Shown here in pieces: positions 1 through 56,989 of a stretch of DNA of 56,989 nucleotides. Below the pieces are notes generated by a model. That model was not told where the DNA came from. It ran no database searches and saw nothing but the letters and a program-made list of their open reading frames with translations. Position 1 is the stretch's first letter; the number at the start of each line of letters is the position of its first letter. Position numbers and translations under genes: made by a program. The stretch is from Flavisolibacter nicotianae (lineage in GTDB: Bacteria > Bacteroidota > Bacteroidia > Chitinophagales > Chitinophagaceae): the NCBI RefSeq assembly GCF_003628535.1, contig NZ_RBCI01000019.1:1-56989 (forward strand). The letters run 5' to 3'.

Positions 1-460
1 GGGAAGCTGCGCCTCTGACCATTTCAATGCGGCTGACCGCTTCCATTGGTGGCAGGTAGTAGGCTTCGTTGTAGCCATAAATATCCGCACTGATGTTGTA
101 GCCGTTCTGGCGGGTGTTCATCTCGATGCTTTGCGTTGGGTTGAGCCCTCGTGTAGCGATGCCGTTGGCGGTAAAGCCGCTGCTTTCCGTTTCCACAATG
201 TTCAGCCCCGGAATGCGACCAAGGATCTGCCGGGTGTTGTTGATGGCTTTGTTCGCATCCAAACTGTCAGTGAGGATCACTTCATTCTTTTTACCAGCGT
301 AAATCACGCCGTCTTTTACCTCCAGCAGATGGCCAACACCATTCACGGTCCGGTAGCCGGTAATGGTTACCGGCTCCAGGCTTTTGGCGGAATCTTTTTG
401 TGCATACAGGGAAAGGCTGCTAACTAACAGGATAACAGCACCAACTGACCTTTTTTTCAT
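1..460 (-). CDS. TonB-dependent receptor, FecA-like (N-terminal part, cut by window edge)
   Basis: The reading frame opens at an ATG at 460-458 and stays open to the left edge, so only about 153 N-terminal residues are visible. A signal peptide (MKKRSVGAVILLVSSLSLYAQ) is followed by a TonB-box-like stretch (LEPVTITGYR) and the start of the plug domain (NKAINNTRQILGRIPGLNI, then RGLNPTQSIEM and PPMEAVSRIEMVRGAAS). The same blocks occur in the receptor at 45841-48039, so the two are paralogues. Family knowledge: such receptors carry siderophores, metal chelates or other large solutes across the outer membrane, powered by TonB-ExbBD. The substrate cannot be read here. A TTATTTTG sequence, one base off the TAnnTTTG -7 consensus, lies just upstream. 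Confidence 0.9.
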   Translation of the reverse strand, partial: MKKRSVGAVILLVSSLSLYAQKDSAKSLEPVTITGYRTVNGVGHLLEVKDGVIYAGKKNEVILTDSLDANKAINNTRQILGRIPGLNIVETESSGFTANGIATRGLNPTQSIEMNTRQNGYNISADIYGYNEAYYLPPMEAVSRIEMVRGAAS

Positions 461-535
461 GATAGGAACAAAATAATTGGCGCAAAACTGACGGAATTCT
501 CTTGAACGCAGTTTCAAAATCGGGAAATGCTGGCT

Positions 536-549
536 ACGAAATGCGGAAA
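536..549. repeat. Left arm of a 14-bp inverted repeat (partner 1860-1873)
   Basis: ACGAAATGCGGAAA here recurs as its exact reverse complement at 1860-1873. The arms enclose the transposase remnant and the toxin-antitoxin pair. They may be the terminal inverted repeats of a dead insertion element; no target-site duplication is evident. Confidence 0.45.
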
Positions 550-763
550 TTTTGCGAGCACTTCACCCTTTCACAAGCCTGCTTTTGTCTAAGAGGTTGG
601 AGAGATCTTTCATGAATATCATGCGGAAATGTGAAAAAACAGACCTTATTGAAAACCACTGTTTCATAAAAAAACATCCGGTATGGGGGCTGCCAGCATA
701 GCGTGTGCTCCCGGGATTGCAGGCATTTTCCGCTTCGTAATTCTTCGCATCGGCAATTGTGAC

Positions 764-997
764 TTTAAAAAGATCGAAGACACGATGGATAAACCCCTCT
801 ACGACGAGATGCATGAGCGGCGGCAAACCCGCAAAGCCTGACGTTTGAAGAAACTGCGACAGGCGACTGTTGAACCAGTGATCGGTACCCTCATCAACTT
901 CCTGGGCATGCGACGGGTGAACACCCGCGGGGTCAAACTGGCAAACAAGTGCCTGCTGGTGGCAGCGGTCTGTTACAATCTCATACGACTGCTGTAA
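764..997 (+). pseudogene. IS1182-like transposase, C-terminal remnant
   Basis: In one frame the sequence reads FKKIEDTMDKPLYDEMHERR, then an in-frame TGA at 839-841, then LRQATVEPVIGTLINFLGMR and a tail ending in NKCLLVAAVCYNLIRLL before TAA at 995-997. This matches the conserved C-terminal block of IS1182-type DDE transposases (TVEP.lGtLinf.GmRrvnTrG). The N-terminal DDE core is absent and the frame is interrupted, so it is inactive. Confidence 0.75.
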
Positions 998-1204
998 TGG
1001 ATAGCTGACGGCACTGAAAACATAAAAAAAACGCTTGTTTGGCTCCTTTTTCTGCTGTGGTTCTTCCTGTTTCCGCAGGATGGGAAAAGCCGCTTAGCGG
1101 TAGTGGTGAGTAAATGACGAAACAACGCTAGTTATTGGATACAACTTAACTAAAATAGATTTTAAAACGGAGTTGTGCAATAGCGACCCTCGTTGTGCGA
1201 TGTC

Positions 1205-1504
1205 CTATTCGTCCATTCTGGATTTCAGATCCATCCGTTGGTGTAATATTCTTACGATCTCAATGTCACTGGATTTCACTCCTCGGTAGAAAACAATGTG
1301 TTTACCAACAGGAAGCCCCAAAATGGCTTGGTCGATTTCATCGTAGTTCTTTCCAAGCGCTGGATTTTGTACAAGGTCTTGAAAAGAGCTGGTCAAAAGT
1401 TCATAATATTTGTCAGCCTGGCTATCCAACCAAACTTCATACGTATGTTCCCAAATCTTAGAAAGGTCTTCAACAGCCTTGTTGGTGAGTAAATACCTAG
1501 CCAT
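1205..1504 (-). CDS. RelE/ParE-family toxin of a type II toxin-antitoxin pair
   Basis: A 99-residue protein with the ParE layout: an N-terminal YLLTNKAVEDLSKIWEHT helix, a central helical hairpin (LDSQADKYYELL), and the C-terminal strand block LGLPVGKHIVFYRG followed by IEIVRILHQRMDL. The GKHIVFYR and VRILHQRMD signatures are typical of ParE. Family knowledge: ParE toxins poison DNA gyrase and are neutralised by a ParD partner. The start overlaps the 3' end of the antitoxin gene by 8 bp, which is the usual coupled order with antitoxin first. It lies inside the 14-bp inverted repeat next to IS debris, so it probably arrived by transfer. Confidence 0.88.
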   Translation of the reverse strand: MARYLLTNKAVEDLSKIWEHTYEVWLDSQADKYYELLTSSFQDLVQNPALGKNYDEIDQAILGLPVGKHIVFYRGVKSSDIEIVRILHQRMDLKSRMDE

Positions 1505-1757
1505 TTCGTTTCTTCCTGGCTTTTAAACTTTCCAGATGCTTTTTCGGATCGAAATTTCTCGAAATGCCACTCTCTATTCCCTCTTGAATCGCGCCTTTTA
1601 CAGCCGCAATCTTGTTTTCTTCCTCTTCCAAAAGTCGCAGTCCGGCACGAAGGACCTCACTGGCATTTTTATACCGACCTTCGGCAATTCTGCTTTCAAC
1701 AAAATCTTCAAAATAGTCTCCTAAAGAAACAGAAGTGTTTTTCCCCATCGTCAACAT
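1497..1757 (-). CDS. ParD/CopG-family antitoxin
   Basis: An 86-residue protein. The N-terminal ribbon-helix-helix (GKNTSVSLGDYFEDFVESRI, then GRYKNASEVLRAGLRLLEEEE) would dimerise and bind operator DNA. The charged C-terminal tail (IEGIESGISRNFDPKKHL region) would wrap the toxin. The ATG at 1748 (MGKNTSV) is an alternative start and fits family starts better than the upstream MLT extension. A perfect 7-bp inverted repeat sits just upstream and is the likely site of autoregulation by the antitoxin or the toxin-antitoxin complex. It is translationally coupled to the toxin gene. Confidence 0.88.
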   Translation of the reverse strand: MLTMGKNTSVSLGDYFEDFVESRIAEGRYKNASEVLRAGLRLLEEEENKIAAVKGAIQEGIESGISRNFDPKKHLESLKARKKRNG

Positions 1758-1769
1758 TTTTGATCGAAG

Positions 1770-1786
1770 TTACCAATTTTTGGTAA
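1770..1786. promoter_or_regulatory. Palindromic operator candidate of the toxin-antitoxin operon
   Basis: TTACCAA-TTT-TTGGTAA is a perfect 7-bp inverted repeat with a 3-bp centre, 13 bp upstream of the antitoxin start. Ribbon-helix-helix antitoxins usually bind such sites. The regulatory role is inferred from position and symmetry. Confidence 0.55.
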
Positions 1787-1859
1787 TGGCAGGCTTAGGA
1801 TTTCGCCCTGCAAGTAGTTGACTAACCTGAATTTACCTTCGCAAGAGATTGACTAGTGG

Positions 1860-1873
1860 TTTCCGCATTTCGT
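1860..1873. repeat. Right arm of the 14-bp inverted repeat (partner 536-549)
   Basis: TTTCCGCATTTCGT is the exact reverse complement of 536-549. Together the arms bound a 1.3-kb segment holding the IS1182 remnant and the toxin-antitoxin module. Confidence 0.45.
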
Positions 1874-1957
1874 GTAGTTCTAACCATCGGCAGCACCAAG
1901 AAGGCTGTCCCAGGTTCTATTGAAGTTCCGCCTTCCCAATTTGTGGAGGCAGAATAG

Positions 1958-1995
1958 AGAAAGCCAACCTTCGATACAACGTAGGTTGGCTTTCT
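1958..1995. terminator. Rho-independent terminator-like hairpin
   Basis: A perfect 13-bp stem (AGAAAGCCAACCT / AGGTTGGCTTTCT) with a 12-nt loop. It lies about 175 bp beyond the stop of the minus-strand metallophosphoesterase and is T-rich on its 3' side on both strands. It may end that transcript. Confidence 0.55.
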
Positions 1996-2170
1996 TCATC
2001 TACCGATGAGTGGACTGAAGTGCTAAAAACCGTTACGCTGCACCTTGCCCCGCAACTCTAGAACGATACATTCACCAAGCACTTAAACAAATAAAACGTG
2101 ATAACAAATTTTTTAAAATACGATCTTGCTTACATCTTCCCATGTGCTCTTCGATGCCTCGAACCACAAG

Positions 2171-3025
2171 TTAGAACGGCACATTTGAAGGAATCGAATC
2201 CAGACTATAATATTGATGGCGGAGCTTATCTCCTTTGATCGTTACGATACGAAAACCTGAAGGATCCTTTCCTAAAGGTTTGCCTACCGGACCTGTAGTG
2301 ATCATTTCAATATTTTCTGCCTTTCCAAATGCGTTACGATGATAATGCCCAGCGAAAATGTGACGGATACCATGGGCTTTAAACAAGTCCAGATATTTTT
2401 TTCTTGTGGATAACGGAATATTAAAATACTGATCTGCCTCCTGCTCTTCCTTCAAAAAAAAAGGATGATGAAGGAAAACGATAATGTGCCGGTACCTTTT
2501 TGCCGCTGCTTCTTCTAAAGTAGTCCTCAACCATTTTTCCTGTTCCAGTGCTTGCTCAGGAACATGTTGAGGCGCCTGTAGATACAACGAGTTGAGCACA
2601 ATACCGAGCATGGAACCGTGCGTAAAGGTGTAATAGTCCGGTCCAAAATTTTTTTTGTAAGCAGCAATATCGGAAGGAACAGGCATATTTTGAACATCGT
2701 GGTTTCCTGGCACACTATACAAGGGAACACTGGCGCTAAGTTGACTGGAAATTCGTTTGTATTCGGCTATTTGTGTGCTGTCAGAGGGCTTATTCACCAG
2801 ATCGCCAGTAACAACGACGAAAGCTGGCTTTAAACGGTTGGCTTCCGCAATCGCCTTGGTGTAACGTAGGGTTTCCTCTTCAAAGGATTTATCTTCATTG
2901 AACATTCCAAACTGCGGATCGCTCATTTGAATAAAGTAAAAAGCATCTTGACTCCGTCTTAGGGTTGCGCAACTACAGAGCGTTGCGCAAAGTACCAGAA
3001 TCAAGACATTGCGAAATGACAACAT
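2171..3025 (-). CDS. Calcineurin-like metallophosphoesterase, lipoprotein (CPPED1-like)
   Basis: A 284-residue protein with a lipoprotein signal peptide (LCSC, lipidated Cys19). It carries the full metallophosphoesterase motif set: DPQFG at 36-40, GDLVN at 74-78, GNHD at 107-110, HHPFF at 186-190 and GHYHRN at 226-231. These bind a di-metal centre that hydrolyses phosphomonoesters or diesters. The overall pattern is closest to the CPPED1-like branch. Lipidation suggests it acts at the periplasmic face of the inner membrane or at the outer membrane. The gene stands alone, with a TATTTTTG -7 box 22 bp before the start. The substrate is unknown. It fits the organic-phosphorus theme of the window but has no TAACA-type box upstream. 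Confidence 0.9.
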   Translation of the reverse strand: MLSFRNVLILVLCATLCSCATLRRSQDAFYFIQMSDPQFGMFNEDKSFEEETLRYTKAIAEANRLKPAFVVVTGDLVNKPSDSTQIAEYKRISSQLSASVPLYSVPGNHDVQNMPVPSDIAAYKKNFGPDYYTFTHGSMLGIVLNSLYLQAPQHVPEQALEQEKWLRTTLEEAAAKRYRHIIVFLHHPFFLKEEQEADQYFNIPLSTRKKYLDLFKAHGIRHIFAGHYHRNAFGKAENIEMITTGPVGKPLGKDPSGFRIVTIKGDKLRHQYYSLDSIPSNVPF

Positions 3026-3046
3026 GTTTATCCCTTTTTATTTTTC

Positions 3047-3054
3047 CAAAAATA
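3047..3054 (-). promoter_or_regulatory. -7 box of the metallophosphoesterase gene
   Basis: TATTTTTG on the minus strand matches the Bacteroidota TAnnTTTG consensus and lies 22 bp from the ATG. No clear -33 TTTG is present at the usual distance. Confidence 0.45.
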
Positions 3055-3703
3055 GACGCATAACAAACAAGGAGAACGATCATTGCTTTCAATACATACT
3101 TAATTCTTCAGCCAATTTTTAAATGTGAACTCCCCGCTAAACCGAACATTGCTAAAATAAAGAAATAGAGAAACATGGATACTTGAAGAGTGCAGGATTG
3201 CCATGAAAATGAACCTACGCCGAAACACAGAAAGAGAGCCTTTGCCCGGATGGCCGCCACAGACAAGGGTTTCAGCGGAAAAGAAAATGAACAACTCCTC
3301 AAAAGTGGATGCGACTAGTTCGCCCGGTGTCACGTTTTATATTTTGCACGTGTATTTTATTGGCCATCGAACACCTACATGGAAAGTTCGAGCTCCCCAG
3401 TTGTCACACAGGTAGTTTCACCAACAGACAATCCGTTGCACGGCATGTAATTTAAAAAAGTAGACAAACTCAGCTGAAATTAGTTGATTTCAGTAAAGCG
3501 ACACTACACTAGTAAAAATCAACGTTGACAATGCATTCATAAGATCAGTCCATTCGGGGATTGGATGCAAATAATTTACAATTAATTCATCTTTTGGTAA
3601 TGATTTAATAACAGTGGAGATTGACCTTTTTGTGCTTTCCAGCCCCTTCTCATGAAGGGTCGTCACAAAACCATGTGGATTTTTAACTTATAATCTGTGT
3701 TAC
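3055..3703. other. Gene-free stretch
   Basis: About 650 bp without a convincing coding frame. Small overlapping frames on both strands show no recognisable motif. No hairpin or repeat was noted. Confidence 0.5.
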
Positions 3704-4162
3704 ATGTCAAGGATACTGTTTGTTTACTTACACGATTCCTCCAGAAGCCAAATGGCAGAAGCCTTTTTAAACCTTTTTGGAGAGGGAAAGTTCGAGGCAG
3801 AAAGCGCCGGCCTTGAAAAAGGAACCCTCAGCCCTCATGCGTTACAAGTCATGCAGGAAATTGGCATTGACCTCAGTCGGAATGAACCGAAGGAAATCTT
3901 TGAGCTCTTTAGACAGGGACGGCATTACAACGCTGTAATTTCATTGTGTGATCAGACAAACGGTGAAAAGAGTCCTTTATACCCCGGCATGACCCAAAGG
4001 ATCAGCTGGTCATTCTCCGATCTTTCCCGTTTTACAGGTACAGAAGAAGAAATTCTTGAAAAAATCAGAGCAGTACGAGACGGAATAAAAGAAAAAGTGT
4101 TGGAATTTATTGAGCAGGCAAGCGATACAACCTTTTGGTTAACCGAGCAATTGAGAAATTAA
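3704..4162 (+). CDS. ArsC/low-molecular-weight phosphotyrosine-phosphatase-like protein lacking the catalytic Cys
   Basis: A 152-residue protein that aligns over its full length with thioredoxin-coupled arsenate reductases and LMW phosphotyrosine phosphatases. The P-loop normally reads C-x5-R. Here it is FVYLHDSSRSQMAEAF, with Tyr8 (codon TAC, one base from TGC) in place of the nucleophilic Cys and Arg14 kept. Of the redox pair (Cys82 and Cys89 in the Staphylococcus numbering, which aligns directly) Cys82 is present and position 89 is Lys. The rest of the fold is intact (AESAGLEKG; SWSFSDLSRFTGTEEE), with no stop or frameshift. Normal phosphatase or arsenate-reductase chemistry is therefore unlikely. 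It could bind an oxyanion without turnover or be an early pseudogene. No arsenic genes lie nearby. Confidence 0.82.
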   Translation: MSRILFVYLHDSSRSQMAEAFLNLFGEGKFEAESAGLEKGTLSPHALQVMQEIGIDLSRNEPKEIFELFRQGRHYNAVISLCDQTNGEKSPLYPGMTQRISWSFSDLSRFTGTEEEILEKIRAVRDGIKEKVLEFIEQASDTTFWLTEQLRN

Positions 4163-4584
4163 TTAGCCACAACAAAATGCATAAGTTAAACCTATCAATC
4201 ACAGCAAGAGATTGAATACGATAGACAGGTTTGACCTCTGCTCCAATTCAACATGAATGGCAGAATCGAGCGCTTCGACCGACGACCATTCGTAAGCAAT
4301 CAAATTTTTGATTTTTCAGTTTGTAAAGTTGATTGCACGAACCTCGTAAAATATGCAGGCCGGCTGTTATACCGACACCTTAAAATGTAACAACCAAAGT
4401 TCAGGAAGTAAATAAAACCGTTCTATATTACGGGTACATCGAAGCAACTCACGTTGCAAACACATGACCAGTATAGCGAACGAATTTTGTTTTCAACACC
4501 CGCCGAAATCCTAAAACAGCCCAATTTGAAAAACTTGCAGATTTACCGGTCACTTCAAAAGCCGGCGAACAATACATGGTTCCA
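4163..4584. other. Gene-free stretch
   Basis: About 420 bp between convergent genes. The one small open frame (4454-4666, plus) overlaps the real minus-strand gene and has no family features. Nothing else is seen. Confidence 0.5.
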
Positions 4585-5061
4585 TTATGGAAGCAATACG
4601 ATCCTTCGCAAGTCGCCAGAAGTCAAAAAATCTAATCTGTACTTTACGAAAAAAGCAGGGAGATGATCTCCGTCCAGTAAATTTCCATTGTCGACAATAA
4701 TCCTGTAAACGGTATCCTTTGCTGTTTCCTCCTTTTGCATTGTCTCAACATACCATTGGGCAAACTGGCTATTCAACAAACCCTCCTTAACATTTGCCGG
4801 TAAATGCCTTGACTTTCGTATAGTTGTCTCTGTCCTGATCCATTCACCGTCGCTATGAAAACTGGCAATAGTGTTATGATTGTTGTATGTTACAAGCGTC
4901 GTATAGACACTGTCTTTAAACAACCACCTACGCACCGGAACAGCGGGATACAGCGTTGCAAATGCTTTCTCTACTTTATCTGGCAGATTTGCGGTACGCA
5001 ACTGAGCGCTACAAGAATTCACTAATACCAATGCAGAAAAAAAAGTAAAAAATAGCTTCAT
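4585..5061 (-). CDS. PepSY-like periplasmic protein (putative beta-lactamase-inhibitor-like family)
   Basis: I take the start at 5061 (MKLFFTFFSALVLVNSCSAQ), a clean signal peptide; the frame extends 18 codons further upstream without a signal. The mature protein has the pattern of the Bacteroidota PepSY-like family: VEKAFATLYPAVPVRRW, then DGEWIRTETTI, then LPANVKEGL. The family is small, secreted and of unknown function, often said to resemble beta-lactamase inhibitory protein. Total length is 158 residues. There are no operon partners. Function cannot be assigned. Confidence 0.7.
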   Translation of the reverse strand: MKLFFTFFSALVLVNSCSAQLRTANLPDKVEKAFATLYPAVPVRRWLFKDSVYTTLVTYNNHNTIASFHSDGEWIRTETTIRKSRHLPANVKEGLLNSQFAQWYVETMQKEETAKDTVYRIIVDNGNLLDGDHLPAFFVKYRLDFLTSGDLRRIVLLP

Positions 5062-5115
5062 CCTCTTTTTTTGTTTACTGAGTAATAAGCGGACATGCCC
5101 ATCGGCTTTAGGCAA

Positions 5116-6012
5116 TTAGCCCTGTGTGCCCTTGCACCTGCGATTTATTGAATAAAGAGACCATATGAAATTTGCATACGCTTGCAAAAAGGCTGGCAAG
5201 CAGTCTAGTTCAAAACCAAAATTTAAATTAGCCGAAAGAGAACATCTATGGAATGCGTCTCGTTGTTTCCTGGTTGTAAAGATGTTTTTGGCATGTGACC
5301 AAATCGTAAAACTGATGTTACGAAATTGTTAACGCCTAATATTCATAGACTTAACAACTTCTATCGAAAAAGCAATGGTACAAAGCAGGTGTACCTGTCT
5401 AGTTTTTCCAACTGATTTAATCTTCTATCATTAATGGCTTATCCCTACACAAGCACATACCCTAACCACTGATTGTGGCTTGTTTTGACCTTTAAGAAAA
5501 AGGGAAAGCAGCGATAGCCACTGATCTCGTTTTATAAGAATGGTAGCCTCCGTCAAGACTTTCCTAAGGTGTGCTTTTTGTTGGGAGAACGACGTTGTCT
5601 TTGATCATGAATTTTACCAGCGATGCGATTGCCTGGAAAACCTGCTGGTTGCGCAGGTGTATCAGGTGGCAGTGGTCATGCCGATCGAGGGAGTGGCAGT
5701 TTTGGTAGTCACATACGAGAGATAGGAAAAAAATAGCGAACGACATTTTTGGATGTCCCTTTCAAAACGCTGATCCTGGATCGCAATTTCGCGTGGTGGA
5801 GAAAACAATAGGCTTTTAGGGCTGTAGCGTAGAACAAATGCTGGCCAAGGGCAAATATCCTTTCTGCAAAGGATGAAAAAAACGGATCCATTGTTTAAAA
5901 GAATCGACTTGGACAGAAAGCACGAAACAGCCTTTATTGGTGCAACATCAACGTACATTTTTCCTGAATACGTCCTCCGGTGTTTAACAATTAAAATGTT
6001 ATGTGCATCTGA
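5116..6012. other. Long gene-poor stretch, probably decayed sequence
   Basis: About 900 bp with only short overlapping frames on both strands (for example 5564-5746, 5662-5958 and 5709-5891, minus). Pieces such as SLDRHDHCHLIHLRNQQVFQ look protein-like, but no frame continues far and I cannot name a family. A degraded gene is possible. Confidence 0.35.
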
Positions 6013-6174
6013 CTAATCGATGATTTCATCCGACCAGTGTTTTTCAGGCCCTTCAACCTCCTTGTTCAATGTCTGCTCCAAATCACGCCTGTCCTTTTTG
6101 TTCCGGATAATTAAGAACAGAATCAAAGCAAGGGCAAGGACGATAATAAGGATGATTTCGAGTGTGTATGACAT
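6013..6174 (-). CDS. 53-residue single-pass membrane protein
   Basis: ATG at 6174 and TAG at 6013-6015. The product starts MSYTLEIILIIVLALALILF and continues as one transmembrane helix, then IIRNKKDRRDLEQTLNKEV and an acidic tail ending DEIID. Small proteins of this shape (one N-terminal helix, RNKKD-type basic stretch, LN.-.. and an acidic C-terminus) are common in Sphingobacteriia and have no known function. The call rests on composition and gross similarity; no domain is recognised. Confidence 0.6.
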   Translation of the reverse strand: MSYTLEIILIIVLALALILFLIIRNKKDRRDLEQTLNKEVEGPEKHWSDEIID

Positions 6175-6744
6175 AAACCAATATTGAACAGTGATGACTT
6201 TCCGTCGCTCTGTGAACTTCTCCCGGTTTGGTCCGACGATCCATCCGAAGCATTCCCTTCAGGCTTTGCTTTTGAATTGCCACACAAAATTTAAACATTT
6301 CTGAGGGTCCAAACAAAAGAAAGCTCGCCTTCCTCGATTGACCTTGAAAACAGGGTCACCATTCCTAATAAAACCCTGAGGGGCATTTCTCAAACGCACG
6401 CTTAAAATTTCATCAATGCTGTTTTGAGCTTGTCCTCTCTTCCGAGATAACCGGAGGCCAACCTCAGGTGGCCGTAGCACCATGCCGTGGCATCTTGGCC
6501 TCCCCTTTTCCATATTCATAAAACGCAGCCTTGTAGTGCGAAGCGAGAGAATACGAATAATAAAAGACAAAAGCTGTTATGTGTCTCGAACCAGTGAAGG
6601 TGGTGCAGATATTGGATTTTCGCATCGCCGCTGCGAATGTAATCGTGCGATGTGAAAAGAAGACGAACATTAAAATACAAAGTTGTTAATGAACGCTTTT
6701 TACTACGGTCGCTAAATTCGATCACTCCCGGGCAAGAAATCAAA
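6175..6744. other. Gene-free stretch with one structured palindrome
   Basis: About 570 bp between the small membrane protein and the GH1 gene. It holds no supported gene. The only clear structure is the palindrome at 6453-6503. Confidence 0.45.
6453..6503. repeat. Structured palindrome with internal hairpins
   Basis: A perfect 9-bp outer stem (GGAGGCCAA / TTGGCCTCC) encloses two smaller self-complementary pieces (GGTG..CACC and ATGCC..GGCAT). The fold would be a three-way junction. On the plus strand it is followed by CCTTTT. It could be a terminator or a small structured element. Confidence 0.4.
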
Positions 6745-8106
6745 TCAAACTACCTTTTTCAGCAACTGTTGCTGCTGCAAAAAATGCTGATACCAGAAGC
6801 CCGATGATTTCACGATGCGCCGTTGCGTGGAATAGTCAACATACACCAAGCCGAAACGTTTACTGTAGCCTTCCGCCCATTCAAAATTATCGGTAAAACT
6901 CCAGGCAAAATAACCGCCGACCTTCACCCCTTCCTGTTTAGCCCGTAGTACCTGCTCAAGGTATTGCTCGTAAAACTGTATGCGGCCGTGGTCTTCCACG
7001 TGACCATCTTCCAGTCTGTCGTTGAAGGCAGCACCATTTTCGGTGATGATGATTTTCTTTACACCCGGATAACTGTTGAAGCGCTTCAATACGCGGTAAA
7101 TGCCTTCAGGATAAATCTCCCAGTCCATCGCGGTGGTGGGCATACCTCGTTTGCTGCCTTTTACCAGGCGGGCATTGAGATAGGGCATGATCGTGCTGAA
7201 ACGGACCACCTCCCTGGTATAGTTTTGCAGGCCGATAAAATCCATTTCCGTTTGGAGCAATTTTTCATCGCCAGCTCGCATGTATTTCTCCACCCCCTGC
7301 AGTACCTTCAGTTCTTGCCAGGGATAGCCAAGGCCCAACAGCGGTTCTACAAACAAGCGATTACTTAACACATCCACCCGTTGTGCGGCATCAACTGAAA
7401 ATTTGAGATTGTCAATTGGATCAACCGGAGCACAGGAAAAGGTGGTACCCACCTGCAGGTTACTATTGATGGACTTGATAACGTTCGCACCAAGGGACTG
7501 GCTGAGCGCTGCATGATGAACCGCAGGCAGAAAATTGTTTAAGCCCTTTCTTCCCGGTGCATGCAATCCCAGGAAGTAACCGGCGCCGGTGAAGGCCATG
7601 GGCTCGTTCAGCACCATCCAGTTTTTCACTCTGTCGCCAAAGCGGTGAATGCAAAGCGCCACATATTCTTCAAACCAACCAATAATGTCGCGATTGGTCC
7701 AGCCGCCTTTTTCTTCCAGCGCCTGCGGCAGGTCCCAGTGATAAAGGGTGACCCATGGTTCAATGCCGCACTCAAGGCAAAAATCAATGAGGTGGTTGTA
7801 AAACTCGAAACCCTTTTCATTTCGCTGTCCGCGGCCCTCTGGCAGAAGGCGAGACCAGGAAAGTGAAAAGCGAAAATTGCGGATGCCTAAAAACTCCATC
7901 AGGATAATGTCCTGGATGTAGCGGTGATAAAAAGAAGTCGCGTTGTTGGCATTTTCACCGCCTTTAATCTTGCCTTTGCGGCTTGTGAATACATCCCAAA
8001 TGGAAAGACCTTTGCCGTCCTCCGAATAGGCGCCTTCCGTTTGGTACGCAGACGACGCCACCCCCCAGGTAAAATCATCACCAAAATCACTGCTATGTAA
8101 TCCCAT
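6745..8106 (-). CDS. GH1 family beta-glucosidase
   Basis: A 453-residue protein, the usual length for a GH1 (beta/alpha)8 barrel. The N-terminal signature FTWGVASSAYQTEGA is present, the acid/base Glu168 lies in LNEP, and the nucleophile Glu356 lies in ITENG. W-S-F-T-D-N-F-E-W near the C-terminus forms the sugar-binding -1 site. There is no signal peptide, so it is cytoplasmic. It cleaves beta-glucosides or galactosides with retention. The start lies 1 bp after the stop of the glycosyltransferase gene, so the two are co-transcribed. The same transcript seems controlled by the TAACA-type box at 9244-9298, so it may act on glycolipid or glycoside made by its partner, which is an inference. Confidence 0.95.
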   Translation of the reverse strand: MGLHSSDFGDDFTWGVASSAYQTEGAYSEDGKGLSIWDVFTSRKGKIKGGENANNATSFYHRYIQDIILMEFLGIRNFRFSLSWSRLLPEGRGQRNEKGFEFYNHLIDFCLECGIEPWVTLYHWDLPQALEEKGGWTNRDIIGWFEEYVALCIHRFGDRVKNWMVLNEPMAFTGAGYFLGLHAPGRKGLNNFLPAVHHAALSQSLGANVIKSINSNLQVGTTFSCAPVDPIDNLKFSVDAAQRVDVLSNRLFVEPLLGLGYPWQELKVLQGVEKYMRAGDEKLLQTEMDFIGLQNYTREVVRFSTIMPYLNARLVKGSKRGMPTTAMDWEIYPEGIYRVLKRFNSYPGVKKIIITENGAAFNDRLEDGHVEDHGRIQFYEQYLEQVLRAKQEGVKVGGYFAWSFTDNFEWAEGYSKRFGLVYVDYSTQRRIVKSSGFWYQHFLQQQQLLKKVV

Positions 8107-8107
8107 A

Positions 8108-9193
8108 CTAGGTCTTCAACTGGTAAAAGATTTTTTTCAATAGAAGGTTCCTGAATTTAGAGAAGGTGGAGATAGAATATTCTGGCATTCTCTGCTTCAG
8201 GTTACCCCCTATTTCGTGCGAAATGATCTGATCAAGTATCCACTCGGTCTCGTTGGGAATGTCAATCAGGATCTTCGCTTCGCTTTCCATCCAGGTTTTT
8301 ATTTTTTTGAATTGTTTTGGCTTGATGTTTTTCAACACCGGAATACCCAGTAGCTTCAATGCGGCGGCATTGCACTGTTGTTCGTATTGGCCTTTCATCG
8401 GAATTGCCAGCAATTTCTTATTTAGAAAAATGGCTTCCGAGGGAGTTTGAAAGCCAGCGCCGCAAAACACACCGGCCGAGGACACCATGCTTTTCACAAA
8501 GGCTTCGCTGGTCACGGGCAGAAAAGAAATGTTATCGTACTCATAGGGCATCACGCATCGCTTGGAGAAGACCTCCCATTTTTGTTGAGGAAATTGCGTC
8601 AGCAGCTTAATGATTCGTTTGTCGCTATACGCAGGAAGATAAACGGTATAGTGCACACCGTTTGTTACGACAGCTTCGCGAATTTCTTTTCGGATGATGG
8701 GTGTAAAAATATTTTTATTATATGGCACGAAGTGAAAACCATACTTCACCGGCGTGGGTGCGTAATAGTTTAATACAGCCTGGCCGATCAGGTCAACCTT
8801 TTTCGGTTTAGGACTTTGTTTGTTCACAACCGCCGCCTGATGGCTAAAGCCAATGCAGGACTTACCCTTCAGGAGACAGGCCCAGGCACTCACCGGTTCA
8901 AAGTCGGAAAAGACAAGGTCATAGTCTTCAACAGGCAGTGAGTTAATTTCATTAAAAAATGTTTTCAGCCTTGCTTTCTTGTAGGTCTCCAGGTAATCGA
9001 TACCGCCTTTTTTGCCAAAGACAAAACCCAATCCATGGAGGCGGTACTTTACCTCGAAAGGCAGTTGAACGTCCACTTCCGTGCCGCTGATCAAAATGTC
9101 AACATCTGCCCGCTTCATGAGGTAAGGCAAGACTTCCAGCGCAACAGTGAGATGGCCGTTGCCTGTGCCCTGTATGGCGTAGAGAATCTTCAT
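8108..9193 (-). CDS. MurG-like glycosyltransferase (GT28/GT1 fold)
   Basis: A 361-residue protein. The N-terminal GTGNGH loop (9-14) is typical of GT-B fold enzymes of the MurG/monogalactosyldiacylglycerol-synthase type. The C-terminal donor-site segment reads GAGFQTPSEAIFLNKKLLAIP, and MKGQYEQQCNAAALKLLGI follows. Such enzymes transfer a sugar from a nucleotide donor, often to a lipid. There is no signal peptide, so it acts at the inner face of the cytoplasmic membrane. It is first in a two-gene unit with the GH1 enzyme and has the best TAACA-box promoter in the window. Related glycosyltransferases make membrane glycolipids that replace phospholipids when phosphate is scarce; that role is inferred. 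Confidence 0.85.
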   Translation of the reverse strand: MKILYAIQGTGNGHLTVALEVLPYLMKRADVDILISGTEVDVQLPFEVKYRLHGLGFVFGKKGGIDYLETYKKARLKTFFNEINSLPVEDYDLVFSDFEPVSAWACLLKGKSCIGFSHQAAVVNKQSPKPKKVDLIGQAVLNYYAPTPVKYGFHFVPYNKNIFTPIIRKEIREAVVTNGVHYTVYLPAYSDKRIIKLLTQFPQQKWEVFSKRCVMPYEYDNISFLPVTSEAFVKSMVSSAGVFCGAGFQTPSEAIFLNKKLLAIPMKGQYEQQCNAAALKLLGIPVLKNIKPKQFKKIKTWMESEAKILIDIPNETEWILDQIISHEIGGNLKQRMPEYSISTFSKFRNLLLKKIFYQLKT

Positions 9194-9243
9194 AGATAGA
9201 ATAAGGGTGGCCAGGCGGGTGTTCGCCGACCATGACCTAATAC

Positions 9244-9298
9244 CAAAACAACGAACTGCTTATTAGCCGAATGTTACCGAAGTGTTATACATTTGTTA
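9244..9298 (-). promoter_or_regulatory. Pho-box-like promoter of the glycosyltransferase/GH1 unit
   Basis: On the minus strand the half-sites TAACA (9294-9298), TAACA (9283-9287), TAACA (9272-9276) and TAATA (9261-9265) recur exactly every 11 bp. After a 9-bp gap comes TTGTTTTG (9244-9251), one base off TAnnTTTG. The ATG is at 9193. Tandem repeats with an 11-bp period are the hallmark of PhoB-family operators; the cyanobacterial Pho box is also built on TTAAC. Confidence 0.65.
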
Positions 9299-9329
9299 TG
9301 GTATAAGAACACTATTTTTCACAACTAGA

Positions 9330-9373
9330 TGACATTACCATAACATTTTGGTTATACAGCACAACCATCTTTG
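9330..9373 (+). promoter_or_regulatory. Pho-box-like promoter of intergenic element A
   Basis: Plus-strand half-sites TGACA (9330), TAACA (9341) and TTATA (9352) recur every 11 bp. A 9-bp gap then leads to CATCTTTG (9366-9373), one base off TAnnTTTG. The architecture matches the gene promoters of this window but faces the short element at about 9380-9454. Confidence 0.5.
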
Positions 9374-9379
9374 TCAGGC

Positions 9380-9454
9380 AGTCAATTAAGCAAATCAATC
9401 GAAGCGTATCTTCTCATGTCGTAGCCCGGCTGTTTTTACAGCGGGGCTTTTTTT
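9380..9454 (+). ncRNA. Putative small RNA A (about 75 nt)
   Basis: There is no open frame here. A conserved GCAGTCAA, then AATCGAAGCG (9397-9406), lead to an intrinsic terminator with stem AGCCC-G-GCTGT / ACAGC-G-GGGCT and seven or more Ts. The same order of blocks and a near-identical hairpin recur at 23631-23704 (element B). A promoter-like box lies immediately upstream. It is divergent from the glycosyltransferase gene. Transcription is inferred, not shown. Confidence 0.5.
9423..9454 (+). terminator. Intrinsic terminator of element A
   Basis: An 11-bp stem with one G-G mismatch and a TTTT loop, followed by a run of Ts on the plus strand. The minus strand has no T-run, so it should work only for plus-strand transcripts. 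Confidence 0.65.
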
Positions 9455-9520
9455 CCTTGCAAGCCGTTGCAACAAACAAGACAATGAAAAATTGCCGCTG
9501 CTATTACCGTTGGCTTTGGC

Positions 9521-10288
9521 TTACCGGGGATGAGCCAGCTCAACGCTCTGTTGTGCATTAATGCCTTTTCTAAATAAAGATTGAAAAAAAGCTCTTGTAT
9601 ATTTTGCCTGCACGTTGAAAAAGCCTTTGGCGTTGTAACGGCGTGAGGAACTTTTTACCGTGATCTTTCGTGTAAAAAGAATATGACCGTAACGGCTCAC
9701 CTTTAACGCAATGTCCACGTCATCACCATAAAAACAAAGCGCGGTGTTGTAGCCGCCTGCTCTTTCCAGGATAGCTGCATGAATGAAAACATTACCCCCG
9801 ATAACAACACCGCCCTTGCGGAACACTTGCACGATTGTATTGAGTGGCTGCAAAACGAGTAACTGGCTAAAATAAGTGAGTGTGCGAACAAGGAACTTCC
9901 CATCAAAATAATCATACGGGCCGGCAACGGCGGCAATGCCCTTCTGCTGCAACAATTTTACACCGTTGCTGATCCAGTTGGGGGACGGCAGGCAATCGGC
10001 ATCCAATTGTGCGATTATTACACCAGTTGCATTCTTCCGGCCGCACTCCCTGGCAAACTGCGTTCCCTGACGCCCCTCATTCAGTAGCCTGAACTTGAAC
10101 GTAAGATGATTGCGGTAAATAAAGGATCTCACCACTTCGGCCGTGCGGTCGGTGGAGGCGTTGTTGATGATAAGCACTTCACAATTGGTGTAATCCTGCT
10201 GCTGCAAGGCTTCCAATGTTTTGAGGATGTACTTTTCTTCGTTATAGGCCGGAACAAGCACGGAGACTTTCGGCGTTGCGTTTTCCAT
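9521..10288 (-). CDS. GT2 family glycosyltransferase
   Basis: A 255-residue GT-A fold enzyme. KVSVLVPAYNEEKYI opens the nucleotide-binding domain, INNASTDRT is the conserved second motif, QLDADCLPS is the DxD-type metal site (about residues 94-98) and YGDDVDIALKVSRYG carries the catalytic acidic residue. No transmembrane segment is evident, so it is probably a soluble or peripheral cytoplasmic enzyme. Donor and acceptor are unknown. It starts 5 bp after the stop of the alkaline-phosphatase-like gene and forms a two-gene operon with it, under the box at 11462-11505. Confidence 0.9.
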   Translation of the reverse strand: MENATPKVSVLVPAYNEEKYILKTLEALQQQDYTNCEVLIINNASTDRTAEVVRSFIYRNHLTFKFRLLNEGRQGTQFARECGRKNATGVIIAQLDADCLPSPNWISNGVKLLQQKGIAAVAGPYDYFDGKFLVRTLTYFSQLLVLQPLNTIVQVFRKGGVVIGGNVFIHAAILERAGGYNTALCFYGDDVDIALKVSRYGHILFTRKITVKSSSRRYNAKGFFNVQAKYTRAFFQSLFRKGINAQQSVELAHPR

Positions 10289-10293
10289 GGTTT

Positions 10294-11436
10294 CTATTTT
10301 TCGTTGGTAAGAGTCAATGTTTCGAAAACAGGCGTAGAAAGGGCTTTGTCACCAGCGGCCGTACGGATTTCTGCGCCGGGCAGAAAAACAGGTTTGCCGA
10401 TACTGCGGTTGCTGCGGAAATCTTCACCCAGCAAGAAAGCAACGGTGGCAGCCACCTGGCTTTGATAAACCGTTTTGATGCCCTTCATCTCGCCAACTGG
10501 CAAAATGTTTTTGCCCAGCAAGGCCAGCCAGATTTCGCCGGAACCCGGCACGAACGTGTGATGTTTCACCCACTTCTCCCTGCGGCCGCGGCCATGATCC
10601 GTGGAGATGAGAAAAGTGGTGTTGTTCTTGTAGAATGGATCGGTCTGCACAGCATACCAGAGCTCTGCGATCATCTTGTCCACATTGGCAAGCTGCTGCA
10701 GGTACAGATCATACCGGCTTTTATGCGCAAATTCATCGGTTTCACCGAGGGCTAAAAAAACCACCCGGGGGTGGTGCAGCCGGATGTACTCCCTGGCGTT
10801 GAAAAAGGTCAGCAGGTCGTAGCGCGTCTTGTCTTTATGCGCAACACTGTCCTGCACCTTATTGGCAAGCCGAATGCTTTCCGCCGTATCGCTCAGCACT
10901 GCATAGCCGCTGTTTTGCATCATGGTGTTGCGCCGGCTGTTCAGGATAAAGGGAAAAACATTCCATGAGGTAAACGCCGCAACGCGGTTTCTGTACTCCG
11001 GCAAACCGTTCAGGTATTCAAGCACGCTGATGTTCCGGTTGTATTGCGGCGCATTAAGGATAGGCAATGGGTCGGGGTAGCCCGTCAGCAATTCGTTGTA
11101 ACCGGGATAGGAAATCTTGTATATGTTTTTCACATTGACCTTGCTTTCTATTGTCCGGTTGCCGTAAAGCTGCCCTTGTTTGGCAATTACGTTCCAGAAA
11201 AAAGGCATGAGCCTTTTGCGCCGCTCTTCCGGCGAGGGATCCCAGTAGAGTTGACAGGAAAGCGCCGTATCCTGTACAAACCCTGTGTCGTGAAGAAGGG
11301 CCGAGTCCGCGCCATTGAAGATTTCCTGCCACCGGGTGCCGTCGGTGGTGATGATAAAAATGTTTTCTGCTTTTTGTGCCTGAACCCTTGTGCCCAACAA
11401 GATAAGCAAAATCAAAACGCACATTCCAGTTTTCAT
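10294..11436 (-). CDS. Secreted alkaline-phosphatase-fold hydrolase
   Basis: A 380-residue protein with a signal peptide (MKTGMCVLILLILLGTRVQAQ). The alkaline phosphatase/sulfatase superfamily pattern is visible: an N-terminal FIITTDGTRWQEIF with the first metal Asp, GETDEFAH in the middle, STDHGRG as the C-terminal DH metal pair, and KHHTFVPG supplying a further His. These residues would hold two metal ions. The substrate could be a phosphomonoester, phosphodiester, phosphonate or sulfate ester; the context favours phosphorus. It is first in an operon with the GT2 gene. Confidence 0.85.
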   Translation of the reverse strand: MKTGMCVLILLILLGTRVQAQKAENIFIITTDGTRWQEIFNGADSALLHDTGFVQDTALSCQLYWDPSPEERRKRLMPFFWNVIAKQGQLYGNRTIESKVNVKNIYKISYPGYNELLTGYPDPLPILNAPQYNRNISVLEYLNGLPEYRNRVAAFTSWNVFPFILNSRRNTMMQNSGYAVLSDTAESIRLANKVQDSVAHKDKTRYDLLTFFNAREYIRLHHPRVVFLALGETDEFAHKSRYDLYLQQLANVDKMIAELWYAVQTDPFYKNNTTFLISTDHGRGRREKWVKHHTFVPGSGEIWLALLGKNILPVGEMKGIKTVYQSQVAATVAFLLGEDFRSNRSIGKPVFLPGAEIRTAAGDKALSTPVFETLTLTNEK

Positions 11437-11461
11437 AACGAGAGGTTTTGCAAAGAAACCA

Positions 11462-11505
11462 CCGCTATATTTCCGCAGGATGAAGCGAAGTTTACGTTCA
11501 TGTTA
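11462..11505 (-). promoter_or_regulatory. Pho-box-like site upstream of the alkaline-phosphatase-like gene
   Basis: Minus-strand half-sites TAACA (11501-11505), TAAAC (11490-11494) and TCATC (11479-11483) have an 11-bp period. After 9 bp comes TATAGCGG (11462-11469), which keeps only the TA and final G of the -7 box. It is weaker than the other sites but in the right place, 26 bp before the ATG. Confidence 0.4.
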
Positions 11506-11745
11506 CGAATGGAGTCATACCTGCAACGTCTACATGTTGTTGACAAAACCATCATTTTGCCGTAACGATTTATTCATTTTGATAATAGAACTTGACACTC
11601 CAATATTTTCGGTATGAAAAACGTCATACATGTTATTAAGCTTGCTATTTTCCTGCGTTACTTCCGCCAGTAAAATCTCGCTCTGAAGACAGGTGGACAA
11701 GCATCTATGAAATGTAGGGATCAAGGCCTAATGGCCAGGCCGGGG

Positions 11746-12105
11746 CTATTTCTTACTGGTGAGCACATTAATTTCCGAAATGTCCATCTGGTGTAGGAAA
11801 GGTTCAGGCTTCCGGATGCTTTTAAAACAATTCAGCGCAAGAATTTCATCACTAAATTTCTCCACGACCAACTCGACATTAAGATCAAGGTAAACAAACG
11901 ACAACATTTCGGTGTTTTTGATTTGCAAACCAAATCAAGTGGAATGCCGTTAAAGCTCAGCTCTTCCATCTGATGTACTTCCGGAAGAGACTTGAAGCGG
12001 TGGAAGGTGAACATGCTAAAGGGTGTAATGGTTGAAAAACAGGCTTGCCAACAGCGCCACTGTGTAAAATGTGAGCCAGGAACAAAAACGAAGCAGGTCC
12101 TGAAA
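11746..12105 (-). pseudogene. Possible decayed membrane-protein gene
   Basis: The minus strand holds broken pieces in more than one frame. A hydrophobic start (MSFQDLLRFCSWLTFYTVAL) ends at a stop, and a later piece in another frame (NTEMLSFVYLDLNVELVVEK) ends in SEINVLTSKK. They look like parts of one degraded gene, but I cannot name it. The rest of the 11506-12335 gap holds nothing I can support. Confidence 0.3.
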
Positions 12106-12335
12106 AGACATGTCAGCAGACGGTGCAGTTGATTGTTGAACATGCACAAAACGAACCATCGCTTGTGAAGCCAACTTTACCCAAGTGCAAACTTTCAATG
12201 AAGCCTGTGTCGGCTTTCTTCTTCACAACCAATGCATTCACCAAAGTCAAAGATTTGTCTCAGGTACTTTTCCGATCCCTCTCATCTTTCCACATTATCT
12301 TATTGTTAACTTTCCGTAACTTCCAATAAGTGAAA

Positions 12336-13523
12336 ATGCCGCCCACAATATTGCTAACGTTCCTTTTTCTTTTTACGGCCTTGCAGCCGTCAGAGGCGCA
12401 GTCCAACTCAAGGGTGGTCGATTTTTTTAGTGTTACCTTTTCGCTTCCCGCTACTTACAAAGCGGCTCCCTTTGAAAAATCCCTGACGGCTGCTGCCATC
12501 CGGGAGTATATCAGTGGTATGGACACGGCCTCACTACGCCCCTACCTGACAGCCTTGCTCCAGTACAAGGAGCAGTACAGCCCCGATGACTGGCTATACT
12601 ATCAGCTGGTGCGCAAAGTAGCCGAAGCCATTGTTCCCAAAAAAGAAAATTACGACCGCTATACCTTTCACAAATGGTGGCTTTTGACCAAATCAGGTTA
12701 CGACGCGAGACTCGCCATTTCAGACACGTTCCTTCTATTTTATGTACAGAGCAACGAGAAGATTTACAACATTCCATTCCGGATGATGGACGGCAAACAG
12801 TTTGTCTGCCTCAATTATCACGATTACGGTTCGATTGATTTTGACAAACATCATTTTTCCGATGCCACACCGTTTATCAACTCAAGTGCAAGACCATTTT
12901 CGTATAAGATCAATCACCTGCCGGATTTCAGACCGGCCGACTACACTGACAAAGAAGTGGCGTTTTCAGATGGCTTCCGCGAGTTTTCCTTCCACATCAA
13001 AATCAATCAGCAGGTCAAGCAACTTTTTACCAATTACCCAGTGGTCGATTATTCCCTGCAGTTCAACATGCCGCTCAGTAAACCCACCTATGAGTCCCTG
13101 GTTCCCGCGCTGAAACGGCAGCTAAAGGGATCAAAGCCAAAAGACGGTGTTGAATTCCTGATGCAATTCACCCGCTATGCTTTTTCGTATAAGCCGGACA
13201 CTGAAATATTTGGCGGCGAAAAGCGGCTGTCGCCGGAACAAACGCTTTTGTATGATTACAGCGATTGTGAAGACAGGGCAGCGTTATTCTTTTTCCTTGT
13301 AAAAGAGCTTTACAACCTGCCCATGCTGGTGCTCACCTATCCGCAGCATGTAACGGTTGCCGTGCAGTTTGACAAAGCCTATGGGAACACGATTGAGTTC
13401 GAAGGAAAGAAATACTCCTTGTGCGAACCCAGTCCGCAGACAACAGATTTACGCGTTGGACAGGAGATGCCTGCACTCCGGAAGCAAGCCTACGAGATTG
13501 CTTATGCCTACAGTCCTCATTGA
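12336..13523 (+). CDS. Secreted transglutaminase-like protein
   Basis: I choose the ATG at 12336 (MPPTILLTFLFLFTALQPSEAQ, a clear signal peptide) over the in-frame GTG at 12330. The product has 395 residues. Near the C-terminus lie DYSDCEDRAALFFFLV, YPQHVTVAVQF and YSLCEPSPQ, the Cys, His and acidic order of papain-like transglutaminase-core domains. The first 280 residues have no domain I recognise. Bacteroidota secrete many such proteins, with peptidase or crosslinking roles suggested but seldom shown. It is transcribed toward the beta-helix lipoprotein gene, and a symmetrical terminator separates them. Confidence 0.75.
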   Translation: MPPTILLTFLFLFTALQPSEAQSNSRVVDFFSVTFSLPATYKAAPFEKSLTAAAIREYISGMDTASLRPYLTALLQYKEQYSPDDWLYYQLVRKVAEAIVPKKENYDRYTFHKWWLLTKSGYDARLAISDTFLLFYVQSNEKIYNIPFRMMDGKQFVCLNYHDYGSIDFDKHHFSDATPFINSSARPFSYKINHLPDFRPADYTDKEVAFSDGFREFSFHIKINQQVKQLFTNYPVVDYSLQFNMPLSKPTYESLVPALKRQLKGSKPKDGVEFLMQFTRYAFSYKPDTEIFGGEKRLSPEQTLLYDYSDCEDRAALFFFLVKELYNLPMLVLTYPQHVTVAVQFDKAYGNTIEFEGKKYSLCEPSPQTTDLRVGQEMPALRKQAYEIAYAYSPH

Positions 13524-13551
13524 TACATTCGCACCATCTGTGCAGCCATGA

Positions 13552-13580
13552 AAAATGGCGAAGTTTGACTTCGCCATTTT
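13552..13580. terminator. Bidirectional intrinsic terminator
   Basis: A perfect 12-bp stem (AAAATGGCGAAG / CTTCGCCATTTT) with a 5-nt loop, between the convergent genes at 12336-13523 and 13600-14988. The A/T flanks give a T-run on both strands. Confidence 0.8.
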
Positions 13581-13599
13581 CAATGAAAGAAAAAATTTC

Positions 13600-14988
13600 T
13601 TACTTATTCCAAACAGTCCAACCGGCAGTCCAGTCATTATTTGGGTCTACAGCCCCTCTGAAACTCACTTTTTCAAAGAACGTGTCGCTCAACGTTCCAA
13701 AATCAAACAAGGCTCCGGCTAATAATGGTGAACCGGCAGCAGGCTTCAGATTTGGCGTACCGTTGTTGAATGGATCGGTAATCTTTGCATCGGCAGCAGT
13801 TGAAATAACGGTAGACTTGTATGCTCCTGTTGTTTGAGCGGTAACAGAGGCGAGGTCGTAAGTGGTGCCACCAGCCAGCGCCAGCCCTGATTGTACATCA
13901 ATTGGATTGATGACCGCTTGTACCAAGCTGTTGTAAAAGGCACTTGTTCCTCTTACATAAGCGGCGACCGTTGAATCTTCCTGTAGACGCAGACCGCCTT
14001 TTTGACCGCCAACCACCACAGAGTTAGCCAAAATGAATTTGGCACCTCTTCTCCAACGCATACCCCAACCATAATCTGCCGATGTACCGGTTGCGCCGTT
14101 CGGACCGATGGCTGTAAAATTTGAAAGTACAGGGAAGGTAATTGGCGTACGGGTCAAGAGGAAGCCGTTGCTCGGGTTTACATTATCCACTTCAAAGTTG
14201 TTTGATACATCGCCAGTCGTGCCCTTATTGTCCGTGAATTTTGGATCCTTAATAGAAATACCAAATTGGATTTTCCCCCTATAGCCGTCGTCCATATCAA
14301 AATCATCATCTGCACTGTTGTAAGCGATCAGGTGTTTACAATTAACAGTGCCGCCGAAAAATTCATAAGCATCATCCAAACCTCTTACCACCTCCACATA
14401 ATCAATCGTGGTTCCGCTGCCCACAGCATATAGCGATAAGCCATTGACTTCATCACCGGGGTTTACAGCTTTACCGGCATACTCGATGCGTACATAACGT
14501 ACCACGCCGGAATTATGCGCATCGTTGGTGCCACCGAAAGCACTGAAGGCAGGATCCAAACCGCCTTCCATGACGGAGTGGTTTCCGTTCGAGGTAGCCT
14601 GCCCGGCAATCACCAAGCCACCCAGGTCACCAGGTTGCGGATTGGCTTCAGCCGAGGTAAAGACAATCGGGCTGCTGGCTGAGCCATCGGCCATGATTTT
14701 GGCATCACGATAAATCACCAGGACACCGGCAGAGTCCCTATTCGAAACGATTTTGGTACCCGGCTCAATGGTCAGGGTAGCGCCGCCAGTCACATAGACA
14801 TAACCACGAAGACGGTACACATAATCCTTTTTCCAGGTCGTGCTGGTATTGATGGTACCTCGTACGTCAATAGTGCTGCCCACTGCGGGAGTGTTGCCAG
14901 TCGGGACTGTTTGATCATCGCTTTTCTTACACGAAGCCAGTGCGATAATGCTGGCAAAGGCAACGGACAAAGTAAGTCTGTTCATCAT
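13600..14988 (-). CDS. Outer-membrane lipoprotein with parallel beta-helix fold
   Basis: A 462-residue protein with a lipoprotein signal peptide (IIALASC, Cys20). The repeated strand-turn pattern (GATLTIEPGTKI; GGLVIAGQATSNG; VVRYVRIEYAG; IDYVEVVRGLDDAYEFFGG; DDDFDMDDGYRG) is typical of a large Bacteroidota beta-helix family that pairs with a TBDR. It starts 70 bp after the receptor gene and has its own TAACA-type box. It is likely the surface partner of that receptor, for binding or processing. No catalytic residues can be named. Acidic DDDFDMDD may bind calcium. The ligand is unknown; co-regulation suggests a phosphorus source. Confidence 0.8.
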   Translation of the reverse strand: MMNRLTLSVAFASIIALASCKKSDDQTVPTGNTPAVGSTIDVRGTINTSTTWKKDYVYRLRGYVYVTGGATLTIEPGTKIVSNRDSAGVLVIYRDAKIMADGSASSPIVFTSAEANPQPGDLGGLVIAGQATSNGNHSVMEGGLDPAFSAFGGTNDAHNSGVVRYVRIEYAGKAVNPGDEVNGLSLYAVGSGTTIDYVEVVRGLDDAYEFFGGTVNCKHLIAYNSADDDFDMDDGYRGKIQFGISIKDPKFTDNKGTTGDVSNNFEVDNVNPSNGFLLTRTPITFPVLSNFTAIGPNGATGTSADYGWGMRWRRGAKFILANSVVVGGQKGGLRLQEDSTVAAYVRGTSAFYNSLVQAVINPIDVQSGLALAGGTTYDLASVTAQTTGAYKSTVISTAADAKITDPFNNGTPNLKPAAGSPLLAGALFDFGTLSDTFFEKVSFRGAVDPNNDWTAGWTVWNK

Positions 14989-15006
14989 AAAATTTTATTT
15001 GCGCAG

Positions 15007-15061
15007 CGAAACTATTTTCAGCTTGTTAAGCTATTGTTACCGCAGTTTTACCGTACTATTA
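15007..15061 (-). promoter_or_regulatory. Pho-box-like promoter of the beta-helix lipoprotein
   Basis: Minus-strand half-sites TAATA (15057-15061), TAAAA (15046-15050), TAACA (15035-15039) and TAACA (15024-15028) follow an 11-bp period. After exactly 9 bp comes TAGTTTCG (15007-15014), one base off TAnnTTTG. The distal half-site overlaps the stop codon of the upstream receptor gene. Confidence 0.65.
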
Positions 15062-17839
15062 TTTTGACAGGTTGTAGCGTACACCGAGGCTGATGGTGGT
15101 ACCATATTTATAGGTGTTCATCAATTTGTCAACCGAAGGATCATACACTGTTTTTGACGGATTTGCCTCATACTTATAATACCATGAGAACGGCTGCGCA
15201 AACACATCGCTAACCGTCAGCTTGGTTTCAAACCGGTTATTCAGGAACTTTTTGCTTACCTGCAAATCCAACACATCTCGTGGTTTTTCGAAAATGTTCC
15301 GTCCGGCCGAAGAAGCTGCCCGAAACTTCAGGCGTTGGCCAATGCGATTGTACAGCACATTGAAAGAAAAGTCGTCATTGTCGGCACTGTACGTCAACCC
15401 ACCGTTCACCAAGTAAGGCGACTGACCCTGCATGGGGCTGTTGATGCTTTCACCGTTGAACTGCACCGATCCTTTCAGCAATGAAGCATTGCTGTAAAAT
15501 GTCAGGTGATCGAGGAAGGCATTGTTGAAAAACGTCAGCCGCTTTCTCAACTCCAGTTCCACTCCATAAACCGTTGCATTGTCGGCATTGGCAAAGCTCA
15601 ACACATCGTTGCCCAAATTGGTTTGCTCAATGGGGTTTTTGAAGTATTTGTAAAATGTGCTTACCGAAATAATCTCACCTGGATTGGGAAACCATTCATA
15701 TCGCAGATCGGCATTGGTGTTTTTGCTGCGCACCAGGTTGTTGTTTCCCTGCACGATAAAATCATTTTCGTAATCGTACACCCGGTAGGTTGCCAGTTCT
15801 CTGAACTCCGGACGGTTGACAGTTTGCGAGCCTGCTGCACGAAAATTGGCTTTCGGTGTCAGAGCATAGGTGAACAGCATTGACAGAAGAATGTCGGTAT
15901 TGTCAAGGGAGACTTTCGCCTTTCCTTTTGTATTCAGTTCCTGCAGGTACTTCTCGGCCCGAACACCCCAGGTCAGTTTCACTTTGTCAGAAAAACGGTT
16001 GTCCAGCATCACATAGCCCGAATTCAGCAAACCAGTTCCCGTATAATCAGTTGCAGAAGCGGCAATGGGTGCATAGATCATTCCATAGTGGTCGATATTT
16101 TCGGGAGAAAGCAGGGTACGGAAAGTGGTCGATTTTGTTTCCGGAATGGTGGCTCCCCTGAAATCGGTGGACGCAAGTCCCAGCGCATTGACCTCAACGT
16201 TGCGGTCGCGGTAATAGTTGGCTGTACCCACTTTCAGTTTTTGCATCTGGCCTTTCCATGTGAATTGCTTCGCAGCATTCAGGTTGGCTCCATAAATATT
16301 TTCTTTAAGGAAGGAATAAATACGGCCGGCATCCTTGATCACGGGTGAGTTTTGGTTATTGAGGCGTAGGAAGTAGTTTTCCGAATTGGGTTCAGTGACG
16401 AAACTTAAAATATGCTGGTCAGGCTGCCAGCGATAAGTAGCCCCGAATGAGCCGTTCCAATCAATCGTCCAGGCCTTGCCCAATGTGTGTACACCTTCCA
16501 ACACCGAGTTAAAGATGCCGTTTTGTGTCGCTTCGGTATTCTGGCTTTTATAGTTAAAGGTGAAGCCCTGGTTTTCCACGTTACGGCCAAAGCGCTGCGA
16601 GAACGAACTCACAAAGTCATTATTGAACAAATTTTTCAGCGAGATTTTGTTCTTCCCGTAAGAGTACGTCAGGTTCAGCAGGGCCGACAAGCTGCTGCGC
16701 ATGTCGTAGGTATTGGTGTTGTAATAATAGTCCTGCATTCGGTAGGTTTCCCATTCATCCCTTGTCCGTTCAGCCACCCGGCGGCCGTTATTGTAATTCA
16801 GGGCATATATATATCCGAGCTTATTGCTTTCGTTCAGCAGTTTGGTGTTGCCACCTGTGTACGCAAAACTGAAATTCGGCTGACTTTGATTGCCGGCTTC
16901 CATACCGTAGGCATTTGGAAACTGCTTGGTGATCGCCAGTTTGGTTCCATCACTCAGGTTACTATAGGGTGAGCCGCGGTATTTGTAATAAGAACCGGGA
17001 ATCAGGCGGGAATTGTCAAAAAAGCCCAAAGCATCAAGGCCGCCTTGCGGATATCCTTTGTAGAAATTTTTAAACGTCGTCAGCGTATTGTAGCCCGCAT
17101 TAAACGATACTTCCGAAATAGGCCTTGACGGATAATCACGGGTGGTGATTTTTACGGCACCACCGGCAAAATCTCCTGGCAGATCCGGTGTGGGTGATTT
17201 GTAGATGGTAATGTTATCAATCAATGAAGACGGAAGAATGTCAAATGAAAAAGCCTTTTTATCTGGTTCTGTGCTGGGAAGGACAGCGTTGTTCAGTTGT
17301 GATGAATTGTATCGTTCGCTCAGGCCGCGAATGACAACGAATTTGTTATCCTGAATGGCCGTACCGCTGACCCTGCGAAGGACTTCACTGGTGTTGCGGT
17401 CAGGCGATTTTTTGATCACTTCTGCAGAAATAGCATCGGAAATAGCCGAAGCATTCTTTTGGACGGTGTAAAGAGATGCTACACTTTCTCTTCTGGCATT
17501 GGCTTTCACCACAATTCCGGTCATTTCAGCCTTTGCTTTTTCCAGGGTAATCGTTAAGGGAGCACTGTCTGTCCCTTGGACATCGCTAACAACTTTGGGC
17601 TGATAGCCCACATTGGTCACTTTGATTGCATACGTTTTTCCTGGTGCTACGGCCAGAAAGAAAACACCTTCCACGTCTGTTTTTGTTGCCACCGCGCTTC
17701 CTTCGATGGTGATGGTTGCTCCTACCAACGGCGAATTGTCGGTTGCGTCAGTTACCTTCCCCGTAATTTTTGTTTTGGCCTGCGAATAGCCGAGGGTTGT
17801 GATCAGTAAAGAGAAAATGAAAACAAAAGTACCTTTCAT
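15059..17839 (-). CDS. TonB-dependent receptor with N-terminal carboxypeptidase-regulatory-like domain
   Basis: Start taken at 17839 (MKGTFVFIFSLLITTLGYSQ); the frame opens 8 codons earlier without a signal. The product has 926 residues: a beta-sandwich domain (KITGKVTDATDNSPLVGATI to about residue 100), a plug with SEVLRRVSGTAIQDN and VVIRGLSERYNSSQLN, then a 22-strand barrel. The barrel ends VRYNLSK rather than in the usual aromatic residue. This TBDR type usually travels with a beta-helix lipoprotein, as here. It imports a large solute across the outer membrane. The TAACA-type promoter points to regulation with the other phosphorus genes. Confidence 0.9.
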   Translation of the reverse strand: MKGTFVFIFSLLITTLGYSQAKTKITGKVTDATDNSPLVGATITIEGSAVATKTDVEGVFFLAVAPGKTYAIKVTNVGYQPKVVSDVQGTDSAPLTITLEKAKAEMTGIVVKANARRESVASLYTVQKNASAISDAISAEVIKKSPDRNTSEVLRRVSGTAIQDNKFVVIRGLSERYNSSQLNNAVLPSTEPDKKAFSFDILPSSLIDNITIYKSPTPDLPGDFAGGAVKITTRDYPSRPISEVSFNAGYNTLTTFKNFYKGYPQGGLDALGFFDNSRLIPGSYYKYRGSPYSNLSDGTKLAITKQFPNAYGMEAGNQSQPNFSFAYTGGNTKLLNESNKLGYIYALNYNNGRRVAERTRDEWETYRMQDYYYNTNTYDMRSSLSALLNLTYSYGKNKISLKNLFNNDFVSSFSQRFGRNVENQGFTFNYKSQNTEATQNGIFNSVLEGVHTLGKAWTIDWNGSFGATYRWQPDQHILSFVTEPNSENYFLRLNNQNSPVIKDAGRIYSFLKENIYGANLNAAKQFTWKGQMQKLKVGTANYYRDRNVEVNALGLASTDFRGATIPETKSTTFRTLLSPENIDHYGMIYAPIAASATDYTGTGLLNSGYVMLDNRFSDKVKLTWGVRAEKYLQELNTKGKAKVSLDNTDILLSMLFTYALTPKANFRAAGSQTVNRPEFRELATYRVYDYENDFIVQGNNNLVRSKNTNADLRYEWFPNPGEIISVSTFYKYFKNPIEQTNLGNDVLSFANADNATVYGVELELRKRLTFFNNAFLDHLTFYSNASLLKGSVQFNGESINSPMQGQSPYLVNGGLTYSADNDDFSFNVLYNRIGQRLKFRAASSAGRNIFEKPRDVLDLQVSKKFLNNRFETKLTVSDVFAQPFSWYYKYEANPSKTVYDPSVDKLMNTYKYGTTISLGVRYNLSK

Positions 17840-17860
17840 GATTTGATTGATTGACCGTGG

Positions 17861-17937
17861 CAAAAGTAGAAAGGCCGTGTGACGGGAAGCTTACTGGCTC
17901 ATTAAGTTATTGTAAATGCAGTATTAAGAAATTATGA
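17861..17937 (-). promoter_or_regulatory. Pho-box-like promoter of the 15059-17839 receptor
   Basis: The minus-strand 11-bp series is TCATA (17933), TAATA (17922), TTACA (17911), TAATG (17900), TAAGC (17889), TCACA (17878). It is followed after 9 bp by TACTTTTG (17861-17868), a perfect TAnnTTTG. The ATG is 22 bp further on. There is no -33 TTTG, as expected for an activator-dependent promoter. Confidence 0.65.
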
Positions 17938-17978
17938 CCGCAGGATTAATTTAGTTTTATTCTACTGACCTTGTTGGA

Positions 17979-18006
17979 TTTGTATCATATGCCGGCTCTA
18001 TTTTTG
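17979..18006 (+). promoter_or_regulatory. Bacteroidota-type promoter
   Basis: TTTG at 17979-17982 and TATTTTTG at 17999-18006 are spaced 16 bp apart. The -7 box is 19 bp before the ATG of the following gene. Confidence 0.5.
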
Positions 18007-18025
18007 GCTCTACCAGATTTTACGA

Positions 18026-18904
18026 ATGAAGCAGAGGACGGATTTTGCGTTGGTCGCTGAACTTTATCAGCGTTTTCAAACCATCGGCACATACCAGGAG
18101 AAGTTGCACTTCTTTGATTTGCACTGGGGCATTCTTCCCTTTACCCCTCCTCCGTTCGACCCGGAACTGACCTGGCTTTTGGCTAACAATTCAGCGTTGG
18201 ACCTATTCAGTCTTCTTCTGCTGGAACAGGACCGGAGGAAAAACTACTATACCAAGACGATTAACCATGCGAAAGAAACTTTCATCTTTTCCGTCAATCC
18301 CGTTTCAAAAAGCCAGCGTATTGTTCTGAACAGGCATATTATTATCAAGTTTTTGAACACGTTTACCGCCTGGGAAAAACTAGAACGAACGTCGTCACCG
18401 GACGAACATGCGCCGGTCGGATGGAAGGACAAATTAGAAAATGCAAACAAGACTTTGCGTCTGTTGCGTGATAAGATAGCAGAAAATACTGACCAGCCAA
18501 TGCAGGCCAGATTTCTCCATGTATTTTTTAAAGGCTATGCTGATAAAATTCTAAATGAGGAAGTCATCTCCAAGCGTAAACGGTTTGTTGAATTGTTTTT
18601 GTATGCGCAGGGGCTGCTTTATGCACAATATTTGGACCTGCTCGAAAAAAAGGCAAAGCACTGTGAAGCACCACCGGCCTCTGTTCACTCATTACTGAGC
18701 AAGAAGCTTCAAGTCATGGAGAAGATGGGATTCTTCAGCTTTCTAAAGACCGAACTACACAAAAAAAACGGAAATAAGAACCAGCTCGTTAAAGAAATCT
18801 ACTTTCTTCTTTCCGCTCACCGGTCGCTGCCCACAAAGGACGAAAATATATTAATTGAAAACTTTTTGCTTGCAGACCGCAGGCCCACCAATGGAGGAAA
18901 ATAA
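18026..18904 (+). CDS. Hypothetical protein, 292 aa, helical and lysine-rich
   Basis: I do not recognise this protein. It has no signal peptide or membrane segment, is predicted mostly helical, and is basic in its second half (KRKRFVELFLYAQG, then LLSKKLQVMEKMGFFSFLKTEL). The segment KMGFFSFLKTELHKKNGNKN followed by QLVKEIYFLL vaguely recalls C-terminal helices of RteC-like regulators of Bacteroidota mobile elements, but this is too weak to assign. It has its own promoter and no operon partner. Downstream lies over 1 kb of decayed sequence, so it may belong to an accessory patch. Confidence 0.65.
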   Translation: MKQRTDFALVAELYQRFQTIGTYQEKLHFFDLHWGILPFTPPPFDPELTWLLANNSALDLFSLLLLEQDRRKNYYTKTINHAKETFIFSVNPVSKSQRIVLNRHIIIKFLNTFTAWEKLERTSSPDEHAPVGWKDKLENANKTLRLLRDKIAENTDQPMQARFLHVFFKGYADKILNEEVISKRKRFVELFLYAQGLLYAQYLDLLEKKAKHCEAPPASVHSLLSKKLQVMEKMGFFSFLKTELHKKNGNKNQLVKEIYFLLSAHRSLPTKDENILIENFLLADRRPTNGGK

Positions 18905-19750
18905 ACAGAACGGTTACTTATTTGCTAGTAAAGCCTTTTATAGCACCCATCTTTTTACTTCTTTGCACTTTAGAAGGAACGAAAATGCGGCTCTTCGACC
19001 TGTGATTTTCGGGTAGAAAGTGGTAGCTGGATACGTCAACTTCAGGCTCAATGCTGTATCTCTCCGACCACTAGAGTCGCTTTAAATTATAATAATTTAA
19101 GAACCTTTGAGCCGTAAGTAGTTTTACAATCAGTCATTTCCTTGCAGTGCTCATTCCACTTCACCCGGGCAGCGAGTAATTGGTTGTGGACGCAATACTT
19201 CCTTCTACCCGGTTTACGTGAATGCACAGGCCAGATCATGCTATTCCCAGATGCTTCAGTTTTCGAAAGCAAATTCCCCGATCCTTTTCCGCATGCATAA
19301 GGGACATATAGAAAATGAACAAGCGCTGCCAAACCGGGCTACTTTTCATTTGTTTGGACGTAAGACCAATAACCTGAATTTTGCTTCAGATGATCCGGCG
19401 TGTTCGACACCCCGTATATTGCTATCTGTCGTATTGGAAAGACCCGCTTGTTTTTGTCGGAACTATCTTCCTGGTCCAGCTATTCTTATCAACAAATGGA
19501 ATCAAGTCAGTCCTTCTTTGGTCCTTCCATGAGAAATCAAAACAGATTCTCTATCCAGGTATACTGTTCAGGATTACCGATGGAATTATAAACCGAATAA
19601 ATGGCACTTTTGGAAAGCACATCGCCGACCACATTCCCTATAGACAGACGAAGCCCATAGGTGGAGATGACATGAGAGTTCATTGCCAACGTAAGGCTGT
19701 TATCCAGGAATTTTTAAATGCGCTTGAAGTGTTCGCTGCAACGGCCAAGA
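18905..19750. other. Decayed stretch without intact genes
   Basis: Several frames of 60-150 codons overlap on both strands, but none has a convincing start, composition or motif. Minus-strand pieces (for example 19087-19332) may belong to the broken gene that starts at 19915. Confidence 0.35.
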
Positions 19751-19915
19751 TCATCGTTCCAGGTAGTTCCCTGGCGCTTCTGCATGTTGTAGGAGGATTT
19801 TCGCTTCGCCATTCAAAGCGAGAATAAGCTCCAACGAAGGCTGGTAGTCAACACATGAAAAAGCCAGGCTTATTATTAGCCCGGTGCATAATGCCGTCTT
19901 TTTTCTCCCATGCAT
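19751..19915 (-). pseudogene. Truncated lipoprotein gene (N-terminal fragment)
   Basis: ATG at 19915 gives MHGRKKTALCTGLIISLAFS, then Cys, a lipoprotein signal, then VDYQPSLELILALNGEAKIL before a stop at 19751. The mature start resembles Bacteroidota lipoproteins with a C-terminal transglutaminase-like domain (...P.LE.AL.LAG.NR.EL..VL). The expected several hundred residues are missing. Confidence 0.4.
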
Positions 19916-20002
19916 CGTCAAAATATTTTTATGCAAATCCGAAAGAATAGGAGGGCTATTTTTACCCCTCAACAATTTCATAATAATTCGTAAACGCATT
20001 TG

Positions 20003-20047
20003 TAATCAAATGTTTACATACTGCTAAAACAGAACCTTCTACCTTCC
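20003..20047 (+). promoter_or_regulatory. Pho-box-like site upstream of the triple-fusion phosphodiesterase
   Basis: Plus-strand TAATC (20003), TTACA (20014) and TAAAA (20025) have an 11-bp period. A 10-bp gap leads to TACCTTCC (20040-20047), a degenerate -7 box. The ATG is at 20080. Confidence 0.45.
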
Positions 20048-20079
20048 GCCGCCAGGATATATTTTGTAATTATCAATCT

Positions 20080-23000
20080 ATGAGAGCAACCTTTCTTTTT
20101 ATTCTTTGTGGTTTTGTTTTGCAGGCAGCAGCACAGAGCCGCTTTCTAAAATCAGCAGCTCAGCATTCACACAACGACTACGAACAAGCTGTCCCTTTTT
20201 TCACCGCCTATCAGCACCAATTTGAATCCATCGAAGCCGATATCTTTTTAGCCAATGGGCAATTGGTGGTGGCGCACGATTCATCGGAATTGAAAAAAGG
20301 CCGCCTTCTTTCCGATCTGTACCTCGCTCCACTTGCAAAAGTCATAAGAGCCAACCAGGGATTTGCTTACACGGAAAAGGACCAACCGCTTCAACTCCTG
20401 GTTGACATTAAATCAGAAGCTTACAGCACCTTACATTCCTTGATATCACAGCTACAGGATTTTCCGGACATCATTCACTGTCCGACTCTCCGGGTTGTCA
20501 TCAGCGGCAATCGTCCAAGAGAAGCGGATTATAGCCGGTTTCCTTCGTTTATCTATTTTGATGGAACGCCAAACCAAGCATATACTGAAGAGGCTCTGAA
20601 TAAAATTGCCATGATCAGTGACGATTTTCACCACTATTCAAAATGGAAAGGATCAGGCCGTTTACCTGCAGAAGAAAAAAACAAACTGGTACAAGTCATT
20701 CAAAAAATACATGCACGCCATAAACCTTTTCGCTTCTGGGGTTGCCCTGACGGGCCCTCCGCCTGGAAACAGTTTGTCGAATTGGGTGTGGATTATATCA
20801 ATACCGATCGTATTGAAAGGTTATCCTCTTTTCTTCAAAACGCTTCTTCCGCAAATTCACTCTCCCGGAATGACAGACTGACGCTGATGCCGTACAACCG
20901 TCTGATCCGAAGTGCAGGAAAAGTCATTCCTTTTGGCGATCCTGCGCTGGAAAACCATGCCCTCGATGTGACGTCGCTGCCCAATGAAAATCTTGTTGTG
21001 GTGGAAGACCGTTACAGCATTGTTGTGCTTGACCCCATTTCCGGGAAGATCGTTGACCGCTTCACCTTCAGGCAGGATGCCCGGTTTAAGAACTTTATGA
21101 GTACGTATTCAGGTATTAAGACTTTCACTACCGACCTTCAAACTTTCATTGTCTGGAGTGCAGCGGAAGGAAACGGCAGCCATAGTTTTCTGATGTATGC
21201 GCAATGGCAGGGAAAAATCAGCAACATCGGTTCTGTTCCTTTTGATAATAAATCACCAGCCCCCAATGCCATTCCGAATGAGATCTGCATAGCAAATGAA
21301 AAAGGGATCACCTATGTCTATGTCGTGCTGAACGGAAACAATGAACTGGTAAAGCTTAAATGGTCAGATAAATCCGTGATATGGAAAGCGCAGACCGGTG
21401 TGGCGCCTTATGGCATTACAAAGGCAAATGGAAATCTTTATGTCACCAACTGGGCCGGCCCTTTAGCAACAGACTCCACAAAAGAAAGAACTGGCGTTCC
21501 CTGGGGGCCTGGCTTATACCGATCCGAAAACTGGCGCTACCGCAAGAGGTACCGTTTCCATTTTCCGCGCCTCGGATGGAAAGCTCCTCAAAGAAGTGGA
21601 GACAGGCCTGCACCCGAATGCGATCCTGGCCGGTTTGGACGGACAATATGTTTATGTCTGCAACGGCTCCAGTGACCAAATTTCTGTCATGGATACACGC
21701 TCTTTTAACATTGTAGAAACAATTGCAACCGGCATTTTCAAAAACCAACAGCAAACGAAAGGCAGCTCGCTAAATGGCTTAGCGCTAAGTAAAGACAATC
21801 GCTATTTGTATGTATCAAATGGACTGGACAATGCGGTTGCCATCATTTGGTTGGGCAAGCATTCCGCAAATCGCCTCCTACAAAAATCACTGATCACCGG
21901 TTCTATTCCCACAGAAGCCTGCCCTGCCGGCCTGATGGTAAAAAACAATTTACTGGTTGTAGCCAACCTTGAATCAACCGGCGCTCACGTGTCTATGCCT
22001 CCCAAAAACGCCATGGTCATTGACAACCAACTAGCATCGGTGAGCATTATTCCTCTTCCGTCGGCACCAGAACTGAAGAACTACACCCGTCAGGTCTATC
22101 AGCAAAATATGATGAGCCGATTGCAGGAGACAAACCTACCCCCCAGAAAAGGCACCGCACCACAGCCCGTACCGCAGCGATTGGGTGAGCCGTCAGTGTT
22201 TAAGCATGTCGTTTACATTATCAAAGAAAACAAGACCTATGACTAGGTGTTTGGTGATATGCACCAGGGCCGGGGCGACAGCAGTCTTTGTGTGTTTGGA
22301 AAAAAGATCACCCCAAACGAACATGCCCTTGCCGAACAGTTTGGATGGATGGATAATTACTATGCCTCCGGCAAATCCAGCGCCGAAGGACACCAGTGGA
22401 CAGATGCCGCTATGGTTTCCGACTACGTTGAAAAAAATGTAAGAGCCTGGCTTCGGAGCTATCCGCACCGCCAGGAAGATGCGTTGGTGTATAACAAGCG
22501 GGGGTTTATCTGGAACCAAGCCATGGACCATGGTAAAACCGTGAGGATTTATGGAGAGGCCTGCACAACCGTTTATGATAAAAAACTAAAGTGGCCTGAT
22601 CTCTATGCGAAATACCAATCAGGCACAAAGCCCTTCTGGCACAACACGACGACCATTAAGCGGATTGAGAACATCATTGCACCCGCTTATCCCGATTGTG
22701 ACAACCTGACCTTCAGCGACCAACAGCGGGCCACGGAATTTATAAAAGAATGGGAAGCATTTGAACAGAACAATAACCTTCCTGAGCTGATGGTACTGTC
22801 CCTGCCAAACAATCATACTGTTGGCACCTCACCCGGCTGGCCTACGCCGAATGCGATGGTGGCAGACAATGATCTGGCGCTGGGAAGGATTATTGAAAAA
22901 ATCTCGCACAGTAGATACTGGGACTCGACGGTCATCTTCGTCACCCAAGATGCCTCGCAAAGTGGTTGGGATCACATTTCTGCGTACCGTACTATCGGAA

Positions 23001-23380
23001 TGGTGATCAGCCCTTATTCGAAGCCAGGCGTGACAGCCACAAACTACAATCAAACCTCCATGGTGCGTACCATTGAACAGATCCTGAGTATTCCGCCCAT
23101 GAATGTCATTGATGCCACAGCAACACCTATGTTTGATTGCTTTAATCCCGTAAAAAGGGATTTCCGGTTTACGGCAATGACCAACAACGTTCCCTTGGAT
23201 CAAATGAACGCTGCCCTAACGCAACTGAAGGGGAAGGAGCGAAAATATGCGCTGGAATCCTTGAATGAACTGTTCAACGAAGTGGACGGTGGCAAAGACG
23301 AGGCGATGAACCGTATTATCTGGAATTATGCCAAGGGCGATCAAAAGTACCAGGCCATCAAAAAACAGCCAAGCCAATGA
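20080..23380 (+). pseudogene. Triple fusion: PI-PLC/GDPD-like + beta-propeller + phosphoesterase, broken by a frameshift and a TAG
   Basis: Signal peptide, then a PI-PLC/glycerophosphodiesterase-like domain (residues about 27-255; QHSHNDYEQ, SIEADIFL, LVVAHDSSEL give His29/His31, Glu52/Asp54 and His66). A YncE-like propeller follows, then a phosphoesterase (PF04185-type) domain (VVYIIKENKTYD, FGKKITPNEHALAEQF, MVADNDLALG). Lesion 1: a GGGGG run at 21503-21507 has one G too many; removing it restores GLAYTDPKTGATARGTVSIF. Lesion 2: TAG at 22244-22246 where the paralogue at 47942-50473 has Gln in TYDQVLGD. The phosphatase site also differs: QDASQSGWDHISAYR against EDDAQNGPDHVDAHR in the paralogue. 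Intact, it would act on phosphodiesters such as lipid head groups. Confidence 0.88.
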
Positions 23381-23590
23381 ACACAATTTGCAGATTTCTT
23401 TAAAAACATAAGACCAGGCAGATGAAGTATTTTAATTTTCATGTTTATGGCAGTTTGCGTATGGCCTTTGTTCTCGTTACCAGGACTGTCTTTGTGTTAG
23501 GCCGATGCTTACAAAATACGGCAGCAATGAAGCCAAGTTCAACCGTTTAACATGGTGCATTCATGCATCAAATATCATTTCACACAAACG

Positions 23591-23625
23591 TGATGTTTTG
23601 ATAACATTCTGTTCGCACAGTTTTG
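23591..23625 (+). promoter_or_regulatory. Pho-box-like site of element B (degenerate)
   Basis: TGATG (23591) and TAACA (23602) lie 11 bp apart, followed by TCGCA (23613) and CAGTTTTG (23618-23625). The last is one base off TAnnTTTG. Compared with element C (56729-56772) a 9-bp piece is missing, so spacing to the -7 box is not ideal. Confidence 0.35.
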
Positions 23626-23630
23626 CAGCA

Positions 23631-23704
23631 CAAAGCAGTCAAGTATTTGCAATCGAAGCGTTATTTTCTCTTGTGTACCCGCTGTTTCTACAGCGGGTCT
23701 TTCT
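23631..23704 (+). ncRNA. Putative small RNA B (about 70 nt), homologous to element A
   Basis: It carries GCAGTCAA, AATCGAAGCG (23651-23660) and a terminator with a perfect 9-bp stem ACCCGCTGT / ACAGCGGGT (23677-23685 / 23690-23698, loop TTCT), then CTTTCTG. Block order and hairpin match element A at 9380-9454, 14 kb away. No coding frame is conserved between the two, which favours RNA. Confidence 0.5.
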
Positions 23705-24035
23705 GTTATCGGCTTTTAGAACGGAACAATAGCACCTGCATGAAATTACGCTTCCTGCCCGGTGGCAAGCGGCTTTGGCCAAAGCACCAGGATGAAAATG
23801 AACAGGACACTACGTTCCGCTCCTGAAAGCGTTGAGAAGGAAAACAACGTCACTGCCCGGCCTTCTGACGAAGATCCTCGCTTATTCCCTGAAAACACTT
23901 CCCCGGCGGGAAAGGTTGCGATCATGGGAAACGCCAGGGCCGGGTTTACCAGTCATCAGAAAACATAACAAGGATTGCAGGTTTTGATCGAAGCCAGTTT
24001 TAGCCGGTTGTTTTTTTGAGTAACAACACGCTTTG

Positions 24036-25286
24036 TTAGTTTTTCTCTTCGTTGATCGCCCAACGGTTTATTGCGTTGTAAGGCCCCTCCACAATGATCT
24101 TGTAAAAACCTGAAGGCTTGTCCTTTACATCTATCAGCAGGTGTTGTTTCGCTACCGGCACTTCGCCTACCAACTGGTACGTGTCCGTTTCACCGGCTGT
24201 CATGTTGTTGGCCGTTGCCAGCCAGATCTTCGCTGTGCCTTTTGCACCATACGCCTGCCAGGAAACATCGATGCTGTTTTGGATGAGCACTGCTTTTGGA
24301 TGCGCCACCGAAACAGCACCGCTGAGCGGCACGCCATCGATCTCCCGCTCCTTCGGGATGGGAATCTTCAGATGCCTTGCAATGGTGGGAAGAATATCAA
24401 CAATGCCGGGTTGAGCATACTACGTATAGGCGTTGATGCGTTTCAGGTTGGTCACCATCCAGGTCGTCCGCTGCCTTGGTGATTGCCCCCCGTGCCCCCT
24501 GCCTGTTTTTTCATCGCGGCCATGATCGGTGGTGATGAAGATGAGCCAGTCTTCGCCAAATCTTTTTTGCCGCTCCTGTATGGCCGCCCAGATGCGGCCA
24601 ATTTGCTGATCCATTTTTTCCACCGCAGCATAAAACTGCGGGCTGTCACCGTACATATGGCCCATATCATCGGTGTATTCAAGATACATCCACGAAAGCT
24701 CAGGGGCCGATTTTTTAATCGTGGCAACAGCATCGGTTGCGACCTGCTCGTCAATCCGGTGCATAAAATCGCCCGCTTTGTCGTGCGGAAAACGAACCGT
24801 ATCCAGTTCATATCCATCGAAGTGATCATCGAGTTGCAGGTTGCCGGTTTGCGGCAGCCCCTCGCCTACGAACTTGGTGCGGTTGTCGGTCCAGCTTGAA
24901 AAAACAGCCGTTTTTCCTTTCGGGTACTGCTCTTTGTACAGGCGGAAGATCGTCCAGTAATTGTAGTTCGGTTCCTTGATATTGTTGTCCCACACGTTGT
25001 GCTTATTCACCCAGGTGCCGGTAAGTAAACTGTTGTAGCTAACAGCTGATATCGTGGGGGTTTGCGGCGAATAGCCATCTTTTTCGCCACCCACGTAAGC
25101 CCTCCTGTAATGGCCTGTTGCTGCAATCTGATCCAGATTGGGTGTCGCCACTTTCTCCACCACATCGGCCGGTATGCCATCCACGATAATAAACAGGGCT
25201 TTTTTTGCCCCTTTTTGTGCACTGGCGGTGAGACAAAACAATAAAACCGTAACTGAAAAAATGCCGTTGCCCTTCATCCTCATCAT
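24036..25286 (-). pseudogene. Secreted alkaline-phosphatase-family enzyme interrupted by an in-frame TAG
   Basis: The start (25286, or 25277 for MKGNG) gives a signal peptide and a nucleotide-pyrophosphatase-like alkaline phosphatase domain: KALFIIVDGIPADVV with the first metal Asp, TPTISAVSYNSLLTG with the likely nucleophilic Thr, TDDMGHMYG, and FITTDHGRDEKTGRGHGGQS. At 24420-24422 the frame meets TAG, then continues in the same frame as QPGIVDILPTIARHLKIPIP and a family-typical C-terminal domain to 24036. One lesion thus removes the last 128 codons, while all metal-site motifs lie upstream of it. The gene is last in the phosphonate operon, 59 bp after the propeller-phosphatase. It could be inactive, a shortened active enzyme, or a sequencing error. 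Confidence 0.85.
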
Positions 25287-25345
25287 GTGTTTGAAGACTA
25301 AAATTTAGTTATCCGGTCGGATCTGAGTTGCTGTTGTCAATCCAC

Positions 25346-28060
25346 TTACTTTTTTGGTTTTTCTTTTTTCTTGTAATGGTCCTCCCGCTGCTCGTCCTCG
25401 TCATCCATCTTCGGGCCTTGCTCTATTTTGCGCCAGTCGATGGTGCGGCTGTAGCGATCCATAGCCCTTTGCGGATCAAACACCCGCTTGTCCGGAAAAA
25501 CAAACGTGTACGGTGCGTAATCGGGCTTATCGGTGAAAAAGTCCTGCAAAAGCGTGGCCGTTGCATCATACTGGTTGACGTAATTTACCCCAAGGATGTT
25601 GTAGATCGTTTTCAGGATTGAACCAAAGTTGGCATGTGTGTGACTGGTGTAACCACGCTTCACATAAGGTCCTGCCATCATCAGCACGCTGCGGTGTGCA
25701 TCTACATGGTCCACGCCACCCTGCGGATCATCTTCAGTAATGATCACCAGCATGTTTTTCCAATAGGGTGTACGGGAAAGAAAATGCAGAATGCGACCAA
25801 TGGCCAGATCATTGTCGGCCATGTAGGACTGCAGATAGGGATAGCCGTGCTCCGGTCTTGGTTTGGCACCATGATCGTTTGGAACCTGCATGGTCAGCAG
25901 TCGCGGCATTTTCTGCTTTCCTTTCAACCATAGGCGGGTAAATTCCCGTTCGAACTGCTCCATGCGGAACTGGTCGGGAATGTTGGTGTTGAAGCCGGCA
26001 TAATCGTGGCTGGTGCGTAGAAACAAAGCCTTTTGCATGGGCACCATCACACCATGCGCCGCACCAGTGGCGGTGTCCTGCCATTCTTCCCGCACATGCG
26101 CCGTTTCGTTGGCCTCGCCGAAATTGTAAAAGGAAACGCCGCTTCGTTCCAAGGCTTCCCAGAGGCCACCTATCTCCGCATAATCTTCCGGGTCTATGCT
26201 GCCTGTGGAACCAGGGAAACGACGGCCTGGTGCTTTGGAAAAAACCTTTGCAGTTTTGCTTACGCTGGAATTGGTTTCCACCCATTCGTTGGGGACCACA
26301 CCCATCATCCAGTGGTGCCCGTGAATAGACGCATCGCTGTCGCAATAAAAATTATCCGAGAACGAAAACTCCTTTGCCGCCTTGGCGTGATTGGGCATCA
26401 CATCGGCATGCAGCACAGTATCCATCTTTGAAAAAACATTCACGTTGACGCCAAAGCGGGCCAAAGTAAGATCGCCTTTGCCGGTAGGCATCTGCCCGAG
26501 CACCTCATCGTAAGTGCGGTTTTCCTTCGTGATGTAAACAATGTATTTGATAGGGCTTTGATACGATTTTGGCAGTGGAGGCAGCGGATTGATTTTGTTC
26601 ACTGCAACGGTAGCCGGTTGAAACGTATTTTGCAATGTTTGCCTCGTGTACGCCGTCAGTTGGGAAGCATCGGGCATGCTGATTTTTTGAAACGTGCCGA
26701 GTTGAATGTCGCCAATGTAGGTGCCCTGCACTGGAACTGTAAAATCTTTTCCGCCATTCGGCCCGGCGCCATGTCCACGGCAACTGATCACGTAGAGCTC
26801 TTTTTCATCGGCGGATAATTTCACCCTTGCCGGACCCCAGCCAGTTGGGACCAATCCCTTGGTGGTTCCTTTCTCCACATCCACCACCGCAACGGCATTA
26901 AAACCAAGTAAAGCCACATACAAGGTTTTTTCGTCTTTACTCAGTGTTAAGCCAAAAGGCAAGAGACCACGGTAGTGATCAATTCGTGCATCCACTTTGA
27001 TGGGAATTTGGCGAACAATCCTGTGTGTACGATAATCTATTACTGAAATATTATCGTTGGTCGCATTGGTTACATAAGCATATCTGTCACCTACGGCAAT
27101 CGAGTTGGGACTGGCGCCACCCACCACTTCGGCATCTTCCACCATCTCGCCGATCTGGTAACCGGTTTTGAATTTGTCCATCACTTTGTTGGTTGCCAGC
27201 TCAATGGTAAACACACTCATCGCTTCCGGCGAATTCGGTGAACCCACGCCGGGAATTTTCCGTCCCTCCACTTCCGTTCCTTCAATGGATTCTTTGGAAT
27301 TGTTCGCATACGGATGATGGGAGATTAGCAGCGAATCATAATTCTTTTCATTAGCACCTTCGATCAGCGGATAGGCATACATGCCCACATTGGCAACAAA
27401 AGCCAGCTTTTTGTCTGGGCTTAACGTGAGACCAAAAGGCTGGCGACCGACAGGAATAGAAGCCGTGATTTTTTTAGAACTCAAATCAATACGCACCACG
27501 CGAAAATTGCCACGATCCAACACCAGCAACTCATTGTTGCTGTCGTTGTACAAAAGATCGGAGGTGAAGCTGTCATCAAAGATTGTGTTGCCCACTCTCC
27601 CATTTAAGGAAATGGAATCCAGCCGCACCATGCGTTCAATGTCGTAAAGGAGAACCGCACCGTTGTCGCCGCCGCTGAGGAAAACCGTTTTATTGTCTTT
27701 GAACGCCACGCCAAGAAACGAACCGTTGGAAAAAGGTGAAGCAAAGGTTTTATCATAGCTCGGTACACGAACGGTTTGCAGGCTGGCGAGATCAATCACT
27801 GTAAAAACGCCATTGTGAAGGGTGATGGCTTTTTTTCCATCCGGTGAGATGGACATACCAAAGGGATCGTGTGTGATCGTGATGGTTTGTCCGGCCGGTG
27901 TTACATAACGGCCACTGGGCAATACAGAAGTACCGTTGCGATCAATGTGCGTGTATTCAGCGATTCCCGGCACCTGCAAGGTCGTGATGGTTTTCGGGGC
28001 TGTTTGTGCGGCTGCCTGCAGCAGGGAAAGAGAAAGGGGTAAAGCAAAAAAAAGTCGCAT
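25346..28060 (-). CDS. YncE-like beta-propeller fused to an alkaline-phosphatase-family domain
   Basis: I take the start at 28060 (MRLFFALPLSLSLLQAAAQ); a frame opens 5 codons earlier. The product has 904 residues. About residues 25-490 form a YncE-like propeller with repeated strand pairs (LSPDKKLAFVAN; SVIDYRTHRIVRQI; LSKDEKTLYVALLG). The C-terminal half is a PF04185-type phosphoesterase: IKYIVYITKENRTYDEVLGQ, HADVMPNHAKAAKEFSFSDN, HGHHWMMG, MADNDLAIGR and ITEDDPQGGVDHVDAHR. All the expected metal-site residues are kept, unlike in the 20080 paralogue. It is exported to the periplasm or surface. It sits directly downstream of the phosphonate FAD oxidoreductase, so it probably releases phosphate or a phosphonate unit for import. 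Confidence 0.92.
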   Translation of the reverse strand: MRLFFALPLSLSLLQAAAQTAPKTITTLQVPGIAEYTHIDRNGTSVLPSGRYVTPAGQTITITHDPFGMSISPDGKKAITLHNGVFTVIDLASLQTVRVPSYDKTFASPFSNGSFLGVAFKDNKTVFLSGGDNGAVLLYDIERMVRLDSISLNGRVGNTIFDDSFTSDLLYNDSNNELLVLDRGNFRVVRIDLSSKKITASIPVGRQPFGLTLSPDKKLAFVANVGMYAYPLIEGANEKNYDSLLISHHPYANNSKESIEGTEVEGRKIPGVGSPNSPEAMSVFTIELATNKVMDKFKTGYQIGEMVEDAEVVGGASPNSIAVGDRYAYVTNATNDNISVIDYRTHRIVRQIPIKVDARIDHYRGLLPFGLTLSKDEKTLYVALLGFNAVAVVDVEKGTTKGLVPTGWGPARVKLSADEKELYVISCRGHGAGPNGGKDFTVPVQGTYIGDIQLGTFQKISMPDASQLTAYTRQTLQNTFQPATVAVNKINPLPPLPKSYQSPIKYIVYITKENRTYDEVLGQMPTGKGDLTLARFGVNVNVFSKMDTVLHADVMPNHAKAAKEFSFSDNFYCDSDASIHGHHWMMGVVPNEWVETNSSVSKTAKVFSKAPGRRFPGSTGSIDPEDYAEIGGLWEALERSGVSFYNFGEANETAHVREEWQDTATGAAHGVMVPMQKALFLRTSHDYAGFNTNIPDQFRMEQFEREFTRLWLKGKQKMPRLLTMQVPNDHGAKPRPEHGYPYLQSYMADNDLAIGRILHFLSRTPYWKNMLVIITEDDPQGGVDHVDAHRSVLMMAGPYVKRGYTSHTHANFGSILKTIYNILGVNYVNQYDATATLLQDFFTDKPDYAPYTFVFPDKRVFDPQRAMDRYSRTIDWRKIEQGPKMDDEDEQREDHYKKKEKPKK

Positions 28061-28099
28061 TAGAAAAGAATACAAAAAAAAGTTTAAAATAAATGATGG

Positions 28100-29242
28100 C
28101 TAAACCGCGATTGACGGACCGGTCATTTGCTGCACCACTTCTTCGGCTAGTCCAAAGGACAGCGTCATACCGGCGCCACTCAAGCCGTTGATGATGGTCA
28201 CGCCTTCTTCGGGTTGATGAATAAATTCGGTAGCGCCATCAGTGCTTTTTGGATAAATGCCGTTCCAGGTTTGCAAAATTTGCCAGTCCTTGAAGCGGGC
28301 AAATGTTTTCAAATAATCGAGGATCATCCGGTTGATGAACTCTTTGTCAAAGGGATCGTGCACCAGGCCGTATTCGTGGCTGTCGCCAACCGTCAGTTCG
28401 CCTTCGCCATTCTGCGACACCATTACGTGAATGCCCCACTTTCCGTAGTCAGGCATCGTTTGCTGGTAGTGTTGTTTCAACTGCGGCAACGTGGGGGCTA
28501 CTTCAAACCCCTTGTAATGCGTCAGCGACAGTCCGCCGCAAAGCGAAGGACCAATGCGCCAGCCGTTGGGTTGCGCCATCAGGCGCATCATCTGCAGTTT
28601 GCATTTGGTGATGGCACTTGCGGTAAAAACTTCAGGATACAAAGTTTCAAAGTCGGCGCCGCTGCAAACATAAATTACATCTGCCTCCCACCTTCTTTTT
28701 CCGGAGGAAACAACCGGGTATTCTATGTTCGTAATGGCGGTGTTGAAATGGAACTGAACACCAAATTTCTGTTGCAAGTAAGCCGGAAGTTTTTCAATGG
28801 CCACGCGGGATTCTACAATCATTTCATCGGCGCACCACAAAGCGCCCAGCAAACCGTCCGTATTGACAGCTTCGCTTTGGCTGGTTGCCTCCGCAGCGGT
28901 TAACAATTTTACGGGGCGGTGCTTGCTGGCCTCAGCAAACTCCTGCAGCACCAGCCATTCCAACGGGTGATAAGCCAGGTGAAAGCTACCCGTCTCGCTG
29001 TACCACAACCCGGCTTCGGTGCAAACCTGTTTCCAAACGGCTTTGCTGCGCAGGGCTCTTTCGTATAATCCACCATCCGGCTGACCAATGGGCCACAACA
29101 TCCCGAAGTTGCGGATGGACGCACCAATGGCTTTTTCGTTGCGTTCAAAAACGGCCACAGCATAACCCCTTTCCGCAAGGCTTTTGGCCGTTGCCAGTCC
29201 GACAATACCTGCACCAATCACAATGGCTTTTTCACGCTGCAT
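28100..29242 (-). CDS. FAD-dependent oxidoreductase of phosphonate operons (TIGR03364 type)
   Basis: A 380-residue DAO-fold flavoprotein. AIVIGAGIVGLATAKSLAER (residues 6-25) is the Rossmann FAD site, and SIRNFGMLWPIGQPDGG (42-58) is a signature of the TIGR03364 group found in phosphonate gene clusters. GLSGAGMTLSFGLAEEV near the C-terminus closes the FAD site. There is no signal peptide. Members of this group have been linked to oxidative deamination of aminophosphonates; I recall such work but cannot cite it. The gene overlaps the transporter gene by 11 bp. With no aminotransferase (PhnW) in the cluster, it may supply phosphonoacetaldehyde to the PhnX-like enzyme, an inference. Confidence 0.88.
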   Translation of the reverse strand: MQREKAIVIGAGIVGLATAKSLAERGYAVAVFERNEKAIGASIRNFGMLWPIGQPDGGLYERALRSKAVWKQVCTEAGLWYSETGSFHLAYHPLEWLVLQEFAEASKHRPVKLLTAAEATSQSEAVNTDGLLGALWCADEMIVESRVAIEKLPAYLQQKFGVQFHFNTAITNIEYPVVSSGKRRWEADVIYVCSGADFETLYPEVFTASAITKCKLQMMRLMAQPNGWRIGPSLCGGLSLTHYKGFEVAPTLPQLKQHYQQTMPDYGKWGIHVMVSQNGEGELTVGDSHEYGLVHDPFDKEFINRMILDYLKTFARFKDWQILQTWNGIYPKSTDGATEFIHQPEEGVTIINGLSGAGMTLSFGLAEEVVQQMTGPSIAV

Positions 29243-30539
29243 AAACTTCTTTTATTGGCAAAGATGAAGAATGAAATTTTCGTTTATAGTAAATCGAAGC
29301 AACAACTGTCCCAACCATTCCGACAGATGAAACCAGAAAAACCGCACCGACGAAAAATGTAGTCCAGGATAATTGCAATCCGAGAAATTCTTTTAAGAAC
29401 AACACAAGGACACTTCCCAAATACCCGAACGAATCAGCGATGTACATCATAAAGCCCACGTTGCCGGTCACTCTGTAGGAAGCGATCATCCGCTCGAAAT
29501 ACAGGGCATTGAAGGGCACGTAACTCAGATACAAACCCGTTCCGATGAGTGTCATCCACGCAACAGCACCAATGTCTTGCCGGGTAAATAAAACGGTAGC
29601 AATGAGCGCCAGCGCATAACCGGCCATGATGATATAATGATTGATCAAAAAGGCTTTGAAATTATCTTTCACCAGGATCAGGAGCCCCATACAAAACAGC
29701 ACGATCAGCGAAACCGGGATCTCCGTTTTGGTGAAGATGGAAGGCTGGCTGCTGTAGCCCAACTCTGTCCAGAGTTCATTGGCAAAATTGTCCCGGAAAT
29801 CACGCAGGATGGTTAAGAGAACATAGGTAAAAACAATCACGATAATCCCCGGCAGAAAGATGGACACAAACTGTTTTCGCTCATGCCCCGTCATTGGTTT
29901 TCGGACACTACGCAGGCGTACGTCTTCTTCGGTCGGTGGCGGCACATGATGCAGCAGCCAGGCAAACAAGATCATGGGCAACACAAACAGGCCTCCTGTA
30001 AAAAAAGGCATCCACATTTCGCTGACACCCCTGTTCACCACCAGGGACTTGCCCAGGCTTTTCACCACACCGGACGAAAAGATAAAACTCACCGACAGCA
30101 CGGCGCCCATCAGTTCCGTGGTCTTTCTTCCTTCAAGATAACTGAACACCAGTCCCCATACCATGCCCAGTGGAAAGCCGTTGATAAAAAGAAAGAGTAT
30201 GTTGTATGGCGACGGCGTCAGGGCAAAAAACAGAAGGGCAATCCAGGCAATCAAAATCAGGAGCACAATGGTGGCGGCACGGTTGGCGCCTTTCATCGCA
30301 GAGATGAAACGGATCCCGTAAAATTTGCTCAGCATGTAGCCAATCACCTGGGCCGTGACCAGCCAGACCTTGTAATCAATGTGCAAAAAATACTGCCCCT
30401 GGAAACCCGCTGCCGTAAACGGCTTGCGAAAGGCATACATGCAGAAATAGGTGGCAAACGAACACACCGCCGCATACACCGTGATCAGCCATTGCGGCAT
30501 CCCGGACAGGCGTTGATGAAAGGAAGGAAGAAAAAACAT
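29232..30539 (-). CDS. DUF5690/MFS-type inner-membrane transporter
   Basis: I take the start at 30539 (MFFLPSFHQRLSGMPQWLIT), 4 bp after the PhnX-like stop; the frame runs 33 codons further up, inside that gene. The product has about 435 residues and roughly 12 membrane helices. FATYFCMYAFRKPFTAAGF is the mark of the DUF5690 family, a branch related to the organophosphate:phosphate antiporters of the MFS (GlpT/UhpT-like). The place in the operon suggests uptake of a phosphonate across the inner membrane. The 3' end overlaps the oxidoreductase gene, so translation is coupled. Confidence 0.88.
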   Translation of the reverse strand: MFFLPSFHQRLSGMPQWLITVYAAVCSFATYFCMYAFRKPFTAAGFQGQYFLHIDYKVWLVTAQVIGYMLSKFYGIRFISAMKGANRAATIVLLILIAWIALLFFALTPSPYNILFLFINGFPLGMVWGLVFSYLEGRKTTELMGAVLSVSFIFSSGVVKSLGKSLVVNRGVSEMWMPFFTGGLFVLPMILFAWLLHHVPPPTEEDVRLRSVRKPMTGHERKQFVSIFLPGIIVIVFTYVLLTILRDFRDNFANELWTELGYSSQPSIFTKTEIPVSLIVLFCMGLLILVKDNFKAFLINHYIIMAGYALALIATVLFTRQDIGAVAWMTLIGTGLYLSYVPFNALYFERMIASYRVTGNVGFMMYIADSFGYLGSVLVLFLKEFLGLQLSWTTFFVGAVFLVSSVGMVGTVVASIYYKRKFHSSSLPIKEVYAA

Positions 30540-30543
30540 CGGT

Positions 30544-31242
30544 TCAGGAATGGTTGTCGACAATCCGGAGCAACTCAGATAGATCATCAATGATAAAAGA
30601 AGGTTCGTAGGGTTCGAGTTCTTCTCTTTTAAAAGCACCGGTTGTCACACCAATGGAATACAGGCAATCGGCATTCTTTCCTTCATTCACATCCACCTCA
30701 GTGTCGCCAACCTTCACCACTTTTTTCGGTTCAATGATCCCGGCTTTTTGCATCATGTTGCGGATCATGAAAGGATGCGGCCGGCCGGCTTCAACTTCGT
30801 TGCTCGAGACCACATAATCCACCAGGCCTTTTTTCACCCAGCCTAATCTTTCTACTATGACTTCCGTAATTTCTTTGGAAAAGCCGGTGTTCAATCCCAC
30901 TTTAATGTTGCGTTCCTTCAACGAATGAAAAACGTTTTCGGCATGCGGCAGGGACTGCAGGTCTTTGGTGGTTTGATAGTATTCCACCATCGACTCCAGG
31001 AAGCGCTGGTGAATCGTGTTGACAAATTCATCCGTGATCCTAACCTTATCCCCCTCGTACACTTCCAGCATTTTTTTGATAGCTTCTGTTTTCTTGTACC
31101 CCATCAGCGGGTTGATCTGCTCCAGCGGAATATGATAGCCAAATTCCCGCAGGGCTGTTTGAAAAGCAAGGGCAATAGCACCGGTGTCTTTCACGGTGGT
31201 GCCAGCAATATCAAATACGATAAGTTCTATGGTTGGTTGCAT
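30544..31242 (-). CDS. PhnX-like phosphonatase (HAD superfamily)
   Basis: A 232-residue HAD enzyme. Motif I reads FDIAGTTV with Asp11 as nucleophile and Ala13 at the +2 position, as in phosphonoacetaldehyde hydrolase and unlike ordinary HAD phosphatases, which have Asp there. The cap segment LMGYKKTEAIKKML offers Lys50/Lys51 at the place of the Schiff-base Lys of PhnX. GLNTGFSK (motif II), GRPHPFMI and VGDTEVDV (motif IV) complete the site. It matches the phosphonatase-like group (TIGR03351) more closely than classical PhnX. Expected reaction: phosphonoacetaldehyde or an analogue to an aldehyde and phosphate. The gene starts directly after the HD gene stop (TAA-ATG). Confidence 0.88.
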   Translation of the reverse strand: MQPTIELIVFDIAGTTVKDTGAIALAFQTALREFGYHIPLEQINPLMGYKKTEAIKKMLEVYEGDKVRITDEFVNTIHQRFLESMVEYYQTTKDLQSLPHAENVFHSLKERNIKVGLNTGFSKEITEVIVERLGWVKKGLVDYVVSSNEVEAGRPHPFMIRNMMQKAGIIEPKKVVKVGDTEVDVNEGKNADCLYSIGVTTGAFKREELEPYEPSFIIDDLSELLRIVDNHS

Positions 31243-31833
31243 TTAATTTGTTGAATTGGCTAAGTATTCCTGTATCATGGTGCGGAAAAAAGAAAGAGGC
31301 AAAAGCGTTGCTTTTGTATCCTTGGCGCCCTCATCCCAAAAGCGCACCTTGATGATGTCGTGAAAATAAGGGTGCTGTTGAAACTCTCGCACTTCGTCCG
31401 CTGACATCGGTCCACCCTGCCATTGCAAGGTTTGTACACTGGCCGGTGATAATTTCTTTTGATAGTCCGCATCGGTTGCCACCAGGTAACGCTTGGCCGC
31501 CACATGCTGCTCCACGGCAGCACAAATGCGCTCCGGGAAGCCTCTCTCCCGCAAATAAGCGGCGCCGACACCTTCATGGTTCACCACGCCGTAAGTGCCC
31601 ATGGCTTCGGTGGCCTGTTCGTGTTTGAGAAAGTGCCCAACGTCGTGCAGAAAGGCGCCCAGAATAAGTTCCGTATCGCAGGCATGGTCCATCGCCAGCA
31701 TGGCGCACTGGATCATGTGCGAAGCCTGGGAAACAGGTTCGCCATCGTAGTCTTCGTCGCCATAACGTTCAAACAACCGCATGATCTCGTTGGCGGTTTG
31801 CAGGGCCTTGATAGCGGGTGTCGTTTCGCTCAT
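31243..31833 (-). CDS. PhnZ-like HD-domain mixed-valent diiron oxygenase
   Basis: A 196-residue HD protein of the phosphonate-operon type (TIGR03276). The iron ligands known for PhnZ align with a constant small offset: His39, His63-Asp64 (FLHDVGHFL), His86 (VNHEGVG), His110 (VEQHVAAK) and Asp167 (FWDEGA). The Tyr and Glu that gate the site in PhnZ correspond to Tyr29 and Glu32 (EDYDGEPVSQ). PhnZ cleaves 2-amino-1-hydroxyethylphosphonate to glycine and phosphate. Its usual partner PhnY is not in this window, so the hydroxylated substrate must come from elsewhere or be taken up directly. It is first in the four-gene catabolic unit. Confidence 0.88.
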   Translation of the reverse strand: MSETTPAIKALQTANEIMRLFERYGDEDYDGEPVSQASHMIQCAMLAMDHACDTELILGAFLHDVGHFLKHEQATEAMGTYGVVNHEGVGAAYLRERGFPERICAAVEQHVAAKRYLVATDADYQKKLSPASVQTLQWQGGPMSADEVREFQQHPYFHDIIKVRFWDEGAKDTKATLLPLSFFRTMIQEYLANSTN

Positions 31834-31967
31834 GTATGATTAGATTTTTTGGTTGAGGTGATTATGGATTTCTGTTAAGATAAAGTATGGATTTAAAAAC
31901 GGGACAGTTCTGTTAACGAACGCAGCAAAAAGTTACGTTTACGCAACTCCTTTTTTGAAGCAAAGAA

Positions 31968-31997
31968 AAACCGAAGCCTTCGAAAAAGCCTCGGTTT
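31968..31997 (-). terminator. Intrinsic terminator downstream of the phosphonate-side SusD gene
   Basis: On the minus strand a 10-bp stem (AAACCGAGGC / GCTTCGGTTT, one G-T pair) is followed by TTTTTC. It lies 13 bp after the SusD stop. It separates SusC/SusD from the HD gene, which starts 135 bp further on. Confidence 0.65.
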
Positions 31998-32009
31998 AAG
32001 GACAAGAAA

Positions 32010-33614
32010 TTATTTGATCAGCCACATCACACCGTTGATGCCGTTCGATCCGCCATACTGCGCATCCAGTGTAGCTTTATAGTTGGCGCCATTCTGATTT
32101 TGTTCCGCAGCCGGGTATCCCCAGCGCAACGGAATGATGCCATTGTTACCTACGCCTGTTCCGCCCTGAAAACTCGGCATACTGGTTCTGCGATAGTTGA
32201 AATACGCCTCCCAACCGGAGTTCTGGAAAAAGGCAAGGTATTTCTGTACCAGGATTTGTTGCAAACCAGTTGTACCGCCGGCATATTTGACAGCAGGCTG
32301 GTTGTAATAATCGGTAAAGTTGAAAGTAAACGGATACGGCGCGATGTTGCTCAAGCCACCTGACTTCAGGAAGTAAGCGGTAAAGTTTGATTGGGCTACA
32401 TCAATGCCATAAAAGTTCATTGATTCAACAATGCCTTTTTTATACCATGCTTCCGCATCGCCGGTGATCCAGCCGCGGTTGATGGCTTCGGCCATGTTAA
32501 AGCAAAGCTCCTTGTAACCGATCAGCACATCGGGTTCACCGGTAAAGGTGGAATAATACCGCTTCCGGTTGATGAAGGAAAACAGCCGGGCACTGGCTTC
32601 CGTTTCAATAATGTCAATGGACTGGCCAGTGCTTTCGCCTACGAAAGCACTGAAGTTGGTTGGATTCAGGTTGAGCGAATCAACGATCTTCCACGCCGGT
32701 TCAGCCGTGACAAACACACGGGGATCTTTCAGGTCGGTGAGTGTTTTGATATAGGTCTGCGCCATGCCATAGCGGGAAGACGTCGAACCGAAATTGTTTG
32801 CATGCAAAGCGTATTGGTTATACGTGGGCACATAGGTAAACTTGAAATCATCAGCCTGGCTGGTAAACACCGGGTATTTTGTGGGATTGTTCACGATGGC
32901 CGCAAACTGGCCGGGCACATTCAGGTCGGCGTCACTGGCTTTTTTGCTCAAGGCCATCAGCACCCGTAATTTAAACGAGTTCACGGTTTTTTGCCATTTG
33001 CGCAGATCACCGTTAAAGTAAATGTCCTGCACCGAACCGGCAATGGTGTTGTTACCTTCATTAATCAGGCTGGCAAAATGCGTGTTGGCGGTATCCAAAA
33101 TGTTCAGCACGTACTTGAACACCTCTTTTTGCGGCGTGTACGATGGCGTAGGATTGTTAATGCTCTGCAACGCATCCGTCAGCGGAATGTCCCCCATCAT
33201 GGACGACAGGTTATAGAAATACCAGGCCCTTGTAAACTTGCCAATGGCTTCATAGGGATTGACAGCGGGAAGGCCTCGGGTTGTCGCCTCTTTTTCCATC
33301 TGCACCACGTTTTTCAGGGCAATGTAACTGTCGAATGAGCCGCTCTGCCAGTTGTACTGGTTGTCGCCATAGTAGCCATACGCACCAAGGAAATATTGGT
33401 TGTATTTGTGCACGTTGTCCCAAGAATTGATGCCGCCCAGCGCCCCTTCTTTGCCGGTGCCGGAAATGTCTTTCAGCACCGCACCGAGGATCAGGTCGGG
33501 TGTTACCGTCGTAGCTTTGTTTGGATCGTGTTGCAGGTCGTTGATCTCTTTGTTGCAGGAGGTAAACACGGCGGCTGCCAGTCCTGCGAGAAATATATTT
33601 TTCAGAAGTTTCAT
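32010..33614 (-). CDS. SusD/RagB-family lipoprotein (SusD-like_2 type)
   Basis: I take the start at 33614 (MKLLKNIFLAGLAAAVFTSC, lipidated Cys20); the frame extends 10 codons upstream without a signal. The product has 534 residues. ASLSTRYG-like and DFxYNLS-like TPR segments (FTRAWYFYNLSSMMGDIPLT) and the C-terminal NYRRTSMP region are typical of SusD-like_2 nutrient-binding lipoproteins. It would cap its SusC barrel on the cell surface. No glycosidase is in the cluster, and the next genes break C-P bonds, so the ligand is more likely a phosphonate-bearing or other phosphorus compound than a glycan. Confidence 0.92.
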   Translation of the reverse strand: MKLLKNIFLAGLAAAVFTSCNKEINDLQHDPNKATTVTPDLILGAVLKDISGTGKEGALGGINSWDNVHKYNQYFLGAYGYYGDNQYNWQSGSFDSYIALKNVVQMEKEATTRGLPAVNPYEAIGKFTRAWYFYNLSSMMGDIPLTDALQSINNPTPSYTPQKEVFKYVLNILDTANTHFASLINEGNNTIAGSVQDIYFNGDLRKWQKTVNSFKLRVLMALSKKASDADLNVPGQFAAIVNNPTKYPVFTSQADDFKFTYVPTYNQYALHANNFGSTSSRYGMAQTYIKTLTDLKDPRVFVTAEPAWKIVDSLNLNPTNFSAFVGESTGQSIDIIETEASARLFSFINRKRYYSTFTGEPDVLIGYKELCFNMAEAINRGWITGDAEAWYKKGIVESMNFYGIDVAQSNFTAYFLKSGGLSNIAPYPFTFNFTDYYNQPAVKYAGGTTGLQQILVQKYLAFFQNSGWEAYFNYRRTSMPSFQGGTGVGNNGIIPLRWGYPAAEQNQNGANYKATLDAQYGGSNGINGVMWLIK

Positions 33615-33633
33615 TTTTCTTTTCTTTTTAAAA

Positions 33634-36600
33634 TTAAAACACAAGGTTCAGGTTCACACCGTAGCTGCGGGTCGTGGGTGTCTGCAAATTGGAGCCGCTG
33701 TCTTGCGTATACTGGTCCACATCCACATCTTTGTAGCGGCTCGGGAAAAAGTACAGCAGGTTACGGCCCACCAGCGACAGGGAAGCCTGTTTGAAAAAGG
33801 CTTTGTTGCCAAACAGCGTAGACGGAAACGCATAGCTCAGCGACACTTCCCGCAGTTTTGCATAGGTCTTGCTGATCATGTCCAGATCGGGAATGCTGGC
33901 CATGCGGGAAACATAACCCTGAACGGATGTCGGATTTGTATTGGGGGATACCGTCAGGCCCTTCATGTTGGTGATCTCGCCGGTGATGGGGTCCAGCACG
34001 ATGGGTGCACCGGTCAATACCACACCCTGGCCTACATACGAATAGGCGGCCGATCCCCTGGCATCGTTCGGACGGGCATCGCCGAAGGCACCTTCTGCAG
34101 TCTCAATGTGACGTCCACCCTGCAGGGTTTTCTTGCGCACATAATCTTCCATTACGCCACCCACCATGCCGTCAAACTGAAAGCGCAGGGAAAGGTTCTT
34201 GTAACCAAGTGTGTTCACTACCCCCCACTGCCAGTCCGGGTCGGCATGACCGTATACTTTCTGTGCCGTCACACCCAGATCAGAATAGCGCAGCAACAGA
34301 CCAGATTTGGCGTCGTGCACCAGTTGCCCGTCAGGCGTTCTGACAAAGGCATTGCCGTATATCAAGTCGGTCCGGGTGCCATTCTTCACATAGTTGTTCG
34401 GATTGGAGTTGTTCACCCACACTTTTTTGAATGTAAACCAGTTGGCAGCCACGTTCCAGTTGAAGCCATTCGGGTTTTTGAAAGGCGTCGCATTTACGGC
34501 CACTTCCCAGCCATCGTTGGTGTAGGTATTGCCGTTGGTGAGGTTGGAATAATCACCACTCGCAGCCGACATTCCCTTCGATACAATACCGGTGTTCCGG
34601 TAATGATAGCGGGTGATGTCCACACCAATTGCATTTTTCAGGAACCGCAGGTCCAAACCGTATTCCCATGCTTTCCGACTGTTGGTTTTGATCAGCGGAT
34701 CGATGGATTGATTGGAATAGCTGGCGCTGTTGATATTGTTGTAAGAAGGAGACAGCGTGTAGGTTCTTGAGAACTGGTAAGAAGGTCCGTCATACGGAGA
34801 AGGATAGGCATAGCCATATTCGCTACCCGGCAGACCGCTGATGTTCGGCGAGAAGGTACTGGCCGTACCACCGGCTTTACTTTCCGCAAAGGACGCTCTT
34901 GCTTTGACAAAAGAGATCGCCTCGGGAAGTTTTACATATTCGGAGATCACCGTGGCCAGGTTAAACGAAGGATAGAAGTACGTGTTGTTATTGGTTGGCA
35001 GTGTCGATGATTTGTCCACACGGCCGGTGGCATTCAACGTCACGTACGAGCCGTAACCCATGTCAAAAGAGTAATAACCACTCAACACTTTCATTCCCGA
35101 ATTGAACGAAGTGGCCTGCACTGCATTCAGCGAGTTGGAGAAAGCGTAAATGCCCGGCACGTTGAGGTAGTTGGTGGTTGTATAGTTCGAGTTGAACTTG
35201 AAGTTGCGAAGGTTGGCGCCTAGTAAACCCTGTACATCCAGGAAGCCCAGGATGCGGTTGCGCTGGTATCTTGCCTGTGCTTCGATGTTGGTCTGGAACA
35301 GGGATCTTCTGTCCTCACGGTAATCACCCCAGGATGCACTGCGGTACGAGTTGGCCGAATACGGCACTTTTTCCGAATTGAAAAAGTCGTAGGCATTGAC
35401 GCTGGGGCGCACCAGGAAGTCAATGTTGTTGTTCAACTTATAGTTCAGTGCCACATAACCGTACTCGTTGTTCATGTAATGACCGCGCAGCCACTCATAA
35501 CTCATGAAATACGGGTTGTTGTAGCGCCAGTATTCCGCATATTTCTGCTGCACACCGACTTTGCCCGCCTGCCAGTAGTCACGCATGTCGGCAATGTTCC
35601 AGTCGGCACCGCCCCAAAGGGTCATGTTGTAGATGATGCTGTTGGGACCATAGTTCACGTCCGGCAGATTGGGCGTCGATTGCCGGTTGTAATTCAGATA
35701 CGTGGTCAGCGTGAGCCGGTTGGTAAAACGCTGGGTCAGGTTGGCCGTTGCATTAAAGTTGTTCAGCGAGGTGTTGGGCACAATGCCGCGCTGGTAAGTA
35801 TTGCCCACCGAAAAACGTGAATCGGTTTTCTCGGAAGAAGAACTCAGGGCCAGACTTGTGGTGGAGAGAAGCCCCGTTTGCAAAAAGCGCTGCAGGTTGT
35901 CCTTTCCTCTGGCTACCCATAGTGTGGGTTTGACGTGTCCTGTATAGGTTAAACCATTTTCAAATTTGGTCGTGTAGGTTTGGTTGGGATCGAACGGGCC
36001 GTCGTATTGCGGCAGCAAGCGGCCGTCCAGTTTGGGCCCCCAGCCTCCATCATAGTCATAATCGTTCACTCCACCGCCCTTTCCATCACCAAACGCATAG
36101 GTGCCATATTCACCGGGACCATATTCGTCCTGTACTCTTGGCAAAGCAATAAAACCTTTGCTAAACTGGTTGCTCGTGTTGAATTCAACAGTAAAGCCTT
36201 TTTTGTTCCGGCTGCCTTTTTTCGTGGTAATGATGATGGCACCGTTCTGACCGGCAAAGCCATACAGCGCCGCTGCATTGGGGCCTTTGAGAATAGTGAA
36301 GCTTTCGATATCATCCGGGTTTACGTTGTAGGTATCGGACGTCATCGGCACACCGTCTACCACGTACATGGGAGCACCGTCGCCGCGAAGGCTGATGCCT
36401 GGCGCATGCCCCATTTCCGGATTGATGTTCACCGACAAACCGGCCACGTTCCCTTTCAGGGAATTGAGGGGATTGGGTTCGCGGGCTTGTGTGAGGCGGC
36501 CGGCATCCACGGTTTGCGTGGCATAACCCAGGCGTTTGACTTCTTTTTTGATACCGGTGGCAGTCACCACCACTTCATTTAACCGTGCATCGTTTTGAAC

Positions 36601-36897
36601 CAGGGCTATTGGCACAAAATCGCCGGTGATCTTCGATGAAATGGTTTGGTAACCGATAAAGCTAACGGTAAGGATATCGCCGTCATTAGCACGAATGGTA
36701 AATTCTCCCGCGGCATTGGTGGTCGTCACCGCTTTTGAATTCTTCACCGCAATTGTTGCCCCGGCAATCGGTGCCGCTGTTTGGACATCTGTTACTTTTC
36801 CCCTGATTGGAGCTGTTTGTGCAAAGAGCTGAAAACTGAAGGAAAAAGAGACAAACAAAAGGAGCAGCAGTTTGACCTTTGGATAGACTTGCTTCAT
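33634..36897 (-). CDS. SusC/RagA-family TonB-dependent transporter
   Basis: A 1087-residue protein: signal peptide (to LFAQ), carboxypeptidase-regulatory-like domain (IRGKVTDVQTAAPIAGATI), a TonB-box-like segment (NEVVVTATGIKK), a plug with the SusC signatures SLKGNVAGLSV, GDGAPMYVVDGVPM and ESFTILKGPNAAALYGFAGQ, then the barrel, ending in NLVF with a terminal Phe. It forms the outer-membrane pore with the SusD 19 bp downstream. Upstream is a five-half-site TAACA array with a perfect -7 box, so phosphate limitation probably induces the pair. The XRE-cupin remnant just upstream may once have given substrate control. Confidence 0.95.
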   Translation of the reverse strand: MKQVYPKVKLLLLLFVSFSFSFQLFAQTAPIRGKVTDVQTAAPIAGATIAVKNSKAVTTTNAAGEFTIRANDGDILTVSFIGYQTISSKITGDFVPIALVQNDARLNEVVVTATGIKKEVKRLGYATQTVDAGRLTQAREPNPLNSLKGNVAGLSVNINPEMGHAPGISLRGDGAPMYVVDGVPMTSDTYNVNPDDIESFTILKGPNAAALYGFAGQNGAIIITTKKGSRNKKGFTVEFNTSNQFSKGFIALPRVQDEYGPGEYGTYAFGDGKGGGVNDYDYDGGWGPKLDGRLLPQYDGPFDPNQTYTTKFENGLTYTGHVKPTLWVARGKDNLQRFLQTGLLSTTSLALSSSSEKTDSRFSVGNTYQRGIVPNTSLNNFNATANLTQRFTNRLTLTTYLNYNRQSTPNLPDVNYGPNSIIYNMTLWGGADWNIADMRDYWQAGKVGVQQKYAEYWRYNNPYFMSYEWLRGHYMNNEYGYVALNYKLNNNIDFLVRPSVNAYDFFNSEKVPYSANSYRSASWGDYREDRRSLFQTNIEAQARYQRNRILGFLDVQGLLGANLRNFKFNSNYTTTNYLNVPGIYAFSNSLNAVQATSFNSGMKVLSGYYSFDMGYGSYVTLNATGRVDKSSTLPTNNNTYFYPSFNLATVISEYVKLPEAISFVKARASFAESKAGGTASTFSPNISGLPGSEYGYAYPSPYDGPSYQFSRTYTLSPSYNNINSASYSNQSIDPLIKTNSRKAWEYGLDLRFLKNAIGVDITRYHYRNTGIVSKGMSAASGDYSNLTNGNTYTNDGWEVAVNATPFKNPNGFNWNVAANWFTFKKVWVNNSNPNNYVKNGTRTDLIYGNAFVRTPDGQLVHDAKSGLLLRYSDLGVTAQKVYGHADPDWQWGVVNTLGYKNLSLRFQFDGMVGGVMEDYVRKKTLQGGRHIETAEGAFGDARPNDARGSAAYSYVGQGVVLTGAPIVLDPITGEITNMKGLTVSPNTNPTSVQGYVSRMASIPDLDMISKTYAKLREVSLSYAFPSTLFGNKAFFKQASLSLVGRNLLYFFPSRYKDVDVDQYTQDSGSNLQTPTTRSYGVNLNLVF

Positions 36898-36919
36898 AAT
36901 GGAAAATGATTTCAGAGCG

Positions 36920-36985
36920 CAAACCTATCCGGGTTGTGTTAAGGAGATATTGTTTGTAAATTACGAAAAGGTTAACCAATATTAA
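36920..36985 (-). promoter_or_regulatory. Pho-box-like promoter of the phosphonate-side SusC/SusD
   Basis: The minus-strand 11-bp series is TTAAT (36981), TAACC (36970), TAATT (36959), CAATA (36948), TAACA (36937). It is followed after exactly 9 bp by TAGGTTTG (36920-36927), a perfect TAnnTTTG, 22 bp before the ATG. It is the longest array in the window. Confidence 0.65.
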
Positions 36986-37068
36986 ACACGTAAATGAAAT
37001 TTCCGCACGCATTAAACACAGTATTGGAAGCACAGGCTTCGCATTACTCAACTTATAGAAATGATGGA

Positions 37069-37651
37069 TTACGAGGGATGTGATTTCGTCAAAAGGCAAA
37101 CAACAAGCATCTCCGCATCGACTCTACCTGCGTTTTTGGGATTTTGCAACTTTCTTGCATCAAAGAAAAGGGAATCGCCTTCTTCCAAAACATAAACCTC
37201 ATTGCCGATTGACTATTCTACTTTTCCTTTCAAAACGTATTTGAATTCGAAGGCTTCCGTGCGTTCGGCCGGCCGCATGCGGTAAATGAGTCAGCAATAC
37301 AAAATCGAGATGATAGTCCTGAACTTGCGTGGAAAAGAGCCGCCGATAAGTGAATTCTTTAGTGTTTTCTTTTTCAAAGGGCCGCTAATTTTCTTTTTTC
37401 CGGACGATCACTTTCTGTTGTCCATCCCTGACATAAATGCTGGAGAAGAACTCATCCAGAATAATCTCCAAGCCCTTGATTAAACTTATCAAAACGTTCA
37501 ATGAAGAAATGGTGCGGCAGTTTTCAATCTGCGAGAGCACCCCCTTGGTGATGCCTGCCGCATCGGCCAGTTGCTGCAACGTGACACGTTTTTCCGTACA
37601 CATGTCCCGCAAGCGCTGACTGATCTGAATAATTACATCTTCCTGCACCAT
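37069..37651 (-). pseudogene. XRE-family HTH/cupin regulator, broken
   Basis: Start taken at 37651 (MVQEDVIIQISQ). An intact HTH follows (LQQLADAAGITKGVLSQIEN, then LNVLISLIKGLEI). At 37385-37387 TAG stops the frame. Beyond it the cupin linker continues in frame (RPFEKENTKEFTYRRLFSTQ), shifts frame near 37270-37290, then gives RTEAFEFKYVLKGKVE, a second TAG at 37213-37215, and VYVLEEGDSLFFDARKL to a TAA at 37069. The intact family member is a ligand-sensing repressor or activator of about 190 residues. Only an 88-residue DNA-binding half can be made now, without its sensor. It lies upstream of SusC on the same strand and was probably the local regulator. Confidence 0.85.
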
Positions 37652-37675
37652 AGTAACGCTAAGAAATATAATTCG

Positions 37676-37707
37676 CTCCACGTTTCAGTTTTGTTATGCC
37701 TCCACGT
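37676..37707. promoter_or_regulatory. Direct repeat upstream of the XRE-cupin gene
   Basis: CTCCACGT occurs at 37676-37683 and again at 37700-37707, start-to-start 24 bp. Next to the second copy is CACGTAAAT (37703-37711), which recurs at 36987-36995 in front of SusC. These could be binding sites of the regulator; this is inference from position only. Confidence 0.35.
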
Positions 37708-37989
37708 AAATAATTGCTGAACGGCCTACCACAACGCGTCTATTGAACTTGCTCATGATTCATTAAGTCGTCGTTGCGATGTTCAGGCAAAGTAGTGAGC
37801 ACTTAAACTTAGCGAGACGATGGGTTCATTCTGATCTTATACTTTCCGCCGCCATTTAAAAATGATCTTTGGGTAATGATTACTTGACATTCTGTTCATC
37901 TTAAAGAATCAATTTCAATTAAATTTCCGGCAAAGCACCCGGCCTCCACAGGTGTTGGATGTTTTGACTTCGGCATGATATACCTCTTT

Positions 37990-38106
37990 ATGAAAACCCA
38001 AGAAAATTATCGCCGCAAAAAGAGAATCAGCAAAGCATTGCTTCGGGTGGTGATGCTGATTGGCTTTGCCGTCATCGCCTTAATGCTGTATTTGATGGAC
38101 CGGTAG
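37990..38106 (+). CDS. 38-residue single-pass membrane protein
   Basis: ATG at 37990 (an earlier in-frame ATG lies at 37975) and TAG at 38104-38106. The product begins MKTQENYRRKKRISKALLRV and ends in one hydrophobic helix (VVMLIGFAVIALMLYLMDR). The basic N-terminus and single helix suggest a small membrane protein with the N-terminus in the cytoplasm. Function unknown; the call rests on composition and a clean helix. Confidence 0.45.
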   Translation: MKTQENYRRKKRISKALLRVVMLIGFAVIALMLYLMDR

Positions 38107-38237
38107 CCGGTTGAAATTTTTCAAGATGATGCAGTTCTTCAGCGTAATAATTCGATAAAGCTTCGCTAATATTCCCATAACCACTAGCGGGAACAGAGAA
38201 CCTACTTTAGCATCGAAAAGCGATCTCTCGGCAAGGC

Positions 38238-38826
38238 ATGAAAAATCAGCGAAAGAAAATTCTCTTTTTAGTTGGCTCACTCAACCAGAGGACACAGATG
38301 CACAAGATTGCCTTGTATCTTCCCGAATACGACTGCTTTTTCATCCAGTAGTATTCATCCAATCCCCTTGTGCAATTGGCCCTGAAAGGCGGTTTGCCCG
38401 AAGGAACTGTGTCGGGAAAAAGCTGCAACAACGTTCAGACCATTACCTGCAACAACTCAACCTGGCCAACGATTATGCGGTCGCCGTGTACAGGGACCGG
38501 TACGACATGGCAGTGTTTTGCTCCGATTTGTTGATTGACAAGGACCTGCAGAAGATCAAAACCGTTTTTGTGCAGGGCGGCATGACGGACCCGATTACAC
38601 CGCTTGCAAAATGGTGCACAAGCTGGGACTGGCCCCTACTTTGCTAAAAACACCGCCCTGAATGGCAGCAGCGATTCCGTTGATCTTTATGGTGCCGCCT
38701 CGAAAGAATACCAAGAACAGTTTGCAGAACAGGGCACCAGTCCCGAAATTTTTTTTGACCGGCCTCCCGAATTACGACAACATTGGAAAATTAGCTGCCT
38801 GCAATTCCCTTCCGTTTCCGTTTTAA
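38238..38826 (+). pseudogene. Decayed gene of the UDP-GlcNAc-epimerase/CDP-glycerol-transferase-like fold
   Basis: Pieces in three frames line up with a known Bacteroidota protein type: KKILFLVGSLNQRTQMHKIA, an in-frame TAG at 38349-38351 in FFIQ*YSSNPLVQLALKGG, then in another frame HYLQQLNLANDYAVAVYRDR and YDMAVFCSDLLIDKDLQKIK. Later come FAKNTALNGSSDSVDLYGAA and, after a T8 run, FLTGLPNYDNIGKL. Family members have about 380 residues and resemble sugar epimerases or teichoic-acid-type glycerophosphotransferases. At least two frameshifts and one stop make it dead. Confidence 0.7.
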
Positions 38827-39191
38827 AAATTATCCAATACACCTACCCTTTTGTTGTAGAAGAAGTGGATACCATTCTTTGCGGCGTGTTTTCGGAAACA
38901 GAAATTGACATTGCCTGCGCCAGTTCAGTGGATCGCTAGCGTCATCCTCAAAAAAGACCTCTTCAACCGTCATTGAAAAACCAATACGGTGAAAATCCCG
39001 GAGTAAAGTGCAAACCTGCGTTAGATTAACAATACCCGCCTGAAGGAGAAACGAACAGGTATGGTTACAGAAGTTGTTTTCAAGAAAAAGCCTGCGGCAA
39101 ATGGCAGGCCTCGTAATGATAAAGAAGCGGGATAACACCCACCGACGTTCTAATAACAATCGAAAGATTCTCTCGGGTTGTCATACATAAA
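38827..39191. other. Stretch without a supported gene
   Basis: A minus-strand frame (38830-39159) has protein-like pieces such as LTQVCTLLRDFHRIGFSMTV, but it overlaps the decayed gene and has no clean start. I cannot assign it. Confidence 0.35.
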
Positions 39192-39404
39192 TCAAATTTC
39201 GAAGACTGACGCTGCCGGTCGGGGTTCTTTTTCCTTTTTCGCCTTGCGAATACCTGCAAGTAAAATCTTCTCCACTTTTTGCATTCTGCGCTTGAACTTC
39301 TTTTTCCCCAATGTGTGCTCCAAATCTGTCAAGGAGAAAAGTGCCTGGCTTACCTGTAGGCGAGCCTGTTTTCGGGTGAGCTTCTGCGGTGTCCGATTAC
39401 CCAT
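39192..39404 (-). CDS. Small conserved hypothetical protein, 70 aa
   Basis: A basic helical protein (MGNRTPQKLTRKQARLQVSQ, then LTDLEHTLGKKKFKRRMQKV) of a type I recall as widespread in Chitinophagaceae and relatives, with a LTRKQAR..VS...L.....TLG.KKF..R..K pattern. It has no signal or membrane segment. Lys/Arg content suggests nucleic-acid or ribosome contact, which is a guess. It stands alone. Confidence 0.6.
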   Translation of the reverse strand: MGNRTPQKLTRKQARLQVSQALFSLTDLEHTLGKKKFKRRMQKVEKILLAGIRKAKKEKEPRPAASVFEI

Positions 39405-39843
39405 GTGAATAACAGTTTAGTAACACTAATTTAATACAGGGTGCAGGATTTCAATGTTAAGCTTTGACGCAAGCAAATGCAAATGTGGCTTTATCAATTT
39501 TGCTGGCGTGACAAGGAACGAACACTTGCTGTTCACCAATCATCGGGAATGTTCAGACCGAGTCTATTGACGAAAAAATTATGGAGGCAGGGTTGTGAAT
39601 GGTCGCTTTTACCCCGGCCAATCTCTGACTCAAAAGTTTCAAAATCTTGAAGAGGAGATGCAACTGAAGATTGAAGACCTGCTTGCCGACGTTCAGGCGC
39701 AGGTTCGATTTGAATCCTTCCCTTAATTGCGCCTGTCATTTGGAGAAGGTCGCCCACTACTTTTTTCATCCTATAACCTTTTGGATAGCTGAATGGTTAT
39801 TCGGTTCTCACACGAACCGTTTACATCCTCAATTTGCCGCTAT
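39405..39843. other. Gene-poor stretch
   Basis: About 440 bp. A minus-strand frame of 78 codons (39533-39769) has no recognised motif. No terminator with a T-run is seen after the following minus-strand gene. Confidence 0.4.
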
Positions 39844-41838
39844 TCATTTTGGCTTTGAACGATAAGGCCCGAATATGTTCTTCACCGCCATATCAGGGGT
39901 GCTATCGTCCAGAATGATAATATAGTAATCGTTTCCACCGGGCAATACTCGTACGACAATATGTCCCTGCTGGCTTTTGTAAGCATTGTCAATCAGCGGC
40001 CCAATCACCAGTTTGTTTGCTTCCAGCATGTTGGTGGCAAAAAGGTCCCTCTGGGTTTTGTACAAATAAGGTGTTGTTAACCGGATCAACACTTCGTGGC
40101 CCGGATGATCAGACGACCAGACTTGTTCGATCCAGGCTTTTGGTTTAAAGGTCTTGATCTGAAATTCGTTCACCGCATCACGGTTGCCATGGTGATCCAT
40201 GGTGGCGACATCCACCTCGCCAATGGCTTTTGCTACCGGTGTTTCCACATCCCGCCAGGGCGCATCGCCGTAAAAAACATTGCCGGCGCAATCGCCGCCG
40301 GTATAGTACCGGAACGGACCATAATTGATGGTGAACACAAGGCTCAAGCTGTTTTCATCGGGCCATGTTTTGGTATTCGCCGAATCAATAGATGGAAAAC
40401 ACTGAAGGGTTGCTGAATCTTTCCCTGTCCAGATATCACCGTTTGACTTTACCTGCTGCACATAAAACTGTGGAAACGATTTTGCGTCGTGCTGCAAAAC
40501 GATCTGGTTTCTTGTCCCGGCTTTGAACCTTTCTATCACGGTACCCGATTCTGCTGTTGTTTTTACCCATTGCAAATAATTCTGCACCGTTTTATCATAT
40601 TTGCTGCCCTTTGCATTGGCTCTGTTCATGAGCTTTTCAAACGGAACCGGAAAATCATACCGCGGATAGCCCCGGTCAAGAAAATGATGGATCGGAATCA
40701 ATTCACTGATACCGGTAATGCCGGAAAGCACATAGTGTCCGTGCTTTGACTGCGGCGCCGTTGCGTACCAGCCGCCGAAATGATCTTCATGAAAGTGAGA
40801 AATAGCGGCATAATCCAGATGAAGATCCGCAAATGGTGTCACGTTTTTCATGTAGTGGTAAATCCACTGAAACGGAAGTTTGCTGTCGTTCGGACGAATG
40901 GCTGAATTGCGGGCCGACATCGTTCTTAGCTCCGTCGGGTCTTCTTCTCCCGCATCGAAGAGCATGGTGGTACTGTCGGGAAAAATATAGTAGGCTGCAT
41001 TGCCACGTCCGGTGTTGATGTGGTGCAGATCAAGATACCCCTGCCGCCATGACGGCAGCGGTTTTCCCACCACAGCAATGGTATCACCACGCAGAAATTG
41101 CCCTAGTGCATTGACATGATCCGTGTTGATGTAGTCAACCTGCAAAGACATCAGCGTTTGCCATATGTCCATATTGTCCGGTGTGCCCCAGAAACGCACC
41201 GTCTTTTTTGCTGCATGCGCCTTTTTAACGACAGCCTGCAGACGCTGCCATTCCTTGTCTGTGATCGTCTTGCCGTGAACATAATCAGCCATGTTATCGC
41301 TGAGCATGGCAACTCGATTTAGTTCCGCAGGTGAATATTCCTGCGAAAGCACGCCATCAAAGCGAATGAATGAAGGATAGGCGTTAAAATGCGTGGGCTC
41401 CGGACGGTTACCGGAGATCACAACCTCCAAAGATCGGGTGTTGATTAGCGCGGGGAACTTGCGCAGTGTTTGAATCAACTCGTTTAACGTAGCGATTGAA
41501 TCTGTTTTGATGTCAATCAGCAACTGGAGCTGTTTTTTCTTGTCTGGGAAGACAGAACCATTGTTTCTCTTGATGCAAGCGGCTAATGGTTTCAGATAAG
41601 ATAGTTCTAAGCTGCGATGCAGTGATAATTCACTCGAATCATGCGCTACCAGCAATGAATCGTGATGCAAAAAGATATCTGCTTCAATAGAACCAAAGCC
41701 TTCCTGATAGGCCGTCCAAAATGGCGCTGGCTGCTCATAATCATTGTGCGAGTGGGCATTGGCAACGGTGTAGGACTGCGGTTGTGCACACAGGGTAAAT
41801 TCCCAAAATACAAATAAAAGAACGATCGCTTTTTTCAT
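39844..41838 (-). CDS. Fusion of PI-PLC/GDPD-like phosphodiesterase and metallo-beta-lactamase-fold hydrolase
   Basis: A 664-residue secreted protein. After the signal peptide (to CAQP) residues about 25-250 form the same AIM6-like PI-PLC/GDPD domain as in the 20080 gene, with His29/His31 in AHSHNDYEQ, Glu52/Asp54 in SIEADIF and His66 in LLVAHD. From about residue 270 a metallo-beta-lactamase fold follows: MLFDAGEED, the zinc motif SHFHEDHFGGW (His348, His350, Asp352, His353), YYTGGDCAGN and MDHHGNRDAV. One half would open phosphodiesters; the other is of the ComEC-like hydrolase type, which includes nucleases and phosphodiesterases. It lies downstream of the Oar-like receptor, with a terminator between them. 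Confidence 0.88.
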   Translation of the reverse strand: MKKAIVLLFVFWEFTLCAQPQSYTVANAHSHNDYEQPAPFWTAYQEGFGSIEADIFLHHDSLLVAHDSSELSLHRSLELSYLKPLAACIKRNNGSVFPDKKKQLQLLIDIKTDSIATLNELIQTLRKFPALINTRSLEVVISGNRPEPTHFNAYPSFIRFDGVLSQEYSPAELNRVAMLSDNMADYVHGKTITDKEWQRLQAVVKKAHAAKKTVRFWGTPDNMDIWQTLMSLQVDYINTDHVNALGQFLRGDTIAVVGKPLPSWRQGYLDLHHINTGRGNAAYYIFPDSTTMLFDAGEEDPTELRTMSARNSAIRPNDSKLPFQWIYHYMKNVTPFADLHLDYAAISHFHEDHFGGWYATAPQSKHGHYVLSGITGISELIPIHHFLDRGYPRYDFPVPFEKLMNRANAKGSKYDKTVQNYLQWVKTTAESGTVIERFKAGTRNQIVLQHDAKSFPQFYVQQVKSNGDIWTGKDSATLQCFPSIDSANTKTWPDENSLSLVFTINYGPFRYYTGGDCAGNVFYGDAPWRDVETPVAKAIGEVDVATMDHHGNRDAVNEFQIKTFKPKAWIEQVWSSDHPGHEVLIRLTTPYLYKTQRDLFATNMLEANKLVIGPLIDNAYKSQQGHIVVRVLPGGNDYYIIILDDSTPDMAVKNIFGPYRSKPK

Positions 41839-41905
41839 TGGTTTAAAGGAAAAATATGTTCAGGTAAAACTGCAACCGGTGCTGAAGTTCTGCTTTTAAA
41901 AAACA

Positions 41906-41940
41906 TTTCCCACCGGCCGAAAAAATCGTACGGTGGGAAA
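41906..41940 (-). terminator. Intrinsic terminator after the Oar-like receptor gene
   Basis: A perfect 10-bp stem (TTTCCCACCG / CGGTGGGAAA) with a 15-nt loop, followed on the minus strand by TGTTTTTT. It lies 27 bp after the receptor stop and 68 bp before the next gene, so that gene depends on readthrough or its own promoter. Confidence 0.8.
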
Positions 41941-41966
41941 ATGCCCGAGGGAGTATGCGTGTATGT

Positions 41967-44900
41967 TTAAAAACTGTATCGAACGCCAAACTGCACCGAA
42001 TAATAACTGGCTCCTTTTGTTTTAGCGCCGGCATTGGTATTGACCGAATACTTGAACGAGTTGGCTGCTGCATCAAAACCGGTCAGGTTATACAAAGTCG
42101 TATTGACAATTTGATTGTAATACCCCCATTTATAATTCAACAGATTCAACAAGTTGAAGATATCGGCACGAAAGGTCACCTTGCTGGTTCCTCTGACTTT
42201 CAGGTCATAGGCAGCACTCAGGTTCCATTGCGTCCGCCAGGGCATCAACCCTCCGTTGTACGGTGCAAACTTTCCAAAGTTGGCTTGCAAAAACTTCCGG
42301 AACTCAGGACTTGTTTTATCCAATAAGGTTTTCATGCCGGCGGCGATGTCAGCAGGTGTTTTCGGGTCGTTCGGATCGAAGATATAAGCCAGGTCCTGCC
42401 CGTCATTTCCTTCACCGATAACATCTTTGTTGACGTTCACAGTGTAGTGTGCATTCTGGTAAGCCTGGAAAGAAGAACTGATGCTAAAGCCGTGGAAGGT
42501 TGGGCTAAGAAAGAGTGCCACCAGTTTGTGCCGCTGATCGCCATCGCTCGACCAATTTCTGCCATAGGACGCATAGTCCCAGTAAGACGCACCCACGCTG
42601 AAGTTGGCATTGCGCGGGTCACCGCTGTCATAGGGCGGCGTACCGGTGGCCTTGCCGTAAGCGTACGATACGTTCAACGAACCGGCTTTGCCCATTTGTG
42701 CGGCTGCTTCTACCACTGCACCCCAGTACCTGGAAGCCCAGTCGGCGTTGGTAAAAAAGCGCACCTGGTTGAAGTTTGAAGAGATCCGTGAATTGGCCAG
42801 AATTGGCTGACTGCCGGTGCCCGTTGGGGTCAGTGTACTTGCCGGCACATAAACGTCGCGACCCTCGTTGGTCACAAACTCCGGTCTGCGTTTCAGGTTA
42901 ACGTCATAGAGGTAGAAATTGTCCCGCGTATTGTTGTAATACAGGTTGGCACCCACACGGAACCAGCTATTGACGTAGTGATAATAACTCAGATTGGTTT
43001 TGAAGGTTAAGGGCGTTTTTAGGTTTTTGTCCACAACCAATACCGTGGCAGGTTGGGTGGTGCCAAGCGATTTGTAGTAGTCAACACCAGGCACTTTGTT
43101 GAAATCTTTTTGGTAAGCCTGCCAGTCTGGAACGGGCACATTGGTTCGGATATCGACCTGGCGGAAATCAACCCCGTTGTCAATGTGCGAGAAGGTGATG
43201 GGCTGTGTGGTCAATTCAGAAGCAAAAAGGCCGGCACCGAATTTGACAATATCGCGGCCGTTGCTGTGCACATCCCAGACCAGGTTGGCACGTGGCTGGA
43301 TATTTTTTGCATCAAAAGGCACCACATGCGTATTCAGGCCGAGGTCCTTATCCAGTTGCGCATTGTAGGTTGGCGCATTGCCAATAATTTGTCCGTCCCA
43401 ACGAAGACCAACCGTCAGGTTCAGGTTCGGGCGGAGATTGGTTTCCATTTGTGCAAACGCACCCAATTCAAGCAACGGAATGTTGACCCTTGGGTTATCG
43501 CCGTTCAGCGGAATTTTCCGGTTGAACCGGTAAGGGTTGTTGGCCGCCATGTCCGCAATGCTGTTGTAATAAAACTGTCCCTGCTGGTCGTGAGTCAACT
43601 GGTCGGAGATAAAGTTGATGTTGTTATCGGTTCCGAAAACAAAGTTCAAATTGCCTGCTTTGTAACGCAGGTAATCCACGAGTTGGATCACGTTGGAGGC
43701 GTCCCGCTCCGGCACCCAGTTCTGGTTTCCAAAGGCAACGGTCTTGGTGCCCTTGCTGCTATCGGCAAACGTGGAAGTGACAGTGACAAAACCCTCCGGC
43801 ACCCTGTTGCCCAAAAAGGTCAAAAACTTGCGGTACGTGCTGAACTGCACTTTGAGTTCATTGGTGGTTCTTGCGCTCAACTCGCTGCGAAGGCTTGCCA
43901 TGGCCGAATGGTCCACTTCCACACCGGTATACTGCGTGCTGAGAAGTCCACTGCCTTTTAACTTGTTCGGATCAACAAAATGCAGGTAATTGTATTTGAA
44001 TGTCAGCAGGTTTTTCCGGTTGATATTCCAGTCAATTTTTGCAAAGGCATTCTGCGTTTTCTGCACAATGTCGACGGCACCGTATTGCTGCATGACGGGA
44101 AAACCAAACTGCTTTTGCATGATGTCAACAATACGTTGAAGATTGGCTTCGGTAATCCCCAGATTTTTCTCTGCTTGGTCGTGGGTAGCACCCGAAAAAG
44201 TAAAATCGTAGGCACGGAACGGAATGGTGTTGGTGTATTGGTCGTACGAAACAAGATAATGCAATTTATCTTTTACGATCGGGCCACCGAACAATGCACC
44301 AAACTGGCCGACCTCGTATTTCGTCGTCAGTTTGTTTCCATTGACGTCTTTTTTGGCCGCCAGCGCATTGCCGCCGTAATAGCCCCATGCAGAACCGGAG
44401 AATGTATTGGTTCCCGATTTGGTAATGGCTCTTACCAGTCCACCGGAACCACGGCCGGCTGTGACATCGTAGGCATTCGTCGCAATTTCAAATTCGCGAA
44501 TGATTTCCGACGAAATGGAGAAAGCTGCATCCGTAACACCACCAAAGGTTGCACGCCGGTTACTTACGCCGTCAAGCATATAACCTGTACCGCCGGCTTT
44601 GGCACCAGCCAAGGTATTGCCACTTGCCAAGGGAGACAAAAACATCAGGTCCGTATAATTGCGTGTAGCGATTGGGATCTTTTGCAGCGTACGGCTGGTA
44701 ATAGCTGTTCCCGTTCCAAGACGGTCGACACTGTTGGTAAAGCTGTTTGACTTCACCACCACCTCGGACAGCGTATTATTTTTGTTGCTCAACACAATTT
44801 GCTGCAGCACGAGGTGGTCACCGAAGTTCAACGTATTGTCTTTTAAAACCTGCGGCGTAGCATTGACCTCACTTACCTGAATGGTATACACACCCACGGG

Positions 44901-45128
44901 CAGTTCACGCAAAATAAAATAGCCCTTTTTATCGGCGATGGTGGTTGCCGTAAAGCCGTTGGTGGTATTGGTGGCGTTGATCGTAGCACCGTCGGCAGGC
45001 TTTTTATCTTCACTATACACAAAGCCGCTAATGCTGGAACCATTTCCCTGCGCAGACAAATGTCCCGGCAAAAAAAAGGAAGACGTGAAAAAAAATAAAA
45101 AGAAAACAAGAGTAGCCTGTACTCTCAT
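41967..45128 (-). CDS. Oar-like TonB-dependent receptor
   Basis: Start taken at 45128 (MRVQATLVFFLFFFTSSFFL); the frame opens 6 codons earlier. The product has 1053 residues: signal peptide, carboxypeptidase-regulatory-like domain (SISGFVYSEDKKPADGATIN), a plug with IPIATRNYTDLMFLSP and YMLDGVSNRRATFGG, then a long barrel ending in VQFGVRYSF with terminal Phe. EIIREFEIATNAYDVTAGRG is typical of Oar-type receptors, which often handle peptides or unknown ligands. It has no SusD partner. The next gene is the phosphodiesterase/metallo-beta-lactamase fusion, a plausible functional partner. Confidence 0.92.
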   Translation of the reverse strand: MRVQATLVFFLFFFTSSFFLPGHLSAQGNGSSISGFVYSEDKKPADGATINATNTTNGFTATTIADKKGYFILRELPVGVYTIQVSEVNATPQVLKDNTLNFGDHLVLQQIVLSNKNNTLSEVVVKSNSFTNSVDRLGTGTAITSRTLQKIPIATRNYTDLMFLSPLASGNTLAGAKAGGTGYMLDGVSNRRATFGGVTDAAFSISSEIIREFEIATNAYDVTAGRGSGGLVRAITKSGTNTFSGSAWGYYGGNALAAKKDVNGNKLTTKYEVGQFGALFGGPIVKDKLHYLVSYDQYTNTIPFRAYDFTFSGATHDQAEKNLGITEANLQRIVDIMQKQFGFPVMQQYGAVDIVQKTQNAFAKIDWNINRKNLLTFKYNYLHFVDPNKLKGSGLLSTQYTGVEVDHSAMASLRSELSARTTNELKVQFSTYRKFLTFLGNRVPEGFVTVTSTFADSSKGTKTVAFGNQNWVPERDASNVIQLVDYLRYKAGNLNFVFGTDNNINFISDQLTHDQQGQFYYNSIADMAANNPYRFNRKIPLNGDNPRVNIPLLELGAFAQMETNLRPNLNLTVGLRWDGQIIGNAPTYNAQLDKDLGLNTHVVPFDAKNIQPRANLVWDVHSNGRDIVKFGAGLFASELTTQPITFSHIDNGVDFRQVDIRTNVPVPDWQAYQKDFNKVPGVDYYKSLGTTQPATVLVVDKNLKTPLTFKTNLSYYHYVNSWFRVGANLYYNNTRDNFYLYDVNLKRRPEFVTNEGRDVYVPASTLTPTGTGSQPILANSRISSNFNQVRFFTNADWASRYWGAVVEAAAQMGKAGSLNVSYAYGKATGTPPYDSGDPRNANFSVGASYWDYASYGRNWSSDGDQRHKLVALFLSPTFHGFSISSSFQAYQNAHYTVNVNKDVIGEGNDGQDLAYIFDPNDPKTPADIAAGMKTLLDKTSPEFRKFLQANFGKFAPYNGGLMPWRTQWNLSAAYDLKVRGTSKVTFRADIFNLLNLLNYKWGYYNQIVNTTLYNLTGFDAAANSFKYSVNTNAGAKTKGASYYSVQFGVRYSF

Positions 45129-45177
45129 AAAGCGTGCTGGTCTCATACAGTTTAATTTATACTTAGCTGTTTGTGCG

Positions 45178-45185
45178 CAAAAATA
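45178..45185 (-). promoter_or_regulatory. -7 box of the Oar-like receptor gene
   Basis: TATTTTTG on the minus strand, a perfect TAnnTTTG, about 50 bp before the ATG. The upstream sequence does not show a convincing TAACA array (only GAACA and TAATT at 11 bp, with an 8-bp gap). Confidence 0.4.
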
Positions 45186-45840
45186 AAATCAGCAATTACG
45201 GATCTGTTCTGATTCAAAAGTGATAATAAAAAAGTTAAAGAAAGATAACAGTAAAATAAAGTCGTTCGGTACTTCTCTTCGAAAGCCCTTGAGTGTTACA
45301 AATGACTTTCCTGGGGCTTAGATTTTGCCCGCACATTCATTGCATCCCCAGGCATGTTGTTTTCACGATTTTCAATCTCCCCTGTTCATTCAAAACGATC
45401 CCGCAAACCATCGGCTACATGTGTTTAGCCAGGTCTTTCTTATAGATTGAAGGGAGGACAAAATGAAACGCATAAACGATGATCCATCGTCAATAGACAT
45501 ACAACATTCTGCCTCATAAATTTGGAAACAAGAGGCCTACGTACCGCCTGGTCACTTTGCTGAAGGCAACGATTCACGGTTTAAGATCTTCGGATGAAGT
45601 CCGGGCTGCTTGGCAGTATTGCTAATCTGCATGCAAACTATCCTTTCGAAAGCACAGCCATACAAGAAAGAAAAAAACAAATAACGAGAATTTCAAAATT
45701 GAAAACAGCAATTCCATGTGTGTCTTTTTTGCAGACAGTAAAACTTGAGATGAGCTGGCGGCAGTCTCATTGCGCTGTTTGATGTTTTCTGTCCAACAAC
45801 ATAACCAATTCATGCACCGCCGCGACTCCGTTTATTGTTG
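45186..45840. other. Gene-free stretch
   Basis: About 650 bp between two minus-strand transcription units. The short frames (45594-45782 plus, 45622-45813 minus) lack family features. No terminator or repeat was recognised. Confidence 0.5.
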
Positions 45841-48039
45841 TCAGAAGACCTCCCAACCCACGCCTACATAAACACTTCTTCCAATAGACGGAATGAGTCC
45901 TGGCCCCGGGTATTCGTCCGTCCTTTGGGTGAAATACCGTTGATCGGTCAAATTGTTGATACCCGTTTTGAGTTTAAACTTCTTCCAATTTCCTGTCATC
46001 GACCAATCCATCACCGAATAGGCAGGAATGACACCAAACACGGGGTTGCTACTGTGTTCCTTATTGGCCGCATCGCCATAGGCTTTGGACTGATGCGAAA
46101 ATTGAAGGGAAATGGAAAACCATTTTTTGGCGTAGCTCAGACCAATGCGACTGATCCATTGGGGTGCAAATTCCACCCGGTTGCCCTTGAATTCACCGTT
46201 GGTGTAGCGGGCATCGGTATAAGCAAAGGAATGATACAGGCTCAGATTTCCAAGCCGGGTGCTAACCTTTAGCCCCCGCGTAATATTCAGTTCAAGGTAA
46301 CTCTCCACGCCTTTGTGAACGCTTTGCGCAAGATTGGTGCGATAGCTATACGCATTACCGGCATCGTCCTGCCTCAACACCGTTCCGATCCGGTCATTGT
46401 AGCGTAAATAAAAAAGGCTAATGTCATAGTTGAAAAACTGCCTGACTGTTCCCCGGATGCCCAGGTCAGCATTCCAGCCCTTTGGATCTTTGAGGTCCGG
46501 GTCAACCTTTGAAACAGAACCCAGGGGCAGCAACTGCGCATAATCCACCGGACGATAAGACTGGGTAATGTTCCCATACGCCGTAGCCTGTTTTGCCACC
46601 TCATGTTGCAGGCCAATACCCAGCAAAACAAACTGTCGTTCTTTTTCCTCTTCGACTTCCTTTTCCACACCGCTGATTTCAACCTCTCCTTCCGCTTCCG
46701 TTTCCAGTGTTTCCAGACGAATGCCGGGGCTGATGGAGAACCGGTCACTTAGTTGAATCCTGTTTTCCAGAAAGGCTGCGAGATTTATGGTTTGAAAATT
46801 ATATTGCTCCTCGTACTCACCAGTGGTTGTCAGGTCAAAATCACTTCCGTTCGTGCCCGGCGCTTCTTCTTTGCGTTTGAAGCTTGCGTAGCTAAAACGT
46901 GCCCCTGCCGCCAACGTATTCTTTACTTTGCCAAATTGATAATTGTGGGAAAGCCTGAGCTCTGTGGCTGTACTTTTCATTATCTCTTTGTCCACTTCAC
47001 GGTTTGCATACGCTCCGGACACAGGGTTATTTTTGTCTGCCACATCCGGCAGTGCATTAAACCAAACGAGGCTTCGCTCGCCAGATAAAAAAGTCGTACC
47101 CAAATAAAGAGAGGTGTTCTGGCTGAGCTTTTTCTCCATGTTGGCCGAAAGAATATTCCAAGGGCTTTTCACCCAGTTGCGGGAACGAACGGAAGCCCGG
47201 CTGTCTGCTGCAAATTGCGCATCGGTCAAGCCGCCGGGCATTTTAATTTGGTTGCGTAAAAGGGAATATTCCAGCCCCATCGAGAGATTGTTGGAAGCCT
47301 GGTATTTTATGTTTCCATAGCCGGTCAGTTGCTGCTGGTGGGAATTGGCTCTCCAGCCCTGCATCACCCGGTAATTGAGAAAAGAAATATAACGGAGTTT
47401 TCCTGACGCTCCGCTGATCGCATGATTGCTGTTAAACAATCCGCCACTGCCGGCGGTGTTCATGGAGGAATAGGAAGGCTTTTTTGACGAACCTTCCTTG
47501 AGAACATAATTTACCATTCCCCCAAGCTGTGAACCAAACTGCAAAGAAGAAGCGCCTTTGATTATTTCCACCCTTTCCACAGCTTCCATTGGCGGCAGAT
47601 AATAGGTTTCGTTGTACCCGAAAACATCAGCCACAATGTTGTAGCCATTCTGACGCACGTTCAGCTCCAGCGACTGTACCGGGTTGAGGCCCCTGATGCC
47701 AATGCCATTGGCCACAAAGCCCCCTGTTTCACTCTCGACGATGTTCAAACCCGGGATACGTCCCAGTATCTGCCTGGTATTGTTGATCGCTTTGTTGGCA
47801 TCAATACTGTCCACCACAATCACTTCGGTCTTTTTGCCGGTAAAGATGAAAGGTGGCTTGATTTCATTCAAGTGGCCAATGCCGTTCATGGCCTTATAGC
47901 CAATGATCACCACCTTTTCCAACGCCTGCACACGAGCGGAATCATCTTGTGCAACCGCCACCATGCAACCTTCCAACCCTGCCGCAAGCAGGAATAGTTT
48001 CATTCCCTGTCGGTGAAACAGCCAACGTTTTTTTATCAT
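45841..48039 (-). CDS. FecA-like TonB-dependent receptor
   Basis: I take the start at 48039 (MIKKRWLFHRQGMKLFLLAA); 48003 (MKLFLLAAGLEG) is also possible. The product has 732 residues without the regulatory beta-sandwich: signal peptide, TonB-box-like ALEKVVIIGYKAMNG, plug (NNTRQILGRIPGLNIVESET; RGLNPVQSLELNVRQNGYNI) and a barrel ending VYVGVGWEVF. It resembles the ferric-citrate receptor class. The edge gene at 1-460 is a close paralogue. Its 5' end overlaps the propeller-phosphatase gene by up to 98 bp, so it is the last gene of the SusCD-phosphatase operon and probably carries a metal chelate or a product of that pathway. Confidence 0.9.
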   Translation of the reverse strand: MIKKRWLFHRQGMKLFLLAAGLEGCMVAVAQDDSARVQALEKVVIIGYKAMNGIGHLNEIKPPFIFTGKKTEVIVVDSIDANKAINNTRQILGRIPGLNIVESETGGFVANGIGIRGLNPVQSLELNVRQNGYNIVADVFGYNETYYLPPMEAVERVEIIKGASSLQFGSQLGGMVNYVLKEGSSKKPSYSSMNTAGSGGLFNSNHAISGASGKLRYISFLNYRVMQGWRANSHQQQLTGYGNIKYQASNNLSMGLEYSLLRNQIKMPGGLTDAQFAADSRASVRSRNWVKSPWNILSANMEKKLSQNTSLYLGTTFLSGERSLVWFNALPDVADKNNPVSGAYANREVDKEIMKSTATELRLSHNYQFGKVKNTLAAGARFSYASFKRKEEAPGTNGSDFDLTTTGEYEEQYNFQTINLAAFLENRIQLSDRFSISPGIRLETLETEAEGEVEISGVEKEVEEEKERQFVLLGIGLQHEVAKQATAYGNITQSYRPVDYAQLLPLGSVSKVDPDLKDPKGWNADLGIRGTVRQFFNYDISLFYLRYNDRIGTVLRQDDAGNAYSYRTNLAQSVHKGVESYLELNITRGLKVSTRLGNLSLYHSFAYTDARYTNGEFKGNRVEFAPQWISRIGLSYAKKWFSISLQFSHQSKAYGDAANKEHSSNPVFGVIPAYSVMDWSMTGNWKKFKLKTGINNLTDQRYFTQRTDEYPGPGLIPSIGRSVYVGVGWEVF

Positions 48040-50473
48040 CGTCTTCTTCTTTTTGATCCTTCCCTTTGAAGAAAGCGGCTCTAACGGGTACCGGCATCGT
48101 TGAATTCTCACCATGCACATACTTCCAGAGAATTTCATTCAGGACCGGGTCGGGCACACGATCTTCGTTGGAGAAATCCAGCTTGTTGGACAGCCGGGTA
48201 AGCTTGTTGTCACCTCCATTTTTTTCGTTCAAATCTACCTCCGCAGGCAACGACATAAATCCGCTACGGTCCGGCTCTTTGGCAAAGCAGCGCCACATCG
48301 GTGTAGCGGCCGCATCGTATTGTGTCATGGGCGGCATACCCAGGATGAATTCGATGGTACGCAATACGGAGCTGGTCGAATACATCGTGTGATCAACAAA
48401 CCCTCGCTTGACAAAGCCACCTGCCACGTAAGCTGTGGACCGGTGAGCATCCACATGATCCGGCCCGTTTTGCGCATCGTCTTCAAGGATGAAGATCACG
48501 CTCTCCTTCCAGATAGGACTCTTGCTCAGGTATTCCACCAGCATGCCCACGGCAAGATCATTGTCGGCCACGTGCGCAAACGGTGTTGGTCTTCCGACGG
48601 CCGTACCTTCTGTATGATCATTGGGAAACTTGATGGTGACCAGTTGCGGTACTGCGTTCACGGCCAGCAAAGAATCAAACTCCCGTTTAAACAAACCAAA
48701 GCGGGCGGTATCCCGGATGCTTCCGTTGAAGCTGGGAAAGTAAGGACACAGGTGATTTTTCAACACCGGTATCTGCGGTAGAAATTGATTGTTGGAAAAC
48801 TCGCCATACGTCCGGAAACTGACTTCCGACCGATTGGCATTATCCCAGATGAATCCGTCCTTATTATTTGCCACGGCCCGTAAACCGGACGAGGCTTCCG
48901 AACTGCCTCTACGGCCATAGTGCGAAGGCCAGTTCTTCTCCAGAAAGTCGGTGGCATACGCCCCCATGCTCCAGTTGTGGCCGTCCGAACTCACTTCGCC
49001 GTCCACGTAAAAATTATCGAGAAGCACAAACTGTTTGGCCAGCGCATGCTGGTTCGGTGTGATCTTTTCACCAAACAACACCAGGCTTTTGTCACCGTTG
49101 CCTTGGGGCAAATCACCCAATACCTGGTCGTAAGTCCGGTTTTCTTTGATCAGGTAGAACACATGTTTGATGGGTGATTTTTCACCCACCTTTCTAGGAA
49201 CGGGATTGTCCTCTTCTCCTTCGGTGATCCGTTCGTCTTCCAGGTGATATGGGATGTTGCGATACACGGCCTGCGAATAAGCTGCCAGCGCTTTTTCCGA
49301 AGGCAGATCAATGATGCTCAACGCCCCCTTGAACATGCCGGCGATGTACTGAACTTCATCAGGCTTGTTGGCGATACCTTCGTGTAAGACGACAGGCTCT
49401 TTTTTCACGCTTGGGTTCGGGCCTTTGGGATTCGCAAACGGTGCCAGTCCTTTTCCGTTGGTGACGAAAATTTTGTTTCCGGCAATCCGCACACAAGTCG
49501 GATACCAGCCGGTCGGGATAAAGCCTTTGGAGGTGCTTTTCCCGGGACGGCTCACATCAAAAACAGCCAGGCAATTGTTATCCGCGTTTGCAATGTAGAG
49601 GGTCTTTTCGTTACTGCTAAGCGCCACACTGTTCGTGGTGGAACCGCTCAGTCTTGTGGCATACAACGCTGCATTTAGCGTTTCCAGCAATTTGCGCTTT
49701 TTAATATCAATTACCGATACACTGTTGTCGTTGGCATTGGAAACATAGAGGTAGGTTCCCGTGGACGAAAGAAAAAGATCGTTGGGGTTGTCGCTGACGG
49801 CTACGCTGTCGATCAGCTTTTGTCTCCAGGTATCATAAACCAGAATCTTATCCATGGCCCATCCGCTGATGTACAACTCCCTTTTATCGGGCGATAAAAG
49901 ACAGGTATAGGCCTCACCGCCCAAGGGGAGTTTTTGTTTGATCGATTTTGTTTTCAGGTCAAACACATACAGGCTGTTGTCTTCTTTGGTCACCACGTAC
50001 AGCACCTGCCGCTGGTCATCGAGGGTGATCCCTGCGGGAGAGATTTTATTGGGCCATGGCGCTCCCAGTGTGATTGTATCAACGGTGGTTAGCTTTCCAT
50101 GGTTGATGGCATATTTCAAAATCCAGTTGTCATTCCCACCGGAAGCATACAGAAATTTTTCATCGCTGCTAAAAACAAGCCCCCCCCAGCTTTTTCCAAT
50201 GATCTTGTTATCCAAAACCATTTCTGTTTTCACATCCACCAACTGAATGGATTGAGTGCTTTGCCCGTTGTTGGTAACAGCCAGGTAACGTTGCGAACGG
50301 CTGACGGCGATATTCAGCGGCAGATCACCTAAAGGCAATTGTCGCCCTACCGGCGTAAGGCTCCAGCCGTTGGGGAGTTTCACCCGCTTTTTTTCAATTT
50401 CATTCAATTGCTGGGCAAACGTCATCTGTCCAATTGTTTGCAGAAATACAAGGAGGATAGTAATTCTTTTCAT
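47942..50473 (-). CDS. YncE-like beta-propeller fused to an alkaline-phosphatase-family domain
   Basis: An 843-residue secreted protein (signal peptide to TFAQQ). Residues about 40-400 are a YncE-like propeller (GLVFSSDEKFLYASGGNDNW; LSSTGTYLYVSNANDNSVSV). The C-terminal phosphoesterase has FYLIKENRTYDQVLGDLPQG, FGEKITPNQHALAKQF, SSDGHNWSMG, HVADNDLAVG and ILEDDAQNGPDHVDAHRS, so the metal site is complete. It is a paralogue of 25346-28060 and of the broken 20080 gene. The last 28 residues (TLAVSPTG...GGGCTR) look like out-of-frame reading of the next gene's signal peptide, implying loss of an earlier stop. It follows the EEP gene by 20 bp in the operon. Confidence 0.92.
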   Translation of the reverse strand: MKRITILLVFLQTIGQMTFAQQLNEIEKKRVKLPNGWSLTPVGRQLPLGDLPLNIAVSRSQRYLAVTNNGQSTQSIQLVDVKTEMVLDNKIIGKSWGGLVFSSDEKFLYASGGNDNWILKYAINHGKLTTVDTITLGAPWPNKISPAGITLDDQRQVLYVVTKEDNSLYVFDLKTKSIKQKLPLGGEAYTCLLSPDKRELYISGWAMDKILVYDTWRQKLIDSVAVSDNPNDLFLSSTGTYLYVSNANDNSVSVIDIKKRKLLETLNAALYATRLSGSTTNSVALSSNEKTLYIANADNNCLAVFDVSRPGKSTSKGFIPTGWYPTCVRIAGNKIFVTNGKGLAPFANPKGPNPSVKKEPVVLHEGIANKPDEVQYIAGMFKGALSIIDLPSEKALAAYSQAVYRNIPYHLEDERITEGEEDNPVPRKVGEKSPIKHVFYLIKENRTYDQVLGDLPQGNGDKSLVLFGEKITPNQHALAKQFVLLDNFYVDGEVSSDGHNWSMGAYATDFLEKNWPSHYGRRGSSEASSGLRAVANNKDGFIWDNANRSEVSFRTYGEFSNNQFLPQIPVLKNHLCPYFPSFNGSIRDTARFGLFKREFDSLLAVNAVPQLVTIKFPNDHTEGTAVGRPTPFAHVADNDLAVGMLVEYLSKSPIWKESVIFILEDDAQNGPDHVDAHRSTAYVAGGFVKRGFVDHTMYSTSSVLRTIEFILGMPPMTQYDAAATPMWRCFAKEPDRSGFMSLPAEVDLNEKNGGDNKLTRLSNKLDFSNEDRVPDPVLNEILWKYVHGENSTMPVPVRAAFFKGKDQKEEDDDKKTLAVSPTGNETIPACGRVGRLHGGGCTR

Positions 50474-50493
50474 ACGGTTTGTTTCAACATTGT

Positions 50494-51312
50494 TTAATGA
50501 AACCGGAGTGTTGCGGTAACGGGTAAATGATCCGAGGCGTAAGGCTCATTGATCACTTTCTGTTCCTTGACGTCAAATGCTCCCGGTGTGAATGCGATAA
50601 AGTCAATGGTTTTCCCTGGCTGATCCGAAGGAATGGTAAAACCGCAGTTTGTCGTGCAGGTGCGGGTGAGATGCTGATCAAGCACATCGATCACGCTTCC
50701 TCCCGCTTCTGCATTGAAATCACCACCCATCACTACCGGCAGCTTTTCTTTTTGCAGGATCTCCGCAATGGTGTTGATCTGCAAAAAGCGGTTGGTGTCT
50801 GCCCGTTGCGCATCCAGGTGCGTGCAGGCAAAAAGCAGTTTTCGGCCCATCACCTCCACTTCAGCCGTTGCCAGCACGCGGGGTTCTCCGTCTGTGCCAC
50901 TGGCCGTTGGCAACCGGTGCGTCTCTGCATTGCTGATGGGCAAACGGGACAAAATTAAAACACCGTAATCACCACCATCGTAATGGATCGATTTGGCAAA
51001 ATAGGCCTTCATGCCGGTTTTGTTCGCGAGGACTGCGGCTTCGCTGACTTCTTTTCCGGAACGGCTGGTATGCACGTCCACTTCCTGCACGGCCACCAGA
51101 TCCGGCTTTTCCCTGTTGATCACGTTGGCAATCGCGTCCAGATCAATCAGGCCAACCCTCGAAGGAGGGTTGGCGTGGTGAATGTTGTAGGACATGATCC
51201 TGATTAAGGTAGCCTTGTTGCTTGTCTTCTCTGCTGTTAATTGCTGGTTGCAGGACAGCACCAATAGCCAGCAAACAAAGAGAAGCCATCCGTTTCTGGT
51301 TTGTCTCATCAT
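50494..51312 (-). CDS. Endonuclease/exonuclease/phosphatase-family lipoprotein
   Basis: A 272-residue protein with a lipoprotein signal (WLLVLSC, Cys21). All EEP motifs are present: RIMSYNIHH, AVQEVDVHTS (metal Glu), SRLPIS, FACTHLDAQ, MGGDFNAEAG, TIDFIAF and YASDHLPVTA (catalytic Asp-His). The superfamily includes DNases, sphingomyelinases and inositol-phosphate phosphatases. A surface or periplasmic lipoprotein in a SusCD operon is more likely a phosphodiesterase on lipid head groups or nucleic acid than a repair enzyme. It lies 16 bp after SusD and 20 bp before the propeller-phosphatase, so the two could split a diester and then the resulting monoester. Confidence 0.92.
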   Translation of the reverse strand: MMRQTRNGWLLFVCWLLVLSCNQQLTAEKTSNKATLIRIMSYNIHHANPPSRVGLIDLDAIANVINREKPDLVAVQEVDVHTSRSGKEVSEAAVLANKTGMKAYFAKSIHYDGGDYGVLILSRLPISNAETHRLPTASGTDGEPRVLATAEVEVMGRKLLFACTHLDAQRADTNRFLQINTIAEILQKEKLPVVMGGDFNAEAGGSVIDVLDQHLTRTCTTNCGFTIPSDQPGKTIDFIAFTPGAFDVKEQKVINEPYASDHLPVTATLRFH

Positions 51313-51328
51313 TTTTAATCATTCTTCG

Positions 51329-53065
51329 TTACCAACCTGTGTTCTGTTGCAGCTTCGGATTGAGGATGGTTTCGTTGTAAGGAATGGGATAAAAGTATTT
51401 TTTGTCTTCATAGGTCTTTGGTGTATTACTTAACCAAAGCAGGTTTCCCTTATCACCCTGCGAGAGCTTTTTGGTATTGTTATCGAGCAGGAAATACACC
51501 ACTCCACTGACCCTGTTGGCCGGCAGTTGATCCACAAAGCTCACATCCGGCTTACCGTCTTCATTCAGGTCCAGCAATTGATTTTTGGCGGGCACATAGA
51601 GACCGTCATACACCCGTTCGAGTAATTTACCCGCCTTCCACCGTTTCAGGTCATCGTAACGGTAGCCTTCCGCGGCCAGTTCAATGCCTCTTTCCCTGCG
51701 GATCTCCATGAGCACCGCGTTGGTAATATCGGGAAAGAATTTTGTTTGCATGTACGAATCAACAGCCGCTGGCATGACTGGATTGGCGATGCCTGCACGC
51801 TTTCTGAGTGCGCCGACAGTCAGGTCCCAATCAGCCTGCGAGAAACTGCCCAGTTCCGCTTTGGCTTCTGCATCATTCAGCAACACTTCTGCATAACGGA
51901 TAACGGGAATAGAATTATAGCTTTCGGTGCGGGTGTCGAAGTATTTGTCGTCCAGTGAAAATTTGACGATCTGGTAACCGGAATACGTTACATTAAAGTC
52001 GGGCAGTGCGGTAGTGCCATCGCTGCGTTTGTAAAAACCCGTGCGGATGGTTTGGATCAAACGTCTGTCCCTGTTTTTGACTTCTGTTTGGAATTGAAGC
52101 GTGTCGTATCCAGGCATAGCCGTAAACGGCGTACCATCGATGTTCAAATAGGTATTCACGAAGGTTTTTGACAGGCCAAGCCGTGCACCCAAAGTAGCAC
52201 TGTTGTACCACCAGGCGGCGTCGTGCCATTTGCGCAAGGTGTTGTTGTAAACGGCAGCCAGCAGCACTTCGGTGGAAACCGGGCTTTCACTGATGAAAAG
52301 TGAACGGTAATCTTTATCGGGGTTGCCGGTGTTTTGCAGGCGATACTGTCCGCTACTGATCAGAAGGTCAGCTGCATTCACCGCTTCCTGCAACCATTGA
52401 TTGGCTGATGTGCCCAGTGAAAGTTCGGTGTGGTATTTCCGGAACGTGCCTTCAAACAAACAGATTCTGGACTTTAGTGCCAGTGCCACCCATTTGGTGA
52501 TTTGTGTAGCAGAATTGTCCTTTGGGCTGTAAATGTTCTCACAGGCAAAATTGATGTCGGCCAGCACCGAGTCCATCACCAGCGTACGTGCGTCACGGGG
52601 TTTGTACAAAGCCGAATCAGTTGGGTCCATGGCGTGATTGTACCAGGGCACATCGCCAAACTGCTTCACCATGTTGTAATAGAAATAGGCCCGAAAAAAT
52701 TTGGCGATTCCGGCATAATGGTTCCTTGCCTTTTGCGGAATGGAAGGATTGTCGTAATGCTCCAGGAAATAATTGATGTTGCGCAGGCTTCCCCAGTTCC
52801 AGCCACCGGCATCGGAGGCGGAGAATTTGCCCGAGATATAGCTGGGTACCGCATTGGGCACGGTAATGTCGGCCATCACGTCACCTTTGTAGATGGCCGG
52901 CCCGTCGGGAAGCAGGGAATAAAAAGAATTCACGTATAACTGAAGGTTGTTCTCATTAGCAAACGCCTGTTCCGGCGTTAATTTATCCAGTGGTCCAAGA
53001 TCCAGGTATTTTTTACAGGAGGTCAGGCCTGCCAGGGCCATCACCACGAAAAATATTTTTTTCAT
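51329..53065 (-). CDS. SusD/RagB-family lipoprotein
   Basis: A 578-residue classical SusD-type lipoprotein (AGLTSC, Cys17). KKYLDLGPLDKLTPEQAFAN opens the mature part. The TPR-like core includes RNINYFLEHYDN and GIAKFFRAYFYYNMVKQFGD, and the SusD C-terminal signature IRRERGIELAAEGYRYDDLK is clear, with YFYPIPYNETILNPKLQQNT at the end. It would be the lid of the SusC 45 bp upstream. The ligand is unknown; the two downstream phosphatase genes suggest a phosphorylated compound. Confidence 0.95.
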   Translation of the reverse strand: MKKIFFVVMALAGLTSCKKYLDLGPLDKLTPEQAFANENNLQLYVNSFYSLLPDGPAIYKGDVMADITVPNAVPSYISGKFSASDAGGWNWGSLRNINYFLEHYDNPSIPQKARNHYAGIAKFFRAYFYYNMVKQFGDVPWYNHAMDPTDSALYKPRDARTLVMDSVLADINFACENIYSPKDNSATQITKWVALALKSRICLFEGTFRKYHTELSLGTSANQWLQEAVNAADLLISSGQYRLQNTGNPDKDYRSLFISESPVSTEVLLAAVYNNTLRKWHDAAWWYNSATLGARLGLSKTFVNTYLNIDGTPFTAMPGYDTLQFQTEVKNRDRRLIQTIRTGFYKRSDGTTALPDFNVTYSGYQIVKFSLDDKYFDTRTESYNSIPVIRYAEVLLNDAEAKAELGSFSQADWDLTVGALRKRAGIANPVMPAAVDSYMQTKFFPDITNAVLMEIRRERGIELAAEGYRYDDLKRWKAGKLLERVYDGLYVPAKNQLLDLNEDGKPDVSFVDQLPANRVSGVVYFLLDNNTKKLSQGDKGNLLWLSNTPKTYEDKKYFYPIPYNETILNPKLQQNTGW

Positions 53066-53110
53066 ACTTGTTTAGGATTGATGAATGTGTTTTCTTGTTC
53101 GTTTTCTCTT

Positions 53111-56100
53111 TTAGAAATTGATGCTTGCCCCAAGCGTATAGGTTTTTTGCATGGGGTAAGAGAAGCCATCGCCACCACCGCCGTTGATTTCCGGATCGGA
53201 ACCTTCGATCACTTCCGGATCGAAGTTCTTTGTGATCTTGAACATGCGTGAGTAGGTCCAGAGGTTTTGCCCTGTGAGATAAACACGCACCGACGAAAGC
53301 TTCAGTTTTTGCATCATGCTTCGCGGAAGTGTATAACCAATGGTGAGGTTTTTGAGCCGCACATAGCTGGCATTTTGCAAATAGCGGGTTTGCGCCACAG
53401 CCAGTTCTCTGCTACCGGAAAGGGCCACATACCCGCGATAGCGTGGGAAGTAGGCGTCCTGGCTTGGGTTGTCTTCCGTCCAGCGATTTAAATTAAATGC
53501 CGGCAGGAAGCTATAGGGACGGTTGTATTGCCCCCAGAAATACGCCGCTTCCGTGGAAGGGAACCAATCCCGTTTGCCCACGCCCTGGAAGAAGAAAGAA
53601 AGCGAAAGATTGTTCCAGTCCATGTTACCGGTGACACCATACGGAAAACGGATCGAGGAATTACCAATGATCTTCTGGTCACCGGGATCATCCAGTGTAT
53701 TCTTCCCTCTGTTTACTTTTCCATCGCCGTTCAGGTCGGCAAACTTGATGTCGCCGGGCAGCAGTTTGTTGGCGTTACTCACCACAAAATAGCTTTGATC
53801 GGCATGCTTAGCGATTTCATCCTGGGAAGTAAAAAACCCTTCTGTCTGGAAGCCCCAGATATCGCCCAGCTGTTGGCCGACATAATAGGTTGACAAAAGC
53901 TTATTGGGGTTGTAAAACCTGGTAATGTGAGAAATGTTATCGGCAAGCGTCACACGCAGGTTATAGGAGAAGGGCTTGCGGCGGCCGATGTGATCGGACC
54001 AGTCGAGGGAAAGCTCCCATCCTTTTGTGACCAGGTCTGCATTGTTGCCTTTGGGTACGGAAGCACCAAAGGTGGCGGGCAGCGGCTGGCCGGCGGTGAT
54101 CATTCCGGTGGTGTTTCGCTGATACCAATCGTAAGTCAGTTTTAGTTTTCTTTTCAACAATTCCACATCACCACCCAGGTCAAAGGTGGTGGCCTTTTCC
54201 CAGGTGAGGCCTGTTGGCACAACAGCCGGCTGTTGAAAATAGCTGGGAAACACACCGCCCATGATCACCGAAGATGTGGCCGATGAAATGGTCTGCATGA
54301 AGGTATAGGGTGAAATGTTTCCGTTACCGAGCGAACCATAAGAAGCCCGCAGTTTCAGGTTATCCAGCCAGTTGCGGGTTGGTTCCATAAAATGTTCTTC
54401 CGATATTTTCCATCCGGCAGAAGCGGAAGGAAAGAAGCCAAAGGCCTGGCTGGCCGGAAACTTGGACGATCCATCATAACGGCCGTTCAGCTCGAGCAGA
54501 TATTTGCTTTTGAAATTATAATTGGCACGGTAGAAAAGGCCGGATGTGGCCCACTCGGAACCGCCGCCTCTCAAGGTATAATTCTGGCCGGTAGCAAGGT
54601 TGAAATCCGTGAGATTATCCACCAACAAACCATCTCTTTGTGCAAACAGGTTTTTTACCTGATCCTTCTCGAGGTTCAATCCACCCAACAGTTTCACGTT
54701 GTGCGGACCAAAGCTCTGGTTGTATTCGCCGTAAATGTTGCCAACGAGATAGTTCTCGGTGGTGCCGTTGTTGGACAAATAATTTAAACCCGAGGTAATG
54801 TCTTTATCCGGGCCTATGCTGTACGGAACGGTAAAGAAACGGCGCTGCTCGCTGGAATTGGTGTAGAGAAAAGAAAAATCGCCTTTTAGATTCAGCCTGT
54901 TTTTGATTACGGCTGCGTTGAATCCGACCGTGTTGCGAAGAAAGTTTTGCCTTGTGGTGGAATAGCTCTTTCCATAATAAAAATCACCGATGGAATAAGC
55001 ACCGACAATGCTCATGGAGCCATCCGGGTTGAGCATCGGCGATACCGGAAAAGCTGTCACCGCCATCAGCCGCCACACGGCGTTGACACCACCAACAGAG
55101 GTCAACGGATATTTGTAATTGTAACTGGAAAAATCGGAATTGCTGTTCAGCGTCAGCCAGTCGGTTACCTTCACACTTCCTTTCACCCGCAGGTTGTAGC
55201 GGTTAAAATTATCCGTGTTGTACCGGAAAATTCCATCCTGGTGGTAATACCTCCCGGAGATGAGGTAATTTATTTTATCCGAACCCCCGGAGACACTCAG
55301 CGAGTGTTCCATCGACGTGTTGTTGTCTTTATAGAGTTCCCTGAACCAGTCTGTGTTTGCGTAGTACTGGTATTTGCCGGTAGCAGGATTGACGGTCACC
55401 TGCGGGAGCCCCGGATGTTCATCATGGTACTTCAGTGAGTCCAGGTAAGCCATGGAAAACTCCAACTGTGAGTTGATGGATTGCGGATGCGAGAGGTAAT
55501 CGTTCCATGAATAAAAGGCCTCGTCGAAGTTTTTGGCCCAGAGGTAACCGTTGTTCACCAAGTCCGGTGTAAACGTTCGTTGATTAATGGAATAATTCGT
55601 GTTGTAGCTAATCTGCACCTTGTCCTTTTTTGCTGACTTGGTGGTGATCAGTACCACGCCGAATGAACCACGGGCCCCGTAGATGGCAGCAGAAGAGGCA
55701 TCTTTCAACACCGATACGCTTTCAATGTCGTTTGGATTGACCGTACCGGGATCACCGGGCACACCGTCGATCAGCACCAGCGCACTGCCGCCGGAACCAA
55801 TAGAGGTAACACCCCGGATGTTGAAAGACGGACTGCGTGTTGGCTTGCCATCCGTGATTTTGATATTCAGGTTCGGGATCACCCCCTGCAAGCCACGGGC
55901 AACATTGGGCAGGGGCCGGTCTTCAAAATATTCGCTGCCAACCTGGTCCACCGCACCGGTTAAGTTGACCTTGCGCTGGGTACCGTATCCAACGACCACC
56001 ACCTGACTTAAGGCGTTTTCGCCGGTGGTGAGCTGTACAGGCAAATTGATGGTTTCGCCTTGTTGGCTGGCCGTAGCGGTAACGACCTTTTTATCATAAC

Positions 56101-56359
56101 CTACGTACGTAAACGTAAACGTGTAGGTTTCGCCGGGTTTTACATTATTGATGATGAAATCACCCGCTGCGTTGGTTTGACTTGTTGCTGAAAAGTCGCC
56201 CGTTTTGTTTTGCACCGTAACCGTTACATTGGGTAACGCGTCTCCGGTTTCCGTTTTCACCCTGCCCTTTATTGCCGGCGGGTGTTGTTGTGCGAAGGTT
56301 TTGCTCCCTGGTCCCAACAGGACAAAAAAGCAAAGAAGAAATGAATAAAATTGTTTCAT
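53111..56359 (-). CDS. SusC/RagA-family TonB-dependent transporter
   Basis: Start taken at 56359 (MKQFYSFLLCFFVLLGPGSK); the frame opens 8 codons earlier. The product has 1082 residues: carboxypeptidase-regulatory-like domain (IKGRVKTETGDALPNVTVTV), ALSQVVVVGYGTQRKVNLTG as TonB box and linker, the plug with ARGLQGVIPNLNIK, VLIDGVPGDPG and ESVSVLKDASSAAIYGARGS, then the barrel ending LGASINF. It leads the five-gene operon SusC-SusD-EEP-phosphatase-TBDR. No TAACA array is visible upstream, unlike the phosphonate-side SusC, so control may differ. Confidence 0.95.
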   Translation of the reverse strand: MKQFYSFLLCFFVLLGPGSKTFAQQHPPAIKGRVKTETGDALPNVTVTVQNKTGDFSATSQTNAAGDFIINNVKPGETYTFTFTYVGYDKKVVTATASQQGETINLPVQLTTGENALSQVVVVGYGTQRKVNLTGAVDQVGSEYFEDRPLPNVARGLQGVIPNLNIKITDGKPTRSPSFNIRGVTSIGSGGSALVLIDGVPGDPGTVNPNDIESVSVLKDASSAAIYGARGSFGVVLITTKSAKKDKVQISYNTNYSINQRTFTPDLVNNGYLWAKNFDEAFYSWNDYLSHPQSINSQLEFSMAYLDSLKYHDEHPGLPQVTVNPATGKYQYYANTDWFRELYKDNNTSMEHSLSVSGGSDKINYLISGRYYHQDGIFRYNTDNFNRYNLRVKGSVKVTDWLTLNSNSDFSSYNYKYPLTSVGGVNAVWRLMAVTAFPVSPMLNPDGSMSIVGAYSIGDFYYGKSYSTTRQNFLRNTVGFNAAVIKNRLNLKGDFSFLYTNSSEQRRFFTVPYSIGPDKDITSGLNYLSNNGTTENYLVGNIYGEYNQSFGPHNVKLLGGLNLEKDQVKNLFAQRDGLLVDNLTDFNLATGQNYTLRGGGSEWATSGLFYRANYNFKSKYLLELNGRYDGSSKFPASQAFGFFPSASAGWKISEEHFMEPTRNWLDNLKLRASYGSLGNGNISPYTFMQTISSATSSVIMGGVFPSYFQQPAVVPTGLTWEKATTFDLGGDVELLKRKLKLTYDWYQRNTTGMITAGQPLPATFGASVPKGNNADLVTKGWELSLDWSDHIGRRKPFSYNLRVTLADNISHITRFYNPNKLLSTYYVGQQLGDIWGFQTEGFFTSQDEIAKHADQSYFVVSNANKLLPGDIKFADLNGDGKVNRGKNTLDDPGDQKIIGNSSIRFPYGVTGNMDWNNLSLSFFFQGVGKRDWFPSTEAAYFWGQYNRPYSFLPAFNLNRWTEDNPSQDAYFPRYRGYVALSGSRELAVAQTRYLQNASYVRLKNLTIGYTLPRSMMQKLKLSSVRVYLTGQNLWTYSRMFKITKNFDPEVIEGSDPEINGGGGDGFSYPMQKTYTLGASINF

Positions 56360-56728
56360 TTTATTTTGATTTAGACAATACAATTCCTCTCCCCAAACGG
56401 GGCTGTTTTTTCAATAGCAAGCGTGATGTTTTTGGATTACGCTAAAGTGTTTACCACTTCTTTTGAAAGAAGCTCATTGCGAAACGAAATGGTTGCTATG
56501 GCTTCATACTTTGATCTGTTGGTTAAGGAGCCGCAAATTAGGAATGCCGTAGAAGTTGTGGAATTAACTCTTTGTTACCAAATAAAGAAGGTTGCTTCAA
56601 CGGCTTCTGACGGGGCATCATCTCTTTCATCCGGCAAATCGAACCAAGAACGGCGAAGGAGCTCACCAGAAGACCAAGATCGAATGATTTTAAGTAGCGC
56701 ACACTTGGCCAATCAATTCACGTTGACG
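56360..56728. other. Intergenic region upstream of SusC
   Basis: About 370 bp. A short hairpin CCCC-AAAC-GGGG with following Ts (56393-56410, plus) is the only structure. A plus-strand frame (56423-56731) is serine/arginine-rich at its end and lacks family features; I do not call it a gene. Confidence 0.4.
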
Positions 56729-56772
56729 TGATGGTTTGATAACGTTCTGTTTAAACTGTTCTCACAGTTTTG
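56729..56772 (+). promoter_or_regulatory. Pho-box-like promoter, element C (similar to element B)
   Basis: Plus-strand TGATG (56729), TAACG (56740) and TTAAA (56751) have an 11-bp period, then exactly 9 bp to CAGTTTTG (56765-56772), one base off TAnnTTTG. It is followed by GCAGTCAAGCATTTGCA as in element B, but the terminator hairpin of A and B is not found before the window end. Confidence 0.5.
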
Positions 56773-56989
56773 CAGCATAAAGCAGTCAAGCATTTGCACC
56801 GTCAGGTGGAGCTGACCGAACAGTTATCGAACACCTTATTACAAGAATTGATCATGTTTTGTCAGCTAAAATATTGATTTTGCGATATTTATACTAAGGA
56901 CCATTTTGAGTGATGGTGTTCGACAATCGTCCGGTCAGCTATCCTACTGCTCCCTTCATCTACGATGTATCGAAGGTCGAAGCGCTCGA

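Follow-up and report, generated by a model that had tools for sequence, protein, structure and literature searches.

The window considered here, i.e., the whole stretch of 56,989 nucleotides from Flavisolibacter nicotianae (Chitinophagaceae; contig NZ_RBCI01000019.1), carries genes for a glycosyltransferase, a phosphodiesterase-like protein, a lipoprotein-like protein, a low-molecular-weight phosphatase, a TonB-dependent receptor, SusCD-like pairs, phosphonate-type proteins, two GDPD proteins and several phosphoesterases. TAACA-type arrays can be read from the letters as direct repeats, several of them located directly upstream of such genes (Table 1). The unit comprises four TAACA-type half-sites with a period of 11 bp, extending up to about eight half-sites, and the G of a (C/T)TTTG(C) -7 box lies 22 nt from the T of the last half-site.

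Table 1. Predicted Pho-type arrays and promoters of the window and the genes concerned. Scores refer to the matrix derived from pst promoters, E-values to the 11-row profile R1; the latter, calculated with Infernal, are rough owing to a shortened calibration.
Feature	Position	Strand	Remarks
Pho-type promoter, low-molecular-weight phosphatase gene 3704-4162	3571..3636	+	score 10.7; 0/200 shuffles >10; R1 E=0.89
Pho-type array before small exported-protein gene 4585-5115	5271..5336	-	score 17.2; pattern match; weak -7 box TTTAC
Pho-type promoter, glycosyltransferase gene 8108-9193, then GH1 gene 6745-8106	9238..9303	-	score 16.8; R1 E=0.003; 4 half-sites; TTTTG ending at 9244; 51 nt to start codon of glycosyltransferase gene
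Weak Pho-type array, back to back with the 9244 promoter	9314..9379	+	score 6.3; no clear + strand gene behind
Pho-type promoter, phosphodiesterase-like gene 10294-11436, then GT2 gene 9521-10288	11445..11510	-	score 38.4, highest of the window; R1 E=0.012; CTTTG, G at 11451
Doubtful array, divergent from the phosphodiesterase promoter	11536..11601	+	score 10.5; imperfect -7 box CTTGAC; nearest + strand gene at 12330
Pho-type promoter, lipoprotein-like gene 13600-14988	15001..15066	-	score 19.9; R1 E=0.1; -7 box TTTCG
Pho-type promoter, TonB-dependent receptor gene 15059-17863 (start codon likely the ATG at 17839)	17855..17964	-	scores 20.2 (17855-17920) and 6.0 (17899-17964); about eight half-sites, all in 11-bp register; two adjoining cmsearch matches (17860-17915, 17916-17959)
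Pho-type promoter, SusC-like gene 33634-36897, then SusD-like gene 32010-33644	36914..36979	-	score 12.5; 0/200 shuffles >10
Orphan array, three half-sites	39410..39436	+	pattern match, 1 mismatch; nearest TTTG 2 nt off register (counted by eye)
Probable Pho-type promoter, pointing towards the contig end	56713..56778	+	score 9.8, weak; gene behind unseen because the contig stops at 56989
Glycosyltransferase (PF13528)	8108..9193	-	relatives adjoin phoBR in G003 (78%), G026 and G073 (38-39%)
Phosphodiesterase-like (PF01663)	10294..11436	-	relatives adjoin phoBR in G003 (69%), G026/G041/G073 (49-50%), partial in G045
Lipoprotein-like protein without family assignment	13600..14988	-	relatives behind promoter in 4/20 family loci, near phoBR (G026, G073) and near pst (G002)
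TonB-dependent receptor	15059..17863	-	relatives behind promoter in 10/20 family loci
Phosphonate-type genes: HpnW (TIGR03364), DUF5690, PhnX-like (TIGR03351, below cut-off), HD oxygenase (TIGR03276, below cut-off)	28100..31833	-	relatives adjoin phoBR in G045

In general, promoters of the main sigma factor of Bacteroidota feature a -7 box TAnnTTTG and a -33 box TTTG. In the 11-row alignment A1, TTTG is invariant while the TA of TAnnTTTG is not kept (consensus ATTnCTTTGCA), and the -33 box, which a previous sequence-only reading of this DNA had already described as missing, is absent: by reading, its place is taken by the last half-site. Two features of a Pho box are found, namely direct repeats with an 11-bp period and a fixed position beside the core promoter, whose upstream element is replaced. 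In the window, the 22-nt gap is exact at 9244, 15007 (where TTTCG replaces TTTG), 17861 and 36920 as well as at 9373 and 56772 on the plus strand, in agreement with the constant spacing claimed earlier. The plus-strand positions 9366 and 56765 given at that time denote the 5' end of the respective -7 box. In the 11 training rows, the 22-nt spacing holds by construction. Among 61 arrays retrieved with the -7 box left out of the search, TTTG occurs at exactly 22 nt in 47, at 33 nt in four and at other distances in another four. The period is likewise specific: three half-sites matching in at least 13 of 15 letters form eight arrays at 11 bp versus four at 17 other periods (6-23) pooled, and with at least 14 of 15 letters the counts are four and zero.

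An explanation by chance would hold that AT-rich intergenic DNA contains TAACA-like words at 11-bp intervals, with ordinary -7 boxes nearby. The occurrence of the bare 5-mer pattern is in line with this: TAACA-N6-TAACA-N6-TAACA with up to two mismatches occurs nine times in the 6.09 Mb of the own genome, compared to 16 times for the reversed pattern, the two-site TTAACA pattern 335 versus 516 times, and over 60 family genomes the bare pattern reaches 110 versus 109 (table summed by hand). The bare triple was therefore rejected as a marker, its reversed form being equally or more frequent. Eight of the nine own-genome matches lie inside the 57-kb window, where they partly overlap and represent five separate places. 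The full architecture behaves differently. A matrix of 66 columns, built from 10 pst promoter rows of ten other Chitinophagaceae genomes and none from the own genome, yields 14 matches above 5 across the whole window (two of which are overlapping registers) versus 0.205 per dinucleotide shuffle, and eight matches above 10 versus none in 200 shuffles, while the reversed window gives a single match above 5 with the 11-row matrix. Taken together with the exact spacing and the gene specificity of the matches, this renders chance a negligible option. Specificity thus resides only in the full architecture, and the anticipated danger of random occurrence in a genome scan applies to the 5-mer array but not to the complete unit.

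Seven of the eight sites proposed by the sequence-only reading hold, those at 9314-9379 and 56713-56778 weakly. At 11479/11462 the array stands but the assigned -7 box (TATAGCGG) does not, as the register continues one 11-bp unit further. The pair 20025/20040 was rejected as a member, considering its best score of -4.1 and the missing TTTG at the right place. In turn, 3571-3636 (+), 5271-5336 (-) and the extension of the 17861 array had been overlooked. The supported promoters of the window serve the genes left of 18 kb plus one SusC, and possibly the phosphonate-type genes behind the latter promoter, which show no matrix site of their own in the whole-window scan. Most genes of the right half are without a site; scoring of 25 gene starts and the whole-window scan revealed none before the two GDPD genes, before the phosphoesterases (24-28 kb, 47-50 kb) or before the SusCD pair (51-56 kb). 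A Pho box before genes of the second island half was rejected on these grounds, and the former view of a promoter architecture shared by the whole island proved too wide. We somewhat favor the view that a genuine, PhoB-bound operator serves only part of the window, namely the glycosyltransferase, phosphodiesterase, lipoprotein, receptor, one SusC, phosphatase and 4585 genes, while control of the GDPD, phosphoesterase and right-half SusCD genes lies with something else. The best upstream scores of the latter, -4 to -26, point in this direction, whereas transcription reading through an operon and boxes that are shorter or degenerate, both of which a 66-column matrix may miss, weigh against it. 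This partial service is a refinement of the PhoB-operator explanation and compatible with it.

For scans of the own genome, the family and the class, the 11-row model R1 was used, whose G002 row (as in A1) comes from the promoter of a TonB receptor gene that diverges from pst; the 10-row pst matrix was applied to the window, gene starts and named loci. In the own genome (6.1 Mb; 150 of 1815 candidates scored), 10 of the 11 matches among those listed are located at the pst promoter (one, E 8e-6), the phoBR locus (four) or the window (five). The remaining one, C64:237120 (E=0.2), lacks a matrix match in L204 and was treated as chance. A regulator locus on C35 was considered as phoBR because the sole pattern match outside the window falls there; it was rejected, the PhoB/PhoR pair with array promoters being situated on C1 (1064.5-1066.4 kb).

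Among 13 intact pst operons of the family, 11 feature the unit directly upstream, a count that omits operons running off contigs (G004, G042, G076) and genomes of other families (G016, G023); the pst operon of G035 and the pst promoter of G002 lack it. Of 70 named pst-porin loci outside training, 61 score above the 99th percentile of shuffles and 57 above all 1400 shuffles. These 70 are what remains of 80 after removal of L163 and L172 (too little upstream DNA) and eight training loci; they include L130 and L196 from training genomes, both below threshold, and some genomes contribute two loci. R1 matches in 55 of 60 family genomes (47 of 52 outside training), and a match lies within 12 kb of phoB in 11 non-training genomes, as read by eye off the tables. 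TonB receptors are common in the Bacteroidota phylum. In 20 family loci, leaving aside those of the own genome and L101 (contig end), 19 downstream genes are related to proteins of the window or the phoBR locus, compared to 4 of 137 control ORFs, which were drawn from pst regions and not at random. Moreover, relatives of the window block adjoin phoBR in G003, G026 and G073. The genome-wide matrix scan suggested beforehand is hence positive both ways: pst promoters predict the window sites, and the profile retrieves pst, phoBR-linked, TonB-receptor and lipoprotein promoters.

Beyond the family, R1 matches 78 of 149 Bacteroidia genomes versus 13 with the reversed model, which again speaks against chance; this sample contains four R1-matched Chitinophagaceae genomes (G036 of them in training), the reversed control covers the class sample only, and G246 alone supplies 12 reversed-model matches. 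The best 27 loci in other families include 11 that lie upstream of PstS-type, pst-porin, Porin_O_P or DUF47 genes or of phoB. It appears fairly probable that one conserved Pho operator code extends through the class Bacteroidia: arrays of at least four TAACA half-sites in fixed register, with PhoB at the -33 position of the Bacteroidota polymerase, would control pst, porin, DUF47-Pit, TonB-receptor, lipoprotein and phosphonate genes as a common set. In that case, the 'ArcA-like' PhoP motif of Riemerella would be the same box.

The own genome encodes eight OmpR-type DNA-binding (Trans_reg_C) domains, and the array might belong to a different response regulator of the OmpR family that uses 11-bp half-sites, is ArcA-like and serves redox or envelope stress, with phosphate genes as just some of its targets. 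The Riemerella PhoP motif, likened to ArcA by its authors in the available part of their report and represented by 583 peaks (PMC9603813), fits such a regulator. On the contrary, the concentration of the listed own-genome matches at pst, phoBR and the window, the classical phosphate genes at the best loci of other families and the vicinity of matches to phoB make this alternative improbable. A PhoB relative is present in 60 of 60 family genomes, and that of the own genome obtains its best scores against PhoB models, yet below their cut-offs. With high confidence we infer from these comparisons that the window arrays are PhoB operators, i.e., that they would be bound by PhoB and respond to phosphate. 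This supports the earlier interpretation as a PhoB-type operator that may define a Pho regulon. The unit precedes pst operons and genes linked to phoBR, genes of TonB receptors and of one lipoprotein family, and some of the phosphorus genes of the window. When phosphate runs short, the sensor PhoR would phosphorylate PhoB, whose monomers may line up head to tail with one monomer on each half-site, so that bound PhoB would cover the place of a would-be -33 element and keep the main RNA polymerase of Bacteroidota at the bare -7 box. At plentiful phosphate the target genes would be silent because, according to this proposal, polymerase needs PhoB on the bare -7 box.

According to PMC8115612, Bacteroidota living in association with plants play a prominent part in mobilising phosphorus at roots. 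Judging from sequence, the TAACA array is very probably a DNA switch by which phosphate scarcity turns on genes for phosphorus scavenging, and as it also stands before phosphate pump genes in many relatives, the phosphate response of Chitinophagaceae should be predictable from DNA. In the literature surveyed, no sequence-level operator for the Bacteroidota phosphate response was found apart from the Riemerella half-site. Matrix and spacing rule would allow the phosphate regulon to be read from genomes, the predicted operator gives a role to unannotated receptor and lipoprotein families, and the proposed arrangement illustrates a way in which an activator may act together with a polymerase recognizing -7 boxes of the TTTG type.

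The PhoP box of Bacillus subtilis is of the TTAACA type and appears to resemble the TAACA array in half-site and spacing. In the accessible parts of the respective reports, the Escherichia coli Pho box is built of direct repeats in tandem, with a period of 11 bp, to which PhoB binds head to tail, and the box lies 10 bp before the -10 element (PMC1906773, PMC4415409). The present array shares the repeats, the period and the placement next to the core promoter but differs in its half-site (TAACA instead of CTGTCAT), the usual number of half-sites (four instead of at least two), the Bacteroidota-type TTTG -7 box and targets that include TonB receptors and lipoproteins. The cyanobacterial SphR box, as described in the available text of PMC1906773, comprises at least three 8-bp repeats with a 3-bp linker (CTTAACCT), an arrangement shared by the array described here, while flanks and regulon differ and a fixed -7 distance was measured here. 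For one Bacteroidota species, Riemerella anatipestifer, a PhoP motif TTTAACA is already published from DAP-seq, the protein binding both the promoter of its own gene and that of a TonB receptor (PMC9603813). The likeness to it concerns half-site and TonB-receptor target, and the motif lends indirect support to the predicted PhoB binding; in the accessible portion of that account, which draws the comparison with ArcA, neither a rule for 11-bp arrays nor a -7 spacing nor a link to pst was found. The words 'motif', 'promoter' and 'pho box' have 0 occurrences in the main text, as available, on Flavobacterium johnsoniae (PMC8115612). As far as this text extends, low phosphate induces the SusCD-like PusCD, a phoBR-linked receptor and lipoprotein, and a glycosyltransferase in this organism, so that the gene classes of its Pho regulon (PUS loci) appear, by analogy, similar to the predicted targets of the window.

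Inspection of the DNA upstream of the pst operons from the genome of Flavisolibacter nicotianae and its relatives revealed a common promoter unit. In 11 of the 13 operons of the family Chitinophagaceae whose upstream DNA is intact (own genome, G005, G013, G027, G036, G040, G048, G052, G057, G062 and G067), four TAACA-type half-sites precede the genes, and 22 nt separate the T of the last half-site from the G of the TTTG in the -7 box. The upstream DNA of the pst operon in G035 lacks this array unit, while in G002 the unit lies inside the pst intergenic region but is directed not at pst but at divergent genes for a TonB receptor and a lipoprotein, which are related to 15059 and 13600 of the window. 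An eleven-row alignment of ten pst promoters and one receptor promoter, all from other genomes, shows invariant columns within the half-sites and TTTG; it yielded the profile R1, and its pst rows a ten-row matrix.

The window is the complete contig C11 (56,989 bases) of a 6.09-Mb genome, and its genes are mostly devoted to phosphorus acquisition, including phosphodiesterases and phosphoesterases, two GDPD-type proteins, TonB receptors and SusCD pairs, a low-molecular-weight phosphatase and a phosphonate-type block. Run over this DNA, the ten-row matrix returned 14 matches above 5, of which two overlap another match in a different register, compared with 0.205 per sequence (maximum 2) in 200 dinucleotide shuffles; eight matches exceeded 10, a score reached in none of the shuffles. 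With the eleven-row matrix, the reversed window gave one match above 5. At five of the seven main sites the start codon is 15 to 51 nt away. The sequence-only reading had extended a Pho-box-like promoter architecture over the whole island, which is too wide. Scores of -4 or less, with no site, were obtained for several of the 25 window gene starts scored, among them the two GDPD genes, the phosphoesterase genes (24-28 and 47-50 kb), the receptor genes (41-48 kb) and the SusCD pair (51-56 kb).

Predicted Pho-type sites in the window (ten-row matrix; main sites by the lower coordinate of the gene) and further features
Feature	Position	Strand	Score	Remark
PDE gene	10294		38.4	main site
Receptor gene	15059		20.2	main site
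Lipoprotein gene	13600		19.9	main site
Exported-protein gene	4585		17.2	main site
Glycosyltransferase gene	8108		16.8	main site
SusC gene			12.5	main site
Phosphatase gene			10.7	main site
Site	11536	+	10.5	less clear
Site	12141	-	9.8	less clear
Site	56713	+	9.8	less clear
Site	9314	+	6.3	less clear
Site	2374	-	5.9	less clear
Two Pho-type arrays	9238-9379			back to back; no evident gene between + strand array and convergent gene at 9521
ORF-poor stretch	37100-39840			~2.7 kb, includes orphan array at 39410
ORF	37385-37681	-		resembles XRE-type regulator by eye
Array, own pst operon	L023 9509-9574	+	15.7	second upstream array, directed away from pst
Divergent locus of G002	L024 809-14003			TonB receptor/lipoprotein operon divergent from pstSCAB-phoU; past phoU a porin-like gene, then DUF47-Pit type genes, by eye
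Array near phoBR	L071 1996-2061	+		faces stretch without large ORF; small ORF downstream
Array near phoBR	L071 411-443	+		faces stretch without large ORF

The + strand array of the back-to-back pair may drive expression of a small RNA or of a short peptide.

The 11-bp repeat noticed earlier is real and above chance in the window: eight three-half-site arrays that match 13 or more of the 15 letters occur at period 11, as opposed to four at the 17 other periods (6 to 23) pooled. Eight of the nine own-genome matches to the triple TAACA pattern fall, in five separate places, within the window, which constitutes 0.9% of the genome. The 5-mer array alone was rejected as a marker, because the bare triple pattern is not commoner than its reverse in the own genome (9 vs 16) or in 60 family genomes (110 vs 109, totals added up), and the two-site pattern is rarer (335 vs 516).

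The proposed matrix scan of the genome bore out the link to pst and pho genes. With 150 of 1815 candidates scored, R1 gave 11 own-genome matches with E no higher than 0.89. One is the pst promoter (E 8e-6), the window holds five, and four lie at 1058-1061 kb of contig C1, in a locus that encodes a GDPD, a TonB receptor, PhoR and PhoB; the remaining one, elsewhere, was treated as chance.

At E<=0.01, R1 matched 55 of 60 family genomes, or 47 of 52 after removal of the eight training genomes. From the 117 family matches (added up), 20 new loci with downstream sequence were inspected, and in 19 the downstream gene is related to window or phoBR-locus proteins, namely receptor 15059 (10), the phoBR receptor (4), lipoprotein 13600 (4) and GH1 (1); among control ORFs from pst regions this applied to 4 of 137, three being the G002 receptor/lipoprotein genes. 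Of 78 named pst-porin loci, 69 exceeded the 99th shuffle percentile with the eleven-row matrix (other strand, 7), as did 61 of 70 outside the training loci with the ten-row matrix. Of 61 arrays located by half-sites alone, 47 have an exact TTTG at 22 nt, 4 have it at 33 nt and 4 at other distances.

Across a class sample of 149 Bacteroidia genomes, R1 matched 78 and its reversed control, R2, 13. From the 111 class matches (added up), the 27 best-scoring ones outside the family were inspected. Classical phosphate genes follow in 11 (PstS type 3, pst porin 2, Porin_O_P 1, DUF47 4, phoB 1), a gene related to receptor 15059 or lipoprotein 13600 follows in six more, and in ten the downstream ORF is absent or without assignment. 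Since the profile precedes DUF47 (PhoU_div) genes in L216, L220, L226 and L230, these loci suggest PhoB control of low-affinity phosphate transport.

Relatives of PDE, glycosyltransferase, GH1 and the phoBR receptor stand in a row adjoining phoR-phoB in G003 (69-83% identity), those of lipoprotein, hyp12330, glycosyltransferase and PDE lie beside phoR-phoB in G026 and G073 (38-52%), the latter with a receptor relative in the group, and those of the four phosphonate-type genes do so in G045 (43-58%). Because its relatives adjoin phoR-phoB in these genomes, the left block of the window probably corresponds to their phoBR gene cluster.

Among the literature matches listed, whose coverage is thin for subscription papers and preprints, no title or abstract opening defines a Bacteroidota Pho box, and the main text of the F. 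johnsoniae regulon paper contains neither 'motif', 'promoter' nor 'pho box' (PMC8115612). Riemerella PhoP binds the phoPR promoter and yields the DAP-seq motif TTTAACA, likened to ArcA by its authors (PMC9603813), and B. fragilis PhoB binds a pstC promoter fragment (PMC3547664). At the promoters described here, PhoB would replace the contact made by the Bacteroidota polymerase at -33. In E. coli, the 11-bp repeats to which PhoB binds lie 10 bp upstream of the -10 element, an arrangement with which the present array geometry agrees (PMC1906773, PMC4415409).
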